In this document: in pieces, positions 1-64,000 of the stretch | Layout: every line of letters begins with the position of its first letter | Position numbering within the stretch: position 1 is the stretch's first letter | Position numbers and translations under genes: made by a program | Notes under the pieces: generated by a model | What the model was told of the DNA's origin: nothing | Seen by the model: the letters and a program-made list of their open reading frames with translations, nothing else | The model's database searches: none | NCBI RefSeq assembly: GCF_004343705.1 | Contig: NZ_SKFH01000010.1 | Location: 1-64,000 of the forward strand | Length of the DNA: 64,000 bases | Reading direction: 5' to 3' | DNA from: Flaviaesturariibacter aridisoli | Lineage (GTDB): Bacteria; Bacteroidota; Bacteroidia; Chitinophagales; Chitinophagaceae

Positions 1-14
1 AGAGGCTGTCTAAA
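1..14 (+). repeat. Left terminal inverted repeat of the IS
   Basis: AGAGGCTGTCTAAA, matched perfectly in inverted orientation at 870-883. The next bases diverge (ATTAG against TTTAA), so 14 bp is the perfect core. Confidence 0.9.
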
Positions 15-103
15 ATTAGTTAGTTGGTTTTCAGTATGTCTGGTTTGAGCTGAGCCAAAAGGAAAAAGGGCGTCTTGCTTGCTGATAGAGAGGTGAACAA
101 ACA

Positions 104-868
104 TTGGTTACAATGCAAACTCTGTATCAGGTGCCTGACGCCCTTTGGAATAAAGTAGCTACAATATTTGAGCCGAAGGTGCGGCGGCGCAAGCATTCCC
201 TTCAACTGATCTTCAGCGGCATCATTTATCTTTTGAGCAACGGCTGCAAGTGGCGCTCGCTTCCGCCGCAGTACGGCGATTACCGCCTGGTATGGTACTA
301 CCTGAACAAGTGGGCCCGCTACGGACTGCTGGACCGGGCGCTATACCTGGTGGGCATTCAGCTGCGGCGCCGGCAAGGCAGAAGCGGCGAGCCTTCGATG
401 CTGCTCATTGATGCCCAGTCGGTAAAAACCGTGGCCGGCACAGGCGACGAGGTGGGTTATGATGCGGGCAAAAAGGTAAAGGGAAGAAAGCGCCACCTGG
501 CTGTGGACACCCAGGGCACCGTCATTGCCGCCGGCGTTACTTCCGCTTTTGTTCATGACAAGACCGGGGCGCGCGTGCTGCGCGATGATGTGGAGGACCG
601 CCCTTCGGTGCGCACTATTGTCGCCGACGGCGGCTACGACGGACCACCGGCTTTTACCGCAGGAGGCAGGATCCGGTGGGTGCTCATTCAGCGCAGACAC
701 TCCAACCGCTTCTCCCCCCTTCCTGTCAGATGGGTGGTGGAAAGAATCTTCTCCTGGTTGATCAATTACCGAAGACTCGCCAAGGACTATGAAAAAACTA
801 TCGTTATGTCCCGCGCCATGCTCCTGATGAGCGCCATCCACATAACCCTCAAAAAACTAATGACTTAA
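104..868 (+). CDS. IS5-family DDE transposase
   Basis: Cuts and joins the ends of the surrounding insertion sequence. The frame opens at TTG 104, which an AGAGAGGTG-like purine stretch at 87-95 would suit; ATG 113 gives a 251-residue product. The DDE signature is readable: first Asp in LLIDAQSVKT, second Asp in VADGGYDG, and the Glu in the VVERIFSWLINYRRLAKDYE block (Y-2-R-3-E-6-K type). An N-terminal helix-turn-helix-like stretch (DALWNKV to NGCKWRSLP) is normal for the family. The gene is uninterrupted, needs no frameshift and ends two bases before the right terminal repeat. It looks intact and potentially active. Confidence 0.92.
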   Translation: MVTMQTLYQVPDALWNKVATIFEPKVRRRKHSLQLIFSGIIYLLSNGCKWRSLPPQYGDYRLVWYYLNKWARYGLLDRALYLVGIQLRRRQGRSGEPSMLLIDAQSVKTVAGTGDEVGYDAGKKVKGRKRHLAVDTQGTVIAAGVTSAFVHDKTGARVLRDDVEDRPSVRTIVADGGYDGPPAFTAGGRIRWVLIQRRHSNRFSPLPVRWVVERIFSWLINYRRLAKDYEKTIVMSRAMLLMSAIHITLKKLMT

Positions 869-869
869 A

Positions 870-883
870 TTTAGACAGCCTCT
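870..883 (-). repeat. Right terminal inverted repeat of the IS
   Basis: TTTAGACAGCCTCT, the perfect inverse of bases 1-14. It starts two bases after the transposase stop codon. Confidence 0.9.
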
Positions 884-1067
884 AAACACTTTAAACCCCT
901 TCGTCATCCTTAGAAGGCAATTAAATCCGGCCCTGTTTTGGGATATATGGCGCAAAATTGCTATTTTGAACAGGTGACCGCACATTGCGGGCGCTTAAGG
1001 AACGAACTAGCTTGCTTCCGGGCAGCCCCAGGGGTGCCGCCGGCCGGGAGCACATTGCGTTTTGGGC

Positions 1068-1075
1068 TATATTTG
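1068..1075 (+). promoter_or_regulatory. Bacteroidota -7 box upstream of adk
   Basis: TATATTTG followed by C matches the Bacteroidota housekeeping -7 consensus TAnnTTTG(C), 39 bases before the adk ATG. No clear TTTG -33 box sits at the expected spacing. The rest of the 884-1114 gap holds nothing I recognise. Confidence 0.5.
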
Positions 1076-1114
1076 CGCCTTAAGGTTCTTCAGTAAGTAT
1101 TCTTTAAAAAACAC

Positions 1115-1705
1115 ATGGTCAATATCATTCTTTTTGGGCCTCCGGGAAGTGGAAAAGGTACGCAGTCAGACAAGATCGTCGCCCGGTTCGGGTTGGTTCA
1201 CCTGTCTACAGGAAACCTCCTGCGCCAGGAAATCGCCGATAAAACGCCGCTGGGCCTCGAAGCCCAGAGCTTTATGGATAAAGGTCAGCTCGTGCCCGAC
1301 GAGGTAGTGATCGGAATGATCGACACCTGCCTCGAAAAGAACAGCGAGGCCAAAGGCTTCCTTTTTGACGGCTTTCCGCGCACCGTGGCCCAGGCCGAAG
1401 CGCTGGACAAACTCCTTTCGCTCCGCAAAACCGCGATCAGCAAAGTGCTGGCCCTCGACGTGTCGGAAACCGAGCTGGTGCGCCGCATCGTGGAGCGCGG
1501 CAAGATCTCCGGCCGCCCCGACGACAACGAGGAAACCGTGATGAAGCGCCTCCAGGTGTACCGCAACGAGACCGAGCCCGTGGCCGCCCACTACGCCCAG
1601 CTGCAGAAGGTGGAGCACATCCCCGGCGAAGGCTCGGAAGCCGAGATCTTCGAAGCCCTCTCCGGCCGCATCGCCCCTTTTTTTTTAGCTAAAGTCGAAG
1701 AATAA
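1115..1705 (+). CDS. adk: Adenylate kinase
   Basis: Interconverts ATP + AMP and 2 ADP in the cytoplasm. The 196-residue product has the P-loop GPPGSGKGT at residues 8-16, the AMP-binding STGNLLR and DGFPRT motifs, and the LVRRIVERGKISGRPDD stretch in which a short loop replaces the long zinc-type LID. It is therefore a short-form kinase, as usual in Bacteroidota. The ATG at 1115 gives the canonical MVNIILFGPPG start. The gene stands alone between the IS and a REP-like repeat, with a TAnnTTTG box upstream. Confidence 0.97.
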   Translation: MVNIILFGPPGSGKGTQSDKIVARFGLVHLSTGNLLRQEIADKTPLGLEAQSFMDKGQLVPDEVVIGMIDTCLEKNSEAKGFLFDGFPRTVAQAEALDKLLSLRKTAISKVLALDVSETELVRRIVERGKISGRPDDNEETVMKRLQVYRNETEPVAAHYAQLQKVEHIPGEGSEAEIFEALSGRIAPFFLAKVEE

Positions 1706-1721
1706 AACACCCTTTCCTGGG

Positions 1722-1853
1722 CGTCATTGCGAGGGAGCGCAGCGGACGAAGCAATCGCATACACCTCGACGCAGAGGTATCATGTGGCGGCAGACCGGCC
1801 AGTTTCAGATTGCTTCGTCGACACACCTACCGGTGCGTCTGCTCGCAATGACG
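1722..1853. repeat. REP-like palindromic element, copy 1
   Basis: A 132-bp imperfect palindrome between adk and the next gene. The outer arms are CGTCATTGCGAG (1722-1733) and CTCGCAATGACG (1842-1853). The inner arms are GACGAAGCAATC (1745-1756) and GATTGCTTCGTC (1808-1819). Both pairs are perfect 12-bp inverted repeats. Related copies lie at 5432-5574 and 54058-54184, and a minimal form at 2395-2416. Confidence 0.85.
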
Positions 1854-1868
1854 GTTTAAATGTGATTC

Positions 1869-2336
1869 ATGGAGAATAAGCTCGCCTTTCTGAAGGATCA
1901 ATTCGTTCCGCTGCTCCAGCAGATCCCCTCCGATACGCTTCCGCATTGGGGCAAGATGACGCTGCAGCAGATGGCCGAGCACTTCAGCGACTACGTCCGC
2001 ATCGCCTCGGGCAAGACGATCGTGCGCGAGCTTGTAACGCCCGCCGATCAGTTGCCCCGGGCGCAGGCCTTCCTCCAGAGCGATAAGCCGTTCAAAGAAA
2101 ATACACCCAACCCGCTGATGCCCGAAGTGCCCGCGCCTGTGCGGCACAGGACCATCGGCGCCGCTTTTGCCGAACTGCAGGAGGAACTGGACGACTTCGT
2201 GCACCGCTTCGAAGCCAACCCACACCTGCTCACGCTCAACCCCTTTTTCGGCGAACTCAATTACCAGATGAACGTGCAGTTGCTGTACAAGCACGCCGTG
2301 CACCATTTGCGGCAGTTCGGCGTGACGGTGGCATAA
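1869..2336 (+). CDS. DUF1569/DinB-fold protein
   Basis: A 155-residue soluble protein. WGKMTLQQMAEH (from about residue 27) and YKHAVHHLRQFG near the C-terminus resemble DUF1569/DinB-like four-helix proteins, in which spaced histidines often bind a metal. No signal peptide is evident. It lies directly upstream of paaZ, but a hairpin cluster separates the two, so cotranscription is doubtful. The biochemical role is unknown. DinB-fold proteins are often thiol- or stress-linked, but nothing here proves that. Confidence 0.6.
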   Translation: MENKLAFLKDQFVPLLQQIPSDTLPHWGKMTLQQMAEHFSDYVRIASGKTIVRELVTPADQLPRAQAFLQSDKPFKENTPNPLMPEVPAPVRHRTIGAAFAELQEELDDFVHRFEANPHLLTLNPFFGELNYQMNVQLLYKHAVHHLRQFGVTVA

Positions 2337-2363
2337 TCTGCAAAGGTGACTAGTCTGCTAATA

Positions 2364-2416
2364 GCCAAAGGCGTCGCGCAAGCGACGCCTTTGGCGTCAT
2401 TGCGGGCGCAATGACG
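2364..2416. terminator. Compound hairpin: 14-bp stem plus mini-REP palindrome
   Basis: GCCAAAGGCGTCGC (2364-2377), loop GCAA, and the inverse GCGACGCCTTTGGC (2382-2395) form a perfect 14-bp stem. It runs straight into a second palindrome, CGTCATTGCG-GG-CGCAATGACG (2395-2416), which is the outer arm of the REP-like family with its centre deleted. The first hairpin recurs at 22284-22315. A terminator role for the upstream gene is plausible, but no T-run follows. Confidence 0.6.
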
Positions 2417-2489
2417 GGCATTCGCCCGTCGCCATCCGGCTACCAACCTTCTAAACCCAATCTAGACCTTCCTGAACCTTTTCCCGCAT

Positions 2490-2497
2490 TATCTTGC
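2490..2497 (+). promoter_or_regulatory. -7-like box TATCTTGC upstream of paaZ
   Basis: TATCTTGC lies 20 bases before the paaZ ATG and resembles TAnnTTTG with one mismatch. Very similar boxes precede several other genes in the window (31822, 32746, 53253, 58037). Confidence 0.4.
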
Positions 2498-2517
2498 AAC
2501 CCTCATCTATTGGCTAT

Positions 2518-4566
2518 ATGAAAAAACTTGAGAATTATATCTCCGGCAGCTGGGTCACCGGCGACGGCGACGGGCAGGCCCTGTACGACGCGGTGAACGG
2601 CGAGGCCATCTACTCCGCCACCACCAAGGGCCTCGACTTTGCTTCCGTGCTCGACTACGGGCGCCGCGTGGGCAACCCTGCCCTCCGCAAGCTCACCTTC
2701 CACGAACGCGGCCGGATGCTGCGCGCCCTGGCGCAGTACCTGATGGGCCGCAAGGAAGAATTTTACGCGCTCTCCTACCACAGCGGCGCCACCCGCGCCG
2801 ACTCCTGGATCGATATCGAGGGCGGCATCGGCAACCTGTTTGCCAACGCCTCGCTGCGCCGCAAGTTTCCCGACCTCCCCTACTGCACCGACGGCGAAGC
2901 CATCGGCCTGTCGAAGGGCGGCACCTTCATGGGCCACCACATTCTCGTTCCGAAAGAAGGCGTGGCGCTGCACATCAACGCCTACAACTTCCCCATCTGG
3001 GGCATGCTCGAAAAGTGCGCCGTCAACTGGCTGGCCGGCATGCCCGCGGTGGTCAAGCCCGCCTCCATCACCTCGTACCTCACCGAAGCGGTCGTGCGCG
3101 CCATCATTGAATCGGGCATTCTCCCCGAAGGCGCCCTGCAGCTGCTTTGCGGCTCCGCCGGCGACCTGCTGGAGCACGTCACCGCGCAGGACGTGGTGAC
3201 CTTCACCGGCTCCAAAAGCACCGGCCTCCTGCTGAAAAGCAACAGGCGCATCCTGGAAGAAAGCGTGTCCTTCAACATGGAAGCCGACTCGCTCAACTGC
3301 ATCGTGCTGGCCCCCGACGTAAAACCCGGTTCGCCCGAGTGGGAGCTGTTCATCAAGGAAACCCGGAAGGAGATCACCGTCAAGGCCGGCCAGAAGTGCA
3401 CCGCCATCCGCCGCATCTTCGCCCCCGACGACGTGCTCGAAGACGTATACATCGCCCTCGGCAAAGCCCTTTCGCAAACGCCCATCGGCTCGCCGCGCAA
3501 CGAAAAGGTGCGCATGGGCGCCCTCGCCTCGCTGGGGCAGCGCGAAGAGGTGCGCAACAACGCGCAGAAGCTGCTGGCCACCGCGCAACTGGTTTACGGC
3601 TCGCTCGACTCCGTAGAACTACTGGACGCCGACGGTGAGAAGGGCGCCTTTCTTTCGCCCCTGCTGCTGCTGGAAAGCGATCCCTTCCGCAACGAGGCGG
3701 TGCACGACATCGAATGCTTCGGCCCCGTAAGCACCGTGATGCCGTATAAAGACCTCGACGAGGCCGTACGCCTCGCCAAGCGGGGCAAAGGCTCGCTTTG
3801 CTGCTCGATCGTGACGGCCGACAACAAGATCGCCACCGAGTTCGTGGTGGGCGCCGCCACGCACCACGGCCGCATCCTCGTGCTCAACCAGGAGTGCGCG
3901 AAAGAAAGCACCGGCCACGGCTCGCCCCTGCCCCTGCTGGTGCACGGCGGCCCCGGCCGCGCCGGCGGCGGCGAAGAGATGGGCGGCGTCCGCGGCGTAA
4001 AACACTACCTGCAACGCACCGCCATCCAGGGCTCGCCGACAACGATTACGGCGATTACACAGGTATACCAGCCCAACGCACAGGGCATCGACCCGGGCAA
4101 GCATCCCTTCCGCAAATACTACGAGGAGCTGCAGGTGGGCGACCAGATCGTGACCGGCAAGCGCGTCATCACCCCGGAAGACATCGACGCCTTCGCCGAC
4201 CTCAGCGGCGACCACTTCTATGCCCACATCCGCGAAACCGACTTCACCGGCACCATGTTCGAACGGCAGGTGGCCCACGGCTACTTTATCATGAGCGCCG
4301 CGGCCGGCCTCTTCGTAGACGGCTCCGACCTCGGCCCGGTGCTGCTCAACTACGGCATCGACGAGCTCCGTTTTACAAAACCCGTTTACCCGGGCGCCGA
4401 GCTGACCATCCGTTTTACCTGCAAGGAAAAAGTGCCCCAGGACCAAAGGGAGGCCACCGACATACCGAAAGGCATCGTGAAATGGCTGGTGGAAATGCTC
4501 GACGAAACCGGCGAGCACGTGGGGATAGCCACCATTTTAACGATGGTAAAACGGAAAGACGCCTAA
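2518..4566 (+). CDS. paaZ: PaaZ: bifunctional oxepin-CoA hydrolase / 3-oxo-5,6-dehydrosuberyl-CoA semialdehyde dehydrogenase
   Basis: Opens the ring of oxepin-CoA and oxidises the resulting aldehyde in aerobic phenylacetate catabolism. The 682-residue product has an N-terminal aldehyde dehydrogenase domain (about 1-510) with the catalytic Cys294 in GQKCTAIRR and the partner Glu in FNMEADSLN. A C-terminal MaoC-type hydratase domain (about 540-675) carries Asp565/His566 in LSGDHFYAH. I chose ATG 2518 (MKKLENYISGSW) because PaaZ proteins start there; a TTG at 2494 is also in frame. It is followed 70 bases later by an enoyl-CoA hydratase, as in paa clusters. The other paa genes are not in this window. 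Confidence 0.95.
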   Translation: MKKLENYISGSWVTGDGDGQALYDAVNGEAIYSATTKGLDFASVLDYGRRVGNPALRKLTFHERGRMLRALAQYLMGRKEEFYALSYHSGATRADSWIDIEGGIGNLFANASLRRKFPDLPYCTDGEAIGLSKGGTFMGHHILVPKEGVALHINAYNFPIWGMLEKCAVNWLAGMPAVVKPASITSYLTEAVVRAIIESGILPEGALQLLCGSAGDLLEHVTAQDVVTFTGSKSTGLLLKSNRRILEESVSFNMEADSLNCIVLAPDVKPGSPEWELFIKETRKEITVKAGQKCTAIRRIFAPDDVLEDVYIALGKALSQTPIGSPRNEKVRMGALASLGQREEVRNNAQKLLATAQLVYGSLDSVELLDADGEKGAFLSPLLLLESDPFRNEAVHDIECFGPVSTVMPYKDLDEAVRLAKRGKGSLCCSIVTADNKIATEFVVGAATHHGRILVLNQECAKESTGHGSPLPLLVHGGPGRAGGGEEMGGVRGVKHYLQRTAIQGSPTTITAITQVYQPNAQGIDPGKHPFRKYYEELQVGDQIVTGKRVITPEDIDAFADLSGDHFYAHIRETDFTGTMFERQVAHGYFIMSAAAGLFVDGSDLGPVLLNYGIDELRFTKPVYPGAELTIRFTCKEKVPQDQREATDIPKGIVKWLVEMLDETGEHVGIATILTMVKRKDA

Positions 4567-4636
4567 CCGGATTTTGGCATTTCCCCAAAGCGCCGCGGCC
4601 CGAAATTGGATTAACTTCAGTTAAAGAACACCCATC

Positions 4637-5413
4637 ATGAGCAAGGATATCATCAACGGCTATGTAGACGTAGAAACGCACAATGGCATTACGACCATCG
4701 AGTTCTTCCACCCCCAGAGCAACTCGCTCCCGCGCCGCATTCTCGAGGCCCTCGCCCACGAGATACACGCGGCCGGCACCGATAAGGACACCCGCGTTAT
4801 CGTGCTGCGCTCCGGCGGCGACCGCACCTTTTGCGCCGGCGCCTCTTTCGATGAGCTGACGCGCATCGAAAACGAAAAGGCGGGCTTCGAGTTCTTCAGC
4901 GGCTTCGCCAACGTGATCAACGCCATCCGCAAGTGCGGCAAGCTGGTCATCGGGCGCATCCAGGGCAAGTGCGTCGGCGGCGGCGTAGGCCTGGCGGCCG
5001 CGGTGGACTATGCCATCGCCACCGACGGGGCCGACGTGAAGCTCTCCGAGCTCGCCGTAGGCATCGGGCCTTTTGTGGTGGGCCCCGCCGTGGAACGCAA
5101 GATCGGCGCCTCGGCTTTCAGCCAGCTGGCCATCGACGCCTCCATGTGGCGCAATGCCGAATGGGCCAAGCGCAAGGGCCTCTTTGCCGAAGTGCACGCC
5201 AGCACCGAAGGCATGGACGAATCGATCAGCCGCCTCGCCAACCAGCTTTCCCACAGCTCGCCCGAAGCCATGCGCGAGCTCAAGTCGGTCTTCTGGAAAG
5301 GCACCGAAGATTGGGACAACCTGCTCTGGGCCCGTGCCGAGATCAGTGGCCGCCTCGTACTCAGCCAGTTCACCAAAGACGCGATCGCCAAGTTCAAAGC
5401 GAAAGCGCAGTAA
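4637..5413 (+). CDS. Enoyl-CoA hydratase/isomerase family protein
   Basis: A 258-residue crotonase-fold enzyme. The oxyanion-hole segments are RTFCAGASFDEL (about residues 65-76) and GRIQGKCVGGGVGLAAAVDYAIA (about 105-128). LSELAVGIGPFVVGPAV covers the region that normally carries the second catalytic acid. Its position just after paaZ suggests a PaaF/PaaG-like step in phenylacetate degradation. Crotonase subfamilies cannot be separated safely by eye, so the exact substrate is open. A REP-like element follows the stop codon. Confidence 0.85.
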   Translation: MSKDIINGYVDVETHNGITTIEFFHPQSNSLPRRILEALAHEIHAAGTDKDTRVIVLRSGGDRTFCAGASFDELTRIENEKAGFEFFSGFANVINAIRKCGKLVIGRIQGKCVGGGVGLAAAVDYAIATDGADVKLSELAVGIGPFVVGPAVERKIGASAFSQLAIDASMWRNAEWAKRKGLFAEVHASTEGMDESISRLANQLSHSSPEAMRELKSVFWKGTEDWDNLLWARAEISGRLVLSQFTKDAIAKFKAKAQ

Positions 5414-5431
5414 GCGCGGAGCGCAACGGTC

Positions 5432-5574
5432 CGTCATTGCGAGGCGGACGGCGTAAAGCGCCGGCCAACGAAGCAATCTTATTCACGTTCCGTCTGCAGC
5501 TAAGTGGCAGCAGACCCAGCGAGGGTAAGATTGCTTCGTCGACGCACCTATCGGCTCGTCTCCTCGCAATGACG
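5432..5574. repeat. REP-like palindromic element, copy 2
   Basis: The outer arms CGTCATTGCGAGG (5432-5444) and CCTCGCAATGACG (5562-5574) are perfect 13-bp inverses. The inner arms CGAAGCAATCTTA (5469-5481) and TAAGATTGCTTCG (5526-5538) are also perfect. The element ends seven bases before the next start codon, so it forms essentially the whole leader of that gene. Confidence 0.85.
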
Positions 5575-5581
5575 TCTCATT

Positions 5582-6217
5582 ATGATCCCCACCTTCCACG
5601 CCGATAACTTCCACGCGCTTTGCGACAGCGTAGCGGCGCGCGACGCCGGGCTGCAACAGGTGCTCCACAGCTGGGGCTACCCGCCGCTGTGGGTGCGGCC
5701 GGCGCGTTTCGCCACGCTGGTGCTCACGATCCTGGAGCAGCAGGTATCGCTGCAATCGGCCTACGCGGCGTATAAAAAACTGACCGACGCCATCGGGCTG
5801 CCTACGCCCCAAAAAATGCTGGCTATGACCAACGAGGAGCTGCGCGCCTGCTACTTCACGCGGCAGAAAAGCGCTTACGTGCGCGGACTTGCGGAAGCGA
5901 TCCAACAGCGCAAGCTTTCCCTGAAATCACTTGAAACCTTGCCCGACGAAGCCGTGCGCGCGCAGCTCACCGCCCTCAAGGGCATCGGCGACTGGACCGC
6001 CGACATCTACCTGCTCCATTCGCTGCGCCGCACCGACCTCTTTCCCACCGGCGACATCGCCCTGATGAACGGCATCAAAATGATCCAGGGCCGGGGAAAG
6101 CTCACCAAGGAAGAAGCAATCGAATGGGCGGAGCCGCTGCGTCCCTACCGCTCCATCGCCACCATGATCGTATGGCATCATTACATCAAGGTGAAAAAGA
6201 TCCGGATCCTGCACTAG
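5582..6217 (+). CDS. DNA-3-methyladenine glycosylase II-like (HhH-GPD) protein
   Basis: Base-excision enzyme predicted to remove alkylated purines. The 211-residue protein has the helix-hairpin-helix LKGIGDWTADIYLLHSL and the catalytic aspartate Asp158 in LFPTGDIAL, the AlkA/MAG arrangement. It lacks the N-terminal AlkA domain, as in the short bacterial forms. The gene begins immediately after a REP-like palindrome and ends at a GC-rich hairpin. Confidence 0.88.
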   Translation: MIPTFHADNFHALCDSVAARDAGLQQVLHSWGYPPLWVRPARFATLVLTILEQQVSLQSAYAAYKKLTDAIGLPTPQKMLAMTNEELRACYFTRQKSAYVRGLAEAIQQRKLSLKSLETLPDEAVRAQLTALKGIGDWTADIYLLHSLRRTDLFPTGDIALMNGIKMIQGRGKLTKEEAIEWAEPLRPYRSIATMIVWHHYIKVKKIRILH

Positions 6218-6242
6218 CCCCCTGTCCCCCGAAGGGGGCACT
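6218..6242. repeat. GC-rich hairpin, CCCCCGAAGGGGG type
   Basis: Begins directly at the stop codon of the glycosylase gene. The same 25-base element, inverted and with one mismatch, lies at 36511-36536 directly after the rpsB stop codon. It forms a short GC stem. Confidence 0.7.
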
Positions 6243-6293
6243 CAGGTTGAAGTGTACTTCTACTAGCCGTCTTACATTTAGTTGTTACTTATT

Positions 6294-6328
6294 AAAAGGC
6301 CCGGATCGCTTTGCGATCCGGGCCTTTT
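6294..6328. terminator. Bidirectional terminator between the glycosylase gene and fabG
   Basis: AAAAGGCCCGGATCGC (6294-6309), loop TTT, and its perfect inverse (6313-6328) form a 16-bp stem with A-run and T-run flanks. It can stop transcription from both convergent genes. Confidence 0.9.
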
Positions 6329-6333
6329 CTATT

Positions 6334-6368
6334 CCCCCTTCCCTTCGGGAAGGGGTTAGGGGATGGGC
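6334..6368. repeat. GC-rich hairpin with GTTAGGGG tail, copy 1
   Basis: CCCCTTCCCTTCGGGAAGGGG followed by TTAGGGGATGGGC, ending three bases from the fabG stop. Related elements lie at 28061-28092, 28125-28157, 37535-37568 and 37998-38031, nearly all at gene ends. Confidence 0.75.
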
Positions 6369-6370
6369 AC

Positions 6371-7126
6371 TTACATCAGCAGTCCGCCATCCACGTTCAG
6401 TACCTGCCCCGTTACATAGGCGCTTAAATCGGAGGCGAGGAACAGCGTTACGTTGGCGATATCGTCGGCGGAGCCGAAGCGGCCGAGGGGGATGCCGGAT
6501 TTGTATTTGTCGGCCTGCTCACCTTCCTTGAGGTAGGAGGTCATATCGGTTTCGACGAAGCCCGGCGCGATGACGTTGCAGCGGATGTTGCGCGAGCCGA
6601 GCTCCTTGGCCACCGACTTCGAAAAGCCGATGAGGCCGGCCTTGGAAGCCGCGTAGGAGCTTTGCCCGGCGTTGCCCATCACGCCGATGACGGAGCCCAT
6701 GTTGATGATGGAGCCGCTCTTCGCTTTCATCATCGGGCGGATCACCTGCTTGGTCATGTTGAACACGCTCTTGAGGTTGGTCTGCATCACGTCGTCCCAC
6801 TGCTCGGGCGTCATGCGGAGCAGGAGGTTGTCTTTGGAAATCCCGGCGTTATTGACGCAGATGTCTACCGAGCCAAACTCCTTCACCACGTCGTTCACCA
6901 GTGCTTCGCAGTCGGCGAAGTCGCCGGCGTTGGAGCGGTAGGCCTTGGCGTTGACGCCGAGGGCCTTCAGCTCGTCTTCGAGGGCTTTGGCCTTGTCGGC
7001 GCTGCCTTCAGACACATAGGTAAACGCCACGTGCGCGCCCTGCTCGGCAAACTTGCGGGCGATGCCGGCGCCGATACCGCGCGCTGCGCCGGTAACGATG
7101 GCCACTTTGTTGGAGAGGAGTTTCAT
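6371..7126 (-). CDS. fabG: 3-oxoacyl-[acyl-carrier-protein] reductase
   Basis: NADPH-dependent reduction of 3-oxoacyl-ACP in fatty-acid elongation. The 251-residue short-chain dehydrogenase has the cofactor motif TGAARGIGAGIA (about 11-22), NNAG at about residue 90 and the Ser-Tyr-Lys triad in GSVIGVMGNAGQSSYAASKAG. The C-terminal VDGGLLM is typical of FabG. I chose ATG 7126 (MKLLSNKVAIVTG). It is transcribed away from the methyltransferase gene behind it, 32 bases apart on the same strand, and ends at a hairpin pair. Confidence 0.95.
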   Translation of the reverse strand: MKLLSNKVAIVTGAARGIGAGIARKFAEQGAHVAFTYVSEGSADKAKALEDELKALGVNAKAYRSNAGDFADCEALVNDVVKEFGSVDICVNNAGISKDNLLLRMTPEQWDDVMQTNLKSVFNMTKQVIRPMMKAKSGSIINMGSVIGVMGNAGQSSYAASKAGLIGFSKSVAKELGSRNIRCNVIAPGFVETDMTSYLKEGEQADKYKSGIPLGRFGSADDIANVTLFLASDLSAYVTGQVLNVDGGLLM

Positions 7127-7158
7127 GGCGCAATGATACGAAAAAGCGGTTCGCGGCG

Positions 7159-7869
7159 TCAGGCAAGCGGCTTGCGAAGTACGACGCTGCCGCCGATGTC
7201 GGGGATGGGCACGAACGCCACGCCAACGGCAAGACCGTATTCCTCCACCGCCTTGCGGCAACCCGGGTATTCCTGGTTGTTGAAGTCGTGCACCATGATG
7301 GCGCCGCCCGGGACGAGGCGCGGGTAGAAGTGCTCCAGGCCGGCGCGGATCGGCTCATAGAGGTCGGCATCGAGGCTCACGAAGCAAAAGCGCTCCTCTT
7401 CGAGGCCGGCGAATGTTTCGGGAAAAAAGCCTTTACGCAGCACGCAGCGCTCGGGCTCCTGCAATTGCCGCAGCACCTGCGCCACCGACGTATCGGCGAA
7501 GCTTTGCGCGCCGGCGCCGAAGCCGCCCTCCTGCTCGCGCTGCACGTCGCGCGCGTCGAAGCCCGTGAAGGTGTCGAAGAGGTAAAAGCGGCGCGCCGGG
7601 AAGGCCTGGGCGATGTATTTCGCGAAGCCGCCCTGGTACACGCCGAGCTCCGCTACGGCGCCTTCGGCACGATCGAGCTCCTGCGCCAGCAGCTCCAGCG
7701 TCGCTACCCGCACGTAGTCGAGGCGGTGCAGGGGGAAGCGTGGGGCCCGACCCAGGTACTCAAGTCCCTTCGTGAGGTACAGGTTCTTCCGGGCCAATAA
7801 CCCGCTTACATAATGGTAGATCCGCTGAAGCACGCTGCAAATAACGAAAAACGGTTCATCTTTGGCCAC
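7159..7869 (-). CDS. TylF/macrocin-O-methyltransferase family protein
   Basis: SAM-dependent methyltransferase, 236 residues from GTG 7869. AELGVYQGGFAKYIA is the SAM-binding loop, FDTFTGFD follows, and SLDADLYEPI plus GGAIMVHDFNN are TylF-family hallmarks with metal-binding acidic residues. Family members methylate sugar hydroxyls in macrolides and polysaccharides, and the adjacent polysaccharide export genes support a glycan role. The GTG start lies only eight bases from the divergent flippase ATG. A GTG at 7833 would leave room for a promoter and may be the real start. No ATG is available. Confidence 0.82.
   Translation of the reverse strand: MAKDEPFFVICSVLQRIYHYVSGLLARKNLYLTKGLEYLGRAPRFPLHRLDYVRVATLELLAQELDRAEGAVAELGVYQGGFAKYIAQAFPARRFYLFDTFTGFDARDVQREQEGGFGAGAQSFADTSVAQVLRQLQEPERCVLRKGFFPETFAGLEEERFCFVSLDADLYEPIRAGLEHFYPRLVPGGAIMVHDFNNQEYPGCRKAVEEYGLAVGVAFVPIPDIGGSVVLRKPLA
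7857..7864 (+). promoter_or_regulatory. -7-like box upstream of the flippase gene
   Basis: CATCTTTG, one mismatch from TAnnTTTG, 13 bases before ATG 7878. If used, it overlaps the N-terminal codons of the divergent methyltransferase as annotated from GTG 7869. Confidence 0.35.
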
Positions 7870-7877
7870 ACACCTCC

Positions 7878-9281
7878 ATGAACCTTAAAAGCTTTCTGCG
7901 CAGTCTGTCCTGGCTGGTCGTGCTCAACGTCCTGGTCAAGCCGCTATGGGTGTTCGGCATCGACCGCAAGGTGCAGGTGAACGTAGGGCATGAACGGTAC
8001 GGCACCTACTTCGCCATCCTCAACCTGGCCATCATCCTGTCCATCATTGCCGATGCCGGCCTGACCAACATGCTCAACCGCCGCCTGGCCTTGCAGCAGC
8101 GTGTTTCCATCCGGCGTCTCGTGCTGCTGAAGTGCGGGCTGTCGGCGCTCTACTTCGCCGCGCTTTGCCTCATCGCCTGGCTGACGCGCTTTCACGACTG
8201 GCCGCTGATTCTGCTTACCGGCGCCCTGCAGCTTGCTTCTTCCTTCCTCCTCCTGTTCCGCAACATGGTCACCGGCTACCAACAGTTCCGCGCCGATGCC
8301 TGGCTTTCCATTACCGACAAAAGCGTAACGATCCTGCTCTGCGCACCGCTGCTGTACCTGCCGCTGGCCAGCCGCTTTTCGCTCGAAACGTTCCTGTGGA
8401 TTCAGTTGGGCAGCACGCTGCTGGCGGTGGTCCTCGCCGCCTTCATCGCTGCGCGCCACCACGAAGCACCCGCCGAAAGAACGGGCTACAGCGACCTCTT
8501 CCGGCAGAGCGCGCCCTTCGTGCTGCTGATTCTCCTCATGAGCGTGCATACCCGCCTCGATGCTTTCCTGCTGGAGCGGATGCATCCGTCCGGTGCGCTG
8601 CAGGCCGGCATCTATGCCGCGGCCTACCGCCTCCTCGACGCCGGCAACACGGTGGGCTATATGACGGCGGCCTTCCTCGTGCCCTTTGCGGCGCGGCACC
8701 TCGCCGACAGGCCCCTGATCGACAGCACGACGCTGCGGCTGCGCCACGGGCTGCTCCTGGCTGCTGGTGGCTTTGTAGCGCTCTGTTCCGCCTTTGCCCC
8801 GCAGATCATCGCCCTGCTTTATCATACCGACGATGCCTACACGGCGCGGGTGCTGGTGGCCTGCGTGGCCGTGCTGCCCGCCTATTACGGCATCCATATT
8901 TACGGGTCGCTGCTGACGGCGGCGGGGCGCTTCCGCTTTTTCAACGGCGCCGTGCTGGGCAGCGTGCTGCTCAACACGGCGCTGAACCTATGGCTCATCC
9001 CGCGACTCGGCGCGCTCGGCTGCTGCTATGCGGCGCTGGCCAGCCAGTATGCTTGCGCCGCGACCCTGTTCGTGGGCGCGCAGCAGCATTTCGCCCTGCG
9101 CCTGCACCCGGTATCGCTGCTCGCCTGCGCCCTACTCGGCACCGCCGGATACAGCGTCGGACGGCTGCTGCTGCACGAGCAGCCGGCGCCGCTGTTTTGG
9201 TGGCTCAACGCCGCTATTGCCGCCAGTTTGATTATGTTTGTGCTCTTTACATCGGTCCGTGGAAAGCGGCCCTCATCCTGA
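7878..9281 (+). CDS. Polysaccharide flippase (Wzx/MOP superfamily)
   Basis: A 467-residue integral membrane protein with about 12-14 hydrophobic helices and no signal peptide. The N-terminal SLSWLVVLNVLVKPLWVFGIDRKV opening and the paired Arg-rich loops fit the oligosaccharide-flippase branch of the MOP superfamily, which moves lipid-linked glycan repeats across the inner membrane. The following two genes (Wzz-like, Wzy/WaaL-like) complete a Wzx/Wzy-type export module. Spacing to the next start is 12 bases, so one operon is likely. Confidence 0.85.
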   Translation: MNLKSFLRSLSWLVVLNVLVKPLWVFGIDRKVQVNVGHERYGTYFAILNLAIILSIIADAGLTNMLNRRLALQQRVSIRRLVLLKCGLSALYFAALCLIAWLTRFHDWPLILLTGALQLASSFLLLFRNMVTGYQQFRADAWLSITDKSVTILLCAPLLYLPLASRFSLETFLWIQLGSTLLAVVLAAFIAARHHEAPAERTGYSDLFRQSAPFVLLILLMSVHTRLDAFLLERMHPSGALQAGIYAAAYRLLDAGNTVGYMTAAFLVPFAARHLADRPLIDSTTLRLRHGLLLAAGGFVALCSAFAPQIIALLYHTDDAYTARVLVACVAVLPAYYGIHIYGSLLTAAGRFRFFNGAVLGSVLLNTALNLWLIPRLGALGCCYAALASQYACAATLFVGAQQHFALRLHPVSLLACALLGTAGYSVGRLLLHEQPAPLFWWLNAAIAASLIMFVLFTSVRGKRPSS

Positions 9282-9293
9282 CAATTGCCTTTC

Positions 9294-10130
9294 ATGCCTG
9301 ACTTCCTGACTCTCTTCCGGCGCTGGTGGAAATTGATCGCCGGTCTTGTGCTGCTGGTGGCCGTCGTTACCGCCGGCGTGCTGCTCACCCTCGAGCGCCA
9401 ATACCTCGGCTCCGTCACGGCGCTGCCCGCCACGGCCGTCAACTTCGACAAGTCCAAGATCTTCAACGAAAACATCCAGGGCCTCTACTCCTCGCTCGGC
9501 GGCCCCGACGACATCGACCGCATCCTCGGCACCGCCGCCCTCGATACGATCTTCTTCCAGCTCATTGCCGAAAACAACCTCATTGCGCATTACAAGCTCT
9601 CGGGCGCGAAGCTGCCGCAGTACCAGGCCATGAAGGAGCTGCGCGAGAACGTAGACGTTTCCAAAGACGAATACAACCAGCTCCGCATCCGGGTGTGGGA
9701 CCGCGACAAGTACCTCGCCGCCTCGATGGCCAACGCGCTGTTCGAGAAGTTCCAGAAGATGCACCAGCGGCTGCAAAGCGCTTCCAACGAGCGCGTGCTG
9801 GGCAACCTGAAAGAACACTATGGGGCCCTGCAGACCGAGTTCCTGCGCGGCACCGATTCGATGCAGCACACCGACGCCGCCCGCCGCCAGCTGCTGCAGG
9901 TGCGCAACGACGCCATCGTGAAAGAGCTGTCGGATTACGAGCGCCTCATCAACGAATACACGCTGGTGGTGAATACCAAGCCCAGTGTGCTGTTGCTGGT
10001 AGAAGCCGCCCGTCCCGGGTTCCGTCCCGAGCGGCCGAAGCTGCTGCCGCTGTTCGCCATGGCCTGCTTCACGGCGCTGGTGTTCGCCATCCTGCTCGTT
10101 CTCTTCCTGGAAAGCCGCAAAAAAGACTGA
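9294..10130 (+). CDS. Wzz-like chain-length determinant protein
   Basis: 278 residues with a transmembrane helix near each end (about 13-33 and 250-270) and a long periplasmic helical region rich in charged residues between them. This is the polysaccharide co-polymerase topology without a kinase domain. ERPKLLPLFAMACFTALVF at the C-terminal helix resembles the proline-rich segment before TM2 of Wzz proteins. ATG 9294 is preferred over TTG 9285. Its stop is followed one base later by the ligase/polymerase gene, so translation is probably coupled. Confidence 0.75.
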   Translation: MPDFLTLFRRWWKLIAGLVLLVAVVTAGVLLTLERQYLGSVTALPATAVNFDKSKIFNENIQGLYSSLGGPDDIDRILGTAALDTIFFQLIAENNLIAHYKLSGAKLPQYQAMKELRENVDVSKDEYNQLRIRVWDRDKYLAASMANALFEKFQKMHQRLQSASNERVLGNLKEHYGALQTEFLRGTDSMQHTDAARRQLLQVRNDAIVKELSDYERLINEYTLVVNTKPSVLLLVEAARPGFRPERPKLLPLFAMACFTALVFAILLVLFLESRKKD

Positions 10131-10131
10131 C

Positions 10132-11589
10132 ATGCACGCGGCGCTGCGCAACCGGTTGTTCGTCGGCTTCGGGATCCTGTTCGTGCTGGTCGCCGCATGG
10201 GCGATGTACCTCACGCAACCCCTGTTGCTGGTGCTGCCGTTCGGGCTGCTGTACTTCCTGTGGGTATGCCACGACCCGTTCGTGCTGTTCTGGACGCTCA
10301 TCGCCTTCCTGCCCTGGTCCATCGAGTTCAACTTTACGCCCAGCCTCGGCACCGACCTGCCCACCGAGCCGCTGATGCTGCTCACCTCTTTCTCCATCCT
10401 TTGCTTTGTGCTGTACCACCGCCGGCGGCGCCCGCTCGAGGGGCTGGGTCACTCGCAGCTTTTCTTGTTCCTCCTGCTGCAGGCCGCCTGGTGGGGGGTG
10501 TCGGCCTACTGTTCCACCGACTTCGGCCTCTCGCTGAAATACTGCCTGGCGAAAGGCTGGTACTTCGGCGCCTTCCTGTTTGCACCCTACGTGTTGTTCC
10601 GCGACCCCAGGAACCTGGTGCGCACGGTGCAGCTGCTTTGCGCGTCGATGTTGCTGTTGGTGGCCCGTGCGTTGTTGCTGCACGCCGGCACCGGCTTTTC
10701 GTTTACCAGCGTCAACGCGGCCCTGTACCCGCACTTCCGCAACCACGTCAATTACTCCTCGGTGCTGGCCTGCATCATCCCGATGCTGGTGGCCGGGCAC
10801 CACTTTGCCCGCAGCCGTGAGCGGAAAAAACTGATGAAGGTGCTCATCGGGGTGGCGCTGGTGGCCATCGTGCTCAGCTATGCGCGTGGCGCCTGGGTAG
10901 CCCTGGTGGCGGGTGGGATCGTATTTCTACTGATGCGCCGCCGCCTGCTGATGCCGGCCTTCTTCCTGGTGCTGCTCGGCGCCGGCATCGGGGTATACTG
11001 GCTCACCTCCAACCAACGCTACATGCGCTTCGCGGGCAACTTCAACACGACCGTGTTTCATACCGATTTCCAGGATCACCTGCGTGCTACCTACCAGTTC
11101 AAAGACCTCTCCAACGCCGAGCGTATCTACCGCTGGATCGCGGGCATGCACATGGTGCGGGAGCACTGGGCTACCGGCTGGGGGCCCAACACGTATGTGA
11201 TCAATTATAAGAAGTACACGGTGCCCGCCTTCAGGACCTGGGTGAGCGACAACCCCGAGAAGAGCACCATCCACAACTACTACCTGTTCACCACCATCGA
11301 GCAGGGCTTCGTAGGATTGCTCCTGCTGCTGCTCGTTACGGGGTACGCGTTCTACGTGGCGCAGAAGGTGTACGTGCGCTCGTCCGACCCGCTCTGGCGC
11401 GCCGCCGCCGCCGTGGCCGGCGTAGTGCTGATGATGGAATGCACCGTGAACCTGATCAACGACCTGGTGGAAACCGACAAGCTGGGTAGCCTGTTTTACC
11501 TCTCCCTCGCCACGCTCATCGCCGCCGAAGTGCGCCTGCGTCAGGAGCGCACGTCGAGCGCATCCCGGAGCCCGTTTCCTACGAGGTGA
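10132..11589 (+). CDS. O-antigen ligase/polymerase (Wzy/WaaL-like)
   Basis: A 485-residue polytopic membrane protein with about 11-12 helices and a large periplasmic loop (about 290-385) holding NYKKYTVPAF and the conserved HNYYLFTTIEQG stretch, where WaaL/Wzy proteins carry their catalytic His. It would polymerise glycan repeats or attach them to a lipid acceptor. Its last 49 bases overlap the convergent ABC permease gene, so the C-terminus (RTSSASRSPFPTR) is encoded antisense to the permease end. Confidence 0.8.
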   Translation: MHAALRNRLFVGFGILFVLVAAWAMYLTQPLLLVLPFGLLYFLWVCHDPFVLFWTLIAFLPWSIEFNFTPSLGTDLPTEPLMLLTSFSILCFVLYHRRRRPLEGLGHSQLFLFLLLQAAWWGVSAYCSTDFGLSLKYCLAKGWYFGAFLFAPYVLFRDPRNLVRTVQLLCASMLLLVARALLLHAGTGFSFTSVNAALYPHFRNHVNYSSVLACIIPMLVAGHHFARSRERKKLMKVLIGVALVAIVLSYARGAWVALVAGGIVFLLMRRRLLMPAFFLVLLGAGIGVYWLTSNQRYMRFAGNFNTTVFHTDFQDHLRATYQFKDLSNAERIYRWIAGMHMVREHWATGWGPNTYVINYKKYTVPAFRTWVSDNPEKSTIHNYYLFTTIEQGFVGLLLLLLVTGYAFYVAQKVYVRSSDPLWRAAAAVAGVVLMMECTVNLINDLVETDKLGSLFYLSLATLIAAEVRLRQERTSSASRSPFPTR

Positions 11590-12623
11590 AATGCCAGCAC
11601 CAGCAGCATGATGGCAAAGCCCGGTGCGAGGGCAAGCATGGGATTGTTGGTGATGATGAAATTGTAGTTCTCCTTGATCATCAGGCCCCAGCTGGGCATC
11701 GGCGGTTGCACGCCTACACCGAGAAAGCTCAGTCCCGCTTCGAGCACTATCGCGGAGGCGAAGTTGGAGGCGGCGATGACGAGGATCGGGCCGGTGATGT
11801 TGGGAAGGATGTGGCGGAACAACGTGCGGAAGTGGCTGAAGCCCAATACCCGCGCGGCTTCCACGTAGGGCAGCTCCCGCGCCGCCAGCACCTGCCCGCG
11901 TACCAGCCGCGCCACGTTGACCCAAAGCGTTAGCCCTACGGCGATGAACACCTGCCAGAAGCCCTTGCCCAGAAGCAGCGTGATGGCGAACACCAGCAGC
12001 AGCGTAGGAATGCTCCACAATACGTTCACCAGCCACATGACCACCACATCGGTGCGCCCGCGGAAGTAGCCGGCCAGCGCCCCCAAAAAGGTGCCGATGG
12101 AAAGAGACAGGAGCACGGTCACGAGGCCCACACACAAACTGACCCGTGTGCCGATGATGAGTCGGCTCAGGATGTCGCGGCCATACTTGTCGGTGCCGAG
12201 AGGAAAGCGCTTGAAGCGATAGGGCTTCGTGAGGACGTCGCTCCGGGCATAGGTACGGTTTTCATAAAGGCCGTCGTCCACATACTTCTCCACCACGATG
12301 GAGTCGCCCTCGCTGTGTGACTGCCCGATCGGCACGTAGTCGTAGCGGTCGGGAACGCCGTAGAGCAGGCGATGCAGGGCGCCCGCGGGCGGCGGCGGGG
12401 GCTGCTTGCGTACCAGCAGGAAGCTTTGGCCGAAGCCGGGCTTGTTGCCGCCGATCTCGAGAATGATGCGGTTGGCATTGGGCGAAGCGTCGGGGGCCAG
12501 GTAATAGGCAAAGATCGCCACGAACACGGCGACGCCGATGAGGACGAGGCCGGCCAGGGCGCTCTTGTTGCGCCGGAAGCGGCGCCACACCGGTCTTCGC
12601 TCTGTGGGGGTCGGACTGCTCAT
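11541..12623 (-). CDS. Oligopeptide-type ABC transporter permease (OppC/DppC-like)
   Basis: A 360-residue inner-membrane permease. After the first helix (about 21-40), a long periplasmic insert (about 45-125) precedes five more helices, and the cytoplasmic EAA loop reads EAARVLGFSHFRTLFRHILPN. FPLGTDKYGRDILSRLIIGTRVSL is the OppC signature. ATG 12623 (MSSPTPTERRPVW) is chosen; an in-frame upstream codon at 12665 would add 14 residues. The partner permease, ATPases and binding protein are not in the window, so the substrate is not known. It overlaps the convergent ligase gene by 49 bases. Confidence 0.92.
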   Translation of the reverse strand: MSSPTPTERRPVWRRFRRNKSALAGLVLIGVAVFVAIFAYYLAPDASPNANRIILEIGGNKPGFGQSFLLVRKQPPPPPAGALHRLLYGVPDRYDYVPIGQSHSEGDSIVVEKYVDDGLYENRTYARSDVLTKPYRFKRFPLGTDKYGRDILSRLIIGTRVSLCVGLVTVLLSLSIGTFLGALAGYFRGRTDVVVMWLVNVLWSIPTLLLVFAITLLLGKGFWQVFIAVGLTLWVNVARLVRGQVLAARELPYVEAARVLGFSHFRTLFRHILPNITGPILVIAASNFASAIVLEAGLSFLGVGVQPPMPSWGLMIKENYNFIITNNPMLALAPGFAIMLLVLAFHLVGNGLRDALDVRS

Positions 12624-12706
12624 GAAACCTGAAGTTAGGGCACCGCTCCCTTTATCCGGCAGCACACATTAAAGCACACCCGGAGAACGCCGTACAGAGC
12701 CACACG

Positions 12707-13810
12707 CTACCGCACTTTTCTTCCCTTCCATTCGTACTTCCCCACCTGGCTCAGCGCGCCTACGAAGACGGTATAAAGGATGTGCAGCGGCTGCATCCAT
12801 GGAAACCATTTCAGCAAATGGGCTTGTCCGAAAAAGCGTGCCACGGGAGCGAGGAACCGTAGTTCTACAATCGTCTTCAGTACCAGCAGGAGCAGCAGCG
12901 GCAGCAGGCGCGCCGCATCCCAGAAGGAAGCAATAGCCGTCACTACAAACCAGAGGTTGAAGGCGTATACGAGCAGCAGGGCGCCGAAGATCCGCTTGTC
13001 GTCGTATTGCGCCGACTTGGAAGCCCAGCGAACGCGCTGCTTCCAGAAGGCGCGCCAGCCCGGTGCGGGATCGGTATCCACGATGGCGTCGGGGTGCATC
13101 CGGTAGTGAATTTTGCCCGGGTGGCGCAGGGCGATCTTGTGCATCAGCAGGAGGTCGTCGCCGCTCGCTACGTGGTCGATGCCGGCGAAGCCGCCTGCTT
13201 CGAGGAAGGCTTCTTTACTATAGGCCAGGTTGGCGCCATTGCACATGCTGTGAAAACCGCTGGCGACCGAAGCCGCGGTGATACCCTGGAGTGTCAGGAA
13301 GTCGAGCGCCTGGAAGCGGTCGCACAGCGTTCGCAGGTGCTGGTAGCGCACCGGTGCCGCCACAAACGCCGCGCGTTCGCTGGAAGCTGCAAAGTGGCGT
13401 AGCCACAGAGGTCCGGGCAGGCAGTCGGCATCGGTGGTCACGATCCAGGGGCCGTGCGCCGCGTTGACGCCCTGGGTGATGGCTGCCTTCTTTCCTTCCA
13501 CGCCGGGCGGCAGCCGGAGCACCCGCACGTTTCCGCCGGCGGCTTCGGCGATGGCCGCCGTGCCGTCGGAGGAATGATCGTCGAGCACCAGCACTTCGAA
13601 ACATTCAGCGGGGTATTGCTGGGCGAGCAGGGCTTCCAGCAACTGCGGGAGGTGCGCGGCCTCATTGCGTGCGGGCACCAGCACGGTAAAAAAGGTCGTT
13701 GTTCCGGAGTTCAGTTCTTCCGGCGCCACGCCCTTCCACCCGTGCCGGTAAAAACCGATCAACGCCGCATAGCATCCGCCTATTACCAAACCACTTAGCC
13801 AGAAGATCAT
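12707..13810 (-). CDS. Family 2 glycosyltransferase with C-terminal membrane helices
   Basis: 367 residues from ATG 13810. After an N-terminal helix (about 2-20) comes a GT-A fold: VLVPARNEAAHLPQLL, the LDDHSSDGT nucleotide-sugar motif, TDADC metal-binding motif, and a GDDLLLMHK plus QRVRWASK region corresponding to the (Q/R)xxRW motif of processive GT2 enzymes. Three C-terminal helices follow. It probably transfers sugars to a lipid or growing polysaccharide at the inner membrane. An alternative ATG at 13873 would put the start inside the candidate marR operator. Confidence 0.85.
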   Translation of the reverse strand: MIFWLSGLVIGGCYAALIGFYRHGWKGVAPEELNSGTTTFFTVLVPARNEAAHLPQLLEALLAQQYPAECFEVLVLDDHSSDGTAAIAEAAGGNVRVLRLPPGVEGKKAAITQGVNAAHGPWIVTTDADCLPGPLWLRHFAASSERAAFVAAPVRYQHLRTLCDRFQALDFLTLQGITAASVASGFHSMCNGANLAYSKEAFLEAGGFAGIDHVASGDDLLLMHKIALRHPGKIHYRMHPDAIVDTDPAPGWRAFWKQRVRWASKSAQYDDKRIFGALLLVYAFNLWFVVTAIASFWDAARLLPLLLLLVLKTIVELRFLAPVARFFGQAHLLKWFPWMQPLHILYTVFVGALSQVGKYEWKGRKVR

Positions 13811-13865
13811 TAAAATTTTTTTTGCCCGGGCGTCCAATATATTTGAAAAGCGCTTAAATTTACTT

Positions 13866-13881
13866 AGTTGCATAAACAACT
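13866..13881. promoter_or_regulatory. Candidate MarR operator
   Basis: AGTTG-CATAAA-CAACT is a perfect 5-bp inverted repeat with a 6-bp spacer ending two bases before the marR start codon and lying in the divergent region with the GT2 gene. Position and symmetry fit an autoregulatory MarR site. The assignment is inference. Confidence 0.5.
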
Positions 13882-13883
13882 GT

Positions 13884-14327
13884 ATGCCAAACAACCAATT
13901 CCGCAAAGGCGAGCTGTATAGTTTCATCACGGGGAAGGCCTCCACGGCCATTGCCCGCCGCCTGCAAAAGAAGTTCAACCAGCACGAGCTTCCGCTCACC
14001 ATCGAGCAATGGAGCGTGCTGTATCACCTTTGGAAGGATGATGGTTTGAGCCAGCAGGAATTGTGCAACGCCACCTTCCGCGACAAACCGAGCATCACGC
14101 GCCTTATCGACAACCTCGAGAAAGCGGGCTTTGTGAAACGCGTGGGCGATGAGAACGACCGGCGCATCAACAAAGTGTTTGTCACGAAGGCGGCCGCCAA
14201 ATTGCAGGAACAAACCATGCAGCTGGCCGAGGAAACGCTCAACGAAGCCCTCGAAGGCGTACCATCCGACCAGATCGACATGGCGAAGACGGTGCTGCAG
14301 AAAGTATACGACAACCTGAGTCAATGA
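13884..14327 (+). CDS. MarR-family transcriptional regulator
   Basis: A 147-residue winged-helix regulator. LTIEQWSVLYHLWKDDGLSQQELC, SITRLIDNLEKAGFVKR and the wing with DENDRRINKVFVT are typical MarR elements. It is followed 78 bases later by an acyl-CoA dehydrogenase and preceded by an inverted repeat at the start codon, so it may repress itself and fatty-acid or aromatic catabolism. The stop codon TGA is the first three bases of a TGAGTAA heptamer array. Confidence 0.9.
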   Translation: MPNNQFRKGELYSFITGKASTAIARRLQKKFNQHELPLTIEQWSVLYHLWKDDGLSQQELCNATFRDKPSITRLIDNLEKAGFVKRVGDENDRRINKVFVTKAAAKLQEQTMQLAEETLNEALEGVPSDQIDMAKTVLQKVYDNLSQ

Positions 14328-14345
14328 GTAATGAGTAATGAGTAG
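14325..14345. repeat. Heptamer array (TGAGTAA)3
   Basis: TGAGTAA, TGAGTAA and TGAGTAG in tandem. The first unit contains the marR stop codon. Part of the heptamer-array class described in the findings, but with no inverted partner visible. Confidence 0.8.
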
Positions 14346-14397
14346 GTTGGTAGGTGCCAGGTTACCGATAAACAAATAGACTAATTAACTAATAAAC
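14344..14397 (+). repeat. Octamer leader element, copy 1
   Basis: GGTTGGTAGGTGCCAGGTTACC followed by CYAATNRA-type octamers ending in AATAAAC, eight bases before the acyl-CoA dehydrogenase start. Copies lie at 28617-28670 (minus strand, before yqeY) and 35391-35439. Confidence 0.75.
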
Positions 14398-14405
14398 ACT
14401 CAGAC

Positions 14406-16184
14406 ATGGAAGCGACGCAAACAACCCTCAAGGGCGGTGAATGGCTGATCCGGGAAAGCGAGCCGGCTGCAACCTTCATTCCCGAGCAATTCAGCGAAGA
14501 GCAGCTCATGATCCGCGACATGTGCAACCAGTACCTCGACACCGAGGTGTTCCCCATCCTCGACCGCATCGACGACATGGAGCCCGGGCTCATGAAGTCG
14601 CTGGTGCAGAAGGCCGGCGGGCAGGGCATGCTGGCCACGTCCTTCCCCGAGGAATACGGTGGTCTCGGCAAGGACTTCATCACGTCCACCATCGTCAACG
14701 AATACCTGGGTGCGGGCCACTCCTTCTCGGTAGCCATCTCGGCCCACACCGGCATCGGCACGCTGCCCATCCTGTACTTCGGCAACGAAGAACAAAAGCA
14801 GCGCTACATCCCGAAGCTGATCTCCGGCGAGTGGACGGGTGCCTACGGCCTCACCGAGCCCAACAGCGGCTCCGACGCGCTGGGCGCCAAGACGACGGCC
14901 CGTCTCAGCGACGACGGCAAGTACTATATTCTCAATGGCCAGAAATGCTGGATCACCAACGGCGGCTTTGCCGACGTATACACCGTGTTTGCGAAAGTGG
15001 ACGGCGACAAGTTCACCGGCTTTATCGTGGAGCGCGGCTTTGAGGGCTTCACCCAGGGACCTGAAGAGCACAAGATGGGCATCAAAGGTTCTTCTACCGT
15101 ACAACTCTATTTCCAGGACTGCAAGGTGCCCGTGGAGAATGTGCTCGGCGAGATCGGCAAGGGCCACAAGATCGCCTTCAACATCCTCAACATCGGCCGC
15201 CTGAAGCTGTGCGCAGCAGCGCTGGGTGGTGCCAAGCGCGCCATCACCACTTCGGTGGAATACGCCATTACCCGCGAGCAGTTCAAGACCGCCATCGCCA
15301 ACTTCGGTGCCATCAAGCACAAGCTCGCCGAGATGGTGATCCGCACCTTCGCCTGCGAAAGCGCCCTGTACCGCACCGCGGCCTGGATCGATGAAAAGGA
15401 AAAGGAAGCGCTCGGCGAAGGCAAGCCTTTCAACGATGCCCTCCTCGGCGCCGCCGAAGAATACGCCATCGAATGCGCCCTGCTGAAAGTGCACGGCTCC
15501 GAAACGCTCGACTTCTGCGTGGACGAAGGCGTGCAGATCCACGGCGGCAACGGCTTCTCGGCCGAGTACAACATTTCGCGCGCATACCGCGACTCGCGCA
15601 TTAACCGCATCTACGAAGGCACCAACGAGATCAACCGCCTTCTCTCGGTAGATATGACACTGAAGCGCGCCATGCAGGGCCGCCTCGCCATGATGGGCCC
15701 GGCCATGAAAGTGGGCCAGGAGCTGCTGGCCATCCCCGACTTCGGCGAGCAGGACGAAACGCCTTTCGCCGCCGAGCGCAAGCTGATCGAAGGCTTCAAG
15801 AAGGCCATCCTCCTCACCGCCGGCGGTGCCGCGCAAAAGCTGATGATGAAGCTGGAGCGCGAGCAGGAGCTCCTGATGAACATCGCCGATATGTCGATCG
15901 ACACTTTTGTAGCTGAAAGCCTGCTGCTGCGCGTGCAGCGCCTGGAGCAGGAAGGCAAGGCCACGCAACTGCACCGCGACATTGCCGGCGTCTACCTCTA
16001 CGACGCCGCCGACCGCATTGCCAAAGCCGGTAAAGATGCCATCAACGCTTTCGCCGAGGGCGACGAGCAGCGCATGATGCTGATGGGCATCCGCCGCTTT
16101 ACCAAAGCCCAGTCGTACAACAGCAAAGAAGCCCGCCGCCGCATCGCCGATGCGCTCATCGCGAAGCAGAAATACTTTCTTTAG
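14406..16184 (+). CDS. Acyl-CoA dehydrogenase
   Basis: FAD enzyme for the first step of beta-oxidation, 592 residues, with an extended C-terminal helical domain (about 430-590) as in the VLCAD-like bacterial branch. YGLTEPNSGSDALG and WITNGGFADVYTVFAKV are the flavin/substrate motifs. QIHGGNGFSAEYNISRAYRD and RIYEGTNEINRL are the family signatures, the Glu of YEGT being the usual catalytic base. Preceded by a MarR regulator. A bidirectional terminator separates it from murI. Confidence 0.93.
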   Translation: MEATQTTLKGGEWLIRESEPAATFIPEQFSEEQLMIRDMCNQYLDTEVFPILDRIDDMEPGLMKSLVQKAGGQGMLATSFPEEYGGLGKDFITSTIVNEYLGAGHSFSVAISAHTGIGTLPILYFGNEEQKQRYIPKLISGEWTGAYGLTEPNSGSDALGAKTTARLSDDGKYYILNGQKCWITNGGFADVYTVFAKVDGDKFTGFIVERGFEGFTQGPEEHKMGIKGSSTVQLYFQDCKVPVENVLGEIGKGHKIAFNILNIGRLKLCAAALGGAKRAITTSVEYAITREQFKTAIANFGAIKHKLAEMVIRTFACESALYRTAAWIDEKEKEALGEGKPFNDALLGAAEEYAIECALLKVHGSETLDFCVDEGVQIHGGNGFSAEYNISRAYRDSRINRIYEGTNEINRLLSVDMTLKRAMQGRLAMMGPAMKVGQELLAIPDFGEQDETPFAAERKLIEGFKKAILLTAGGAAQKLMMKLEREQELLMNIADMSIDTFVAESLLLRVQRLEQEGKATQLHRDIAGVYLYDAADRIAKAGKDAINAFAEGDEQRMMLMGIRRFTKAQSYNSKEARRRIADALIAKQKYFL

Positions 16185-16207
16185 TTTGGTTATGGTTAAA
16201 AAAGAAG

Positions 16208-16229
16208 AAGCCCCGCAATTGTGGGGCTT
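16208..16229. terminator. Bidirectional terminator between the acyl-CoA dehydrogenase gene and murI
   Basis: AAGCCCC-GCAATTGT-GGGGCTT forms a stem that a G-U pair extends through the CAATTG centre. T-rich flanks exist on both strands. Confidence 0.92.
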
Positions 16230-16234
16230 TTTTC

Positions 16235-17053
16235 TTACCGCAGGTCCACATGTTTGGAGGCTACTTCTTCTCCAAAAAAGATGGTCGCTTTCCGGTTGAA
16301 ATCTTCGGTTGAATCCGTTGTATAAAAGATGCGATCTTTCTCTTTCGTCAGCCGGGTTTCGATCTCCGGGTGCCTGTTCAGGTAATCCTGGAGGCTCTCC
16401 GCGACGATATCGCCCTGCGCCAGCACCCGGACGCCTTCGGGCAGGTATTGCTTAATTTTATCGAGCAACAGCGGGTAGTGTGTGCAGGCCAGCAGCAGCG
16501 TATCCACCTCGGGGTTTTGCTCCAGCACATGCGCCACGTGGCGCTTCACGAAATAGTCGGCGCCGGGGCCACCGTGCTCATTGTTTTCGATGAGCGGCAC
16601 CCACATCGGGCAGGCCTCGGGCACTACACTAAGGCCTGGGAAAAACTTTTCGATCTCGATCTCGTACGACTTTGATTGCACCGTGCCGTGGGTGGCCAGC
16701 ACGGCGATGGCACCGCTTTCGGAGTAGTTGCCCACCACTTCGGCCGTTGGGCGGATCACGCCCAGCACGCGGGCCCTGGGGTCGAGGCGGGCGAGGTCGG
16801 TTTGCTGGATGCTGCGCAAGGCCTTTGCCGATGCCGTGTTGCAGGCCAGGATGATCAGCGGGCAGCCCTGTTGCAACAGCCACTCCACGCACTGCAGCGT
16901 GTAGCGGTACACCGTTTCGAAGGAGCGGTTGCCGTAAGGCGCGCGCGCATTGTCGCCGAGATAGAGGTAGTCGTATTGCGGCAGCCGGTCTACAAGCGTA
17001 CGCAGCACTGTGAGGCCGCCATAGCCGGAATCAAAAACACCGATGGGAGACAT
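16235..17053 (-). CDS. murI: Glutamate racemase
   Basis: Makes D-glutamate for peptidoglycan. The 272-residue protein shows the N-terminal IGVFDSGYGGLTVLR and both catalytic cysteine motifs, LACNTASA and LACTHYPLL, with APYG between. It lies last in the minus-strand envelope cluster but is separated from ompH by a strong terminator flanked by inverted heptamer arrays, so it probably has its own promoter. Confidence 0.97.
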   Translation of the reverse strand: MSPIGVFDSGYGGLTVLRTLVDRLPQYDYLYLGDNARAPYGNRSFETVYRYTLQCVEWLLQQGCPLIILACNTASAKALRSIQQTDLARLDPRARVLGVIRPTAEVVGNYSESGAIAVLATHGTVQSKSYEIEIEKFFPGLSVVPEACPMWVPLIENNEHGGPGADYFVKRHVAHVLEQNPEVDTLLLACTHYPLLLDKIKQYLPEGVRVLAQGDIVAESLQDYLNRHPEIETRLTKEKDRIFYTTDSTEDFNRKATIFFGEEVASKHVDLR

Positions 17054-17077
17054 GGAGCAAAGCTACGGAAAGGCATC

Positions 17078-17186
17078 GTGAGCCGTCAGCCGTCAGCCGT
17101 GAGCCCGCAAGGCGCAAAAAAAGATCGGATGCCAAAGGCATCCGATCTTTTTATCAGGCGTCAGCATTCACGGCTCACGCTTCACG
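17078..17186. repeat. Paired inverted heptamer array around a terminator
   Basis: Left array of four GTSAGCC heptamers (17078-17105). Right array of NNNNTCA heptamers in the opposite sense (17157-17186). The inner 51 bases hold the terminator at 17118-17152. CGTGAGCCGT on the left is exactly inverse to ACGGCTCACG on the right. Confidence 0.75.
17118..17152 (-). terminator. Terminator after the ompH gene
   Basis: AAAAAGATCGGATGCC (17118-17133), loop AAA, and its perfect inverse (17137-17152) form a 16-bp stem bordered by A/T runs. It lies downstream of the ompH stop on the minus strand. Confidence 0.92.
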
Positions 17187-17190
17187 AAAC

Positions 17191-17784
17191 TTATTGCTTC
17201 CCGCCGGCTTTGGGCTTCGGGGCAGCGCCGCCGGTGGCAGGAGCAGCGGCGGGGTTACCGGCGCCCTGGGGCAGCTTGATATTGAGCTTGCGGGCCACGA
17301 GCAGGATCATGTCGTCCCCTTGGGGCGCTACGATCAGGTTTTCCTTGCTCAGCACGTAGGTGTAGTTGTTTTCTTTGGCCACCGCGTTGATCGCAGCGTA
17401 TACTTTGCGCAGCACGGGCTCGAGCAGGCTGTTCTTCTTGTTCTCGTAGGCCTGGCCGGCGAGGCTTTGCCAGTTCTGGAGGGTACCGGCGAGCTGCTGG
17501 AGCTCTTCACGCACCTGGGCGCGGACGCCGGCATTGGGGTAGTTCTTTACCGAATCGGCGCCGTTCACCATGCTGTCTTTGCGCTGGAATTCACCGAGGT
17601 AGTACTGGTAGCGGGTGGCCAGGGAGTCCATTTGGTATTTCTGCAGGAGGGTGTCTACGCGACCGAGTTCCGGCATCAGGCTCACTACTTCGTCAACGCT
17701 GATATAACCGATCTTCTGGGCAGAGGCTTGCGAGGCGCCCAGAAGCGAAAAGAGGGCGATCAGGAGAAAAGAGATCTTCTTCAT
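17191..17784 (-). CDS. OmpH/Skp-family periplasmic chaperone
   Basis: 197 residues with a Sec signal peptide (cleavage after ASA/AQK, about residue 22). The OmpH fold starts with KIGYISVDEVVSLMPEL, followed by a long charged helical region and the closing NNYTYVLSKENLI stretch. Skp-like proteins carry unfolded outer-membrane proteins across the periplasm to BamA, encoded two genes upstream. The C-terminal Pro/Ala/Gly/Lys tail (about 172-197) is extra. A related paralogue lies immediately upstream. Confidence 0.88.
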   Translation of the reverse strand: MKKISFLLIALFSLLGASQASAQKIGYISVDEVVSLMPELGRVDTLLQKYQMDSLATRYQYYLGEFQRKDSMVNGADSVKNYPNAGVRAQVREELQQLAGTLQNWQSLAGQAYENKKNSLLEPVLRKVYAAINAVAKENNYTYVLSKENLIVAPQGDDMILLVARKLNIKLPQGAGNPAAAPATGGAAPKPKAGGKQ

Positions 17785-17861
17785 GTTTGTGGTTGTGTGA
17801 TTTATACTATGAGGGGTGGCGGAGAAGCGGGGTTGTGCGTCCCTTCCGTTTTTGCGTTTAT

Positions 17862-18377
17862 TTAATTACGTACACCCAGCTCGCGAAGCACTTCGTCGCT
17901 CTTCTCCAGCTTGGGGTCGGCAAAGATAACAGTTATTCCCTCGCTTTTGTCGAGGATGAAATCGTAACCGCGCTGCACAGCCACCTTCTGAACGGCGCTG
18001 TAAACCTTGTCCTGCACGGGTTTGATCAGTTCCTGGCGCTTCTTGAACAGGTCGCCTTCGAAGCCGAAGCGCTGGCGCTGCAGCTCGCGGAGCGCCTTCT
18101 CCTTGTTGAAGATCTGGTCCTCGCGCTTCTTGCGCAGGTCTTCGCTCAGCATCACCTGCTCGGCCTCGAAATCCTTGTACATCTTGTCGAGATCGGCCTG
18201 CAACCGGTCAATCTCCTTCTGCCAGCCGGCAGCGATCCCATCGAGGTTTTGCTGCGCGGCTTTGTACTCCGGCATTTTGTCGAGGATGTACTTGGTGTCG
18301 ATCACGGCATAGCGCTGCGCCTGGAGCGAGGCGGCGGCCATGAGGCTGCAAAAGGCCAACACAATAAATTTCTTCAT
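17862..18377 (-). CDS. OmpH/Skp-family periplasmic chaperone, second copy
   Basis: 171 residues from ATG 18377, signal peptide cut near SLQAQ/RYA. RYAVIDTKYILDKMPEY opens the Skp fold. A long coiled-coil segment (about 45-125) rich in Lys, Glu and Gln follows, then RGYDFILDKSEGITVIFADP. It lies 32 bases downstream of bamA and 77 bases upstream of the other ompH gene, in the Bacteroidota order bamA-ompH-ompH. The reading frame stays open far upstream, but the signal peptide fixes the start. Confidence 0.9.
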   Translation of the reverse strand: MKKFIVLAFCSLMAAASLQAQRYAVIDTKYILDKMPEYKAAQQNLDGIAAGWQKEIDRLQADLDKMYKDFEAEQVMLSEDLRKKREDQIFNKEKALRELQRQRFGFEGDLFKKRQELIKPVQDKVYSAVQKVAVQRGYDFILDKSEGITVIFADPKLEKSDEVLRELGVRN

Positions 18378-18409
18378 GATCGCGGAAGCTTGTTTAGGTG
18401 AAAGGATCG

Positions 18410-21145
18410 TTATTCTGGTTCGAAGCCCAGCATGAAGGTGAAGCGGCTCGCATTCTTGATGCTGCGGTCGGCCGGGTTGAGGCGGTCGAGGCCCACACCG
18501 TAATCGAAGCCGAGCATACCGAACATCGGCAGGAAGAAGCGCATACCCACACCCACGCTGCGGCGGAGGCGGAAGGGATTGTACTCCTTGAAGTTGTTCC
18601 AGCCGTTGGCGGCGTCGAAGAAGGTCAGCCCATAGATCGTGCTGCTCTGGTTGCGCACCAGCGGGTAGCGCAGCTCGAGCTGGTACTTGTTGAAAATCGT
18701 GAAGTACGAGCCGGCTTGCGAAAGGTCGGGGTTCACCGACGGGTCGGGCTTGTCGAACACCGGGTAGCCGCGCAACGACACCACGTCGTAGCCGAGGATG
18801 CCGTAGCTGTTGGTCAGACCGTCGCCACCGAGCTGGAAGCGCTCGAAGGGTGAGAAGTCGAGCTTGTTGGTGTAGCGGCCCATGAAGCCGTACTTGGCAG
18901 CCACCTTCAGCACCAGCTGGCGGTTCTTCTCGGCGCCGCCGGGTCGGCCGATGGGCACGAACCACTCGGAGGTAAAGCGCCACTTATGGTACTCGGGGTT
19001 CTTGTAAGGGTTGCCCGAGGTGATGATGCTCTTATCGAACAGCGAATACGGCGGGGTGAACTGCACCGAGGCCACCATGTTGGAGCCGCCCGTGGGATAT
19101 TGCGGGTCGAACACCGAGGAGCGCTGCAGGGCCAGCTTGAACGAAATGTTGTTGGCGGTACCGTTGTTGAAGCCGAAGCCCGAGAAGGCATAGTTCTTCA
19201 GCTTGTACTGCGTGTAGTTGATCGAGTAAAGAAGGCTGAAGTAGTCGTCGGGCCACTTGAGCTGCTTGCCGAGCGATACGCCTACACCGATCGTGCGCAG
19301 GTATTGCTGGCTGGCAAGGGTCTTGTCGTAGAAGCCGGCCGACGAATACAGGTTGGCGAACTTCGAATTGTAGAACGAGATCGTGAAGGGGTTGCGCTTC
19401 TTGCCGCCCAGCCAGGGCTCGGTGAACGAGAAGTTGTAGGAGCGGTAGGCCGCGCCGTTGCTCTGCACGCGGATCGACAGCTTCTGTCCGTCGCCCGATG
19501 GCAGCGGATCCCAGGTCGACTTCTTCAGGATGTTGCGGATCGAAAAGTTGTTGAAGGTAACACCGAGCGTACCGGTGAGGCCCACGCCACCGCCCCAGCC
19601 GGCAGAGAGCTCGAGCTGGTCGGAGGATTTTTCCTCGAGGTTCCAGTTGATGTCCACCGTACCGTCGCTCTGGTCGGGCACCACGCCGGGGTTGATCTTT
19701 TCCTGGTTGAAGAACTGCAGCTGCGCCAGTTCGCGCTGCGAGCGAATGAGGTCGGAGCGGCTGAACTTCTCACCGGGCACGGTACGCAGCTCGCGGCGGA
19801 TGACATAGTCTTTCGTCTTGTCGTTGCCGTAGATATTGACGTTCTTGATCGTCGCCTGCGGACCTTCCACGATGCGGATCTCGTGGTCGATGGTATCGTT
19901 ATAGATAGAGGTTTCCACCGGTTCGGCGCGGAAGAAGAGGTAGCCGTCGTCCATATACAGGGCCGAAATGTCGCCGCCGTCGGCGGAGAGTTCCTTGCCC
20001 ACGCGCTTATTCAGCAGGCCGAGGTTGTATACGTCGCCCTTGCCGATGCGGAGCACCGACTGCAGGATCGAGTCGCTGTACTTCGTGTTGCCGCGGAAGG
20101 TGATGTTGCCGAAATAGTAGCGGCGGCCTTCGTCCACCTTGATCTCCACGTTCACGCTGCCGTTGGGCAGGCGAGTAAGGGCGGTGTCCACGATCCGGGC
20201 ATCGCGGTAGCCGAGGGCGTTGTAGTAATCGAGCACCTTCTCGAGGTCTTCGTGGTACTTTTTCTCGTCAAACTTGGCGTTGCCGAACAGCTTGAGGCGG
20301 ATGTAGGGATCGAGTACCGCCTTCGTTTTGGAGGGCGACAGGAAGCCCCAGTCTTTCAGGTATTCGCTGAAGGTGATCTTTTCGTTGGAGCCGAACTTGC
20401 CGGGTGCTTCCTGCGGGTGCAGGGTGAGCTTGCCCATTTCCTTCGTGCCTTTCATTTCCTTTTTCAGGCGCAGGTCTGAGGCGGCTTCGTTGCCGTAGAA
20501 GTTGACCGAGTTCACCTTTACCTTCTGGCCTTTGTCAACAATGAAGGTGAGGATGTTGGAGTTGACCAGGGCCGGGTCGGGACGCTCTTCGATGCGCACC
20601 TTTACGTACTGGTAGCCTTTGGCGGCGAAATATTTCCGGATCACGTCGAGGGCGATGCGGCGGGTATTTTCGGTGATGATGGTGGAGCGCACAAGCCCGA
20701 CCTTGTCTTTCAGGTCGTCGGCTTCGGTCTTTTTAACGCCCACAAAGCTGAAGTTGCCGAGGCGCGGGCGCTCCTGGAGCGCCAGCTCGAGGTCGATGAC
20801 GTCGCCTTCAAGCGAGGTGATGTAGATCTGTACGTTCGAGAAAAAGCGCTGGCGCCACAGGTTCTGGATCGCTTTGGCAAACACGTCCGAGCCCGGGATC
20901 ATGATCTGCTGCCCCACCTGCAGACCGGAGATCGACAGGATGATGGAGGTGTCGAGGGTCCGGATGCCCGTTACGTGGATCGTGCGGATGGTGTAGGGCT
21001 TCGGGCGTCCTTCTTCGATGTTCTGCAGGGTCGGGTCTACCGACGTGGGCCGGTGGCTCGTGTCCGGTACCTGGGCATGCAGGAGTGTGGCCGTCGTGCA
21101 AAAACACAGGGCCAGGAAGAGAAAACGAAGAAGAAAATGGCGCAT
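18410..21145 (-). CDS. bamA: Outer-membrane assembly factor BamA
   Basis: Inserts beta-barrels into the outer membrane. 911 residues: signal peptide (to about LLHAQ, 25), POTRA domains (about 50-480; for example TIRTIHVTGIRTLD, VNSVNFYGNE, YYFGNITFRGNTKYSD, IKNVNIYGNDKTKD) and a C-terminal 16-strand barrel. The loop-6 motif appears as VSLRGYPVF and the chain ends in an aromatic-containing strand, FTFMLGFEPE. It is longer than the E. coli protein, as usual in Bacteroidota. It is flanked by uppS upstream and two skp-like genes downstream. Confidence 0.96.
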   Translation of the reverse strand: MRHFLLRFLFLALCFCTTATLLHAQVPDTSHRPTSVDPTLQNIEEGRPKPYTIRTIHVTGIRTLDTSIILSISGLQVGQQIMIPGSDVFAKAIQNLWRQRFFSNVQIYITSLEGDVIDLELALQERPRLGNFSFVGVKKTEADDLKDKVGLVRSTIITENTRRIALDVIRKYFAAKGYQYVKVRIEERPDPALVNSNILTFIVDKGQKVKVNSVNFYGNEAASDLRLKKEMKGTKEMGKLTLHPQEAPGKFGSNEKITFSEYLKDWGFLSPSKTKAVLDPYIRLKLFGNAKFDEKKYHEDLEKVLDYYNALGYRDARIVDTALTRLPNGSVNVEIKVDEGRRYYFGNITFRGNTKYSDSILQSVLRIGKGDVYNLGLLNKRVGKELSADGGDISALYMDDGYLFFRAEPVETSIYNDTIDHEIRIVEGPQATIKNVNIYGNDKTKDYVIRRELRTVPGEKFSRSDLIRSQRELAQLQFFNQEKINPGVVPDQSDGTVDINWNLEEKSSDQLELSAGWGGGVGLTGTLGVTFNNFSIRNILKKSTWDPLPSGDGQKLSIRVQSNGAAYRSYNFSFTEPWLGGKKRNPFTISFYNSKFANLYSSAGFYDKTLASQQYLRTIGVGVSLGKQLKWPDDYFSLLYSINYTQYKLKNYAFSGFGFNNGTANNISFKLALQRSSVFDPQYPTGGSNMVASVQFTPPYSLFDKSIITSGNPYKNPEYHKWRFTSEWFVPIGRPGGAEKNRQLVLKVAAKYGFMGRYTNKLDFSPFERFQLGGDGLTNSYGILGYDVVSLRGYPVFDKPDPSVNPDLSQAGSYFTIFNKYQLELRYPLVRNQSSTIYGLTFFDAANGWNNFKEYNPFRLRRSVGVGMRFFLPMFGMLGFDYGVGLDRLNPADRSIKNASRFTFMLGFEPE

Positions 21146-21361
21146 AAATGAGGATTCAGTCAGACGAGAAGCAGTGTACAGTCGCTTTGGGCGGCAAATT
21201 AAAGGGAAATTTGGTAGCTATTTGTTAAAAGGAAGCCCGTCCCGGGCGGGTTTTGAACGTTTTCAGTTCCGTGTTTTACATTCCTTGCCCTCGCCTTTGC
21301 AACGCGCAAAGAGAGCGGGACCTTCCTGGGTGACAAACCCAAAACGCAAAACCTAAAACGT

Positions 21362-22108
21362 TTACGTTTTCACCTGCTCGCCCGTTTTACCAAAGCGGCG
21401 CTCGCGGCCCTGGTAGTCGAGGATGGCCTCGTAGAGGTTTTCCTTCCGGAAATCGGGCCAGCGTACCTGGGTGAAATAGAGTTCCGCGTAAGCGAGCTGG
21501 TAGAGCAGGAAATTCGAGATCCGGTACTCGCCGGAGGTGCGGATCATGAGCTCGGGGTCGGGGAAGGCGCTGGTGGTGAGGTATTGCTGCAGCGTGTTCT
21601 GGTCGATCTCCTCTACCGCGAGGCGGCCCTGCTTCACCTCCCAGGCGATGTTCTTGACGGCGTTGAGCAGTTCCCAGCGCCCGCTGTAGCTGAGCGCCAT
21701 CACGAGCTGCAGGCCCGTATTGTCTTTGGTGATGTCGAGCGCTTCCTGTAGTTCGCGCTGCGCGTAGGCCGGAAGCATCTGGAGGTCGCCGATGACGTGC
21801 AGCTTGATGCCGTTCTTGTGCAGGCTTTCCACCTCGTTGCGGATGGTGGTCACCAGCAGCTCCATGAGGCCCACCACTTCGTATTCGGGACGGTCCCAGT
21901 TTTCGGTCGAAAAAGCATAGAGCGTGAGGTAGCCCACGCCCAGCTCGGCGCAGCCCTCCACGATGTCGCGTACGCTTTCCACGCCGTGGTAGTGGCCAAA
22001 GAGGCGGTCTTTGCCCTGCTCCCGGGCCCAGCGGCCGTTGCCGTCCATGATAATGGCGATGTGGCGCGGCAGGCGCGTTTTATCGATCTGGGCGAGGAGC
22101 TCTGACAT
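21362..22108 (-). CDS. uppS: Isoprenyl transferase / undecaprenyl diphosphate synthase
   Basis: Builds the C55 lipid carrier for peptidoglycan and O-antigen-like glycans. 248 residues from ATG 22108. The family motifs are HIAIIMDGNGRWA (catalytic Asp), GHYHGVESVRDIV, LTLYAFSTENW and PDPELMIRTSGEYRISNFLLYQLAYAE. The frame is open for 18 more codons upstream, but homologues start at this position. The gene sits between porG-like and bamA, its usual place in this phylum. Confidence 0.96.
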   Translation of the reverse strand: MSELLAQIDKTRLPRHIAIIMDGNGRWAREQGKDRLFGHYHGVESVRDIVEGCAELGVGYLTLYAFSTENWDRPEYEVVGLMELLVTTIRNEVESLHKNGIKLHVIGDLQMLPAYAQRELQEALDITKDNTGLQLVMALSYSGRWELLNAVKNIAWEVKQGRLAVEEIDQNTLQQYLTTSAFPDPELMIRTSGEYRISNFLLYQLAYAELYFTQVRWPDFRKENLYEAILDYQGRERRFGKTGEQVKT

Positions 22109-22283
22109 AGGGGAGCGAAAATACGAATCCTCGCGGACGCCGCAAGCCGTCATTCCGAGCACAGCGAAGCAGCCTCTTCCGTTACGCGAATACTACCGCA
22201 CTGAAAGCGATTTCGATTCAATTCTCCGCTGGCCGGGACCATTCCTTAGACTGGGGAGCTTGCTTCGCGGCGCTTTCAAGGAC

Positions 22284-22315
22284 GCCAAAGGCGTCGCACA
22301 AGCGACGCCTTTGGC
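22284..22315. repeat. Repeated hairpin GCCAAAGGCGTCGC
   Basis: Perfect 14-bp stem (22284-22297 and 22302-22315) with loop ACAA, identical in its arms to the hairpin at 2364-2395. It lies between the uppS start and the porG-like stop, where it could terminate porG transcription. Confidence 0.75.
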
Positions 22316-22337
22316 TATTATCTGTGCGATCCGCGTG

Positions 22338-23177
22338 CTAGTACGAGGGGCACTTGTACGACTGGAGGTTCCAGCTCAGGTAGATGATCGCCGTGGCAAA
22401 CTGGTCTTTCTGCTTCGAAATGCCGCGCTGCACGCCCTTGGCGCCGATAGGAGTACCGGTTTCGTAGGAGCGGTCGCTCAGCAGCTGGCCGGGCGAAGGC
22501 GTTCCGTCGGGGTTGGGCGGAAATACCGACGACTCCACGTAGGTCTTGCTCACATCGTCGAGGTAATCGGTGTTCGTGAAGCGGTGCACGATCTCGAAGC
22601 CGATGTTCATGCGGTCGTTGAGGTTGTATTTGATGCCTACGCCCAGCGGGAGCGAAAAAGCCATCGTGCTGTACGGCTTGCGGTCCGGGTATTGGGTGCT
22701 GCCCTGGCCCTCGGTGCCGAGGGTGCGCAGGTAATACTTGTCGCCGTTCAGGTAGGCAAAGGGGTCGTAGGTGAACACGCCGAGACCAAAGGTGACATAC
22801 GGGGTAAAGCGCGTATTCTCGTTGTACGGCATGAACTTGTAGAAGTTGAAATCGCCCTGCAGCGCCAGCTCCCACACATTCGTGTTGAAAGAAAGGTTGC
22901 GGCGGCGCATGTATTCGTTGCGCTTGTTATACACGTCGGAATAACCCAGGCGGGCATAGGCCGCGCTGACCCGCAGGGCCACGTAGTTGCCGAAATTCTT
23001 ACGGAAAAAACCCATGGCCGCGAACTTGGGGCGGTTGATGTTGGCGCGCGTGTTCAGATCGCCGAAATAATGGGCGGCGCCGATGCCGAAACCGAACTCT
23101 CCTTCCTGCACATACCCTTGCTGCGCTGACGCTCCGAAGGGAAGGCCAAAAGCAAGAACAGCCAATGTTTTTCTCAT
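22338..23177 (-). CDS. DUF6089 outer-membrane beta-barrel protein, PorG-like T9SS component
   Basis: 279 residues with a signal peptide (to about GASAQ, 19) and a predicted eight-stranded barrel: GEFGFGIGAAHYFGDLNTR, NYVALRVSAAYARLGYSD, FTPYVTFGLGVF, RMNIGFEIVHRFTNTDYLDDVSKTY. DUF6089 proteins encoded beside uppS and bamA include PorG of Porphyromonas gingivalis, an outer-membrane protein of the type IX secretion system. The assignment rests on family and synteny. The sorting domain on the amylase at 50052-52985 agrees with a working T9SS. Confidence 0.78.
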   Translation of the reverse strand: MRKTLAVLAFGLPFGASAQQGYVQEGEFGFGIGAAHYFGDLNTRANINRPKFAAMGFFRKNFGNYVALRVSAAYARLGYSDVYNKRNEYMRRRNLSFNTNVWELALQGDFNFYKFMPYNENTRFTPYVTFGLGVFTYDPFAYLNGDKYYLRTLGTEGQGSTQYPDRKPYSTMAFSLPLGVGIKYNLNDRMNIGFEIVHRFTNTDYLDDVSKTYVESSVFPPNPDGTPSPGQLLSDRSYETGTPIGAKGVQRGISKQKDQFATAIIYLSWNLQSYKCPSY

Positions 23178-23331
23178 AAGGTTTGCAAATTAAGTTTTTC
23201 CTGAAGGCAATAACGCAGGAACCGGCGATTTCTTGTGTGCGTACAGGGCTAAGGTGCCGGAATCCTTCCTGGAGGTACGAAGAACAAAACCGGGCCCAAC
23301 TCCTCCTTTCGGTCCGGAGGGGTGCCGGGCG

Positions 23332-24222
23332 TCACGCGCCGCCGGGGTTGCGCTTATCGAAGCCCCAGCTGAGCTTGTTGCGCAGGGTTTGCAGGAAGTT
23401 GTTTTCTGTAAGACGCACGAGCGAGATGCCGAAAGTTTCCTTCCGTACGGCCAGCTGCACGCTTTTGTGCACGATCTCGCGGCGGGCGTCGAGGGCCACG
23501 ATGATGTCTTCGGAGCGGCTCTCGATCTCGAACGACAGGATGGTACTGTCCGGGATCACGATGGAGCGCACGTTGAGGTTGTGCGGTGCAATGGGCGTGA
23601 TCACGAAGGAACCAGAGTCGGGGAACACCACCGGCCCCTGGCAGGAGAGCGAGTAGCCCGTGGAGCCCGTGGGCGTGGCCACGATAAGGCCGTCGGCCCA
23701 GTAGGTGTTGAGCAGTTCGCCGTTGATATAGGTGTGGATCTTCACCATCGGCGACACGTCGCGCTTGTGGATGGCGAACTCGTTGAGGGCGTAGGGAATA
23801 TCGTGAAACAGCGGCAGCGAGGCGTCGAGGTGGATCAGCGAGCGGTTGTCGATGATGTAGGACCGACGCGAGAGGGCCCGCATCGCCTGTTGCATTTCCT
23901 CGCGGCCGATGGAGGCGAGGAAGCCGAGGCGCCCGAAGTTTATGCCGGCAATGGGAATACCCTTGTCGCGCACCAGCGTGGCCGTGTCCAGCAGGGTGCC
24001 ATCGCCGCCGAGGGAAATGATGAATTCGATGTCGTCGGCCAGCTCTTCGGAACAACTGAAGGTGGCCAGGCCATCGGGGAGTTTTATCTGGGCGCGCAGC
24101 GCTTCGTAGAACTCGCGGAAAACCACGGGCACGATATGCTCCTGCTGCAGCTCCTCGAAAAAGAGCTGAATATCCGTAAGGTGGCCCAGATCCAACACCC
24201 GGCTATAGATCGCAACTTTCAA
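23332..24222 (-). CDS. nadK: NAD kinase
   Basis: Phosphorylates NAD to NADP. 296 residues starting at TTG 24222 (MKVAIYSRVLDLG), which is where family members begin; it lies 20 bases after the preceding stop codon. The GGDGTLLDTA motif holds the catalytic Asp. NEFAIHKRD, ADGLIVATPTGSTGYSLSCQGP and PIAPHNLNVRSIV are the other NadK blocks. Longer in-frame extensions upstream would overlap the Omp85 gene and look non-native. Confidence 0.95.
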   Translation of the reverse strand: MKVAIYSRVLDLGHLTDIQLFFEELQQEHIVPVVFREFYEALRAQIKLPDGLATFSCSEELADDIEFIISLGGDGTLLDTATLVRDKGIPIAGINFGRLGFLASIGREEMQQAMRALSRRSYIIDNRSLIHLDASLPLFHDIPYALNEFAIHKRDVSPMVKIHTYINGELLNTYWADGLIVATPTGSTGYSLSCQGPVVFPDSGSFVITPIAPHNLNVRSIVIPDSTILSFEIESRSEDIIVALDARREIVHKSVQLAVRKETFGISLVRLTENNFLQTLRNKLSWGFDKRNPGGA

Positions 24223-24241
24223 AGGCCTAAATTCTGTTTGG

Positions 24242-25699
24242 TTACCAACGATTCCTGTCGTGTAAATATAGGCCGTTTTGCCCGTTCCCGTTGAAGGTGC
24301 ACTCGATCCGGAACGTGAAGTCGTAGAACAGCACGAGGTCAAGGCCGATGCCCGCAGAGTGGAGCAGCTGGTTGTTGAGAAAGTTCGTTCCCGGGTCTTC
24401 GTTATAGATATAGCCCGCGTTAGCGAATGCCTTCACATAGGCCTTAATGGGGATGTTGGCCAGCTGCGGGAAGCGCTTCCAGCGGATGCCCACCTTACGG
24501 TCTACGATGCGGCGGTGAATGGACGCTTTCACGAAGCCGCCGGCCACGCCGTCGATGGTGTAGGGCTCATAGCCTTGCATAAACACATCGCCGCCGCCGG
24601 CAAAGGTCTGCAGGCGATAGGGCTGGTGAAAGGGCAGCTTGATCAGGCCGGTGGCGCGGAAGTTCACGAACGATTTTTCCGTCAGCGGGCGGTACCAGGA
24701 GGCCCGGGCGCGCATCTGCCACAGGTTGATCGGGCCGCCATCGAGGCCGCGCTTCTGCAGCAGCAGCTCCCCTTCCAGGCCGCGCGTGGGGTAGGGTGCA
24801 TAGTCCAGGTCCTGGTAGGTCATCTGGTACGATAGCTCCGCATACTGGGCCCGCGCCAGGTTGTGAAAGAAGTTGCTGTTCGACTTGCCTACGGTATCGC
24901 GGAAGCTTTCGTCGTTCCAGGCGATGCCGAAGTTGTGCCGCGTTTTGATGGCGGGGCGATAGCTGACCGAAGCCTGCAGACGCGTGTAGGAATAAAGAAA
25001 GCCGTTGTCGCCGTGCAGCGCCTTTTGCTTGTTGTATTCGGTTGTATACACCACGTCGCGCTGCTGTCCCATCTGGAAGGCCAGGTTGGCGGTCCAGCGG
25101 AGTTGGTAGTCGAGGGGCAGGCCTTCGTATACGATGCTCAGCTCTTTCTGGTAGCCGTTGAGGAGGTTGATCGACAGGCGGTCGTTGAGGCCCGTGAGGT
25201 TCTTGTGCTTGATGTTGACGCCGTAGCGCAGGTAGCCCGCAGGCATGCCTTCCTGGAACCATTGCTGGTAAGATTTGCCCACCACGTCGAGCACGGGCAT
25301 CGGGATAAAGTACCAGCGTTCTTTGACGGAAACGAGCACGACGGCTTCGGCGCCTTCGGTGCGCTCCACGCCGACGACCACATCAAGAAAAAGCCCGGTG
25401 TTGAGCAGCCGGGTGCGGGCTTCCTGGCAGCGGGCCATGAGGTCGGCCAGGGTATAGCGCTCGCCTTGCTGGATGGGCAGCTCACGCAGGATGATCACTT
25501 CGCGGGTGTGCTTGTTGCCTTCGAGCTCGAAGTCGGCGACCGTATAAATACCGGTAGTGTCCGCATGCGGCACCTGCTCCTTCGTGGAGAAGAGGATCGA
25601 CTCGCCGGCCAGCGCCAGTTGCGCCGACGCCGGTAAGGCGGCCGTCAGCAGGAGGGCCAGGAGGATGGAGAACGTGCGTATGGACTTTCCGGTTAGCAT
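24242..25699 (-). CDS. Omp85-superfamily outer-membrane protein with one POTRA domain
   Basis: 485 residues: signal peptide (to about PASAQ, 27), one POTRA-like domain (about 52-130, FELEGNKHTREVIILRELPIQQGERYT to VKERWYFIPMPVLD) and a C-terminal barrel. It is much shorter than BamA. It resembles the small surface-antigen proteins of Bacteroidota that sit beside nadK. Insertion or secretion of a specific partner is possible, but no partner is visible. The frame ends just 20 bases before the nadK start, so they form an operon. Confidence 0.8.
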   Translation of the reverse strand: MLTGKSIRTFSILLALLLTAALPASAQLALAGESILFSTKEQVPHADTTGIYTVADFELEGNKHTREVIILRELPIQQGERYTLADLMARCQEARTRLLNTGLFLDVVVGVERTEGAEAVVLVSVKERWYFIPMPVLDVVGKSYQQWFQEGMPAGYLRYGVNIKHKNLTGLNDRLSINLLNGYQKELSIVYEGLPLDYQLRWTANLAFQMGQQRDVVYTTEYNKQKALHGDNGFLYSYTRLQASVSYRPAIKTRHNFGIAWNDESFRDTVGKSNSNFFHNLARAQYAELSYQMTYQDLDYAPYPTRGLEGELLLQKRGLDGGPINLWQMRARASWYRPLTEKSFVNFRATGLIKLPFHQPYRLQTFAGGGDVFMQGYEPYTIDGVAGGFVKASIHRRIVDRKVGIRWKRFPQLANIPIKAYVKAFANAGYIYNEDPGTNFLNNQLLHSAGIGLDLVLFYDFTFRIECTFNGNGQNGLYLHDRNRW

Positions 25700-25855
25700 A
25701 ACGGGTAGAACCCTGCCATAACCTATACGAAATGCATACCGGAAAATAAACGTCCTGTTAAAAAACGTTGTTTCTTTTCGTCGTTTCAGCGGGCGCAGCG
25801 CGCAATCGTAGAGGAAGAAAGGCCGAGAAAGGGAATAAGGTACGCCGTAAAAGCG

Positions 25856-25879
25856 AATCCCGGCACATTAGCCGGGATT
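25856..25879 (-). terminator. Hairpin overlapping the CBS gene stop
   Basis: AATCCCGGC (25856-25864) and GCCGGGATT (25871-25879) form a 9-bp stem that overlaps the stop codon of the CBS gene on the minus strand. The following T-run is weak. Confidence 0.55.
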
Positions 25880-26537
25880 AAAATTTGAGATAGCTCATCA
25901 GGTGGTCGTAGTTCCGCCGGAGTTCGTTCTGATACATTTCCTCCCCAAAGTAGTATTTGACGTTATACTCATAGCGCTGCAGCGTGCTGATGATATCGGA
26001 GATCTCTACCTTGCTCACGCGGATGGTTACCTGTAGCAGGCCCGTTTCGGGATCGGCGAAGGAGTTGAGCTGCGTGATCTGCGCGTCGCTCGATTCGATA
26101 ATGCGGTTGATCTCGTTGAAAGCGTAGGCCTTGGGCTCCATTTCGAGCACGATGAGGCCGCCGGGCTGGTCGAGGCTCATGAACTCGGAAGCGTTGCGCA
26201 GCAGGTCGTTATAGGTAACGATACCGAGGATGTGCTTTTCCTCGCCGATCACGGGTACCACGCTCAGCTTGTGCTGCACGGCTACCTGCACGGCTTTCAG
26301 GAAGTGGTCGTTGGCCTGAACGGCGTTGCCGCCGTCGGAGATGGGCAATTGCTTGAGCACATCGTCTTCATCGATATGGAGGAGCTGTTCTTCCGAAACA
26401 ATACCCAGGTATTGGTTCTCATCCACGATGGGCAGGTGCGCCACGTGGTAGTCGTTCATCAGCTGAAGGGCATGGAATACCTTGTCGTCCAGGTGCAGGT
26501 ACGGGATGGAGTTCGATATAAGGTCTTTGGTCAACAT
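25878..26537 (-). CDS. CBS-domain protein with C-terminal ACT-like region
   Basis: 219 residues. Two CBS motifs (about 1-58 with HVAHLPIVDENQYLGIVSEE; 73-125 with LSVVPVIGEEKHILGIVTYNDLL) normally bind adenine nucleotides. The C-terminal part (about 130-200) has an ACT-like pattern, GLIVLEMEPKAYAFNEINRIIES. The gene is conserved beside nadK in Bacteroidota, so it may sense nucleotide status, but its role is unknown. Confidence 0.85.
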   Translation of the reverse strand: MLTKDLISNSIPYLHLDDKVFHALQLMNDYHVAHLPIVDENQYLGIVSEEQLLHIDEDDVLKQLPISDGGNAVQANDHFLKAVQVAVQHKLSVVPVIGEEKHILGIVTYNDLLRNASEFMSLDQPGGLIVLEMEPKAYAFNEINRIIESSDAQITQLNSFADPETGLLQVTIRVSKVEISDIISTLQRYEYNVKYYFGEEMYQNELRRNYDHLMSYLKF

Positions 26538-26566
26538 AGGTTATGCCCTTTCGGTATAGACAACGA

Positions 26567-27346
26567 TCAACCGGCAACAGTTGCCGGCTGGGCGCGCTTT
26601 TGCAAAAATTTATCGAGGATCTCGTTGAACTCCTGCGGCTGTTCCATCATCGGGGCATGACCGCACTTGTCGATAAAATGAAGCTCGCTGTTGGGTATGA
26701 GGCGATCGAATTCGCGCGCCACGAAGGGCGGTGTGATGGTGTCGTTGTTGCCCCAGATGAGCAGCGTGGGCTGCTGGATCTGGGTGAGCTCGTCGCCGAG
26801 GTTGTTGCGGATGGCGCTCTTGGCGAGGGCAATGATCTTGATGACCTTCAGGCGGTTGCGGGTGATCTCGAAGACTTCGTTCACCAGTTCATCGGTGGCC
26901 GTCTTGGGGTCGTAGAAGGTGAGCTCGGTTTTTTTCCGGATGTAATCGAGGTCGCCGCGCTTCGGGTAGGAGTCGCCCATCCCGTTCTCGAAAAGGCCGG
27001 AAGAACCCGTCAGGATCAGCGACTTGATGCGCTCGGGGTGCTTGAGCAGGTGCACGAGGGCCACGTGGCCGCCGAGGGAGTTGCCCAGCAGGTGGATGTT
27101 GGAATAATTGCGCGCCTCGATGAACTTGTGCACGTGCTTGGCCAGGCCACCCACACTGGTATGCAGGATGTCCAGGTCGAACAAGGGCAGTATCGGCACA
27201 ACGACCTTATAAGAGCCGCGGAAGTACTCAATGACATCGCTGTAATTGCTCAGGCCTCCAAACAAACCATGCAGCAATACCAGCGGCTCGCCGGCTCCTT
27301 CCTCGATGAACCTGAATTTATCCTGTTGTTTTACTTCGTACTGCAT
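26567..27346 (-). CDS. Alpha/beta-hydrolase
   Basis: 259 residues with the catalytic Ser in GNSLGGHVALVHLL (about residue 97), an Asp in IWGNNDTITPPF and a His in DKCGHAPMME, the complete triad. The oxyanion residues lie in LLHGLFGGLSNY. No signal peptide, so cytoplasmic. The substrate is unknown. It is the first gene of the minus-strand cluster that continues to ompH, 29 bases before the CBS gene. Confidence 0.88.
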   Translation of the reverse strand: MQYEVKQQDKFRFIEEGAGEPLVLLHGLFGGLSNYSDVIEYFRGSYKVVVPILPLFDLDILHTSVGGLAKHVHKFIEARNYSNIHLLGNSLGGHVALVHLLKHPERIKSLILTGSSGLFENGMGDSYPKRGDLDYIRKKTELTFYDPKTATDELVNEVFEITRNRLKVIKIIALAKSAIRNNLGDELTQIQQPTLLIWGNNDTITPPFVAREFDRLIPNSELHFIDKCGHAPMMEQPQEFNEILDKFLQKRAQPATVAG

Positions 27347-27408
27347 CTGCTTATCTCTGTTCGCTAAAATAACTCATTTACCTAAAAGACACGAATTGTA
27401 CCAAGATC

Positions 27409-27472
27409 GTGAGGCGTGAAGCGTCAGGCGTGCGATAAAGGCGCGTTCACGGTTCACGCCTCACGATCACGG
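27409..27472. repeat. Paired inverted heptamer array
   Basis: Left: four GTGARGC-type heptamers (27409-27436). Right: four NNTCACG-type heptamers (27445-27472). The outer 16 bases GATCGTGAGGCGTGAA (27405-27420) are a perfect inverse of 27453-27468. It sits between the cvpA stop and the hydrolase start. Confidence 0.8.
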
Positions 27473-27521
27473 CAAATATAACTGTCTGTGCCTTTGCGGT
27501 GCCCGGGGGAAATTTCCGAAA

Positions 27522-28058
27522 TCAGGAAGCTTTCTGCGCCACGCCGCCAAAGAAGGCCGATAGCTCGTCGAACAGGTGCCGGAAAAAAGGCAGCACAGCA
27601 CCGAGGCCGCCGATGATCTTCGGCGCCAGGGGCTGCAGCACGGGCCATGTGACGGAACTCTTTTTAAGATCGTCGCGCAGCAGGTGCAGGCCGTCGGCCC
27701 AGAACAGCAGGATGCTGAAGACAAACCCGTACAGCAATGCGTAAAACAGCACGCCGCCGAGCTTGTTGGCCCAGCCGAGGAGCACCACGTTGAGCGCTCC
27801 TTCAATCAGCTTCGCACCGAGGCGCACCAGCAGCAGCACACCTACGAACACGAGCGCGAAGGCCAGCACCGGCAGCCAGCGCGCCGACACGTTGGTACTG
27901 CTACCGAGGTAAGCCGCCACCACCGCACTGAGCTTCAGCGCCGCCGCCAGCCCGACCACGAAAGCGAGAAAAGAAAATACGGCCAGCACCAGCCCCTTCT
28001 TCAAACCTTTGAAGAGGGCGAGGACAATAAGTGCCAGCACAATGATATCAATACCCAT
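27522..28058 (-). CDS. CvpA-family membrane protein
   Basis: 178 residues with four predicted transmembrane helices (about 5-20, 24-45, 63-83, 100-122) and a C-terminal amphipathic region. MGIDIIVLALIVLALFKGLKKGLVLAVFSF is the typical CvpA opening, with the DxxV..L and G-Lys-Lys-Gly elements. CvpA proteins were first linked to colicin V production in E. coli and more recently to envelope homeostasis; no specific role can be read here. Confidence 0.85.
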   Translation of the reverse strand: MGIDIIVLALIVLALFKGLKKGLVLAVFSFLAFVVGLAAALKLSAVVAAYLGSSTNVSARWLPVLAFALVFVGVLLLVRLGAKLIEGALNVVLLGWANKLGGVLFYALLYGFVFSILLFWADGLHLLRDDLKKSSVTWPVLQPLAPKIIGGLGAVLPFFRHLFDELSAFFGGVAQKAS

Positions 28059-28060
28059 AA

Positions 28061-28157
28061 GCCCACCCCCGGCCCCTCCCGAAGGGAGGGGAGCCGGGAG
28101 CCTTTGTTTTTTTGTTTGGAGGAATGCGATTCCCCTCCCTTCGGGAGGGGTTAGGGG
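28061..28157. repeat. Inverted pair of GC-rich hairpins between cvpA and yqeY
   Basis: GCCCACCCCCGGCCCCTCCC-type element (28061-28092) faces an inverse copy (28125-28157) across a spacer rich in T. Each unit has its own GGGAGG/CCTCCC hairpin. The right unit runs into yqeY: its TTA gives the yqeY stop codon at 28151-28153. Confidence 0.8.
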
Positions 28158-28609
28158 TGGGCTGCGAGGAGCTCTTTCACAGCGGCTGAAATCGCCTTGC
28201 CTTCGGCACGGCCGGCGAGCTGCTTGGAAGCAACGCCCATCACCTTGCCCATATCGGCCGGCGAGGTAGCGCCCACCTGCGCAATGATCGCGCGGAGCTC
28301 GGTTTTCAGTTCTTCTTCGGAAAGCTGCTGCGGCAGGAAGGTGGCGATCACGTCGATCTCCTCCTGCTCTTTCTGCGCCAGGTCGGCGCGCGCCTGCTGC
28401 GCGAAGATCTCGTGGGCGTCGCGGCGCTGCTTCACCATGCGCTGCAGCAGGGCCACTTCCTTGTCTTCGGGCAGCACACCGCCGGCGCCCGGCTCGGTCT
28501 TCGCCTTGATGATCTCGGCCTTGATGGCGCGCAGCGCGCGCAGGGCCGGCTCGTTCTTGCTCTTCATGGCCTCTTTCATCTGGTCCATGATCTGTTGCTC
28601 TAATGCCAT
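28151..28609 (-). CDS. GatB/YqeY-domain protein
   Basis: 152 residues: MALEQQIMDQMKEAMKSKNEPALRALRAIKAEI, then FLPQQLSEEELKTELRAIIAQVGATSPADMGKVMG and the closing SKQLAGRAEGKAISAAVKELL. This is the tRNA-amidotransferase GatB tail fold as a free protein, whose function is not settled. The stop codon and last bases come from a dispersed GC-rich repeat. An octamer leader element sits directly before the start. Confidence 0.92.
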   Translation of the reverse strand: MALEQQIMDQMKEAMKSKNEPALRALRAIKAEIIKAKTEPGAGGVLPEDKEVALLQRMVKQRRDAHEIFAQQARADLAQKEQEEIDVIATFLPQQLSEEELKTELRAIIAQVGATSPADMGKVMGVASKQLAGRAEGKAISAAVKELLAAHP

Positions 28610-28616
28610 AGAATGC

Positions 28617-28670
28617 GTTTATTCGTTAATTGGTCTATTGGTTAATTGGTAAGCCTGTTACCTACCAACG
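28617..28670 (-). repeat. Octamer leader element, copy 2
   Basis: On the minus strand, GTTGGTAGGTAACAGGCTTACC and then CCAATTAA, CCAATAGA, CCAATTAA, CGAATAAA, ending eight bases before the yqeY ATG. Copy 1 (14344-14397) is placed the same way before another gene. The rest of 28671-28841 holds further degenerate short repeats (AAACCTT- and ATCTGCTGAT-like) and no gene. Confidence 0.75.
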
Positions 28671-28841
28671 TTCCTAAACCTCACAAAACCTTTCAAAACT
28701 TCGCAAAGCCTTTACCCGGCTTTATTGTCTCTCATCTGCTGATTCGAATCGGCTAATTGGGCAGTCTGCCGATCTGCTAATAATATACAGCCAAGTTGGT
28801 ACCACGCAGGGATTAGTCCATCAGCAGACCATATCAGCAGA

Positions 28842-29192
28842 TTAACTCGCTTTATTGTCCTTCATCTGCTGGTCCTGGAACTTCTGGTAGAAGCTTTTGG
28901 CGAAGGCTTTCATCTCGCCCACGAGCTCCTGGTTCTGGGTGGCGCGGCCAAAGGTGTCGGCCATCGTCATGAGGGTCTGGTAGTAGAAGTCGCCCATTTC
29001 GTCCACCATCATTTTCTGTGTCCAGAGGTCGATGCGGAGGGCGCTTTTGTCGGCGCTGTCCCAAAGGGAAAGAATCATGGCCTTGGCGGCCTGCGGCACC
29101 GAGGCGGTGCTTTCGGTGGCCTGCCATTCGATGTGCTCGGGCACGCGGCTCTCGTCGAGCGTCACGTCTATGCTGATGGTGGATTTCGGCAT
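28842..29192 (-). CDS. gldC: Gliding motility protein GldC
   Basis: 116 residues from ATG 29192, no signal peptide. MPKSTISIDVTLDESRVPEHIEW, AKAMILSLWDSADKSALRIDLWTQKMMVDEMGDFYYQTLMTMADTF match GldC proteins of Bacteroidota closely. GldC supports gliding in Flavobacterium but is also found in non-gliders; it is cytoplasmic and its biochemical role is unknown. It links this genome to the gliding/T9SS gene set together with PorG-like and the sorting-domain amylase. Confidence 0.93.
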   Translation of the reverse strand: MPKSTISIDVTLDESRVPEHIEWQATESTASVPQAAKAMILSLWDSADKSALRIDLWTQKMMVDEMGDFYYQTLMTMADTFGRATQNQELVGEMKAFAKSFYQKFQDQQMKDNKAS

Positions 29193-29242
29193 GTGGGGAA
29201 ATTTGCGCGAAGGTAAGGCATCAGCGGGCTGGGCGGCAACCC

Positions 29243-30265
29243 TCAGGGCGCCACTCCTTCGCCGCGCGCCAGCTTTTCGTAGAGCCGGATCGCTTCGTCC
29301 GACTGGTTCTCGGCCGCCACCTTGATGCGCGCGCGTTGAATAAGGTCGGTGCCGATGGCGTGCAGGTAATGGGTCATCTCCCATACGCGCAGCTGCAGGT
29401 CTGCCAGCAGCGGGCGCAGCGAAACGTCGGCGCCTTCGAGGGCCGTGCCATAGGCCGTGGCCTGCAGCAGGCTGTCGAGCCGCAGGGCCGCCGACTGCAC
29501 CCGGTTGAAGCGCTCGCGGTACCAGGCATAGCGCTGCCGGTACGCTTTCAGCAGGTGCGCAGACAACTGCCGGCGCTGCTCATTCAGCAGGGGCAGCATC
29601 GCCCCCGGGTCGCTCATCTCCACCGTGGCATCCGACCCGGCCATCGCTTTCACCAGCTTCAGGGGCACTTCCGCCTGCTTGCGGGCGAAGGTCCGGTTCA
29701 GGGTTTCGAGCTCCTCGTCGCGGCGCGACAGCAGGGCCAGGGGTCCGTCCTTCAACATATCGCTATGAAAGGCTGGCCAGTTGAGCGATCGTTCGATATC
29801 GAGCAGGCTGCGCAACTGCGCGGAGGCCGCGGCGCTCAAGCCGCCGGGGCGGCTCCAGGAAAGCTTTTGCGAGGCCAACAGCGGCCGGTCCTCAAAGAGC
29901 AGGGTAAACAAGGCGAGCCGCCCTTCTGCGCCGAGACCCTGTTGCCCGCGGCGGTAGCGGTCGAGCAGCTGGCGCTCATCGGCACTAAAGGCGGAGGCTG
30001 GCTGGCCAAGACCTTCGCGAAAGCGTTCGTGGAAACGCGCGCGCAGGCTCGTCATCGGCTGGTGGATGATTTGATACGATGCGTCGAAGCTGCTTTCCGT
30101 GCCGTTCATCGATGGGAATGCCGCAGCCGTTTCATCCAGGCTCTCTTTGGGCAACGGCGCATTGTCGAACCACGATGAAAAAGAAGCCGCCACCGGTTGC
30201 TGCGCGGCTGCAGGACATGCGTAGACGAGGCACCCTGCCAGGGCGCATACTAATAAATGCTTCAT
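29243..30265 (-). CDS. Hypothetical secreted helical protein
   Basis: 340 residues from ATG 30265 with a signal peptide (MKHLLVCALAGCLVYACPAAAQQP). VYACP may also be read as a weak lipobox. The mature part is mostly charged helices: FHERFREGLGQPASAFSADERQLLDRY, LNRTFARKQAEVPLKLVKAMAG, LNEQRRQLSAHLLKAYRQRYAWYRERFNRV. I recognise no family. It lies 13 bases downstream of an OmpA-family gene on the same strand, so the two are probably co-expressed and may share an envelope role. Confidence 0.75.
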   Translation of the reverse strand: MKHLLVCALAGCLVYACPAAAQQPVAASFSSWFDNAPLPKESLDETAAAFPSMNGTESSFDASYQIIHQPMTSLRARFHERFREGLGQPASAFSADERQLLDRYRRGQQGLGAEGRLALFTLLFEDRPLLASQKLSWSRPGGLSAAASAQLRSLLDIERSLNWPAFHSDMLKDGPLALLSRRDEELETLNRTFARKQAEVPLKLVKAMAGSDATVEMSDPGAMLPLLNEQRRQLSAHLLKAYRQRYAWYRERFNRVQSAALRLDSLLQATAYGTALEGADVSLRPLLADLQLRVWEMTHYLHAIGTDLIQRARIKVAAENQSDEAIRLYEKLARGEGVAP

Positions 30266-30278
30266 AAACAGGTTGCGG

Positions 30279-31592
30279 TTAGCGTTTGATGAATTCCACG
30301 CGGCGGTTCTTTGCCTTGCCTTCGGCCGTCGTGTTGGGCGCAGCCGGCTGCGTTTCCCCTTTCCCGTCGGTTTCGAAGCGGGCGGCATCAATACCGTACT
30401 GGGTGCTCAGTGCCGCTTTGACGGCCGCCGCGCGGGCTTTCGAGAGCGACAGGTTCTTTGCGTCGTCGCCATCACTGTCGGTGTGGCCCACGATCTTCAC
30501 ACGCACGGCGGCGTTCTCCCGCAGCACCTGCGCGATGCCGGCGAGCACGCCTGCGCTTTCGGGTTTGATCGTGTCGGAACCGGTGTCGAACAGGATGCCG
30601 CTGGTGCTGAAGCGCCCCTCGGTGATCAGCCTGGTCCGCAGGTCGGGCGCGCCTTCGGCCAAGCGGAAGTGGGACACATAATAGCCGGTGGCCTCTTCGC
30701 CATAAGGCGAGTCGCCGGTGCTGAAGCCGATGCGGTTGAAGCCCGCCGCCTCGGGCAGTGCTTGCGGCATATCGAAGATCTTCTCGCCGTTGATCCAGAG
30801 ACGCAGGCGTTCCTTCTGCACCCACAGCGCGATGTGTATGCGCTTGTCGACAAGGCTGCCGAGGGCGGGCAGCTCCTTGCCTTCCTTGCTGAAGTAATGA
30901 TTGTTGGGACCGTCCACGAAGAGGCTGATGCGCGAGCTTTCGTCGGGATAAGGAGCGATGGCGAAGCGCACATCGGTGCTGGCATCGCGGGCGGTGCCGA
31001 AATAGCGGCGACCCTTTTCATCGCCGGGCGCCACGCTGAGCAGGTGCAGGTTAAACAACGGGAAGTTGGAGTTCATTTCGTTGGGTGGCAGGTGGAGCAC
31101 AAGATCGAATTCGGCGGTGAAGTTGGCGGGCAACCCTTTGACGTAGGGCGATAAAAAGCGGCCGTCCTTGAAGAGGCGCAGCCACCTGCCGTCGAAGCCT
31201 TCGATGGCAACCGTCTCGCCGCGGTTGTCGGTGCACCAGCCCACCGGGAACTCACCAATCACCTCTTCCGCAAAATCCTCGGCATACACGATGTGCTCGC
31301 CGGGCACGAAGTCGTAGCGCGAGTAGCTTTTGAACGTTGTAGCGGGCGACTTCGCAGCTTGGTCGGTGGAAGGCTGCGCGGGCTTTGCCGGCGTACCGTC
31401 GCCGGTAGCGGCGTCGCCTTTCTTTACTTCATGGGCGGCGGCGTTCTCCGCGCCATCGAGCGCCCGGTCGATGCCCTGGTCGATCTTCTGGTCGGCGCGG
31501 GCCTTTGCCTTTTGCCTGACGCGATCGAGCAGCGATTGACTTTGAGCAAGTGCGGGCAGCGCGAGCAGCGCCACGAGGAGGAACTTTTTCAT
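30279..31592 (-). CDS. OmpA-family protein with an N-terminal lectin-like region
   Basis: 437 residues. Signal peptide (to about LAQSQ, 19); a charged linker (about 20-90); a central beta-rich region (about 95-320: EDFAEEVIGEFPVGW, EFDLVLHLPPNE, RISLFVDGPNNHYF, LRLWINGEKIFDMPQALPEAAGFNRIGFST) resembling concanavalin-type laminin folds; and a C-terminal OmpA/MotB peptidoglycan-binding domain (about 325-437) with VRVKIVGHTDSDGDDAKNLSLSKARAAAV and KNRRVEFIKR. It probably anchors to the cell wall. Confidence 0.85.
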   Translation of the reverse strand: MKKFLLVALLALPALAQSQSLLDRVRQKAKARADQKIDQGIDRALDGAENAAAHEVKKGDAATGDGTPAKPAQPSTDQAAKSPATTFKSYSRYDFVPGEHIVYAEDFAEEVIGEFPVGWCTDNRGETVAIEGFDGRWLRLFKDGRFLSPYVKGLPANFTAEFDLVLHLPPNEMNSNFPLFNLHLLSVAPGDEKGRRYFGTARDASTDVRFAIAPYPDESSRISLFVDGPNNHYFSKEGKELPALGSLVDKRIHIALWVQKERLRLWINGEKIFDMPQALPEAAGFNRIGFSTGDSPYGEEATGYYVSHFRLAEGAPDLRTRLITEGRFSTSGILFDTGSDTIKPESAGVLAGIAQVLRENAAVRVKIVGHTDSDGDDAKNLSLSKARAAAVKAALSTQYGIDAARFETDGKGETQPAAPNTTAEGKAKNRRVEFIKR

Positions 31593-31821
31593 GCAGTGGT
31601 CTGATATGTGCCCCTGAATACGGCAGCGTGCAGGCAGGGTTGCCCGGGCCGCACCGTACTACTACGGATAGCTGCATGAACTGGCAAAAGCGGCGATGAG
31701 TTGCCGCAACCGCTTTCGTCTTCCTGCAAAGACTGCAGGTCGATAACGTAGCGGGTGAGCTGCGCATGCAGGATCAAATCGTTACGATGGGGGCGCGCTT
31801 TTCCCTTTCAGCATTCCGTCT

Positions 31822-31829
31822 TATCTTAC
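31822..31829 (+). promoter_or_regulatory. -7-like box TATCTTAC
   Basis: Twenty bases upstream of the wHTH protein start. The rest of the 31593-31821 gap between the divergent genes holds nothing else I can identify. Confidence 0.35.
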
Positions 31830-31849
31830 GGGTACCCAAAACCGACGCT

Positions 31850-32599
31850 ATGCATCCCGATCTGGAACTCCTGCAGGCCGAAAACCGTCGCCTCAGCCAC
31901 CTGGTGGCCGCCCTCGCCGAGAAAAACCTGCGGCTGGAGGAGGCGCTGAGCCGCCACGATGGACCACAAACACCCCTGCACATCCCGGTAAGCAGCCTCC
32001 ACGTACCCGCCACCGAACTACCCGTCCCAACAAGCCCGGTGACCGGGCTGTCCACAGAAGTGACCGTCCCCACAAACCAACTAGCCGGAACCTACAGAGA
32101 AGCGCCCGTCCCATCGGGCCAGCTCCCTGTACCCGCGAGCGAAGTCGCCGTCCCGTCGGTCCCGCTCCCCGGGCGCTCCGGCCCTGTCGGCGTCCCCACA
32201 GACCCGCTGACCGCCGCCGCGCAGCTGCCGCCCGACCTTCAATTGCTGTGGGAGCGCACCTGGGGCGAAGCGCAGTACCGCGCCCGCCTGCTCCGGCTCT
32301 ACGAGGCAAAGCTCCCGGAGGAGGCCGTATGTGCGGCCCTGCGCCACGGACCGATGGCGGGCTGCCGCGAAACGCACGTGGCCGACGGTGCCCGCCTGCT
32401 GCTCTGGCTCTGCGGACAGGCGCCCGAGCGGGTGTCGTATGCGCGCCTGCACAGCGTTACCGGCCTCACCGACAGCGGCAACAACAAGCTCCTCGCCTCC
32501 CTGCGCAAACGTGGCCTTATCCGTTGGAAATCGTTCCAGGTATACGAAGTAGCCGAAAAAGGGGCCCTGTTGCTGGAGGGGCTGCTTCTCCTGCCGTAA
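31850..32599 (+). CDS. Unrecognised protein: coiled coil, Val-Pro repeat, winged-helix C-terminus
   Basis: 249 residues from ATG 31850; the frame is open for 28 more codons upstream. Three segments are visible. Residues 1-38 form a leucine-zipper-like coiled coil (LELLQAENRRLSHLVAALAEK). Residues about 40-125 are low complexity, with VP pairs recurring every 10-12 residues (HVPATELPVP, EVTVPTNQL, PVPSGQLPVPASEVAVP). Residues about 130-249 are helical and end in a winged-helix-like fold (YARLHSVTGLTDSGNNKLLASLRKRGLIRW). It may be a DNA-binding regulator that oligomerises. No family is recognised. Confidence 0.7.
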   Translation: MHPDLELLQAENRRLSHLVAALAEKNLRLEEALSRHDGPQTPLHIPVSSLHVPATELPVPTSPVTGLSTEVTVPTNQLAGTYREAPVPSGQLPVPASEVAVPSVPLPGRSGPVGVPTDPLTAAAQLPPDLQLLWERTWGEAQYRARLLRLYEAKLPEEAVCAALRHGPMAGCRETHVADGARLLLWLCGQAPERVSYARLHSVTGLTDSGNNKLLASLRKRGLIRWKSFQVYEVAEKGALLLEGLLLLP

Positions 32600-32745
32600 G
32601 AGAAGAACGCGGATTTTTATGATGATTCAGATCGACGCGGATTTTATACGTGCGCCTGCAAATCATAACCAATCATTACGATCTTAATAATCCGCGTTCT
32701 TTCTCCCGTTGCCGCGCCTTGCGAAGCCACGACGGCCGATTCCCG

Positions 32746-32753
32746 TATCTTCC
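32746..32753 (+). promoter_or_regulatory. -7-like box TATCTTCC
   Basis: Lies four bases before the GTG start of the acyltransferase gene, so a very short or leaderless mRNA would result if it is used. Confidence 0.35.
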
Positions 32754-32757
32754 CCCC

Positions 32758-33717
32758 GTGCTTTACCGCATTCTCAAAGCCTACGCCCGGCTAACCATAC
32801 GCATCTTCTGCCGCCATGTATTCGTGAACCGGCCCCAATGGCTGCACACGGAAGGCCCGCTGCTGCTGGCGGCCAACCACCCCAACTCCTTTCTCGACGG
32901 CATGATCCTCACCATCCTCCTCGACCGCCCGCTCTATTCGCTGGCGCGCGGCGACGCCTTCGGCCACCCGAGCCTCCGGAAGCTCATCGACCTGTTTCAC
33001 CTGTTGCCCGTCTACCGCAGCTCCGAGGGCGCTGAAAACCTGGGCCAGAACTACAGCACCTTCGCCGCCTGCCGCGAGGTGTTTCGCCGGAACGGCATCG
33101 TGCTCATCTTCTCGGAGGGCGGCTGTGTGAACGAATGGAAGCTGCGCCCGCTGCGCAAGGGCACGGCCCGCCTCGCTTCCTATGCCTGGCAGGAAGGCAT
33201 TCCGCTCACGGTGCTGCCGGTGGGCCTGAACTACAGCCCTTTCCGCAACTTCGGCAAGAATGTATGGATCCGCTTCGGCCGCCCCCTCGACCGCGCCACC
33301 GTAGAACGACAACCCAGCGAAGGACTGCAGTTCGGGGAGTTCAACCGCCAACTGCACGCGCAGCTCAATGGGCTGGTATGGGCGCTCGACGCGCAGGACC
33401 CGGAGGCGCTGAAAGAACGGCTCAGCGTTCCGCTGCCGCTGCCGGCGCGCATCGCGCTGGCACCCCTGGCTCTTGCCGGCACCCTGCTGCACGCGCCGCT
33501 GTATTTCGCGGTGAAGGGCTTCACCACCTGGCGCTTCAACAACGACCATTTCGACTCGGTGATGGTGGCCCTGCACCTGATTCTCTACCCGCTCTACCTG
33601 ACGTTGCTGGCGGGGCTGAGCCTGCTTTGGTTCCCGGGCTGGGTGGCCGCGGCCGTATTTCTACTGCTGCCCCTGACGGCATGGTCCGCGGTGCAGCTGA
33701 AGCCACAAATAAGGTAG
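32758..33717 (+). CDS. PlsC-like lysophospholipid/glycerol-phosphate acyltransferase
   Basis: 319 residues from GTG 32758 (VLYRILKAYARLTIRIFCRHVF); the frame runs further upstream to 32650 but without family character. The acyltransferase motifs are NHPNSFLDG (the HxxxxD catalytic pair) and FSEGGCVNEWKLRP (motif III). Two or three C-terminal transmembrane helices (about 235-310) anchor it. It would acylate a lysophospholipid or a related lipid at the inner membrane. A long hairpin repeat begins right after the stop. Confidence 0.85.
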   Translation: MLYRILKAYARLTIRIFCRHVFVNRPQWLHTEGPLLLAANHPNSFLDGMILTILLDRPLYSLARGDAFGHPSLRKLIDLFHLLPVYRSSEGAENLGQNYSTFAACREVFRRNGIVLIFSEGGCVNEWKLRPLRKGTARLASYAWQEGIPLTVLPVGLNYSPFRNFGKNVWIRFGRPLDRATVERQPSEGLQFGEFNRQLHAQLNGLVWALDAQDPEALKERLSVPLPLPARIALAPLALAGTLLHAPLYFAVKGFTTWRFNNDHFDSVMVALHLILYPLYLTLLAGLSLLWFPGWVAAAVFLLLPLTAWSAVQLKPQIR

Positions 33718-33718
33718 A

Positions 33719-33875
33719 GGAAAGCGGAAGAAGGGTCGGAACCGCGAAGAAAAAAAGAGAATAAGTGGTTTCGCGGTGAAAAATTGAATACACGCAAATC
33801 TTAGCGTACCATCTTCTTTTCTTCTTCTCTTCGCGGTGAAAAACTTTTTTTACTTCTATAACCTTTCTCTGAAAA
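33719..33875. repeat. Long hairpin repeat A
   Basis: Shares GGGTCGGAACCGCGAAGAAA (33733 onward), a CTTAGCGTA-type core, a CTTCTTTTCTT block and AACCTTTCTCT with copy B at 35245-35388. It is internally an imperfect palindrome: CGCGAAGAAAA on the left pairs with TTCTTCTCTTCGCGG on the right. The two copies sit directly behind the PlsC-like gene and behind the TlpA-DUF547 gene. Confidence 0.8.
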
Positions 33876-33963
33876 ATTGTCCTTCATGCAAGGTCTTCTG
33901 TAGCGCGCTGTGGCACTGTTTTCCCTGCATAAAAAGAATCGCCGGCCACGGCGGATCAAGACC

Positions 33964-35241
33964 ATGAAAGTGGGCACCACGATCTTATTCCTTCTTCTCT
34001 GCTGCAACATCCTGACGGCACAGACCCCCTATCGCCTCGGCAGCAAGGTGGCCGACGTGGCCCTTTCGCCAGTACTCAACCGCAGCGAGCCCTCCACGCG
34101 CTTCGACAGCCTACGCGGACGGATCACCATTCTCGATTTCTTTGCTACCTGGTGCGTACCCTGCATCCGCGCGTTGCCACGCCTGCAGGAACTACAGGAC
34201 AAAAACCCCGACGTGCTGCGCGTGGTGCTGGTGGCTACCGAGTCGCCGGCGAAGCTCCGCGCCTTCCTCGCCAAAAACCCGGTGCGCCTGCCCCTCGTGG
34301 CAGACAGTGCCGAAACCTTCAGCGCGCGCTTTGCGCCGCCTTCTTACCCGTATACGCTGGTGCTCGATTCGGCCGGCAACATTGTGGCCGTCACGGAGGC
34401 GGGGCTCATTTCCGACGCCGCCCTTTCCTACTGGCTCTCGAAAAACAGCGATGGGGCAACGGCCGGCAGCAGCGCCCCCACTGCTCCTGCGGCATCGGCG
34501 GCCGTGCCCGCTCCCAGCCGGCGCAGCGCCAACGCGGTGGTGCAGCTGTCGCAGGACTTCGTGTACGCCGCCCGCACCGGCGAGCCGATCGACGGGTACC
34601 TCAGCCGCCTGCGCAACCTCGCGCCCGCCGATCTCAAAAGCGCACTGCCCAACGACGATGCCCGGAAAGCGTTCTGGATCAACCTATACAATGGGTTTGT
34701 GCAGGCCTCGCTGCGTAAGGACCCTTCGCGCTACAACCGGCGCAAGGAGTTCTTTACCGACAAGACCTTCAACGTGGCCGGCCACGACCTGAGCCTCGAC
34801 GACATCCAGCACGGCATCCTGCGCCGCTCGCGCACCCGCAGCGGTGGGGTAGCCTACATCCGCATTCCGCTGCCCGATGCCTTTGAAACAGCGCAGCGTG
34901 TAGACGAGGTCGACTACCGCATTCACTTCGCGCTCAACTGCGGCGCCAAGAGTTGCCCGCCGATTGCTTATTACAGTCCGGAAGATGTGAGCAAGCAACT
35001 CGATGTGGCCACGAACAACTACCTGCGCAACGAAGTGGTGAGCAGCCCCTCCGATAACATCGTGGACGTGCCCGCCGTCATGGGCTGGTACCGCAACGAC
35101 TTCGGCGGCAAGCAGGGCATCCGGAAGCTGCTGCAGGAAAAAGGCCTGATCCGCGCGGGCGCCAAGCCCAACCTCCGCTTCCAGCCGTACAACTGGAGCC
35201 TCGAGCTGGATACGAAGATCCTGAACACCCCCGGCGGGTAA
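33964..35241 (+). CDS. TlpA-like thioredoxin domain fused to DUF547
   Basis: 425 residues from ATG 33964 with a signal peptide (MKVGTTILFLLLCCNILTAQ). The frame is open 18 codons upstream. The thioredoxin-like domain (about 25-165) carries the redox motif WCVPC in ILDFFATWCVPCIRAL. An Ala/Pro linker (about 167-190) leads to a DUF547 domain (about 195-400) with DARKAFWINLYNGFV, GHDLSLDDIQHGILR and VDYRIHFALNCGAKSCPPIAYY, the conserved Cys block. It acts in the periplasm. A reduced thiol may be delivered to the DUF547 cysteine, but that is inference. Confidence 0.88.
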   Translation: MKVGTTILFLLLCCNILTAQTPYRLGSKVADVALSPVLNRSEPSTRFDSLRGRITILDFFATWCVPCIRALPRLQELQDKNPDVLRVVLVATESPAKLRAFLAKNPVRLPLVADSAETFSARFAPPSYPYTLVLDSAGNIVAVTEAGLISDAALSYWLSKNSDGATAGSSAPTAPAASAAVPAPSRRSANAVVQLSQDFVYAARTGEPIDGYLSRLRNLAPADLKSALPNDDARKAFWINLYNGFVQASLRKDPSRYNRRKEFFTDKTFNVAGHDLSLDDIQHGILRRSRTRSGGVAYIRIPLPDAFETAQRVDEVDYRIHFALNCGAKSCPPIAYYSPEDVSKQLDVATNNYLRNEVVSSPSDNIVDVPAVMGWYRNDFGGKQGIRKLLQEKGLIRAGAKPNLRFQPYNWSLELDTKILNTPGG

Positions 35242-35244
35242 TAA

Positions 35245-35388
35245 GGAAGCAAAGGGAAAAAGGGTCGGAACCGCGAAGAAAAGAAGTGAATAAGGTATTC
35301 GCTAAGATGAATGTATTCTTAGCGTAACCACTTCTTTTCTTATTCCCTTCGCGATTCAAAACCTTCTTTTCTTCGAAACCTTTCTCTC
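35245..35388. repeat. Long hairpin repeat B
   Basis: Second copy of the repeat described at 33719-33875, in the same orientation and three bases after the TlpA-DUF547 stop. Here the inner arms are cleaner: TCGCTAAGA and TTCTTAGCGTA, with outer CGCGAAGAAAAGAAGTGAA pairing with ACTTCTTTTCTTATTC. Confidence 0.8.
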
Positions 35389-35390
35389 AC

Positions 35391-35439
35391 CGGTAGGCCC
35401 CGGTTACCAATTAACTAATCAACCAATAGACCAATAAAC
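35391..35439 (+). repeat. Octamer leader element, copy 3
   Basis: GGTAGGCCCCGGTTACC followed by CCAATTAA, CTAATCAA, CCAATAGA, CCAATAAAC. Unlike the other two copies, it does not precede a plus-strand gene but the tsf terminator. Confidence 0.7.
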
Positions 35440-35440
35440 A

Positions 35441-35471
35441 AACAAGCCCCGTCGGATCGACGGGGCTTGTT
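35441..35471. terminator. Terminator of the tsf operon
   Basis: AACAAGCCCCGTCG (35441-35454), loop GAT, perfect 14-bp inverse (35458-35471). On the minus strand it follows tsf and is trailed by T-rich sequence. Confidence 0.92.
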
Positions 35472-35494
35472 ATCAGGTATAGGATCCAGCGCTC

Positions 35495-36334
35495 TTAGCC
35501 GAGGGCTACACGCTTGAAGTCGATCACTTTCAGGTCGCTGTCGACGCTCTTCAGGTAGTCGGCTACCGACTTCGAAGAGTCTTTCACGAAGGCCTGTGCG
35601 CTGAGGGTGCTTTCCTTGAAGAAGGCGTTGAGCTTGCCCTGGGAGATCTTCTCGAGCATTTCCTGGGGCTTGCCGGCCATCTTGGGATCTTGCTGGATGA
35701 TGTCCATGATCACCGCTTTCTCGCGCTCGACCACGTCGGAGGGTACGGAGCTTTCGTCGACGGCTACGGGGTTCATCGCGGCGATCTGCATGGCGATGTC
35801 CTTACCGGCGTCGCCGGCGTCTTTGTTGAACGCTACCAGCACACCCATGCGGTTGGCGCCGTGGATGTAGGAAGCCACGTAGGGAGCTTCCACGCGCTCG
35901 AAGCGGGCAACACCGATCTTCTCGCCGATGGAGGCCAGCTTGTCGTTGATCAGGTCGGAAACTTTGGCACCATTCACGGTCACCTCGTTGAGTTCTTCGG
36001 CGCTCTTCACGTTGTTGGCAACGGCAGCGTCGGCGATGCTCTGGGCGAAGGCTACGAATTCGGCGTTCTTCGACACGAAGTCGGTCTCGCAGGAGATGGT
36101 CACGATGAAGCCGGTCTTGTTGTCGGCGGTGGTCTTGGCGATCACCACACCTTCCTTGGCTTCCCGGTCGCTGCGCTTGGCGGCCACTTTCTGGCCCTGC
36201 TTGCGCAGCCAGTCGATAGCGGCTTCAAAGTCGCCGTTGGTCTCGGTGAGGGCCTTGCGGCAATCCATCATACCGGCGCCGGTTGCCTGGCGCAGCTTGT
36301 TGATATCCTGGGCTGTAATCGTTACAGTAGACAT
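35495..36334 (-). CDS. tsf: Elongation factor Ts
   Basis: Recharges EF-Tu with GTP. 279 residues from ATG 36334 (MSTVTITAQDINKLRQATGAGMMDCRKALTE). The TDFVSKN motif of the core domain appears in SCETDFVSKNAEF; PYVASYIHGANRMGVLVAF and DIAMQIAAMNP follow. The leader carries a four-unit TTTGTRG heptamer array. It is last in the rplM-rpsI-rpsB-tsf group. Confidence 0.97.
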   Translation of the reverse strand: MSTVTITAQDINKLRQATGAGMMDCRKALTETNGDFEAAIDWLRKQGQKVAAKRSDREAKEGVVIAKTTADNKTGFIVTISCETDFVSKNAEFVAFAQSIADAAVANNVKSAEELNEVTVNGAKVSDLINDKLASIGEKIGVARFERVEAPYVASYIHGANRMGVLVAFNKDAGDAGKDIAMQIAAMNPVAVDESSVPSDVVEREKAVIMDIIQQDPKMAGKPQEMLEKISQGKLNAFFKESTLSAQAFVKDSSKSVADYLKSVDSDLKVIDFKRVALG

Positions 36335-36344
36335 GAGGGAAAAG

Positions 36345-36372
36345 TTTATAGTTTGTAGTTTGAAGTTTGTAG
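36345..36372 (-). repeat. Heptamer array in the tsf leader
   Basis: Four TTTGTAG-type units on the plus strand (TTTATAG, TTTGTAG, TTTGAAG, TTTGTAG), read as CTACAAA units in the direction of tsf, 11 bases before its start codon. No inverted partner in this gap. Confidence 0.8.
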
Positions 36373-36421
36373 TTGGCGTTCGAAAGGGGAACACGAACTC
36401 TTCTTTCGAACCGGTATTAAT

Positions 36422-36455
36422 ACAATACAGTTCCGCAAATGCGGAACTGTATTGT
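36422..36455. other. 16-bp perfect hairpin between rpsB and tsf
   Basis: ACAATACAGTTCCGCA (36422-36437), AA, and TGCGGAACTGTATTGT (36440-36455). No T-run follows on the minus strand, so it may be an RNA processing or attenuation structure and not a plain terminator. Next to it, CGATCTAAG recurs at 36484 and 36503. Confidence 0.6.
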
Positions 36456-36510
36456 TATAGAAAGATCTGTTAGAAAGAACTGTCGATCTAAGAAAGACGA
36501 ATCGATCTAA

Positions 36511-36536
36511 GTGCCCCCTTTGGGGGACAGGGGGCT
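36511..36536. repeat. GC-rich hairpin after rpsB
   Basis: AGTGCCCCCTTTGGGGG-type element directly behind the rpsB stop, an inverse copy of 6218-6242 with one mismatch. Confidence 0.7.
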
Positions 36537-37454
36537 TTATCGGCCACCACCCGGGCGACGGGCGCCACCACCGCCACCGGCGGGCGTGCGACGACGCTGG
36601 CCACCGCCGGCGCCACCAGGACCGCCCTGGCCACCCTGGCCGGGACCACGGCCACCACGGCCGCCGCGACCACCTTCGGCCTGGGCTTCTGCCTCAAGGC
36701 GCGAAGCGCGCTTGTCGTTTTCGCCGTCAGCAGCTTCTTCACCGTCTTCGTCCTTGGCAGTCTGGCGCTCGGAGAGGCCTTCAGCAATGGCAGCGGTGAT
36801 GTAGTTGGTGATGATCGCGATCGACTTGGTAGCGTCGTCGTTGCCGGGGATGGCGAAGTCAACCTTGTTGGGGTCGCAGTTCGTATCCACCACGCCGAAC
36901 GTCTGGATGCCCAGGCGCTTGGCTTCGGCGAGGGCGATGTGCTCGTGGCCGATGTCTACGATGAAGAGGGCAGCCGGAACGCGGCCGAGCTGGGCGATAC
37001 CACCCAGTACCTTTTCCATCTTGTCTTTATCGCGGCTCAGCGTCAGGCGCTCCTTCTTGGTGATGGAGTCGAACGAGCCGTCGGTCAGCATCTTGTCGAT
37101 GCTTTGCATTTTCTTCACGCTCTTGCGCACCGTGTTGAAGTTGGTGAGCATGCCGCCGAGCCAGCGCTCGGTAACGTAGGGCATGGTCACGCGCTGGGCG
37201 CATTCGGTAACGATATCCTTCGCTTGCTTCTTCGTGCCCACGAAGAGGATCTTCTTGCCGCTGCGGGCGATCTGCTTCATGGCGGCAGCCGCTTCCTGCA
37301 GGTGCTCCGTGGTTTTGTTGAGGTCGATGATGTGAATGCCCTTCTTCTCGGCGAAGATGTACGGCAGCATCTTGGGGTTCCACTTCTTCTTCAGGTGGCC
37401 AAAGTGTACGCCGGCCTCCAGAAGCTGCTGTTGTAAGGAAGTGTTTTGTTCCAT
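36537..37454 (-). CDS. rpsB: 30S ribosomal protein S2 with an RGG-like C-terminal tail
   Basis: 305 residues. The S2 core is normal: LLEAGVHFGHLKKKWNPKMLPYIFAEKKGIHIIDLNKT, FVGTKKQAKD, ERWLGGMLTNF, PAALFIVDIGHEHIALAEAKRLGI and GNDDATKSI. It ends near residue 230. An acidic linker follows (about 232-259, AKDEDGEEAADGEND), then a tail of about 46 residues made mainly of Gly, Arg, Pro and Gln with RGG/GRG repeats (260-305). S2 proteins usually have 230-270 residues and lack such a tail. Confidence 0.95.
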   Translation of the reverse strand: MEQNTSLQQQLLEAGVHFGHLKKKWNPKMLPYIFAEKKGIHIIDLNKTTEHLQEAAAAMKQIARSGKKILFVGTKKQAKDIVTECAQRVTMPYVTERWLGGMLTNFNTVRKSVKKMQSIDKMLTDGSFDSITKKERLTLSRDKDKMEKVLGGIAQLGRVPAALFIVDIGHEHIALAEAKRLGIQTFGVVDTNCDPNKVDFAIPGNDDATKSIAIITNYITAAIAEGLSERQTAKDEDGEEAADGENDKRASRLEAEAQAEGGRGGRGGRGPGQGGQGGPGGAGGGQRRRTPAGGGGGARRPGGGR

Positions 37455-37534
37455 TTGTTTGAGTTTATCGCCGTCCCGCCTCGGGCGGAACAGAATATTG
37501 TTTTGAATATTTCAGATATTTCGCGGCTTTCCAA

Positions 37535-37568
37535 CTCCCTCCCCCTCGGGGAGGGCTGGGATGGGGCC
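37535..37568. repeat. GC-rich hairpin after rpsI
   Basis: CTCCCTCCCCCTCGGGGAGGG followed by CTGGGATGGGGCC, three bases from the rpsI stop. Same family as 6334-6368. Confidence 0.7.
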
Positions 37569-37571
37569 GTA

Positions 37572-37961
37572 TTAGCGCTTGCTGAACTGGAAGGAACGGC
37601 GGGCTTTCTTCTTACCGAACTTCTTACGTTCCACCGAGCGGGGATCACGCTTCAGCAGGCCGGCGGCCTTGAGGGCGGGACGATACTCGGGGTTGATGTC
37701 GACCAGGATACGGGCGATGCCGAGCATAGCGGCTTCAGCCTGACCCTTCACACCACCACCGGCGGCGTTGATCTTGATGTCGAATTTGTCGGCAGCCTCA
37801 ACGGTCTTCAGGGGACGCTCGACCTGGTTTTGCAGGTATACGAGCGGGAAGTAGGCTTTGTAGTCTTTATCGTTTACGGTGATGGCGCCGGAGCCGCGGG
37901 TGAGGAACACACGCGTTACAGCTTCCTTACGACGGCCAACACTGTTTCTTTGCTTTTCCAT
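37572..37961 (-). CDS. rpsI: 30S ribosomal protein S9
   Basis: 129 residues: VGRRKEAVTRVFLTRGSGAITVN, INAAGGGVKGQAEAAMLGIARILV and the C-terminal RDPRSVERKKFGKKKARRSFQFSKR whose final Arg reaches the P-site tRNA. Located 67 bases downstream of rplM in the standard order. Confidence 0.97.
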   Translation of the reverse strand: MEKQRNSVGRRKEAVTRVFLTRGSGAITVNDKDYKAYFPLVYLQNQVERPLKTVEAADKFDIKINAAGGGVKGQAEAAMLGIARILVDINPEYRPALKAAGLLKRDPRSVERKKFGKKKARRSFQFSKR

Positions 37962-37997
37962 TTAATATGGGGTTTGCGGTTACTTAGAGTTTTTTAC

Positions 37998-38031
37998 TCC
38001 CTCCCTCTCGGGGAGGGCCGGGGTGGGGCTA
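37998..38031. repeat. GC-rich hairpin overlapping the rplM stop
   Basis: CTCCCTCCCTCTCGGGGAGGG followed by CCGGGGTGGGGCT. Its right end includes the first bases of the rplM stop codon (38029-38031, minus strand). Confidence 0.7.
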
Positions 38032-38478
38032 CTTGCCGATCTTCAGTTCTTTCGGCTGCTGGGCGGTGTGCGGATGCTGGTTGCCGGCGTATACGTACAG
38101 CTTCTTGTACATCTTGCGGCCCAGGCGGTTCTTCGGCAGCATGCCTTTCACGGCGCGCTCGATCAGCACTTCCGGACGGCGCTTCAGGAGGTCCTTGGCG
38201 GTTTCTTCCTTACGGCCACCGGGGTAACCCGAGTAACGGTCGTAGAGCTTCTCGTCCATCTTGGCGCCGGTCAGGACAACCTTGTCGGCGTTGATCACGA
38301 TTACGTTGTCACCGCAATCGACGTGAGGGGTGTAGTACGCTTTGTTCTTACCGCGCAGGATGGCGGCAATACGAGCGCACATACGACCCACGGTTTGATT
38401 GGTACCGTCCACAACATGCCAGTTGTGCTGTACGGTAGCCGCATTCGCATGCTTCGTTGTAAAATGTAATTTGCTCAT
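38029..38478 (-). CDS. rplM: 50S ribosomal protein L13
   Basis: 149 residues from ATG 38478. HVVDGTNQTVGRMCARIAAILRGKNKAYYTPHVDCGDNVIVINADKV and GMLPKNRLGRKMYKKLYVYAGNQHPH are diagnostic of L13. The frame is open upstream, but homologues start at MSKLHF. First gene of the ribosomal group. Confidence 0.97.
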   Translation of the reverse strand: MSKLHFTTKHANAATVQHNWHVVDGTNQTVGRMCARIAAILRGKNKAYYTPHVDCGDNVIVINADKVVLTGAKMDEKLYDRYSGYPGGRKEETAKDLLKRRPEVLIERAVKGMLPKNRLGRKMYKKLYVYAGNQHPHTAQQPKELKIGK

Positions 38479-39278
38479 GAAAAGAGGTTTTTGCTTCCTG
38501 CCCGGCCCCGTTGCCGACGCCGACAGTAGGCGTTTTTTTGAAAAATAAACCCGCAGGACCATCCTCCTGCCGGGCGCCCGCCACCCGCCAAAGCGGGCTT
38601 AAGGAGGCGCAAAGGTAGCCCGAACTTATCCACATAGCCAAGAAAAAGGACGTGTATTTTTACAGCCACCTTTGTAACTGGTTGAAAAACAATGGAAATT
38701 TTGGCACCTTTTGGAAGTCTTTAGGAATTACCCGGGGCATTACGAGGCGCGCTCGGGCCATTTTCACCCGGGGTGCAGGACGGCGCTGCGGTTTTTTTGA
38801 ACGCAAAGACAAGGAGGGGGGACATTAGACGCAGAGGTTGGGAAGAAGCAAAGGGGGTGGCTAAAGGTTGCAATTGCTGACTTCCGTTTGAATACTCCTT
38901 TGCGTCAACATCGTAATTCAAGCGTCCCGCAGAGCGGGACCTGCGCGGAGGGCGTCCAAAAGGTTTCCGTCCCTACGAAACCCAAACGCTTACGCAAGAC
39001 CACCTCGGAAATGGTCAATGCCCGTAGTTCTGCCGCCGCGGATGTCCTGCGCAGCAGGACGCTCGGCTTACGAAGAGCAGAGGCGTAGATGCCTGTAAAG
39101 CCGCCGCGGTTGAAGTTCACGAACGCCGCGGTCTCTGTGCGCCTCCGCGTTCAAATTGTTTCCTTCCTTTCTCCGCGTGGCAAAAAAGCGCTGATCCACG
39201 CACCATACACGAGGCACCCACTTACGGGAAAGGCCTTCCTTTTTTCGCGGCCGGGCTGTATTTTGCTGTTATCTCCTT
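38479..39278. other. 800-bp region without a convincing gene
   Basis: Holds the rplM promoter region on the left and the antiporter leader on the right. The middle contains scattered fragments such as AACGCAAAGACAAGGAGG, GACGCAGAGGTTGGGAAG and CTCTGTGCGCCTCCGCGTTC, which resemble the dispersed ACGCAAAG/GCAGAGG repeats seen in many genomes. A 66-codon open frame at 38888-39088 has no recognisable domain. TATTTTGC at 39259, 13 bases before the antiporter start codon, is a possible -7 box. Confidence 0.5.
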
Positions 39279-40859
39279 ATGCACGAACACCTCCCCTTCC
39301 TGCTGGCCCTCGTGGCCGCGATCGTCTTCCTCGAAATGCTGGCCACCCGCCTGCGCATCGCCTACCCGGTGCTGCTGGTGGTGGGCGGGCTGCTCCTTTC
39401 CTTTCTCCCCGGGCTGCCCCGCATGCGGGTAGATCCCAACCTGATCTTCTTCATCTTCCTGCCGCCCCTCCTGTTCGAGGCCGCCTGGAGCATCTCGCTC
39501 AAGGAAATGAAAAAGTGGTGGCGCATCATCGGCTCCTTCGCCTTCCTGGTGGTGTTCTTCTCGGCAGGGGCCGTGGCCGTGCTGGCCAACCACTTCATCC
39601 CCGGCTTTTCCCTCGCCCTCGGTTTCCTCCTCGGCGGCATCGTGTCGCCGCCCGACGCCGTGAGCACCGGCGCCATCATGCGTTTCGTGCGCATCTCGCG
39701 CAATACCTCGACCATCCTCGAAGGCGAAAGCCTCCTCAACGACGCCTCCTCGCTCATCATCTTCCGCTTTGCCCTCGTGGCCATCGGCACCGGGCAGTTC
39801 GTGTTCGGCGCCGCGCTCGCCTCCTTTTCGTGGATGCTGGTGGGCGGCGTGGGCATCGGCCTCCTCGCCGGCTGGGTCTTCATGCAGGTGCACAAGCGCC
39901 TGCCCACCAACGCCTCCTCCGACATCGCCCTGACCCTTATCGAGCCCTACTTCTTTTACTGGATCGCCGAGCAGGCCCACAGCTCGGGGGTGCTCGCCGT
40001 GGTCACGGGCGGGCTCTTTCTGTCCAACCGCCGCATGGAATTCCTGTCGGGCGAAAGCCGCATCCGCGAGTCCAACTTCTGGGAGGCCTTTATCTTCCTG
40101 CTCAACGGCATCGTGTTCATGCTCATCGGGCTGCAGCTGCCCGATATCGTGGCGGGCCTGCGCGCCCAGGGCGTGCCCCTCAGTACGGCCATCGGCTGGG
40201 GGGTGCTGGTCACCGCCGTGCTGATCGCCACGCGGATCGTCAGCTGCTACGCGGCGCTGGGAGCCACCCTCCTGTTCCGCCCGTCGGTGGCGCCCTCGCG
40301 CGACAACCCGCGGCGGATGTGGCGCCTGCCGCTGCTGCTCGGCTGGACCGGCATGCGCGGCGTGGTGTCGCTGGCGGCGGCGCTGGCCATCCCCGCCACC
40401 AGCCCCGCCGGCGGCCCGTTCCCGCAGCGCAACCTCATCCTGTTCATCACCTTCGTGGTGATCCTCCTGACGCTGCTGCTCCAGGGCCTGACGCTGCCCA
40501 CCCTCATCCGCCGCTCGAAGCTTTTTCACAACGAAGACGAGATCCCCGAAGAAGAAGCCCGCCGTAAGGTGCACAAAAAGGTGGCGCACTTTACCGTAGA
40601 CCTGCTGCGCCGCAAGCAGGAACAGGGGCAGTGGAGCGACCCGCACCTGCAGCGGGTGCTCCGGCAGTGGGAAACGAAGCTGGCGCTGCCCGAGAACCTC
40701 GCCATGTCGCCCAAGGTGAAGCAATGCTACATCGAGCTGCTCGAGCGCCAGCGCGGCTTCGTGGCCTCCCTCAACCGCTACCCCGACCTCGACGAGCGCG
40801 TCATCCGCTGGCAGATCTACCAGATCGATTTGGAGGAGGAGCGGATCAAGCTGCTGTAG
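39279..40859 (+). CDS. CPA1-family Na+/H+ antiporter
   Basis: 526 residues with about 12 transmembrane helices in the first 410 and a cytoplasmic helical tail (about 415-526). FIFLPPLLFEAAWSISLKEMKKWWR, VSPPDAVSTGAIMRFVRISRNTSTILEGESLLNDASSLIIFR (ND motif of the ion site) and GWTGMRGVVSLAAALAIP are CPA1/NhaP signatures. It exchanges cytoplasmic Na+ or K+ for protons. It is monocistronic and followed by a CCCCGGA/TCCGGGG hairpin at 40880-40899. Confidence 0.93.
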   Translation: MHEHLPFLLALVAAIVFLEMLATRLRIAYPVLLVVGGLLLSFLPGLPRMRVDPNLIFFIFLPPLLFEAAWSISLKEMKKWWRIIGSFAFLVVFFSAGAVAVLANHFIPGFSLALGFLLGGIVSPPDAVSTGAIMRFVRISRNTSTILEGESLLNDASSLIIFRFALVAIGTGQFVFGAALASFSWMLVGGVGIGLLAGWVFMQVHKRLPTNASSDIALTLIEPYFFYWIAEQAHSSGVLAVVTGGLFLSNRRMEFLSGESRIRESNFWEAFIFLLNGIVFMLIGLQLPDIVAGLRAQGVPLSTAIGWGVLVTAVLIATRIVSCYAALGATLLFRPSVAPSRDNPRRMWRLPLLLGWTGMRGVVSLAAALAIPATSPAGGPFPQRNLILFITFVVILLTLLLQGLTLPTLIRRSKLFHNEDEIPEEEARRKVHKKVAHFTVDLLRRKQEQGQWSDPHLQRVLRQWETKLALPENLAMSPKVKQCYIELLERQRGFVASLNRYPDLDERVIRWQIYQIDLEEERIKLL

Positions 40860-41180
40860 CGCCATGCCTGCATCCGGGTCCCCGGAATGAAGTCCGGGGC
40901 AATAAACAGGAAGCCGCTACGCGGCTGCGCAGCAGCAGACGACCGATCTTTCAAATCGTTTTTACCCCCTTTCGCATGCGGCGGAAGCCATTACAAATGA
41001 TATTCTTCCCTTCTGCATGCGGCGGAAAAGACTGTTTCCTTTCTTCAGCAAGTCTAATCAACCTTTTCCACCCCCACAACCGTATAAATACGGAGTTTTC
41101 TGGCCAAGGTCTTTAGCAAAGGGCGGGTGCCGAAAAGCCCGGCCGGTTGCTTGCGGACCGCGCGGCCCTGTCTTTTCCAC
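40860..41180. other. 321-bp intergenic region with a direct repeat
   Basis: Between convergent genes. After the hairpin at 40880-40899, GCATGCGGCGGAA occurs twice (near 40976 and 41014), 38 bases apart. No gene or RNA is recognised. Confidence 0.5.
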
Positions 41181-41780
41181 TCAGGCAACAGCCGGCTGCA
41201 CTTTCAGGATAAAGGCAATGAGCTCTTCGAGCGGAATGCCGGTGCGGGCGCGGGCGTCCTCGATGTCTTCCCGATTGACCTGGGCGGCGAAGGAGGGCGT
41301 TTTGAGCTTCTTCAACACGCTTTTCACGTCCATGCCTTCGTAGCGCGTGGGGCGGATGAGCGCGGCGGCATGGATGAAGCCCGACAGCTCGTCGAACACG
41401 TAGATCATCTGGTCCATCTTCGATACGGGCTCCACGCCGAAGTGCTTCGGTCCGTGCGACGCGATGCACCGGATGACGGCCGGGTCGATGCGGCGCCGCT
41501 CGAGTTCTTCGATGATCTTGCGGCAGTGCTGGTCGGGCCACTGTTCCCAGTCGGCATCGTGGAGTACGCCGGCGAGCCACCATTTGTGGGCCTCGGACCC
41601 GGGAAGCCCCTCGCGTTCCAGCGCCCAGGCGCGCATCACCGCGCCCACCTGCTTCATGTGCAGGCGGAGGCGCTCGTTGGGTACCCAGCTGTGGAGCAGC
41701 TCCAGCGCCTCGTGGTCGGAAAGAACGTTCCCCGCGTTGGCCGGGTCGCCGAATTCGGTAGGGTTCAGGTTCAGACTCAT
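41181..41780 (-). CDS. HD-domain hydrolase-like protein
   Basis: 199 residues from ATG 41780. The metal-binding motif is GVLHDADWEQWPDQH, with an upstream His in LRLHMKQVGAVMRAWA and downstream IRCIASHG. These fit the HD superfamily of phosphohydrolases, and no cyclase or other domain is attached. The substrate is unknown. It is divergent from the HNH gene, with the paired heptamer array between them. Confidence 0.85.
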   Translation of the reverse strand: MSLNLNPTEFGDPANAGNVLSDHEALELLHSWVPNERLRLHMKQVGAVMRAWALEREGLPGSEAHKWWLAGVLHDADWEQWPDQHCRKIIEELERRRIDPAVIRCIASHGPKHFGVEPVSKMDQMIYVFDELSGFIHAAALIRPTRYEGMDVKSVLKKLKTPSFAAQVNREDIEDARARTGIPLEELIAFILKVQPAVA

Positions 41781-41784
41781 GGGG

Positions 41785-41885
41785 TTTGTGGTTTGTTGTT
41801 TGTAGTTTGTGGTTGGGGAACGACCAATTCTTTGCAACTTAACCGCGCATCGCGGAACTACAAACCACAAATTCCAAACTCCAAA
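41785..41885. repeat. Paired inverted heptamer array between divergent genes
   Basis: TTTGTGG, TTTGTTG, TTTGTAG, TTTGTGG (41785-41812) face CTACAAA, CCACAAA, TTCCAAA, CTCCAAA (41858-41885). The 45-bp centre contains the hairpin CCGCG-CAT-CGCGG. The arrays abut the start codons of both divergent genes. Confidence 0.85.
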
Positions 41886-41889
41886 CGAT

Positions 41890-42234
41890 TTGGACGATAA
41901 ACGCTGTTGCTATTGCGGGCGGGCATTCAACCACCACGTGATCCCGACCATCGATCATCTCATTCCGCAGTCGAAGGGCGGGGCCAAGACGGCTGCCAAC
42001 AAGCGCCGCTGCTGCCGCGCGTGCAATACGCAAAAGAAGGCCCTGATGCCCCACGACTTCCTGGCCTACCTGCAGGGCGAATACGACCGTGCGGGCAGGG
42101 CGGCCACGGCCCGCAACCTCCTCGAAAAGATCGCCCATACCCGCGAGGTGGTCCACTACGTCAACAGCGCCGGCCCGGCGGTGTTCCGCACCGAAGCGGA
42201 TTATTTGTGGTTCAAAAGGAGATACCTCAAATAA
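41890..42234 (+). CDS. HNH endonuclease-like protein
   Basis: 114 residues if it starts at TTG 41890 (MDDKRCCYCGRAF), just after the heptamer array; no ATG is in frame. Two CxxC pairs (CYCG, CRAC) bind zinc, and TIDHLIPQSKGGAKTAANKRRCCRACNTQKK is the HNH core with the catalytic His. Small free HNH proteins of this kind are common in Bacteroidota, but their DNA target is unknown. A longer frame from 41809 would be translated through the repeat and is unlikely. Confidence 0.75.
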   Translation: MDDKRCCYCGRAFNHHVIPTIDHLIPQSKGGAKTAANKRRCCRACNTQKKALMPHDFLAYLQGEYDRAGRAATARNLLEKIAHTREVVHYVNSAGPAVFRTEADYLWFKRRYLK

Positions 42235-42235
42235 T

Positions 42236-42322
42236 TTCAGATTTCGGATCGCAGATTCCAGATTTAGGACCCTGTTTCCCTCATTGACGGGGCATCCCTG
42301 AATCCGAGATCTGAGATCTGGA
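42236..42322. repeat. Paired inverted heptamer array, NNCAGAT type
   Basis: TTCAGAT, TTCGGAT, CGCAGAT, TCCAGAT (42236-42263) oppose ATCCGAG, ATCTGAG, ATCTGGA (42302-42322). Begins right after the HNH stop codon. Confidence 0.8.
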
Positions 42323-42324
42323 AT

Positions 42325-42353
42325 AAAAAAAGCGCCCCGAAGGGCGCCTTTTT
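42325..42353 (-). terminator. Terminator of the sus operon
   Basis: AAAAAGCGCCCC, CGA, AGGGCGCCTTTTT: a GC stem with A and T flanks, downstream of the SusF-like gene on the minus strand. Confidence 0.85.
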
Positions 42354-42372
42354 CCTGCTTGTACTATAAGGC

Positions 42373-43584
42373 TTATTGAATCGTAAAGCGACCCGAGGCG
42401 TTGGAGCCGGGGGTAACGCGCTGCGCCAGGTTCAACCGGATCGTGTAGGTGCCCGTGGTAGCGGGTGCCTTGAAGTTCGAGTCGTACGTATTCGGCGTCG
42501 TATTGTCTTTGTAGCCAAACTCACCGCCGGCGGAGATGCCCGCAACGGTGTTGTCTTTCAGGGCATACTTCTGGTCCCAGCTGCCGGCGATGGGCAGGAT
42601 GAGGAACTCCTGGCCGCCCTGGAGGGTGGTGGTCAGGGTATACTCCGACGAGTTGATGCGGGTGAAGGTCTGCGTGGCCGGGGGCGTGCTGGAGTTAGCC
42701 CAGCCATCGCCGGTGGCGGCGCCCGTTACGTAAAAGTTGGGGGTAAGCATGCCCGTCCACGGGGTGATCGTATAACGGCCGGTCTGGAAGTCGAGCTCGA
42801 TGCGGTAGTAGCCGGTCGTTGCGGGTGCCTTGAAGTTGGCGTCGTAGGTGTTCGGCGTGGAGGGGTCCTTGTAGCCGAAGGTACCCGAGGAGGCTACGCC
42901 GGCCACGGTGTTGTCGGCCAGGGCGTACTTCTTGTTCCAGTTGCCCGACTCCGGCAGGATGAGGAACTCCTGGCCACCGGTGAGCAGGAAGATACCGGCC
43001 CAGGTGGTGCCATCGAGCTTCGAGAACTTCTGCTTCACGGGTGCGGGGTTGGCGTTAGCCCAGCCGTCGCCGGTGGCGGCGCCGGTGATCACGAGGCTGT
43101 CGGAAGCCGGAACGACCACGCGCGGCGGCGTGCGGTAGGGCGTCATCCGGATCGGGATCACGTTGGAAACGAGGCGCTCATTGTTGTTGTTGTACGAAGA
43201 GACGACGCGCGTCTCCAGGCTCACGGGCACGTTGAAGGCCCAGCCGCGGCTGAGCATCCAGGTGTTGAGGTCCTTGGCGGTGAAGTCGGCGGCGTTGCCG
43301 TTGATCACCTCGCGGCTCAGCGGGCTCGAGAAGTTCTTGCCTACCGAGTCGATCTCCACCACGTACTTGGTGGCCATGTTCACGGAGTAGTTGGGGTTGG
43401 TCCAGCGCAGCGACAGCACGGTGCGGAGCGAGTCGACGGCCTGGGGGGCCAGTACGACCGTGTTGGATTCCAGTTTCGGAGCGTTGCCGTTGGCCGCGGT
43501 GTCCACCACGTCCTTCTTGTCGCAGGCCGTCAGCAGCAGCGAGGCCAGCGCGAGCACGCCGAAGAATTTTGAGAACAGTTTCAT
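42373..43584 (-). CDS. SusF/SusE-like starch-binding lipoprotein
   Basis: 403 residues. Lipoprotein signal with LLTACDKK (Cys at about 21). An N-terminal SusE-type domain (about 35-160, WTNPNYSVNMATKYVVEIDSVGKNF) precedes two tandem carbohydrate-binding modules (about 165-275 and 285-400). Each begins ITGAATGDGWAN/VTGAATGDGWAN and contains GGQEFLILP and the NKKYAL/DQKYAL aromatic patch that grips starch in SusE/SusF. It is surface-exposed and keeps maltodextrins near SusC/D. Last gene of the operon. Confidence 0.88.
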   Translation of the reverse strand: MKLFSKFFGVLALASLLLTACDKKDVVDTAANGNAPKLESNTVVLAPQAVDSLRTVLSLRWTNPNYSVNMATKYVVEIDSVGKNFSSPLSREVINGNAADFTAKDLNTWMLSRGWAFNVPVSLETRVVSSYNNNNERLVSNVIPIRMTPYRTPPRVVVPASDSLVITGAATGDGWANANPAPVKQKFSKLDGTTWAGIFLLTGGQEFLILPESGNWNKKYALADNTVAGVASSGTFGYKDPSTPNTYDANFKAPATTGYYRIELDFQTGRYTITPWTGMLTPNFYVTGAATGDGWANSSTPPATQTFTRINSSEYTLTTTLQGGQEFLILPIAGSWDQKYALKDNTVAGISAGGEFGYKDNTTPNTYDSNFKAPATTGTYTIRLNLAQRVTPGSNASGRFTIQ

Positions 43585-43605
43585 AGCAATGTTTTGATTA
43601 GTGTG

Positions 43606-44445
43606 TTAAGCAGGGGTTACGGTGTAAGTACCGAGCTTGAAGTCAACGGTGATCTTGTAGTTGCGGGTGTCGTTCGGAGCCTTGAGGTCATTGCCACCGC
43701 GCTTGAATTCGTCGCCGTTGACGTTGTTGGCGTTGCCGCCGCCGGTGTAGCCGTACTTGTCACCCCAATCGCCGTACTGCGGCACGAGGAGGAAAGATTG
43801 GCCGCCGTTGAGCCGAACCGTCAGTTCATACTTGGTGGGCGACAGGCGGGTGAACTCCTGGGCAGCTACGGGGGCGTCGCCGCCACCCATCCAGCTGGCC
43901 GGGGTGGCCGAGCCGGTGATCCACAGGCGACCCGTTGTCGGGGGCGCTACTTTGGGAGGAATGTCGTAGGGCGTCACCTTGAAGGTCATCGTGTTCGACG
44001 ACAGTTGGGCGGCGTTGTTGCCCATGTACGCGGTAAGGCGCACCTGGATCGTGTGCTGGATGCTGTCTTTCAGCTGCAGGCCCGTGTACAGGAGGTCGTT
44101 GAATTCTTCCTGCGTAAAGGATTTGCTGACGCCGTTGGTCACGGTCACCGTGCGTTTGCGCGGGTTGGTGAAGTTGGCTCCCAGTGTATCGACCTCCATA
44201 CGGTAGGTCACCCCCTGCGAGGAGGCGCCCGTGTTGAAGCGGTAGTTGGGGTTCGTCCAGTTGAACGTGATGGCGTTGTTGCCGCGTACGTAGTAGTCCA
44301 GCGGGATCTGCGCGTTGTTGGCAACGGAGGCCGTCAGGGCCGGCGCCGTGCCTTCTTCGAGCACCGTCTGCGTTTCCTGCTTTTTGCAGGCCGTCAGACC
44401 CAGCACGAGGGCCGCGAAGGCGAGGTACAAAGATTTGAGTTTCAT
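43606..44445 (-). CDS. SusE-like starch-binding lipoprotein
   Basis: 279 residues, lipobox LGLTACKK. SusE N-terminal domain (about 35-160, WTNPNYRFN, VTYRMEVDTLGANFTNP) followed by one carbohydrate-binding module (about 170-279) with LWITGSATPASWMGGGD, GGQSFLLVPQYGDWGDKYGY. It is shorter than the next gene because it has only one binding module. Spacing of 21 bases to the SusF-like gene, so the two are co-transcribed. Confidence 0.88.
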   Translation of the reverse strand: MKLKSLYLAFAALVLGLTACKKQETQTVLEEGTAPALTASVANNAQIPLDYYVRGNNAITFNWTNPNYRFNTGASSQGVTYRMEVDTLGANFTNPRKRTVTVTNGVSKSFTQEEFNDLLYTGLQLKDSIQHTIQVRLTAYMGNNAAQLSSNTMTFKVTPYDIPPKVAPPTTGRLWITGSATPASWMGGGDAPVAAQEFTRLSPTKYELTVRLNGGQSFLLVPQYGDWGDKYGYTGGGNANNVNGDEFKRGGNDLKAPNDTRNYKITVDFKLGTYTVTPA

Positions 44446-44472
44446 ATAAACGAAATTAATTATTTATGGGAA

Positions 44473-46071
44473 TTAATAGCCGGTATTCTGCGACAGGTTC
44501 GGGTTCGCCGTGCGGGCCTGCTGCGGGATCGGGAACAGGTTGTACTTACTGTCTACCGAGGTACCCGACTGCGAGCCGCCTTTCCACTGCCACAGGTAGG
44601 TGCCGGTGGTCAGCAGGTTGTAGCGCACGAGGTCGGTGCGGCGATGACCTTCCCAGTACAGCTCGCGGGCGCGCTCGTCGAGGAGGGCGCTGAGGGAGGG
44701 GAAGCCGGTGAAGTTGTTCGACGCGTTGCCGAAGGCGCGCTCACGGAGCTGGTTGAGGTAACCGAGGGCCGTGGTCTGGTCGCCGCCGGTGCCGCCGCGG
44801 GCTACGGCCTCCGCATAAATGAGGTACATCTCGGCCAGGCGGAACACGGGGAAGTCGTTGTCGACGAAGTTGCGGGCCTGCGCGTCCGAAACAGGAGCGC
44901 CGTCGGAGCGGATGTTGCGCCACTTCTTCGGCTGCACACCCTGCATGAACTGGCCTACGTCGTTGATATCGGGGTTCGACAGGTTGGCGAACAGGGCGCG
45001 CTTGTCGGAAGCACCGGTCGGGTCGGGAAACAGGTTCACGAGCTGGCGGGTAACGCGGTAGCCATACCAGCCGCCGGCAACGCCGTATTCAGCCGAGGCA
45101 TTGTCGCCGCTGGGGGCGTGGATGAGGAACGAGGTGTTGCCGTAGTTCTGGGTGCGGGCACCGTCGCAGTTGATCGTATAGATGAACTCGCTCTTCGCCT
45201 TGTCGTTGTCGGCCAGGAACATACCGGGGTAGCTGGGATACAGCGTGTAGCCGGCGTCGATGACTTTCTTGGAGTAGGTGATGGCGTCGGTGTAGCGGGC
45301 CGTGCCGGTGTACACCTGGGCGTTGAGGTACATACGGGCAAGGAGGGCCCAGGCGGCGGCGCGGTCTACGCGGCCGTACTCGGCGCTCTTGGCGGCAGCC
45401 ATGTCGTTCTGGATGGCCAGCAGCTCGTTCTCCACAAACGTGAAGAGGGCGGTGCGGCTGATCTCGGCGGGCAGCTGCGAGCCGCCGACCACGAAGTCTT
45501 CGGTAATGAAGGTCGACTTGCCGAACAGGTCTACCATGCACCAGTAGTTGAAGGCGCGGAGGAAGCGCACTTCGGCGCGGTTGCGGCGGATCTCGTCGGC
45601 GTCGGCACCGGAGATGCCGCGGCCGGACAGCTTGGCGTCGGACGACTCACGCAGGAACTCGTTGGCGAGGGCCACGTTGTAGATGAGGCGCGAATACAGC
45701 CCGTAGAGGAAGGGGTCGTTGGTGGTGAAGCGCAGACCGTGGAAGTCCTTGATGGTCTGGTCGTCCCACGACACGATGGCCTCATCGGTGGGCAGCTCCT
45801 GTGCGTTAAAGAAGCCGCGGATAAAGGGCGACTGGGAGCCTTCGTCGAGACCCTGGATGTCGGAGGAGCCGGCAGGACCGGAGTTGCCCGACAGGGCCAT
45901 GGCGCCGTACACTTTGGCCAGCACCTGCTTGTAGCCGGCGGCGGTGGAATACACCTGCTCCTGGGTGAATTCGTTCTCAGGGAACAGGTCGAGCTTCTTG
46001 GCGCAGGAGCCCAGCAGCAGCACGGCGCTCATTCCGAGGAACAGCTTATTTTTTAGGGAGAACATTTTCAT
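44473..46071 (-). CDS. SusD/RagB-family outer-membrane lipoprotein
   Basis: 532 residues; lipobox LLLGSCAKK. Caps the SusC transporter and binds oligosaccharides. SusD hallmarks: FPENEFTQEQVYSTAAGYKQVLAKVYGAM, RFLRAFNYWCMVDLFGKSTFITED, TPR-like helices and the C-terminal FRLAEMYLIYAEAVARGG with LNQLRERAFG and RELYWEGHRRTDLVRY. An alternative ATG two codons downstream is possible. Lies between SusC and SusE with 20-27 base gaps. Confidence 0.95.
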   Translation of the reverse strand: MKMFSLKNKLFLGMSAVLLLGSCAKKLDLFPENEFTQEQVYSTAAGYKQVLAKVYGAMALSGNSGPAGSSDIQGLDEGSQSPFIRGFFNAQELPTDEAIVSWDDQTIKDFHGLRFTTNDPFLYGLYSRLIYNVALANEFLRESSDAKLSGRGISGADADEIRRNRAEVRFLRAFNYWCMVDLFGKSTFITEDFVVGGSQLPAEISRTALFTFVENELLAIQNDMAAAKSAEYGRVDRAAAWALLARMYLNAQVYTGTARYTDAITYSKKVIDAGYTLYPSYPGMFLADNDKAKSEFIYTINCDGARTQNYGNTSFLIHAPSGDNASAEYGVAGGWYGYRVTRQLVNLFPDPTGASDKRALFANLSNPDINDVGQFMQGVQPKKWRNIRSDGAPVSDAQARNFVDNDFPVFRLAEMYLIYAEAVARGGTGGDQTTALGYLNQLRERAFGNASNNFTGFPSLSALLDERARELYWEGHRRTDLVRYNLLTTGTYLWQWKGGSQSGTSVDSKYNLFPIPQQARTANPNLSQNTGY

Positions 46072-46091
46072 GGTTTTACTCAGTTTTCAGA

Positions 46092-49000
46092 TTAGAAGTC
46101 CAGGTTAAAGCCGAGCGAGTAGATACGCGGACGGGGGTAGATGTTGGCGTCGATGTTCGAGTTGCCCGACAGCTCCGGATCCAGGCCGGTGTAGTTCGTA
46201 ATGATCGCCACGTTCTGGATGCTGGCGTTCACACGCAGCGTCGTGCGCTTGCTGATCACATTGCCCAGGTCGTAACCGAGGTTGATGTTGTCTATACGAA
46301 GGAAAGAGCCATTCTGGATGTAGTAATCCGACAGGAACTGGTTGTTCGAGTTGTTCTGGAAGCCCGTCTGGAGGAACGAGGGCGATGCGTTGCCCACGAT
46401 ACCGATGGGGTTCTTCAGGCTGGCGAGTACGGAGCCGGCGGCATACTGGTTGTAGATGTAGTTGCCGATCTGGCCGTGCGCTGCTGCGCCGAGGAAGAAC
46501 TTCTTGTAGTTGAACTGGGTAGAAAAGCCCAGGAGGAAGTCGGCATCCGGCTTCTTGAACAGGCGGCGGTCGTTGTCGTTGACCACACCATCGCGGTTCA
46601 GGTCTTCGAACACGCCTTCGAGGGCGCGGCCGTCCTTGTCGTATACTTGCTTATACACATAGAAAGCATAGGGCGCTTCGTCCACACGCTGCTTGCCCAC
46701 GAAGTTGCCGGTAGCGATACCGATGCCGCTTACATCGATGCCCTTGAAGTTGGGATCGGGGAAGTCCTGCAGCGAGGTGATGCGGCGCTTCTGCCAGGTG
46801 GCGTTGACGTTGAAGTCCCAGCTGAAGTTGCTGGTGCGCACCGGCGTGGAGTTGATCGCCAGCTCCAGGCCTTCACCCTTCATCGAGGCCACGTTCTTCG
46901 TGATCACGTTGCGGAAGTTGGCACCCGGGGCCACGGGAACGTCCAGCAGCAGGTCGGTGGTTTTGCGACGATAATAATCGAGGGTACCCGACAGGCGGTT
47001 GTTGAGGAAGGCGAAGTCGAGGCCGATGTTGAAGGTGCTCGTGCGCTCCCACTTGATGTTCTGGTTGTAGCCTTCGGGGCGGAACATCGTATAATAGGTG
47101 TTGCCGAGCTGGTACTGGGCGCTGGTATTCGAGGCCGTATAGCGCACGAGGTACGAGTAGAGGTCATTGATCGCCTGCTGGCCGGTAACACCGTAGCCGG
47201 CACGCAGCTTCAGGTCGCTGATGGCGCGGGTGTTGCCGAAGAACTCCTGCTTCAGGCGCCAGGCTGCGGAAACGGCGGGGAAGTAATCCACGCGGCCACC
47301 GGGCGACAGCTTCGAAGAAGCGTCACGACGCACCGAACCCGAGATCAGGTACTTGTCCATGATGTTGAAGTTCACGCGGCCCAGCCAGGACTCCAGCCGG
47401 TAGAAGTTATTGAAGCGCACGTTCTGCGGCAGCGGGGTCGAGTTGGGGATCGTATCGCCGGCAGCCGGGTTGGCGGCTACAGCGATCGGGCGATAGCTGA
47501 ACGAAGGGAAGTTGTAGATCTTGTATACGTTGTCCTGGTAGCTGTGCAGGAGCAGGGCGTCCACCTTCGTGTTGATCGACTTGATGTCCTTGGCGTAGAA
47601 CAGCGACAGGTCGAGCAGCTTGTTGGCGTAGCCGCCTTTGTACTCGGAGCGGCTGCCGCCGTAGGCGAAGTTGGCGAAGGCAAAGGAGTCCACGTTGTTG
47701 TGGCCGGTGCCCTGGCTGAAGTCACCACCGACGTTGGCAAGGAGGTGCAGGTCGGGGAACCAGTGCAGCTTGTAGTCTACCTGCACGTTGCCGATAAAGC
47801 GGTTCACCGTCGACACGTTGTCGCGCAGGTCGATCATCGACACCGGGTTGGCCGGGGCCAGCGACTTGGGTTCGACACCCAGCGGCGAAGTCGTGCTGTT
47901 TTGCAGGAACTGGTAGTAGCCGGCGAGGCTGTTCTTGGCGCCCGTGGCGTATACCGGCTGCGTGGGATCGAAATAGGCTGCGGTACCGATCGCATCCTGG
48001 TCGGAGAAGTCGTTCTTCATGTTGGCAAACTTGGCGTTCACCGTTACGGCCAGGTGGTCGTCGAGGAATCTGGGCGACAGGTTAACGGCCGCCGTAATGC
48101 GATCGAACTTGTTCTTTTTCAGCACGCCGTCCTGGTGGGTATAGCCGCCCGAAATGCGGAAGGGCAGCCACTTTACCTGGCCGGAGGCGCTGATGTTGTT
48201 GTCGGAAGCGAAGGCCTTGCGGTAGATCTCGTCCTGCCAGTTGGTGTTGGCGGTGCCCAGCAGCTTGTACCAGGTGGAGTCGCCCGTCTGGCCGGCGTTC
48301 TGGCCGATGATGGAGCGGATCTGGTCGCCCGTCAGCACGGGCGCGAACTTGCGGATCTCGCTGAGTGAGGCGGTGGTGTTGAAGTTGAACTTCACTTTGC
48401 CGCGGGTACCTTTTTTCGTAACGATGATGATCACACCGTTGGAGGCGCGCGAGCCGTAGAGGGCGGTAGCGGCAGCGTCCTTCAGAACCGACATCGACTC
48501 GATGTCGTTGGGGTTGATGCTGCCCAGCAGGTTGCCGGTGCCGGCAACGGAGTTGCCTTCTACCGGTACACCGTCGATCACCACCAGCGGGTCGTTGGAG
48601 GCATTGAGCGACGCGCCGCCGCGGATGCGGATGCGCGAGCCGCCGCCGGCCTGGCCGCCGCCGTTGGTCATTTGCACACCGGCCACTTTACCCTGGATAA
48701 GCTGTTCGGCCGAGGGCTGGAAGCCTTTCTGGAAATCCTTGGCCGTCACCTGGGTCACCGAAGCCGTGAGGTCGCTGCGGCGGCGGGTGCCGTAAGCCAC
48801 CACCACTACTTCGTTCAGGCTTTGTCCGGAGGTTTGCAGCGAGCTGTTGATGCTGCTGCGGCCGTTAATGTTTTCTTCGCGGGTGCCGTAGCCCACCGAG
48901 CTGAACACCAGTGTACGTCCGTTTGCCGGCACGTTAATGGTGAACTGACCGTTGTCGTTCGTGGACGTTGCTGTAGCGGTGCCTTTGACGGTAACCGTCA

Positions 49001-49130
49001 CACCGGCCAAACCGGCACCGTTCGCATCAGTGATGCGGCCGGTGACCTGCGTTTGCGCCATCGACACTACGGTCAGCAGCACGAAAAACAGCGGCATTGC
49101 GATCTTTTGGAGCAATTTTCTGCAGTTCAT
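46092..49130 (-). CDS. SusC/RagA-family TonB-dependent outer-membrane transporter
   Basis: 1012 residues from ATG 49130; a TTG two codons upstream is also in frame. Signal peptide (to about VSMAQ), an N-terminal carboxypeptidase-regulatory-like domain (about 30-110, VTGRITDANGAGLAGVTVTVKGT), the TonB box and SusC hallmark (LNEVVVVAYGTRRRSDLTASVTQV), plug domain (RIRGGASLNASNDPLVVIDGVPV, ALYGSRASNGVIIVTKKG-like) and a 22-strand barrel. It imports maltodextrins bound by SusD. Confidence 0.96.
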   Translation of the reverse strand: MNCRKLLQKIAMPLFFVLLTVVSMAQTQVTGRITDANGAGLAGVTVTVKGTATATSTNDNGQFTINVPANGRTLVFSSVGYGTREENINGRSSINSSLQTSGQSLNEVVVVAYGTRRRSDLTASVTQVTAKDFQKGFQPSAEQLIQGKVAGVQMTNGGGQAGGGSRIRIRGGASLNASNDPLVVIDGVPVEGNSVAGTGNLLGSINPNDIESMSVLKDAAATALYGSRASNGVIIIVTKKGTRGKVKFNFNTTASLSEIRKFAPVLTGDQIRSIIGQNAGQTGDSTWYKLLGTANTNWQDEIYRKAFASDNNISASGQVKWLPFRISGGYTHQDGVLKKNKFDRITAAVNLSPRFLDDHLAVTVNAKFANMKNDFSDQDAIGTAAYFDPTQPVYATGAKNSLAGYYQFLQNSTTSPLGVEPKSLAPANPVSMIDLRDNVSTVNRFIGNVQVDYKLHWFPDLHLLANVGGDFSQGTGHNNVDSFAFANFAYGGSRSEYKGGYANKLLDLSLFYAKDIKSINTKVDALLLHSYQDNVYKIYNFPSFSYRPIAVAANPAAGDTIPNSTPLPQNVRFNNFYRLESWLGRVNFNIMDKYLISGSVRRDASSKLSPGGRVDYFPAVSAAWRLKQEFFGNTRAISDLKLRAGYGVTGQQAINDLYSYLVRYTASNTSAQYQLGNTYYTMFRPEGYNQNIKWERTSTFNIGLDFAFLNNRLSGTLDYYRRKTTDLLLDVPVAPGANFRNVITKNVASMKGEGLELAINSTPVRTSNFSWDFNVNATWQKRRITSLQDFPDPNFKGIDVSGIGIATGNFVGKQRVDEAPYAFYVYKQVYDKDGRALEGVFEDLNRDGVVNDNDRRLFKKPDADFLLGFSTQFNYKKFFLGAAAHGQIGNYIYNQYAAGSVLASLKNPIGIVGNASPSFLQTGFQNNSNNQFLSDYYIQNGSFLRIDNINLGYDLGNVISKRTTLRVNASIQNVAIITNYTGLDPELSGNSNIDANIYPRPRIYSLGFNLDF

Positions 49131-49204
49131 AAGCAAGAGAATAATTAATAATTAAAACGTTGTAGCAAGCCTGTCGGAAAGTTCTTTATTGCAATCGTTC
49201 GGAG

Positions 49205-49231
49205 CAGTCAATGTGTATTGAACACACAATT
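49205..49231. promoter_or_regulatory. Inverted repeat upstream of susC
   Basis: AATGTGT-ATTGA-ACACA-type dyad about 75-100 bases before the susC start. A loosely similar sequence lies upstream of the amylase gene (TGTGTT followed by TACATAATG). Possible site for the adjacent NUDIX-type regulator; weak evidence. Confidence 0.3.
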
Positions 49232-49313
49232 TTAAATCTTCTACAATTATTAACGAAATTTTTTCGCCAAAATACCCATTCGCCGGCAAAATTCCGCTTT
49301 GGCCGGTGCCGCC

Positions 49314-50048
49314 CTACACCACCATTTTGTGCATCCGCTGCTTGTCGCTCATACGATACTCGCGGCGAAGCTGGGTACGGAGCTTATACAGCTTGCCCGG
49401 GCGGTGCGGCACGTCTTCCTCCATCTCGTTAAGATCCACCAGCCAGTTCTTGAGCGTGATCCGCTTGCGGAAGTTGCGCCGGTCCAGGTCCACGCCCAGG
49501 ATGGCTTCGTAAAGGTCCTGGAGCTGGCGGAGCGAAAACTTCTCCTGCAGCAGATTAAACACGATGGGTTCTTCCATCACCTGCTGGCGGAGGCGCTCCA
49601 GGCAGGTGTCGAGAATGAGCTTGTGGTCGAAGGCGAGGTTCTTCAGGTCGTTGATCGGGTGCCAGTGTACATCGTGCTCCGTGATCTGGAGGGCATGGTG
49701 GCACACGTCGATCAGGGAATAATAGGCGGTGGTCACAACGCGGCCCGAGGGGTGGCGGTTGAGGCTGCCGAAGGTGTGCACCTGCTCGAGGTATACATCC
49801 TTGAGGCCGGTGCGGTCGCTCAGCACCCGGTAGGGCGCTTCGTCGAGGTCCTCGTTGGGACGCACCAGGTCGCCGAGCAGCGAGTAGAGGCCCTGGAACT
49901 CGGCGAGGTCCGACTTCTGCACCAGCACTTTCAGCTGTTTGTCCTCGTACCCGAAAATGACACAGTCCACCGACAACGCGATATTGAAGTACTCAATATG
50001 CGTGGCCTTTTCAATTTCTGCGGTCTTTAAAAGCAATCGTTTAGCCAT
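49314..50048 (-). CDS. NUDIX-domain transcriptional regulator (NrtR/AraR-like)
   Basis: 244 residues. N-terminal NUDIX fold (about 20-150) with an eroded box: LLGDLVRPNEDLDEAPYRVLSDRTGL keeps the glycines and the Arg, but the metal-binding glutamates of RExxEE are replaced, so hydrolysis is unlikely. C-terminal winged helix (about 160-244, LLQEKFSLRQLQDLYEAILGVDLDRRNFRKRI). Such proteins in Bacteroidota regulate sugar utilisation. It lies three bases downstream of the amylase gene and just upstream of susC, so it probably controls this locus in response to a sugar. Confidence 0.85.
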   Translation of the reverse strand: MAKRLLLKTAEIEKATHIEYFNIALSVDCVIFGYEDKQLKVLVQKSDLAEFQGLYSLLGDLVRPNEDLDEAPYRVLSDRTGLKDVYLEQVHTFGSLNRHPSGRVVTTAYYSLIDVCHHALQITEHDVHWHPINDLKNLAFDHKLILDTCLERLRQQVMEEPIVFNLLQEKFSLRQLQDLYEAILGVDLDRRNFRKRITLKNWLVDLNEMEEDVPHRPGKLYKLRTQLRREYRMSDKQRMHKMVV

Positions 50049-50051
50049 GGC

Positions 50052-52985
50052 TTATTGCAGGATGATGGGAAGTACACGGTTTCCGTTCTTGGAGCTGATG
50101 CGCAGGAAATAGGCGCCCGCAGGCACACCGGCGCGGTTGAGCGACAGCAGCTGGCGGCCGCGCGGCAGGTAGCCCTGGCGGAGCGTGCGCAGTTGCTGGC
50201 CGCTGGCGGTCAGCAGGTCAAAGGTCGCGTTGCCGGCCGCCGGCAGGTACAGGTCTACCTGGAAAGCGGGGCCGCCGGCGGGGTTGGGGTAAACGCCTGC
50301 GTCGAGGCTGGACCCGCTGGTGGCGAGGTTCTGCACCGGCGTATTGCTCGAATTATTGGTGTTGCGGTTTGTATAAATATGGTATTCGCCGGGCTGCAGC
50401 GTGATGCTTTGCGCGCTGCCGGTGGCGGTAAAGGTCGTGCCGTCGATCAGGTCGTACCAGGTGCCCGCGTTCTGGAAGGTCACGTTACCGGTTTGTGTAG
50501 CCACGTCGAAGTTGCCTACCACGCAGATGTTGGAGGTGTCGGTGGTTACCTGCAGCCAGCGGAAGTTGCCATTGAGCTGGTAGCCGATGCGGTTCGAGGT
50601 GAAGTTGGCCGCGTACCAGGGATGCGAGCGCAGCTTGATCATCTTGCTCCAGGTGTCGTAAATGCGTTTGCGGTTGGCATTGGCGAAGTAATCCCAGCGG
50701 ATCGGCTTCATATCGGTGCGGCAGTTGCCGTTGATCGTGCCGTTCTGGCAATAGTTGATCGAATAGTCGTAGCCCAGCTCACCGAACTGCCAGAACATCT
50801 TCGGCCCCGGAACCGTGAACAGGAAGGCGCCGGTAAGCTCCATCCGCTGCAGGGCGGTATTGAGGTCGCGTACATTATAAGTGCCCGAGGAGTTGCCGAA
50901 GTTCAGCATCTCGTACATGAGGCGCTCTTCGTCGTGGCTCTCGGCATAGGTCATCAGGTTGGGATTGTTCCAACCGCGCACTGTAAACAGGCCCCAATCG
51001 AGGTTGGCATTGCTGTTGGCGAAGCCGAGGGCCGACTGCTTGTATTGCGTGTGCAGGTTGCCCCACAGCATGAGGCCGTAGTTGGCCAGTTCTTTTTCTT
51101 CGTCGTTCACCGCGAAGTGCTCCAGCACCGCGTAGGCACCGGGTGCGTGTAGCTGCAGCGAGTCGTAATACGCTTTCCAGATCGCGATGCGGCCCGCGTC
51201 GTAGGCATCCCAGGTGCCCTGGTTGCAGTTGGCGCCATTGGCGTCGCAAGACTGGCGCTGGGTGAAGCCTTTCGACAGGTCGAAGCGGAAGCCGTCGATC
51301 TTGTACTGGCTGGTCCAGAAGGCCATCACGCGCGACACGAAGTACTTGGTGTCGGCGCTTTCGTGGTTCATGTCGTAGCCTACGTTGAAGGGGTGCTTCG
51401 CAGCGGGGTTGAACCAGGGATTGTTGGCGGCGGGGCGGCCGTTGGCGGCATCCCAGTACAGGCGCACCATGGGGCTCATGCCGAAAGAATGGTTCAGCGC
51501 GATGTCCTGGATCACGGCGATGCCGCGGCGGTGGCAGGAATCGATAAAGCGGCGCAGCTCGTTGGCGGGGCCATACCACTTGTCGGGGCTGAAGTAGAAG
51601 TCGGGGTTATAGCCCCAGCTGTTGTTGCCTTCGAATTCGTTGAAGGGCATGATCTCGATGGCATTCACACCGAGGTTGGAGAGGTAGTTGAGCGTATCGG
51701 TAAGGGTCTTCCAGTCGTGGTTGGCGAGGAAGTCGCGCACGAGCAGCTCGTAGGTCACGAGGTTGCCGCGGTTGGGACGCGTATAGGAAGTGGAGGCCCA
51801 GTTGTAGGCGGGCGCGGCGGTTTGCAGCACACCCACTACTTCCGTGGTCAGGCCCGTGGGGTAAGGCTTTACGCCCGGGTACACGGTGTAGCCCTGGTTC
51901 ACGTACTGGTCGTTGTAGGGATCGAGCACAAGGGTGCTGTACGGGTCGGCGATGCGCAGGGCGTCGTCCACCTTGTACTGGAAACCGTATTGCTGGCCGG
52001 GGGTCAGCCCGTTGAGCGTGATCCAGAAGAACTTGCCGTCGGGCGTTTTGTTCATCACGTAGTTCAGGTCTTCAAGCCAGTTGTTGAAGTCGCCGATGAC
52101 GGTGACCTTGGTCTTGCCGGGCGCGCGCAGCACCAGCGTCACCTTCGTGGCGTCGCTGCCGTAGTTGATGCCGTCTGCCACGCCGGCCGGGAGGGCCGCG
52201 GTGGGCGAAGTGGTGGGTCCTACGAAGATCTTGATGGTATCTGTTACCGTTGTTGTGCCGCTAGTGGCTTCGGCGATGATGGTTTGCAGGCCGAGCGAGG
52301 TGACGGTGCCGTTGGCGGTGAGCGTCGTTACGCCGTTGGCGGCGCCGAGCTGCACGGGTGCGCCGCCGCCGCTGATCAGCGACAGTTTGAGGTCGGAAGC
52401 GGTGCTGGCGTTGGCGGTTGCCGTAAACGTGGTGCCGGTGTTCCAGTTCACCGCGTCGGGTGTCAGGGCGTAGTTCGGCTGGCGGTTCGGCTTGTCGAGG
52501 CGTACGTTGAACGCGCCGGCGGTATACACCGGGAGGTACATATCGCTGCCGTCGGTGTTCGCCTGCTTCTTGATCGTGGCGCTGGTGGCGGTGCTGCTGC
52601 GAAAGAGGATGGCGATCTTCTGGATCGTTTCGGAAGCGTTGGTGATGCCGAAGAAGCTACGGAGCGAACCGTTGATGGTATAGGTCCATTTGTTGGTGCC
52701 GGCGGGTGTCGCTTTTGCCAGCGGGTCGGCGGTGCCCCACGAAAACCTGCTGTACTTCCAGTCGCTGGGGCCCGTGCTCAGGTTGGTGATGACGCCGATG
52801 TGCACGTAGACATCGGTGGGCGTATGATTCAGAAGCCCCTGGTTGCCGAGGGTGGCATCCATGGTGATGGCCAGCGTTTGGGCCGCGTTTGCTTCGGTGG
52901 GAAAGGCGGGCGTCCAGGTAAGCAGCTGGGCCTGCGACAAAAGGGTAGTGAAAACGGCAAGCGTTGCAAGCAGCAGTCGTTTCAT
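50052..52985 (-). CDS. Secreted GH13 alpha-amylase with T9SS sorting domain
   Basis: 977 residues: signal peptide (MKRLLLATLAVFTTLLSQAQ), N-terminal beta-sandwich regions (about 20-265), a CBM48-like domain (about 285-375, TKVTVIGDFNNWLEDLNYVM), a GH13 barrel (about 405-800) and a C-terminal sorting domain (about 900-977, GVYPNPAGGPAFQVDLYLPAAGN to GAYFLRISSKNGNRVLPIILQ). Catalytic residues: nucleophile Asp569 in GFRFDLSK, acid Glu622 in VLEHF, Asp685 in SHDEE. It degrades starch outside the cell for the adjacent Sus system and is exported by the type IX system. Confidence 0.93.
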   Translation of the reverse strand: MKRLLLATLAVFTTLLSQAQLLTWTPAFPTEANAAQTLAITMDATLGNQGLLNHTPTDVYVHIGVITNLSTGPSDWKYSRFSWGTADPLAKATPAGTNKWTYTINGSLRSFFGITNASETIQKIAILFRSSTATSATIKKQANTDGSDMYLPVYTAGAFNVRLDKPNRQPNYALTPDAVNWNTGTTFTATANASTASDLKLSLISGGGAPVQLGAANGVTTLTANGTVTSLGLQTIIAEATSGTTTVTDTIKIFVGPTTSPTAALPAGVADGINYGSDATKVTLVLRAPGKTKVTVIGDFNNWLEDLNYVMNKTPDGKFFWITLNGLTPGQQYGFQYKVDDALRIADPYSTLVLDPYNDQYVNQGYTVYPGVKPYPTGLTTEVVGVLQTAAPAYNWASTSYTRPNRGNLVTYELLVRDFLANHDWKTLTDTLNYLSNLGVNAIEIMPFNEFEGNNSWGYNPDFYFSPDKWYGPANELRRFIDSCHRRGIAVIQDIALNHSFGMSPMVRLYWDAANGRPAANNPWFNPAAKHPFNVGYDMNHESADTKYFVSRVMAFWTSQYKIDGFRFDLSKGFTQRQSCDANGANCNQGTWDAYDAGRIAIWKAYYDSLQLHAPGAYAVLEHFAVNDEEKELANYGLMLWGNLHTQYKQSALGFANSNANLDWGLFTVRGWNNPNLMTYAESHDEERLMYEMLNFGNSSGTYNVRDLNTALQRMELTGAFLFTVPGPKMFWQFGELGYDYSINYCQNGTINGNCRTDMKPIRWDYFANANRKRIYDTWSKMIKLRSHPWYAANFTSNRIGYQLNGNFRWLQVTTDTSNICVVGNFDVATQTGNVTFQNAGTWYDLIDGTTFTATGSAQSITLQPGEYHIYTNRNTNNSSNTPVQNLATSGSSLDAGVYPNPAGGPAFQVDLYLPAAGNATFDLLTASGQQLRTLRQGYLPRGRQLLSLNRAGVPAGAYFLRISSKNGNRVLPIILQ

Positions 52986-53009
52986 AGCAAGTGTGTATAG
53001 GGGTTAAAG

Positions 53010-53022
53010 GTACATTATGTAC
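53010..53022. promoter_or_regulatory. Palindrome upstream of the amylase gene
   Basis: GTACAT-T-ATGTAC, perfect 6-bp arms, 25 bases before the amylase start codon. Candidate operator or promoter element. Confidence 0.4.
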
Positions 53023-53083
53023 TAATAACACATTAAAGAATGGTGAAAATTTTTTATTTGACCTGGTTGGGGCTGCAGGATTC

Positions 53084-53247
53084 GTGAGCCGTGCGCCGTC
53101 AACCCTGAGGGCGCGGTGCGCGGCCGCGAAACGGATGCTGTTGGCGTTCATTCTTTGTTATTGCGCTAGCGTTCACGCTTCACGCCTCAAGCTTCACGCC
53201 TCACGCCTGACGCCTCACGCCTCACGCTTCACGCCTCACGCCTCACG
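53084..53247. repeat. Paired heptamer array: 4 + 11 units
   Basis: Left: GTGAGCC, GTGCGCC, GTCAACC, CTGAGGG (53084-53111). Right: eleven contiguous YYTCACG-type heptamers (53171-53247) in the inverse sense, ending six bases before a -7-like box for xth. This is the longest array in the window. The 59-bp spacer holds no gene. Confidence 0.85.
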
Positions 53248-53252
53248 TTTCG

Positions 53253-53260
53253 TATCTTGC
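53253..53260 (+). promoter_or_regulatory. -7-like box TATCTTGC upstream of xth
   Basis: Five bases before the xth start codon, identical to the box before paaZ. The mRNA would have almost no leader. Confidence 0.4.
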
Positions 53261-53264
53261 CCGC

Positions 53265-54044
53265 ATGAAGATCATTTCTTACAACGTCAACGGGCTGCGG
53301 GCCGCCATCAAGAAGGGTTTCCTCGAATGGCTGCGCACCCATCCCGCCGACGTGATCTGCATCCAGGAGGCCAAGGCGCAGCAAAGCGACGTCGATGCCG
53401 GGGCCTTCGCCGCGCTTGGTTACGAAGACCATTGGTTCTGCGCCCGGAAGAAAGGTTACAGCGGCGTCACGGTGTTCACGAAGCGCAAGCCCGACGACGT
53501 GCAGTGCGGCACCGGCCACCAGGTGAGCGACGACGAAGGCCGCGTGATCCAGCTCGATTTCGGCAAGCTGCGCCTCATCAACGCCTATTTTCCTTCGGGC
53601 ACCTCCGGCGACGAGCGCCAGACCTACAAGTACCAGTGGCTCAACGAATTTTACGACTACGTGCAGGGCCTGCGCGCCACCCATCCCAACATCCTGCTGT
53701 GCGGCGACTACAACATCGCCCACCAGGAGATCGACATCCACGACCCGAAGGGCAACAAGAAAAGCAGCGGCTTCCTGCCCGAGGAGCGCGCCTGGATGGA
53801 TAAATTTTACAGCAACGGCTGGGTGGATTCGCTGCGCCAATTCAACAACGACCCGCATCATTACAGCTGGTGGAGCCAGCGCTCGCCTACGGTGCGGGCG
53901 CAAAACAAAGGCTGGCGCATCGACTACATCTCCGTTACCGAACCGCTGAAACCCGCGCTGCGCGCCGCTTCCATCTACCCCGACGTGAAGCACAGCGACC
54001 ACTGCCCGGTGTATGCCGAACTGGATGAAACCCTGATCAAGTAA
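53265..54044 (+). CDS. xth: Exodeoxyribonuclease III
   Basis: Apurinic/apyrimidinic endonuclease and 3'-5' exonuclease, 259 residues. MKIISYNVNGLRAAIKKGF, IQEAKAQQSDV (metal-binding Glu), LINAYFPSG, LLCGDYNIAHQEIDIHDPK and the catalytic SDHCPVYAEL with His are all present. WRIDYISVT marks the ExoIII branch. Monocistronic, followed by a REP-like element. Confidence 0.95.
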   Translation: MKIISYNVNGLRAAIKKGFLEWLRTHPADVICIQEAKAQQSDVDAGAFAALGYEDHWFCARKKGYSGVTVFTKRKPDDVQCGTGHQVSDDEGRVIQLDFGKLRLINAYFPSGTSGDERQTYKYQWLNEFYDYVQGLRATHPNILLCGDYNIAHQEIDIHDPKGNKKSSGFLPEERAWMDKFYSNGWVDSLRQFNNDPHHYSWWSQRSPTVRAQNKGWRIDYISVTEPLKPALRAASIYPDVKHSDHCPVYAELDETLIK

Positions 54045-54057
54045 TTTCCAATGTAAC

Positions 54058-54184
54058 CGTCATTGCGAGCGTAACGAAGTGGAGCGAAGCAATCTCTTAT
54101 AGGCCGCGCCGGTAGCCCCATATGAAGCCGCAGAGCCAAAAGATTGAGATTGCTACCCTCGCCTCAGGCGAGGTCGCAATGACG
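54058..54184. repeat. REP-like palindromic element, copy 3
   Basis: Outer arms CGTCATTGCGA (54058-54068) and TCGCAATGACG (54174-54184); inner GAAGCAATCTC and GAGATTGCT. More diverged in the centre than copies 1 and 2. It fills the gap between xth and the next gene. Confidence 0.8.
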
Positions 54185-54200
54185 TCACAAAAATGTTTTT

Positions 54201-54506
54201 ATGATCGTTTACAACGTTACCGTCAAAGTCGCTGCCGACATCGCCGAAGCCTGGCTGCGCTGGCTGAAGGAAGAACATGCGCCGGCGATCATCGCCACGG
54301 GCTGCTTCGACTCCTTCCGGGTGCTGCGCCTGCTGGAGCAGGACGACAGCGAGGGTCCTACGTATGCCATTCAATACCACAGTGCCGGCGCCGAAGGCTA
54401 TGCGCAATATTGCACCGATTTCGCGGCCCGCTTCCGCGATGAAAGCTTCGCGCGCTGGGGCGATCGCTTCATCGCTTTCCGCTCGGTGATGGAAGTTATC
54501 CACTGA
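54201..54506 (+). CDS. DUF4286-family protein
   Basis: 101 residues, a small ferredoxin-like fold: MIVYNVTVKVAADIAEAWLRWLKEEHAPAIIATGCFDSFRVLRLLEQ and TYAIQYHSAGAEGYAQYCTDFAARFRDESFARWGDRFIAFRSVMEVI. This pattern is conserved across Bacteroidota as DUF4286. The function is unknown. Begins 16 bases after a REP-like element. Confidence 0.85.
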   Translation: MIVYNVTVKVAADIAEAWLRWLKEEHAPAIIATGCFDSFRVLRLLEQDDSEGPTYAIQYHSAGAEGYAQYCTDFAARFRDESFARWGDRFIAFRSVMEVIH

Positions 54507-54723
54507 TTTGACGGTCTTGTGCACAATGGAAATGACAGTACGCTGAAACCCTTACGGGGCCGGAGTTTTCAACAACGAAGTAAGCGACGGGGGCTCTGAA
54601 ATACAAGCTGGGCAAGGGCTTGCGCGTTTTGATAATATGCGCAAAAATTCGTATTTGCCGCAAACCCGCCCCCCGCGCGGATTTCAGCCCAAGGGCCTGC
54701 ACCGCCAAAAGGCTGAAAAATAT

Positions 54724-54753
54724 TTTGTCGGTAGGGAAAACCGTATAAATTTG
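54724..54753 (+). promoter_or_regulatory. Promoter of the HU gene
   Basis: TTTG (54724-54727), 18 bases, TAAATTTG (54746-54753): close to the Bacteroidota consensus TTTG-N19-TAnnTTTG, 30 bases before the HU start codon. The clearest promoter in the window. The rest of 54507-54723 shows no gene. Confidence 0.7.
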
Positions 54754-54783
54754 TTGCATTCTAAATCATTAACTCTATCCACT

Positions 54784-55053
54784 ATGAACAAAGCTGAACT
54801 GATTGCCCAGATCGCTGAAGAGGCTGGCATCACCAAGACCCAGGCGAACATCGCCCTGGATTCTTTCGTTGACTCCGTAACCAAGACCCTGAAGAAAGGC
54901 GACAAAGTAACCCTCGTTGGCTTTGGTACCTTCTCCGTGTCGAAGCGCGCTGCCCGCAACGGCCGCAACCCCCAGACCGGCGAAGTGATCAAGATCAAGG
55001 CCCGCAAAGTGGCCCGCTTCAAAGCTGGTAAAGAACTCTCCAGCAAGCTCTAA
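54784..55053 (+). CDS. DNA-binding protein HU
   Basis: 89 residues: [89 protein letters not shown]. This gives the two-helix dimer core and the beta-ribbon arm with GRNPQTGE and the conserved Pro that kinks DNA. The frame is open 49 codons upstream, but the family start is ATG 54784. Nucleoid structure; likely highly expressed from the strong promoter upstream. Confidence 0.97.
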
Positions 55054-55071
55054 CTGCTGAGACATAACTGT

Positions 55072-55099
55072 AAAGAACCCCGCTCACGCGGGGTTCTTT
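55072..55099 (+). terminator. Terminator of the HU gene
   Basis: AAAGAACCCCGC (55072-55083), TCAC, GCGGGGTTCTTT (55088-55099): 12-bp stem, with a T-rich tail that merges into the heptamer array. Confidence 0.93.
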
Positions 55100-55100
55100 G

Positions 55101-55248
55101 TTTGTAGTTTGAAGTTTGTGGTTTGGAGTTGGCTGCGCTCAGCGTGACAAAAAGCCCTGTCATCCTGAGCTTTGCCGAAGGATGGCCGGCGCCCCTAAAC
55201 CGCTTGCGGGCACTGCGAAACCACAAACCACCAACCACAAACCACAAA
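55101..55248. repeat. Paired inverted heptamer array upstream of bTHX
   Basis: TTTGTAG, TTTGAAG, TTTGTGG, TTTGGAG (55101-55128) oppose CCACAAA, CCACCAA, CCACAAA, CCACAAA (55221-55248). The 92-bp spacer contains a CATCCT/AGGATG hairpin. The right array ends seven bases before the bTHX -7 box. Confidence 0.85.
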
Positions 55249-55254
55249 CTTGAC

Positions 55255-55262
55255 TATTTTTG
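55255..55262 (+). promoter_or_regulatory. -7 box of the bTHX gene
   Basis: TATTTTTG followed by C, a perfect TAnnTTTGC, 25 bases before the start codon. No TTTG lies at the -33 position; the heptamer array occupies it. Confidence 0.55.
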
Positions 55263-55287
55263 CAGCCTAACTTAAAAATTTACGAAC

Positions 55288-55407
55288 ATGGGACGTGGTG
55301 ATAAAAAAACCAAAAAAGGAAAAACATTCAAGGGCTCTTTCGGCAAATCGCGCCCTGCAAGCGCCAAGAAGATCACCGGCAACCAGGTTGCTGAGAAGAA
55401 AGCTTAA
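55288..55407 (+). CDS. 30S ribosomal protein bTHX
   Basis: 39 codons: begins MGRGDKKTKKGKTFKGSFG, then KSRPASAKKITGNQVAEKKA. MGRGDKKTxxGK and GSxGKSRP are the THX signature; Thermus bTHX binds the head of the 30S subunit in a cavity of 16S rRNA. The protein is tiny, basic and easily missed by length filters. Both flanks carry heptamer arrays, in opposite orientation, so the gene is bracketed by inverted repeats. Confidence 0.9.
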   Translation: MGRGDKKTKKGKTFKGSFGKSRPASAKKITGNQVAEKKA

Positions 55408-55488
55408 AGGAGTTTGTAGTTTGTAGTTTGGGGTTTGTAGTTGGCTGACGCCGGCCTATAAATGACGAACAATAGAACAGAAATCTGT

Positions 55489-55505
55489 GGGAGCCCGGCG
55501 CTCCC
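55489..55505 (+). terminator. Terminator of the bTHX gene
   Basis: GGGAGC-CCGGC-GCTCCC followed by TTTTCTTTT. Confidence 0.8.
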
Positions 55506-55518
55506 TTTTCTTTTGCCT

Positions 55519-55547
55519 ACAAAGGCGCTGCATCGCAGCGCCTTTGT
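55519..55547 (-). terminator. Terminator-like hairpin of pdxH
   Basis: ACAAAGGCGCTGC (55519-55531), ATC, GCAGCGCCTTTGT (55535-55547): perfect 13-bp stem, downstream of pdxH on the minus strand. Confidence 0.75.
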
Positions 55548-55598
55548 TGTCGTCGCTTGCGCAACCACAAACTACAAACCACAAACTACAAACTTGTC

Positions 55599-56246
55599 TT
55601 ATGGCGCCAGCCGCTCCCGCTTCCAGGCGCCGTTGTCTTCGAGGGTATACTGCAGGCGGTCGTGGAGGCGGCTCGGGCGGCCCTGCCAGAACTCCACGAT
55701 GATGGGCCGCACAACGTAGCCGCCCCAGAACTCGGGTCGATGGATGTGCGTGCCGGCCATCACCCCCGCCTGCTCGGCGTAGGCTTCCTCCAGCCACTCC
55801 CTCCCCGGGATCACGAGGCTTTGGGGCGAGGTCCAGGCGCCGATGCGGCTGCCTTCGGGACGCGATTCAAAATAGGCGTCGGAGTCGGCCGCGGGCACCT
55901 TCTGCACAAGTCCGGTCACGCGTACCTGCCGCTCGAGCTCCTTCCAGAAAAAAACAAGACAAGCCCGCGGGTTCTCCGCCAGCTGCATGCCTTTAAACGA
56001 CTGGTAGTTGGTGAAAAACACGAACCCGTTTGGGTCGAAGCCTTTCAGCAACACGATCCGCGCCGAGGGCATCCCGTCGGGCGAGGCCGTGGCCAGCGTC
56101 ATGGCGTTCACCTCGTCGATGCGGCTTTCGAGGGCCTCGCTCCACCAGCGCTGAAACTGCTCCATGGGATTGTCGGCGGCATTGCTTTCCAGTAATTCAT
56201 GCGACGCGTAGTCTTTGCGGATATCGGCGATGGAGCGGTCGAGCAT
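55599..56246 (-). CDS. pdxH: Pyridoxamine 5'-phosphate oxidase
   Basis: Makes pyridoxal 5'-phosphate with FMN. 215 residues: DNPMEQFQRWW, NAMTLATASPDGMPSARIVLLKGFDPNGFVFFTNYQSFKG (FMN site), ACLVFFWKELERQVRVTG, ESRPEGSRIGAWTSPQS, and the C-terminal PEFWGGYVVRPIIVEFWQGRPSRLHDRLQY with the substrate Arg/His. Monocistronic; its start is divergent from the heptapeptide-repeat ORF. Confidence 0.96.
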   Translation of the reverse strand: MLDRSIADIRKDYASHELLESNAADNPMEQFQRWWSEALESRIDEVNAMTLATASPDGMPSARIVLLKGFDPNGFVFFTNYQSFKGMQLAENPRACLVFFWKELERQVRVTGLVQKVPAADSDAYFESRPEGSRIGAWTSPQSLVIPGREWLEEAYAEQAGVMAGTHIHRPEFWGGYVVRPIIVEFWQGRPSRLHDRLQYTLEDNGAWKRERLAP

Positions 56247-56312
56247 GGGGCAAAAGTAACCTTCGGGAAGGGTTTAGAAAGGTTTAGGGGGTTTAGAGCG
56301 GTTGGTAGCCGG

Positions 56313-56606
56313 ATGGGGCCGTCCGGACAGGCGCTCCCGAACGATTTCTACCGTATACAGAATTCGTTCTGTCCGCAACAGAATCTGTTCTATGGAAAAG
56401 AGAATTCATTCTATCCGGAACAGAATCCGTTCCTCAAAATGGGGAACGTTTTCTGTCCGGAACAAAACAAATTCTACCCGGAACAGAATAAATTCTATGT
56501 GAACGGGAATTCATTCTATCCGGGACAGAATTCGTTCCTCAAAAGGGGGAACCCGTTCTACCCGGACGGGAACCAATTCTATCAGCCCGTAAACTCGTTT
56601 ATCTGA
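56313..56606 (+). CDS. Heptapeptide-repeat protein (candidate novel family)
   Basis: 97 codons if started at ATG 56313 (MGPSGQALP, then repeats). From 56340, 12 consecutive 21-base units encode N-x-F-[YCL]-x-x-x, for example NSFYPEQ, NKFYPEQ, NPFLKMG, NSFYPGQ, NPFYPDG; a 13th begins NSFI and ends at TGA. Asn and Phe are kept in all 13 units with both AAC/AAT and TTC/TTT codons, while residue 2 changes freely (D, S, L, P, V, K, Q). No signal peptide, no known domain. The frame is open further upstream across the pdxH start, so the real start is uncertain. It may also be an untranslated minisatellite. Confidence 0.5.
   Translation: MGPSGQALPNDFYRIQNSFCPQQNLFYGKENSFYPEQNPFLKMGNVFCPEQNKFYPEQNKFYVNGNSFYPGQNSFLKRGNPFYPDGNQFYQPVNSFI
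56340..56591. repeat. 21-bp minisatellite, 12 units
   Basis: Twelve contiguous degenerate 21-bp units of the form GAACAGAATTCRTTCTATCCG with no spacers. Many units contain the near-palindrome GAACnGAATTCnGTTC. Coincides with the heptapeptide ORF. Confidence 0.9.
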
Positions 56607-56646
56607 TTGGGGAACAGCCTGGTCCCCTTAAGAACTCCTCAAAACC

Positions 56647-57258
56647 TTAAAAACCCTCCCTTGTAAGGCTCCGGAGCAGGGCCAGTTGTTTTTTAAGGCG
56701 CTCGTTCTCTTCGTAGTCGAGGAGGGATTCCTTGCGGGCTTCGGCCAGTTCGGCCTGGAGGCGCTCGTTTTCGGAGCGGAGGGCGTCGAGGCCGTATTGC
56801 TGGTCGAGGTGCTCGCTGCGCAGCTGCTCGTAGGCCAATTGCAAGGCTTCCCGCTCCAGCAGGGCGCCTTTCCAGGCCGCCATGCGTTCCTGCAGGGCCG
56901 CCAGGCGCAGGGCCAGGGCGTCGAGTTGCAGGGCCAGTTCCTCGAAGCGGGCGGCGCTTTCGCGTTGGAGGTGGGCGGTTTCTTCCTTTTGCAGGCTGGC
57001 GCGGCGGCGTTCCAGCAGCCATTGGATGTCGTCGGCTTCCAGCTCGTCGGCCTCCAGGCCGGGGGGCAGGAAGGAAGGCACAGCGCCGTCTTCCGTGCGG
57101 GCAGTAACCGTGGGTTCGACGGGTGCCGCCCGGTGCCGGCCGGCGCGCAGGGGCAGCGGGCCACTCGCGGGCAGGGGCAGGAACGCCCGGAACCGCCAGG
57201 CGAGGAAGGCGCCGGCGACGAGGCAGATCAGTAGGAATACGGTGAGCATGGACAGCAT
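56647..57258 (-). CDS. Membrane-anchored coiled-coil protein
   Basis: 203 residues: one N-terminal transmembrane helix (MLSMLTVFLLICLVAGAFLAWRF), a short Arg/Pro linker, and a long predicted coiled coil (about 75-200) rich in Leu, Glu, Arg, Ala with SLQKEETAHLQRESAARFEELALQLDALALRLAALQERM and LRSENERLQAELAEARK. I recognise no family. An alternative ATG three codons downstream is possible. It converges on the heptapeptide-repeat ORF with 40 bases between the stops. Confidence 0.75.
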   Translation of the reverse strand: MLSMLTVFLLICLVAGAFLAWRFRAFLPLPASGPLPLRAGRHRAAPVEPTVTARTEDGAVPSFLPPGLEADELEADDIQWLLERRRASLQKEETAHLQRESAARFEELALQLDALALRLAALQERMAAWKGALLEREALQLAYEQLRSEHLDQQYGLDALRSENERLQAELAEARKESLLDYEENERLKKQLALLRSLTREGF

Positions 57259-57299
57259 TTGTTTGGCGCCACCAAGCTACAAGGATTTCCGGAAACGGC

Positions 57300-58016
57300 T
57301 TAGCCGCCGTTGACGAGTGTGCCTACTTTCTCGCCGGTTACGACGCGGCGGAGGTTGTCCTTCCGGTTCATGTCGAACACCACGATGGGCAGCGTGTTCT
57401 CCATGCACAGCGTAAAAGCCGTCATATCCATCACGTTGAGCTTCTGCGTAATGCATTCCTGGTAGGTGATGGTGCCGTAGCGGGTGGCGGTAGGATCCTT
57501 CTCGGGGTCGGCGGTATAGATGCCGTCCACGCGGGTGCCTTTCATGATGACGTCGGCCTTGATCTCGATAGCGCGCAGCGAGCCGGCGGTATCGGTGGTG
57601 AAGTAGGGGTTGCCCGTGCCGGCGCCGAAGATCACCACGCGGCCTTTTTCGAGGTGGCGGATGGCGCGGCGGCGGATGTAGGGCTCGGCGATTTGCTCCA
57701 TCTTGATGGCGCTTTGAAGGCGCGTATACACCCCCTGCTTTTCGAGGGCGGCCTGCAGGGCCATCCCGTTGATGACCGTGGCCAGCATACCCATATAATC
57801 GCCGTGGGCACGCTCGATGCCGGTCTCGGCCTCGTTCATGCCGCGGTAGATATTACCGCCGCCGATCACGATGGCCACCTGCACACCCAGATCCACGATC
57901 GTTTTGATGTCGAGGGCGTATTGCGTCAGCACCGAGGTATCGAAGCCGAAGCTTTTGTCGCCCATCAGTGATTCACCGGAAAGCTTGAGCAGGATGCGTT
58001 TGTATTTGGGGAGCAT
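57300..58016 (-). CDS. pyrH: UMP kinase
   Basis: Phosphorylates UMP to UDP. 238 residues from ATG 58016 ([26 protein letters not shown]). [41 protein letters not shown] and [22 protein letters not shown] are PyrH motifs. The frame is open far upstream, but the family start is fixed. A TATCTTCG box lies 20 bases before the start, preceded by a degenerate heptamer array. Confidence 0.96.
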
Positions 58017-58036
58017 AAGTGTAGAGGGTTTCGGCG

Positions 58037-58044
58037 CGAAGATA
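58037..58044 (-). promoter_or_regulatory. -7-like box upstream of pyrH
   Basis: TATCTTCG on the minus strand, followed by CG, 20 bases before the pyrH start. The heptamer array at 58053-58094 lies immediately upstream. Confidence 0.4.
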
Positions 58045-58052
58045 AGAGGGGG

Positions 58053-58094
58053 TTTGGAGTTTATAATTTGGAGTTTGGGGGGTTGGAGTTTGGC
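58053..58094 (-). repeat. Degenerate TTTGGAG heptamer array upstream of pyrH
   Basis: TTTGGAG, TTTATAA, TTTGGAG, TTTGGGG and more degenerate units on the plus strand. No inverted partner seen. The rest of the gap to 58260 shows no gene. Confidence 0.65.
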
Positions 58095-58260
58095 TCCGGG
58101 TGAGGCAGCGCCCCGGAAGCGCCCGGACAGCCTACCGAAAAAGGGGGAGGCCGTGGAATGCTGGGTAACCGGATCGTATCTTTCTGCAGCCGTAACGGGC
58201 CCGGGAAGCAGCGGCTTCCGCGCGGCGGCACCTTTTATAACCAAACAAAAACTGAATTAC

Positions 58261-60051
58261 ATGCGTTTTCGCTCCACACTTGCAGCCTTCGCTGTGCTCG
58301 CCCTATCGCTGGGCAGCTGCCTGAAGCACGATACGTACGCCCCGGATGATCCCGGCACCGCGCCCAGCCAGCCGGTACTGCCCGACCCGATAACGGCAAC
58401 ACTGAACGGCACCGTGCTGGACGAAACCGGCGCGCCGGCCGGCAATGTGACCGTGCAGGTTGGTGCGCAAACGGCCAGCACCGACGCACGCGGCTTCTTC
58501 CGGATCACCGGCGCCGCGCTGGATAAAAACCAGGCCGTGCTGACGGCAACGAAAACCGGTTACTTCAAGGCGTACCGAACCTTTGCGGCTACGGCCGGCG
58601 CCAACGAGGTGGTGATCAAGCTGGCAAAACGCATGGTTACCGGCACGGTAGATGCGGCAACCGGCGGATCGGCTACCCTGGCCAACGGCTCCAGGGTTAC
58701 GCTCCCGGCAGCCGGGGTGGTTGATGCTTCGAACGGCGCGGCCTACACCGGCGCGGTAAAGGTGTATGCGCAATATATCGACCCTTCGGCACCAGACTTT
58801 GGCCAGACCGTTCCCGGCTCGCTGCTGGCAGACGACAAGAATGGCGGCCGGGTCGTGCTCAACTCCTTCGGCATGCTGGCCGTGGAGCTTGAAGGATCGG
58901 CGGGGCAAAAGCTGCAGATCAAGCCGGGCAGCACCGCAAGCCTCACCTTTGCCATCCCGGCGGCAGCCCAGGCTTCCGCGCCCGCCACGATCCCGCTTTG
59001 GTATGTAGACGAAACTTCCGGGCTCTGGAAAGAGCAGGGAAGTGCCGTCAAAACGGGCAATACCTACGTAGGTACGGTGTCGCACTTTTCTTTCTGGAAC
59101 TGCGATGTGCCGGAGTCGGGCGCTTATGTACATTTTACATTGGTAAACCAAAACGGCCAGCCCCTGGTAGGAACCACGGTGCAGCTGACGCGGAGCTCGG
59201 GCGGATGGAACTCGCCCGCTTATGGCTGGACCGACTCGCTGGGACAGGTAAGTGGCATGGTGCCGGTAAACGTGCCGCTCACGCTCTCGGTGATCACGAT
59301 GTGCGGCACTTCCATCTACACACAAAACGTAGGTCCGTTCAGCAGCACTACCACGGTTCCCCCGATTACGATAAATGTGCCGGCTGCCAACGCAATGACC
59401 ATTACGGGTACCCTGCAAAATTGTAATGGCAGCCCCGTCACAAACGGTTATGTGATCATCACCGGAAACAATGTGGGTCATTATGGAGCGGTGAACGCAA
59501 ACGGACAATTCAGCGTATCGCTGCTCAGCTGCCCCGGCGCTGCCGTCAGCGTGGTCGGTATTGACCATGCAGGTGCGGTACAAAGCACCGCCACCTCGGT
59601 TCCCGGCGCTTCGGGCACCGTGAACGTAGGCAACGTCACCGCCTGCGGCAACTCTGTTGCTCAATTCATCACCTGGACTATCGATGGAGGCGCTCCGCGA
59701 ACGTACAGCGCCCCCCAGGACTCGATACAGTATGAAATGTATCCCAACGGCACCGGCCCGAACTCGCCCGACTGGCAGTTGATCTTGTGGGCTGTGCCGC
59801 GCAACGGCGGTAACAACCAGGCCTTCTACTTCAACACGTTTGCCCTGCCCGCGAACGGTTCTACCAGCGGTATAGCGCAAGGGCTTTCCATTCCGGGCTT
59901 CACGGTGACCAACGATGTCGTCAACTTTACGTTTACAAACTGGCCGTTTTCAACCGGTGAGTACCTGGTAGGAACCCTCTCGGGAACCTTTACCTCCACA
60001 GGAACACCCCACTCGTTCACAGCCAACTTCCGCCTGAAAAGGGTCAACTAA
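58261..60051 (+). CDS. Large lipoprotein with carboxypeptidase-regulatory-like domain, paralogue 1
   Basis: 596 residues. MRFRSTLAAFAVLALSLGSCLKHD gives a lipobox (Cys about 20). A carboxypeptidase-regulatory-like fold (about 45-115, ATLNGTVLDETGAPAGNVTVQVGAQTASTDARGFFRITGAAL) is followed by beta-rich regions with VTLPAAGVVDASNGAAYTGAVKVYAQYIDPS, LWYVDETSGLWKEQGSA and SFWNCDVPESG. More Ig-like segments lie towards the C-terminus. Likely outer-membrane attached. It is a tandem duplicate of the next gene. The frame is open far upstream, but the lipobox sets the start. Confidence 0.85.
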   Translation: MRFRSTLAAFAVLALSLGSCLKHDTYAPDDPGTAPSQPVLPDPITATLNGTVLDETGAPAGNVTVQVGAQTASTDARGFFRITGAALDKNQAVLTATKTGYFKAYRTFAATAGANEVVIKLAKRMVTGTVDAATGGSATLANGSRVTLPAAGVVDASNGAAYTGAVKVYAQYIDPSAPDFGQTVPGSLLADDKNGGRVVLNSFGMLAVELEGSAGQKLQIKPGSTASLTFAIPAAAQASAPATIPLWYVDETSGLWKEQGSAVKTGNTYVGTVSHFSFWNCDVPESGAYVHFTLVNQNGQPLVGTTVQLTRSSGGWNSPAYGWTDSLGQVSGMVPVNVPLTLSVITMCGTSIYTQNVGPFSSTTTVPPITINVPAANAMTITGTLQNCNGSPVTNGYVIITGNNVGHYGAVNANGQFSVSLLSCPGAAVSVVGIDHAGAVQSTATSVPGASGTVNVGNVTACGNSVAQFITWTIDGGAPRTYSAPQDSIQYEMYPNGTGPNSPDWQLILWAVPRNGGNNQAFYFNTFALPANGSTSGIAQGLSIPGFTVTNDVVNFTFTNWPFSTGEYLVGTLSGTFTSTGTPHSFTANFRLKRVN

Positions 60052-60082
60052 AAGATTCGCATCAATCGACGCTTGCGTCAAC

Positions 60083-60107
60083 AAGCCCGCTCTCACCCAG
60101 CGGGCTT
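60083..60107 (+). terminator. Terminator between the two lipoprotein genes
   Basis: AAGCCCGCT (60083-60091), loop CTCACCC, AGCGGGCTT (60099-60107), then TTGTCTTG. Confidence 0.85.
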
Positions 60108-60226
60108 TGTCTTGCACGACAAAACGCGCCCCGGCCGCGGTAGCGCCAGCGACGGCGGCAAAACTTTTCCCCTTCCACCCAACCCTTTTCTTCGCCCGGC
60201 AGTATATGCCTTACAAACAACCAATC

Positions 60227-61996
60227 ATGCGTATTTTTTCCAGACTAACCTTCATCGCCCTGGCGGCGCTCGTACTGGGCTCCTGCCAGAAGCAGGTGGA
60301 TTATGCCGGCACCCCCGACGTGCAGCCGGTCCTGCCCAACCCCGTGACCGCCGGCCTGCAAGGCAACGTGTTTGATGAAAACGGCCAGCCCGCCGTTGGC
60401 GCTACCGTGAAAGTGGGCAGCGAAACCGTTACCACCGACAACCAGGGCTACTTCCGCATCAATGGCGCCTCGCTCGACAAGAATCAATCCGTTGTGACCG
60501 CCACCAAGAGCGGCTACTTCAAGGCCTACCGCACCTTCGCCGCCACTTCGGGCACCAACCAGGTAGTGATCAAGCTGGTGAAGCGCAACCTCGCCGGCAC
60601 CGTATCGGGGGCCTCGGGTGGCGACGCCGCGCTGAGCAACGGCTCTAAAGTTACGCTGCCCGCCGGCGGCGTGGTAGACGCCGCCACCGGCGCTGCCTAC
60701 ACCGGCCAGGTGAGCGTTTATGCCACCTATATCGATCCTTCCGCCTCCGACATCGGACAGACGGTTCCCGGCTCCTTTATGGCCAACGACCGGACCGGCA
60801 AACGCGTGCTGCTGAACTCCTTCGGCATGCTCGCCGTGGAGCTCGAGGGCGCCGCCGGCCAGAAGCTGCAGATCAAGAGCGGCTCCAACGCCACGCTCAC
60901 CACCGCCATCCCCAATGCCGCCCAGGCATCGGCGCCTGCTACCATCCCGATGTGGTACGTGGATGAAACCACCGGCGTCTGGAAAGAAGAAGGCTCCGCC
61001 ACCAAAGTAGGCAACACCTACGTGGGCAACGTGCCGCACTTCTCCTTCTGGAACTGCGACGTGCCGATGGACGCCATTACGCTTACGCTTACGGTCAAAG
61101 GCCCCAACGGCCAGCCGCTTCCCAACACGGCGGTTCGTCTTACCCGCCCGCAGGGCGCAGGCTGGTTCAGCAGCACCTACGGCTGGACCGACTCGCTCGG
61201 TCAGGTCAGCGGCCTCGTGCCCGCCAACGAGCAACTGGTGCTCCAGCTCCTCGACCCTTGCTGGGCGCCGGTATACACCCAGAACGTGGGTCCCTTCACC
61301 AGCAACACCACGCTGCCCGCCCTCACGGCCAACTTCTCGGGCACCGCCTACTCGACGGTCAGCGGCACCCTCGTCAACTGCAGCAACAGCCCCGTTACCA
61401 GCGGCTACGCCATCCTGGTATTGAACCACATGGTGCACTACGCTTCGGTGAACAGCAGCGGCCAGTTCTCGGTGAACATGCTGAATTGCAGCGGCGGTGG
61501 CAGCATCCAGGTGCTCGGTATCGACAACAGCACCAACACCCAGAGCTCTGTGAGCATGGTGACCTTCGCCCCGGGCAGCACCAGCGCCGGCACCATCACG
61601 GTGTGTACGCAGTCGGCTGCCGAATTCATCAACTACAGCATCGACAACGGCGCGCAGGTATCGATGGGCGCAACGGACTCGCTGAGCTACTATGCGTCGC
61701 AGGTACAGGGCTCCACCAACTGGAACACCTACATCAGCGGCATGACGCTCCCGGGCACGACCACCAACCACATCATCTCCTTCAACTTCAGCGGCCCCGC
61801 CGCCCCGGGCACCTTCAACGTGACCAGCTTTTACGTGGACGGCCAGCAAAACAGCTCCTCGGCCATCACTAGCACGGTGACGACCTGGCCCGCCGCCCTG
61901 GGCGATTATATCGAAGGCACTTTCAGCGGAACCTACGTAGTCAGCGGCACTTCCCATTCCGTATCGGGTAGCTACCGGCTGCGACGAATGTTCTGA
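60227..61996 (+). CDS. Large lipoprotein with carboxypeptidase-regulatory-like domain, paralogue 2
   Basis: 589 residues from ATG 60227 (MRIFSRLTFIALAALVLGSCQKQ, Cys about 20). Same order of segments as the previous gene: AGLQGNVFDENGQPAVGATVKVGSETVTTDNQGYFRING, KSGYFKAYRTFAATSGTNQVVIKLVKR, FGMLAVELEGAAGQKLQIKSGS, MWYVDETTGVWKEEGSATKVGNTYVGNVPHFSFWNCDVP. The two proteins are close over the first 350 residues and diverge in the last 150. An alternative ATG at 60206 would add seven residues. The function is unknown; surface display is likely. Confidence 0.85.
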   Translation: MRIFSRLTFIALAALVLGSCQKQVDYAGTPDVQPVLPNPVTAGLQGNVFDENGQPAVGATVKVGSETVTTDNQGYFRINGASLDKNQSVVTATKSGYFKAYRTFAATSGTNQVVIKLVKRNLAGTVSGASGGDAALSNGSKVTLPAGGVVDAATGAAYTGQVSVYATYIDPSASDIGQTVPGSFMANDRTGKRVLLNSFGMLAVELEGAAGQKLQIKSGSNATLTTAIPNAAQASAPATIPMWYVDETTGVWKEEGSATKVGNTYVGNVPHFSFWNCDVPMDAITLTLTVKGPNGQPLPNTAVRLTRPQGAGWFSSTYGWTDSLGQVSGLVPANEQLVLQLLDPCWAPVYTQNVGPFTSNTTLPALTANFSGTAYSTVSGTLVNCSNSPVTSGYAILVLNHMVHYASVNSSGQFSVNMLNCSGGGSIQVLGIDNSTNTQSSVSMVTFAPGSTSAGTITVCTQSAAEFINYSIDNGAQVSMGATDSLSYYASQVQGSTNWNTYISGMTLPGTTTNHIISFNFSGPAAPGTFNVTSFYVDGQQNSSSAITSTVTTWPAALGDYIEGTFSGTYVVSGTSHSVSGSYRLRRMF

Positions 61997-62072
61997 CAGA
62001 TACAGATAAGGTCACCTTTCGAAAAACACCATTATTTTCCACCTCCGCAAACCAATCGCGACAGCCCTTTTT

Positions 62073-62627
62073 TTGACAAGTACCGCTCCCGATACCGAAT
62101 TGATCGAAGGCTGCCGCGCCGGCAACCGCAAGGCACAGGAACGACTCTACCGGGACTACTACCGGTCGATGGCGGCCCTGTGCCTTCGGTATACCCGGAA
62201 CGAAGCGGATGCGGTAGAAGCGTTGAACAACGGTTTCCTCAAGGTGTTTCGCAACATCGCCCGCTACAATGCCGCGCAGGGAAGCCTCTACACCTGGATC
62301 CGGACCATCGTGCTGCATAGCTGCCTGGACTATATCAAAAGCCGGCAGCGGGGCGAGGCGCCGGGGGAGCTCGAAGACGCCGCCGAGGCCCACATACCGG
62401 CGGAGGCCATCAGCCGCCTGCAGGCCGCGGAGCTGCTGGCGCTCGTACGCCGGCTGCAGCCCGCCACGGCAGCCGTTTTCAACCTCTACGTGCTCGATGG
62501 ATGCACGCACAAGGAGATCGCCGGCCTCCTGGGCATCAGCGAGGGTACCAGCAAATGGCACCTCAACGCCGCCCGGAAGCAATTACAGCAATTCATTCAA
62601 CAGGAGAATATGCACTACCATGAGTAA
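62073..62627 (+). CDS. ECF-type RNA polymerase sigma factor
   Basis: 184 residues starting at TTG 62073 after a T-run; no ATG is available upstream in frame. Region 2 is AQERLYRDYYRSMAALCLRYTRNEADAVEALNNGFLKVFRNI with the YTWIRTIVLHSCLDY helix. Region 4 is LQPATAAVFNLYVLDGCTHKEIAGLLGISEGTSKWHLNAARKQLQ. The stop overlaps the next start codon by eight bases, the usual arrangement with an anti-sigma factor. Confidence 0.92.
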   Translation: MTSTAPDTELIEGCRAGNRKAQERLYRDYYRSMAALCLRYTRNEADAVEALNNGFLKVFRNIARYNAAQGSLYTWIRTIVLHSCLDYIKSRQRGEAPGELEDAAEAHIPAEAISRLQAAELLALVRRLQPATAAVFNLYVLDGCTHKEIAGLLGISEGTSKWHLNAARKQLQQFIQQENMHYHE

Positions 62628-64000
62628 GCGACCCTTTGAAGAAACAGACCAGCACTGGAGCGACGTGCCCCTGCCCGACGCCGACGCGGCGTGGAAGGAC
62701 ATGAATGCCCTGCTGGATAAGGACGAGCGCGACCGCAAAGGCCCGCCCCTCCTTCCGGCTTTCCTGTCGGGATGCACCGGCTGGGCCCTCCTGCTGCTGG
62801 TGCTCGCCGGCAGCGCGGTCGGTATCTACTGGCGCCAGCTGTTCCCCGCCAGGGAGCAAGGCGTTACCCACGCCGCCACCCCGTCGTCAACCGGCAATCA
62901 GGCACAACCCATCGCTACCCGCCCCGAACGCGAAGCGGATGGTGACCCGAATGGCACTGCCGTCGCCCCGCCGCCCGGCCCGGCGCGCGCGAACGGCCCC
63001 AACCACACCGCCTCCACGCCTGCCGCAGCTACGCCGCCTGAGCAGGCAGCCGGCTCACGCCGCACCGACGTACCGGTTCCCGCCGGCAAGCCCTCCACAC
63101 ACGGTTCCGATGCCGTTGCTACCATCCCGAACCCCGCCGGCAACGCCGGTGGGTCCACCAAACCCCGCACCCAATTCCCGGATCCCGCACCCACCCACGG
63201 TAGCGGCACTGCCCGCCGCAACAACCGTAACCGGACGCTCCCGGTGGCGCACACCGGCACGCCCCAAAAGCCGCGCGTGCGCCGCAGCGACAACAGCACC
63301 GCCGGCAGCGGCGGCGTCCAGTACCCCTTGGCGGGTGCGCGAAAAGACACGTCCGGTGCCGCTACGGCCGTTGACCCGGCACGCAAGCCCGGGCTGCGCC
63401 CCACCGTTACCGATTCGGCCTTCCTGGCCACCAACAGCGAGCTGAAGCGCCGCCGGTACCAGGAGCCGGGCAGCATCGTCCCCGCATCGGCCCTGCAAGC
63501 GCCCGATTCGGCCGCGAAAACCGCGACCCTTACACCAACCGCCACCGGCGACAGCGCCCTGGCTGCCGTTGCTGCCGAAGCCGCGAAGAAGAAGGCCCGC
63601 CGCGCGCCCTGGTTCTCGGCCGGCGTGGGCATCAGCCAGGCCGTGCCCATCGGCGGCCAGCAAGGCTCCGGCGCCAACTACCGCGGCCGCTTCAACCCGC
63701 TGAGCGAGCACGTGCCCGCGCTTTGGCTCCGCGCCCAGCAGGGCCGCTGGTTCCTGCAGGGCGAGGCCCGCTTCAACGCCCCGCAGCTCGTGCCCGCCTT
63801 CGCCTTTTCGCAGAAAACGCGCTGGGACACCGGCGCCCACGCCGTGCAAACCGACCGCCAGCAGTTGCGCAAGGCCTGGTACCACCAGTTCCCGCTGACG
63901 CTCAACTACAACGTGCTGCCCCGATGGAGCATCGGCGCCGGCGCCCAATGGAGCGTGCTGTACCGCGCCGCCGGCGACCGCATCACGCTGCGCCGCGACA
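62620..64000 (+). CDS. Trans-envelope protein: cytoplasmic segment, TM helix, proline-rich linker and beta-barrel-like domain (partial)
   Basis: At least 460 codons, cut by the window end. ATG 62620 overlaps the sigma-factor stop. Residues 1-45 are cytoplasmic and charged (MSKRPFEETDQHWSDVPLPD, DADAAWKDMNALLDKDERD). Residues 46-71 are a TM helix. Residues about 75-325 are a Pro/Ala/Thr/Arg linker. From about 330 a beta-barrel pattern begins (PWFSAGVGISQAVPIGGQQ, LWLRAQQGRWFLQGEARF, PLTLNYNVLPRWSIGAGAQW). The position is that of an anti-sigma factor, but no zinc (ZAS) or other known anti-sigma motif is visible. Confidence 0.75.
   Translation, partial: MSKRPFEETDQHWSDVPLPDADAAWKDMNALLDKDERDRKGPPLLPAFLSGCTGWALLLLVLAGSAVGIYWRQLFPAREQGVTHAATPSSTGNQAQPIATRPEREADGDPNGTAVAPPPGPARANGPNHTASTPAAATPPEQAAGSRRTDVPVPAGKPSTHGSDAVATIPNPAGNAGGSTKPRTQFPDPAPTHGSGTARRNNRNRTLPVAHTGTPQKPRVRRSDNSTAGSGGVQYPLAGARKDTSGAATAVDPARKPGLRPTVTDSAFLATNSELKRRRYQEPGSIVPASALQAPDSAAKTATLTPTATGDSALAAVAAEAAKKKARRAPWFSAGVGISQAVPIGGQQGSGANYRGRFNPLSEHVPALWLRAQQGRWFLQGEARFNAPQLVPAFAFSQKTRWDTGAHAVQTDRQQLRKAWYHQFPLTLNYNVLPRWSIGAGAQWSVLYRAAGDRITLRRD

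Follow-up and report, generated by a model that had tools for sequence, protein, structure and literature searches.

Inverted pairs of short tandem arrays at gene borders in Flaviaesturariibacter: one layout, many words

Short tandem arrays facing each other in inverse orientation occupy many gene borders of Flaviaesturariibacter aridisoli and its relatives, and the question they raise is what preserves a 7- or 8-bp layout while the sequence changes. They were noticed in a stretch of 64,000 nucleotides (the window), where a preliminary description listed seven loci with facing period-7 arrays and at least three unit sequences. Cyanobacterial STRR are heptameric tandem repeats, for which we know of no paired inverted design. 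On direct reading all seven loci were upheld, with about 3-5 units per arm, as was the 4 + 11 arrangement reported at 53084-53247.

The first locus (17078..17193, plus strand) is a full element of the R1 type (model positions 1-119), flanked by an OmpH-like gene and a glutamate racemase gene. Its left arm (17078..17105, plus strand; TRF and direct reading) has four GTGAGCC/GTCAGCC units and its right arm (17166..17186, minus strand; direct reading) three. Between them lies the R1 core (17123..17147, no strand assigned), a predicted bidirectional intrinsic-terminator hairpin, GATCGGATGCC-AAA-GGCATCCGATC, with an A-tract before and a T-tract after it. The second pair (27409..27472, plus strand) consists of GTGARGC.../...TCACGC arms across a gap of 16 nt, and the orthologous site of the congener G016 carries the same word family. 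Paired GTTTGTG/GTTTGGA arms were read directly at 41784..41886 (plus strand). The NNCAGAT-type pair at 42236..42322 (plus strand) is placed between two convergent predicted genes, directly after a stop ending at 42234.

At the 4 + 11 locus, a left arm of four degenerate GTGAGCC units (53084..53111, plus strand; direct reading) faces a right arm of about 11 units (53172..53247, minus strand), which ends 17 nt before the start codon of xth (exonuclease III). Paired GTTTGTA arms with an 80-nt spacer (55100..55249, plus strand) lie between an HU-like gene and bTHX, and a further GTTTGTA pair (55412..55593, plus strand) fills the gap from the bTHX stop (gene 55288-55407) to the pdxH stop (55599). 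The arm at 55412 begins 4 nt past the bTHX stop ending at 55407, and the spacer of this pair holds two hairpins, one scored as terminator-like. Two features were missing from the list of the preliminary description: a single GTTTGTA arm (36343..36374, plus strand) 8 nt upstream of the tsf start, whose G-rich strand is antisense to tsf and which is also present in G016, and an AATGAGT array (14323..14344, plus strand) in which lies the stop codon, TGA, of a gene that ends at 14327.

The arrays are not peculiar to the window. The own-genome sample (genome G000), consisting of the window and 39 further stretches (838,025 bp), contains 88 lag-7 arrays at a score of at least 12, and a single mononucleotide shuffle contains 0. 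Lags 2-6 and 8-13 give 0-14 arrays in the same sample, while lags 14 (52 arrays) and 21 (34) are harmonics of 7. TRF reports period 7 in 10 of 21 rows for the window. In each of six sampled genomes the autocorrelation of DNA following stop codons peaks at lags 7 and 14, and in five of them also at lag 21. Most arrays are about four (44 of 101) or five units long (32), 16 having about three units and 9 being longer. The differing words and single architecture of the preliminary description hold, but the word families number more than three and periods 8 and 9 occur too. Common words are GTTTGTR, CGTGAGG, GGAAGTC, TGATGTC and GATTTCA. Rfam gave zero matches in the window at gathering thresholds.

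A reverse-complement partner (score of at least 12, within 250 bp) was found for 50 of 103 arrays in the own-genome sample, against 0 reversed, 3 complementary and 4 direct copies in controls on the same arrays. In the whole genome, a strict search for inward-facing GTTTG..CAAAC gave 7 matches at 4 sites and the outward arrangement none. The inverted pairing of the preliminary description is thus far above the chance level at which it was to be given up, but it concerns about half of the arrays: no partner was detected for 53 of 103 arrays in the pairing scan and 51 of 101 in the set used for gene-end distances.

The two arms of a pair are not specially alike in the own genome. Their likeness is no higher than that between pairs of the same family (P 0.99, n=8; P 0.48, n=6), contrary to what strict selection for a stem would lead one to expect; to judge by means only, G016 and G012 resemble the own genome and G003 shows the opposite. 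Templating of one arm on the other is accordingly unsupported in the own genome by this test, in which n is small. In 14 loci of the Spirosoma group, arms match within pairs. Arrays of this type also occur in the cultured relatives Fibrella, Spirosoma and Fibrisoma.

Intergenic DNA holds 101 of 103 arrays, and their G-richer strand is directed away from the adjoining gene, into the gap (in CGTCAGC-rich arrays, where G equals C, the strand was set by T minus A, which is wrong for the array at 17077). Of 101 arrays, 67 have their outer end and 10 their inner end no more than 25 nt from a gene end, and 42 of the 54 stop-side arrays start at most 13 nt from the stop codon; genes were called by a custom script that missed bTHX, so two window-array distances (349 and 357) are wrong. 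Arrays occur in 13 of 94 convergent, 57 of 353 tandem and 9 of 84 divergent regions of the sample, and for want of convergent enrichment in G000 a plain gene terminator was rejected as their identity. Inverted ends, ordinary hairpins included, are more frequent in convergent regions (44/164) than in tandem (65/665) and divergent ones (10/185); for ends both inverted and periodic the counts are 18/164, 49/665 and 7/185. Separate predicted terminators accompany 30 of 120 array-bearing stop ends against 279 of 733 others (P 0.006). This shortage is expected if arrays replace terminators, although lack of room may be its cause. The neighbouring proteins are not trimmed by arrays, the mean tail difference being 0.02 aa (n 60) against -0.07 (n 432).

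Comparison of the same place between species indicates what is kept. For instance, the bTHX-pdxH gap has a periodic inverted pair in 9 of 13 species, own included, with differing words and a period of 7 or 8. At several orthologous places the layout persists between species and the word differs, and within a genome words recur over many loci. One architecture with different sequences, as claimed originally, is supported within the genome and at some orthologous places. The preliminary description had also staked itself on a trace of period 7 at orthologous loci; traces of period 7 or 8 were found at several, but presence is not conserved everywhere. With a threshold, array presence is not conserved between orthologs (both present in 7 of 279 stop and 5 of 307 start regions). 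A graded score gives Spearman coefficients of 0.21 at stops (n=253) and 0.26 at starts (n=295), reached by 0 of 2000 permutations each, control lags giving 0.08-0.14, with lag 10/11 at stops also having P 0.018. At threshold 11 the ortholog score has P 0.60 at stops and P 0.007 at starts, and the G000-G016 pair alone yields 0.15 (P 0.22, n=67). Loci L211 and L212 were left out of the orthologous-locus comparison, their start codon being unplaced although arrays are visible by eye, and L372 entered it without an end.

A subfamily of the arrays, R1, is a dispersed element of about 119 bp built around a predicted bidirectional intrinsic terminator, its core having a GC-rich stem followed by a T-tract on both strands. 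Thirteen copies can be aligned over their length; double changes affect 10 of 29 pairs, and covariation is 0.189 against 0.085 in shuffles, none of 500 of which reach the observed value. Among 38 genomes, own included, R1 matches number at least 95 in G000, 85 in G016 and 83 in G010; ten other congeners have 1-25 and five none, and of 20 genomes of other genera one has matches (5). At most 95 candidates per genome were scored and both strands of near-palindromes counted, so the numbers of sites are about half of these. The inner stem, compared in 20 matches per genome from the top of the match list, shows a compensated change: GAACGGATGCC in 11 of 20 copies of G000 and GAAAGGATGCC in 12 of 20 of G010, G016 being mixed (commonest form 3/20). 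Many full-length copies with terminal inverted repeats, as in MITEs, are shown for this subfamily only. The shared maintenance or copying mechanism suggested earlier is unproven, and since R1 disperses as a whole element, ordinary dispersed repeats are favoured for this part. Among the 45 best paralogous matches of the 187 regions with a match, identity stays at or below 87% for all those longer than 80 nt, which gives no sign of recent transposition. Neither a clean empty site nor a target duplication was found against the nearest relative, which is too diverged; replacement was seen instead.

The arrays may best be understood, at somewhat under an even chance and from sequence comparison, as dispersed non-coding inverted-repeat elements of REP/BIME/MITE-like kind that would insulate transcription in both directions and turn over rapidly in sequence. 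A word of 7 or 8 bp is repeated about four times in each arm. As RNA, facing arms would pair to form a stem, joined by the inner terminator in elements that have one, and this stem at gene borders might block or insulate transcription both ways. The elements would persist in DNA without other function, which would explain why they reach outward as far as stop codons, initiation regions or promoters. New words would be created by slippage and would replace old ones genome-wide through copying or ectopic conversion, so that the layout would outlive the sequence. If they do insulate transcription, such elements would represent a rapidly evolving supply of bidirectional terminators.

An unlikely but not negligible alternative is a mutational syndrome without function, in which, in some lineages, replication slippage of 7-8 nt and template switching between imperfect-palindrome arms write arrays in unconstrained DNA, and arrays hug genes because only neutral DNA tolerates them. 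Many words share one period in several phyla, and among loci chosen only for GTTTG, arrays of period 7 with other words predominate. The patchy distribution (one such array in 179 kb from five other genera of the family) and the matching arms of the Spirosoma group are also in its favour, as is the proposal, cited in PMC4679880 and PMC4692102, that heptamers reflect a polymerase footprint. Slippage alone, however, leaves the inverted partner, the fixed orientation of the G-strand and a word common to dozens of loci unaccounted for; moreover, R1 is dispersed with a non-repetitive core, and arms lack covariation in the own genome.

Recurrence of words at many loci of a genome and their difference between species at the same place could also reflect binding by a sequence-specific protein or a small RNA with a drifting specificity that drags the word along genome-wide. 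This has a small chance, given that at least six words stand side by side in one genome with one layout, that 10 of 35 neighbouring arrays sharing a gap in G000 have unrelated words, and that a candidate factor is lacking. Equally slim are the prospects that some lineages possess a dedicated, sequence-agnostic writer or maintainer of short inverted 7/8-bp arrays at gene borders, with a template or specificity that shifts from species to species; a border would then retain its layout while its word is rewritten. Telomerase-like templated addition with products meeting head to head would give exactly the observed strand orientation.

REP/BIME elements tagged with GTAG and CGTC (Di Nocera 2013, PMC3733652) resemble the arrays in being dispersed palindromic extragenic repeats with facing dimers, some spacers with stem-loops, heterodimers and species-particular families. 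GTTTGTAG and CGTCAGC units contain GTAG and CGTC, the own genome has 7 Y1_Tnp matches and 12 of 19 genomes searched have at least one. Nevertheless, mobilisation by RAYT (Y1_Tnp) transposases in this tagged sense is slimmer still. The arrays are dispersed extragenic palindromes or facing dimers but lack the 20-40 bp palindrome that ends on one side in an unpaired tetranucleotide tag, the available text of PMC3733652 does not describe period-7 arms, and G005 (100% complete) has 46 GTTTG matches and zero Y1_Tnp matches. The Y1_Tnp search thus does not support RAYT dependence.

The nearest known design is that of the GGGNATC and GGGGA(C/T)T heptamers of Xanthomonas and Nostoc, for which G-quadruplexes were proposed (Rehm et al. 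2015, PMC4692102). Paired, four-unit, gene-hugging arrays are not new, being already known with GGGAATC in Xanthomonas; the 70 convergent inverted pairs in Xcc and 75 in Xac contradict the earlier statement that no paired inverted design was known. Both sets share the 7-bp unit, the four-unit mode, convergent inverted pairs, intergenic position, and placement, which is near stops for arrays of the coding strand and upstream of starts for those of the non-coding strand. While the available text of PMC4692102 presents one G-tract word type per genome, the present arrays have many words, period 8 too, same-locus words that differ between species and a terminator-bearing subfamily. In Xanthomonas the four-unit bias was ascribed to quadruplexes, four units supplying four G-tracts, and the shared period, unit preference, convergent pairs and placement would suit that cause here. 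The arrays have about four 7-bp units and convergent pairs, yet no tract of at least three Gs per unit: the common words listed above, and GCAATTG of a congener, lack GGG with equal unit number and placement. Pairing and strand rule being the same with such words, the quadruplex loses its standing as a general explanation and is very improbable, refuted as general cause on sequence.

Other heptamers are less close. TAACTGA repeats of Beggiatoaceae, cyanobacteria and some Bacteroidetes (MacGregor 2015, PMC4679880) are likewise intergenic arrays, but with one word in direct repeats, mostly near starts, and one inverted case in the main genome; the same source gives heptamers as the most abundant long simple repeat class in most surveyed genomes. 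Heptanucleotides of Calothrix are cited in PMC4692102, and the available text of PMC3372288 and PMC4060949 adds no further information on bacterial heptamers. A P. gingivalis MITE with an internal minisatellite (PMC4596501) is alike by description alone, as a Bacteroidota mini-element enclosing a tandem array. Searches of an open-access library listed no paper with a paired design of several words.

Three-frame translation-stop arrays, one stop codon per unit of 7 or 8 closing all frames, would fit the 7.9 stops per 100 nt on the outward strand of stop ends against 2.6 on the other; but start-side arrays are equally stop-rich (7.6), all three frames are stopped in just 11 of 44 stop-side and 9 of 27 start-side arrays, and stop ends show no significant excess of TAG-bearing units over start ends (P 0.086), counts that refute this hardly credible idea. 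Rho rut pairs were set aside because, although the distal arm is C-rich and G-poor, its main word CTACAAA has no YC dinucleotide.

Two word families bear motifs on the inner side of the arms, GCTGACGCC-like in 11 and GCGATGCG-like in 7 of 83 G000 arms; random intergenic 30-mers contain them at about 1%, and on the outer side the counts are 4 and 1 of 83. These motifs are confined to a subset of arms only.

Facing period-7 arrays were found, when the stretches were read directly, at all seven loci for which a preliminary description had reported them. The array period is 7 or, less often, 8. In a lag-identity scan (score ≥12) of 838,025 bp of the 4.37-Mb genome of F. aridisoli (the window plus 39 stretches from five other contigs), 88 period-7 arrays were detected, compared with none after shuffling and 0-14 at control lags 2-6 and 8-13. 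The window, which forms the first 64 kb of contig C10, has a GC content of 60% and contains SusC/SusD-type genes, which point to Bacteroidota. The idea of one layout shared by at least three unrelated words (the repeated units) is borne out by six period-7 words named in this sample, GTTTGTR, CGTGAGG/CGTCAGC, GGAAGTC, TGATGTC, GATTTCA, and GGTGAAT, as well as by words of period 8, such as GGTTTATT. Lag 7 also exceeds all other lags from 2 to 13 in the five congeners sampled, with 35 arrays in 400 kb of one and 9, 7, 8, and 24 in 200 kb of each of the others. Rarer arrays show period 9 (L041, L047, and L059) or period 8 (AACATGAG, at L264 and L265); GAAGGTTTT exemplifies these period-8/9 forms.

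A reverse-complement partner lies within 250 bp of 50 of the 103 own-genome arrays, while the reversed, complement, and direct controls gave 0, 3, and 4, respectively, so that pairing, whose excess over chance had been proposed as a check, is well above control levels. Leaving aside five composition ties, the partner of G-rich arrays is on the right in 22 cases and on the left in two, and that of C-rich arrays is on the left in 20 and on the right in one. Across the whole genome, the strict inward pattern GTTTG..CAAAC has seven matches at four sites and the outward arrangement has none. Intergenic regions with inverted ends (similarity between the two ends, score ≥11, a measure that also picks up ordinary hairpins) number 50/437, 20/164, 11/105, 8/102, 7/86, and 22/115 in six genomes of the genus; swapping ends between regions gave 0-1, reversed ends 0-6, and direct ends 0-4. 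In the Spirosoma group (Fibrisoma, Fibrella, Fibrivirga, and Spirosoma) arms match better within pairs than when re-paired (21.9 vs. 14.6; n = 14, 0 of 2000), a difference not seen in the own genome.

Although the own-genome sample is 85% coding, 101 of the 103 arrays are intergenic. Followed along the G-richer strand, 67 of these 101 start no more than 25 nt from a gene end and 10 finish that close to one, a rule that unpaired arrays also obey (36/51 and 9/51). Stop-side arrays start at most 13 nt from the stop in 42 of 54 cases, and in some the array itself provides the stop codon. Start-side arrays are mostly located 2-30 nt or about 55-105 nt ahead of the start codon, as if initiation regions or promoters were avoided. 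The autocorrelation of the first 45 nt past stops has maxima at lags 7 and 14 in each of the six genomes, five of which show a further one at 21.

The gap between the convergent genes bTHX and pdxH, filled in the window by the pair at 55412-55593, holds facing arms in congeners too, beginning immediately after the stop codon. The words differ: GTTTGTA in the own genome, GCAATTG in G009, GGCAATA in G006, ATGAATT in G004, GAACAAG in G011, and, with period 8, GTTAATAG in G014 and GTTGATAA in G015. Among the 13 species with both gap ends placed (own included; G016 and G002 drop out for want of a placed far end), the gap, which was picked since the own genome bears an array there, is inverted (score ≥9) in 11 and both inverted and periodic in nine, against convergent-gap baselines of 0.37 and 0.11; G008 and G012 did not score as inverted, nor G009 and G013 as periodic. 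The spacer of the neighboring pair at 55100-55249 contains a TGTCATCCTGAGC-type repeat, present in about five tandem copies at the orthologous place in G016 (L228).

Eight gene ends, two of them in one gap, were chosen by hand and compared after manual removal of the own row and of duplicate loci. For the four ends that bear an array in the own genome, relatives have a periodic array at 23 of 49 places (bTHX stop, 5/10; pdxH stop, 9/14; tsf start, 7/13; glutamate racemase start, 2/12); for the four that lack one, the count is 3 of 54 (2/14, 1/13, 0/14, and 0/13). A thresholded test on an unselected ortholog set detected no conservation of array presence, yet a graded period-7/8 score correlates across orthologous ends, at 0.21 for stops and 0.26 for starts (0 of 2000 permutations each), compared with 0.08-0.14 for control lags. 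Therefore, persistence of arrays at orthologous places is real, yet uneven. Among 39 syntenic gaps compared with G016, the nearest relative, a same-family array is retained in several (17053, 27346, 36334, 14327, and C2 47197) and others show outright replacement by different sequence. Several orthologous loci retain traces of period 7 or 8, the lack of which the preliminary description had named as refuting. In the spacer upstream of tsf (36334-36536), a periodic array precedes the tsf start in nine of the 15 rows, which include the own genome and one duplicate; the words differ.

The 17078-type elements form a subfamily, R1, of which thirteen copies align in the order heptamer arm, GCGCAATGCGC-like motif, terminator hairpin (A-tract before, T-tract after), GGCGTCAGC, and heptamer arm. 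Double changes occur in 10 of 29 pairs (covariation 0.189 vs. 0.085 shuffled). Its covariance model, both strands counted, matches at least 95 times in the own genome, 85 in G016, 83 in G010, 1-25 in ten other congeners, and five in one of 20 other genera, with no match in five congeners; at 1e-4 and with stricter filters, 13 of 117 family genomes match, own included. The R1 inner stem differs, with compensation, between the own genome and G010, and is mixed in G016. R1 is thus a dispersed, terminator-bearing element homogenised in at least two genomes. GTTTG loci have in common only the arms and a few inner bases (98% over 45 bp), and the spacers seen differ.

Convergent pairs of four-unit heptamer arrays with the same gene-relative placement were described in Xanthomonas by Rehm et al. 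(2015; PMC4692102), so the statement that no paired inverted design was known cannot be kept. The present arrays are a variant of this kind. The same study tied the four-unit number to quadruplexes; in contrast, common words in F. aridisoli lack G-tracts, so quadruplexes cannot be the general reason for four units. In way of life, the nearest known system is that of REP elements (PMC3733652). A lineage-level factor might lie behind the arrays, and so might a slippage bias. We favor dispersed inverted-repeat elements at gene borders. Such elements would survive there in functionless slots and, where transcribed, would work as two-way RNA stems, a reading supported by the R1 terminator core, the greater frequency of inverted ends where genes converge, and the lower number of other predicted terminators at array-bearing stop ends. 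This reading is made less certain by the absence of arm covariation and of convergent-gene enrichment of arrays in the own genome, and by the arrays close ahead of start codons.

At least 116 stretches of named genomes contain the paired GTTTG pattern. Going by record titles, the 80 matches listed include several from the Spirosoma group, together with Chitinophagaceae, Saprospiraceae, Bacteroidales, some Verrucomicrobia and Planctomycetes, a cyanobacterium, two loci of one Hydrogenedentes bin, and others. With the matched region masked, these 80 loci (550 kb) contain 55 further period-7 arrays, mostly of other words; 21 have an inverted partner (reversed control, 2; direct, 8), whose side fits composition 19 to 2. 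By contrast, a single period-7 array was found in 179 kb from five genera of the family besides the own one. Twelve viral contigs (IMG/VR, L195-L206) also match; clear arrays are few by eye, L198, L204, and L206 looking like true ones.

Other repeats are present in the window. A further intergenic element, likewise dispersed and roughly 150 bp long (6218-6368), has full-length copies elsewhere in the genome that are at most 82% identical, and another dispersed intergenic repeat (33717-33870 and 35248-35450) has partial copies about 75-93% identical in the own genome, G010, and G016. A 105-bp tandem repeat with a 21-bp sub-period is located at 56357-56566.
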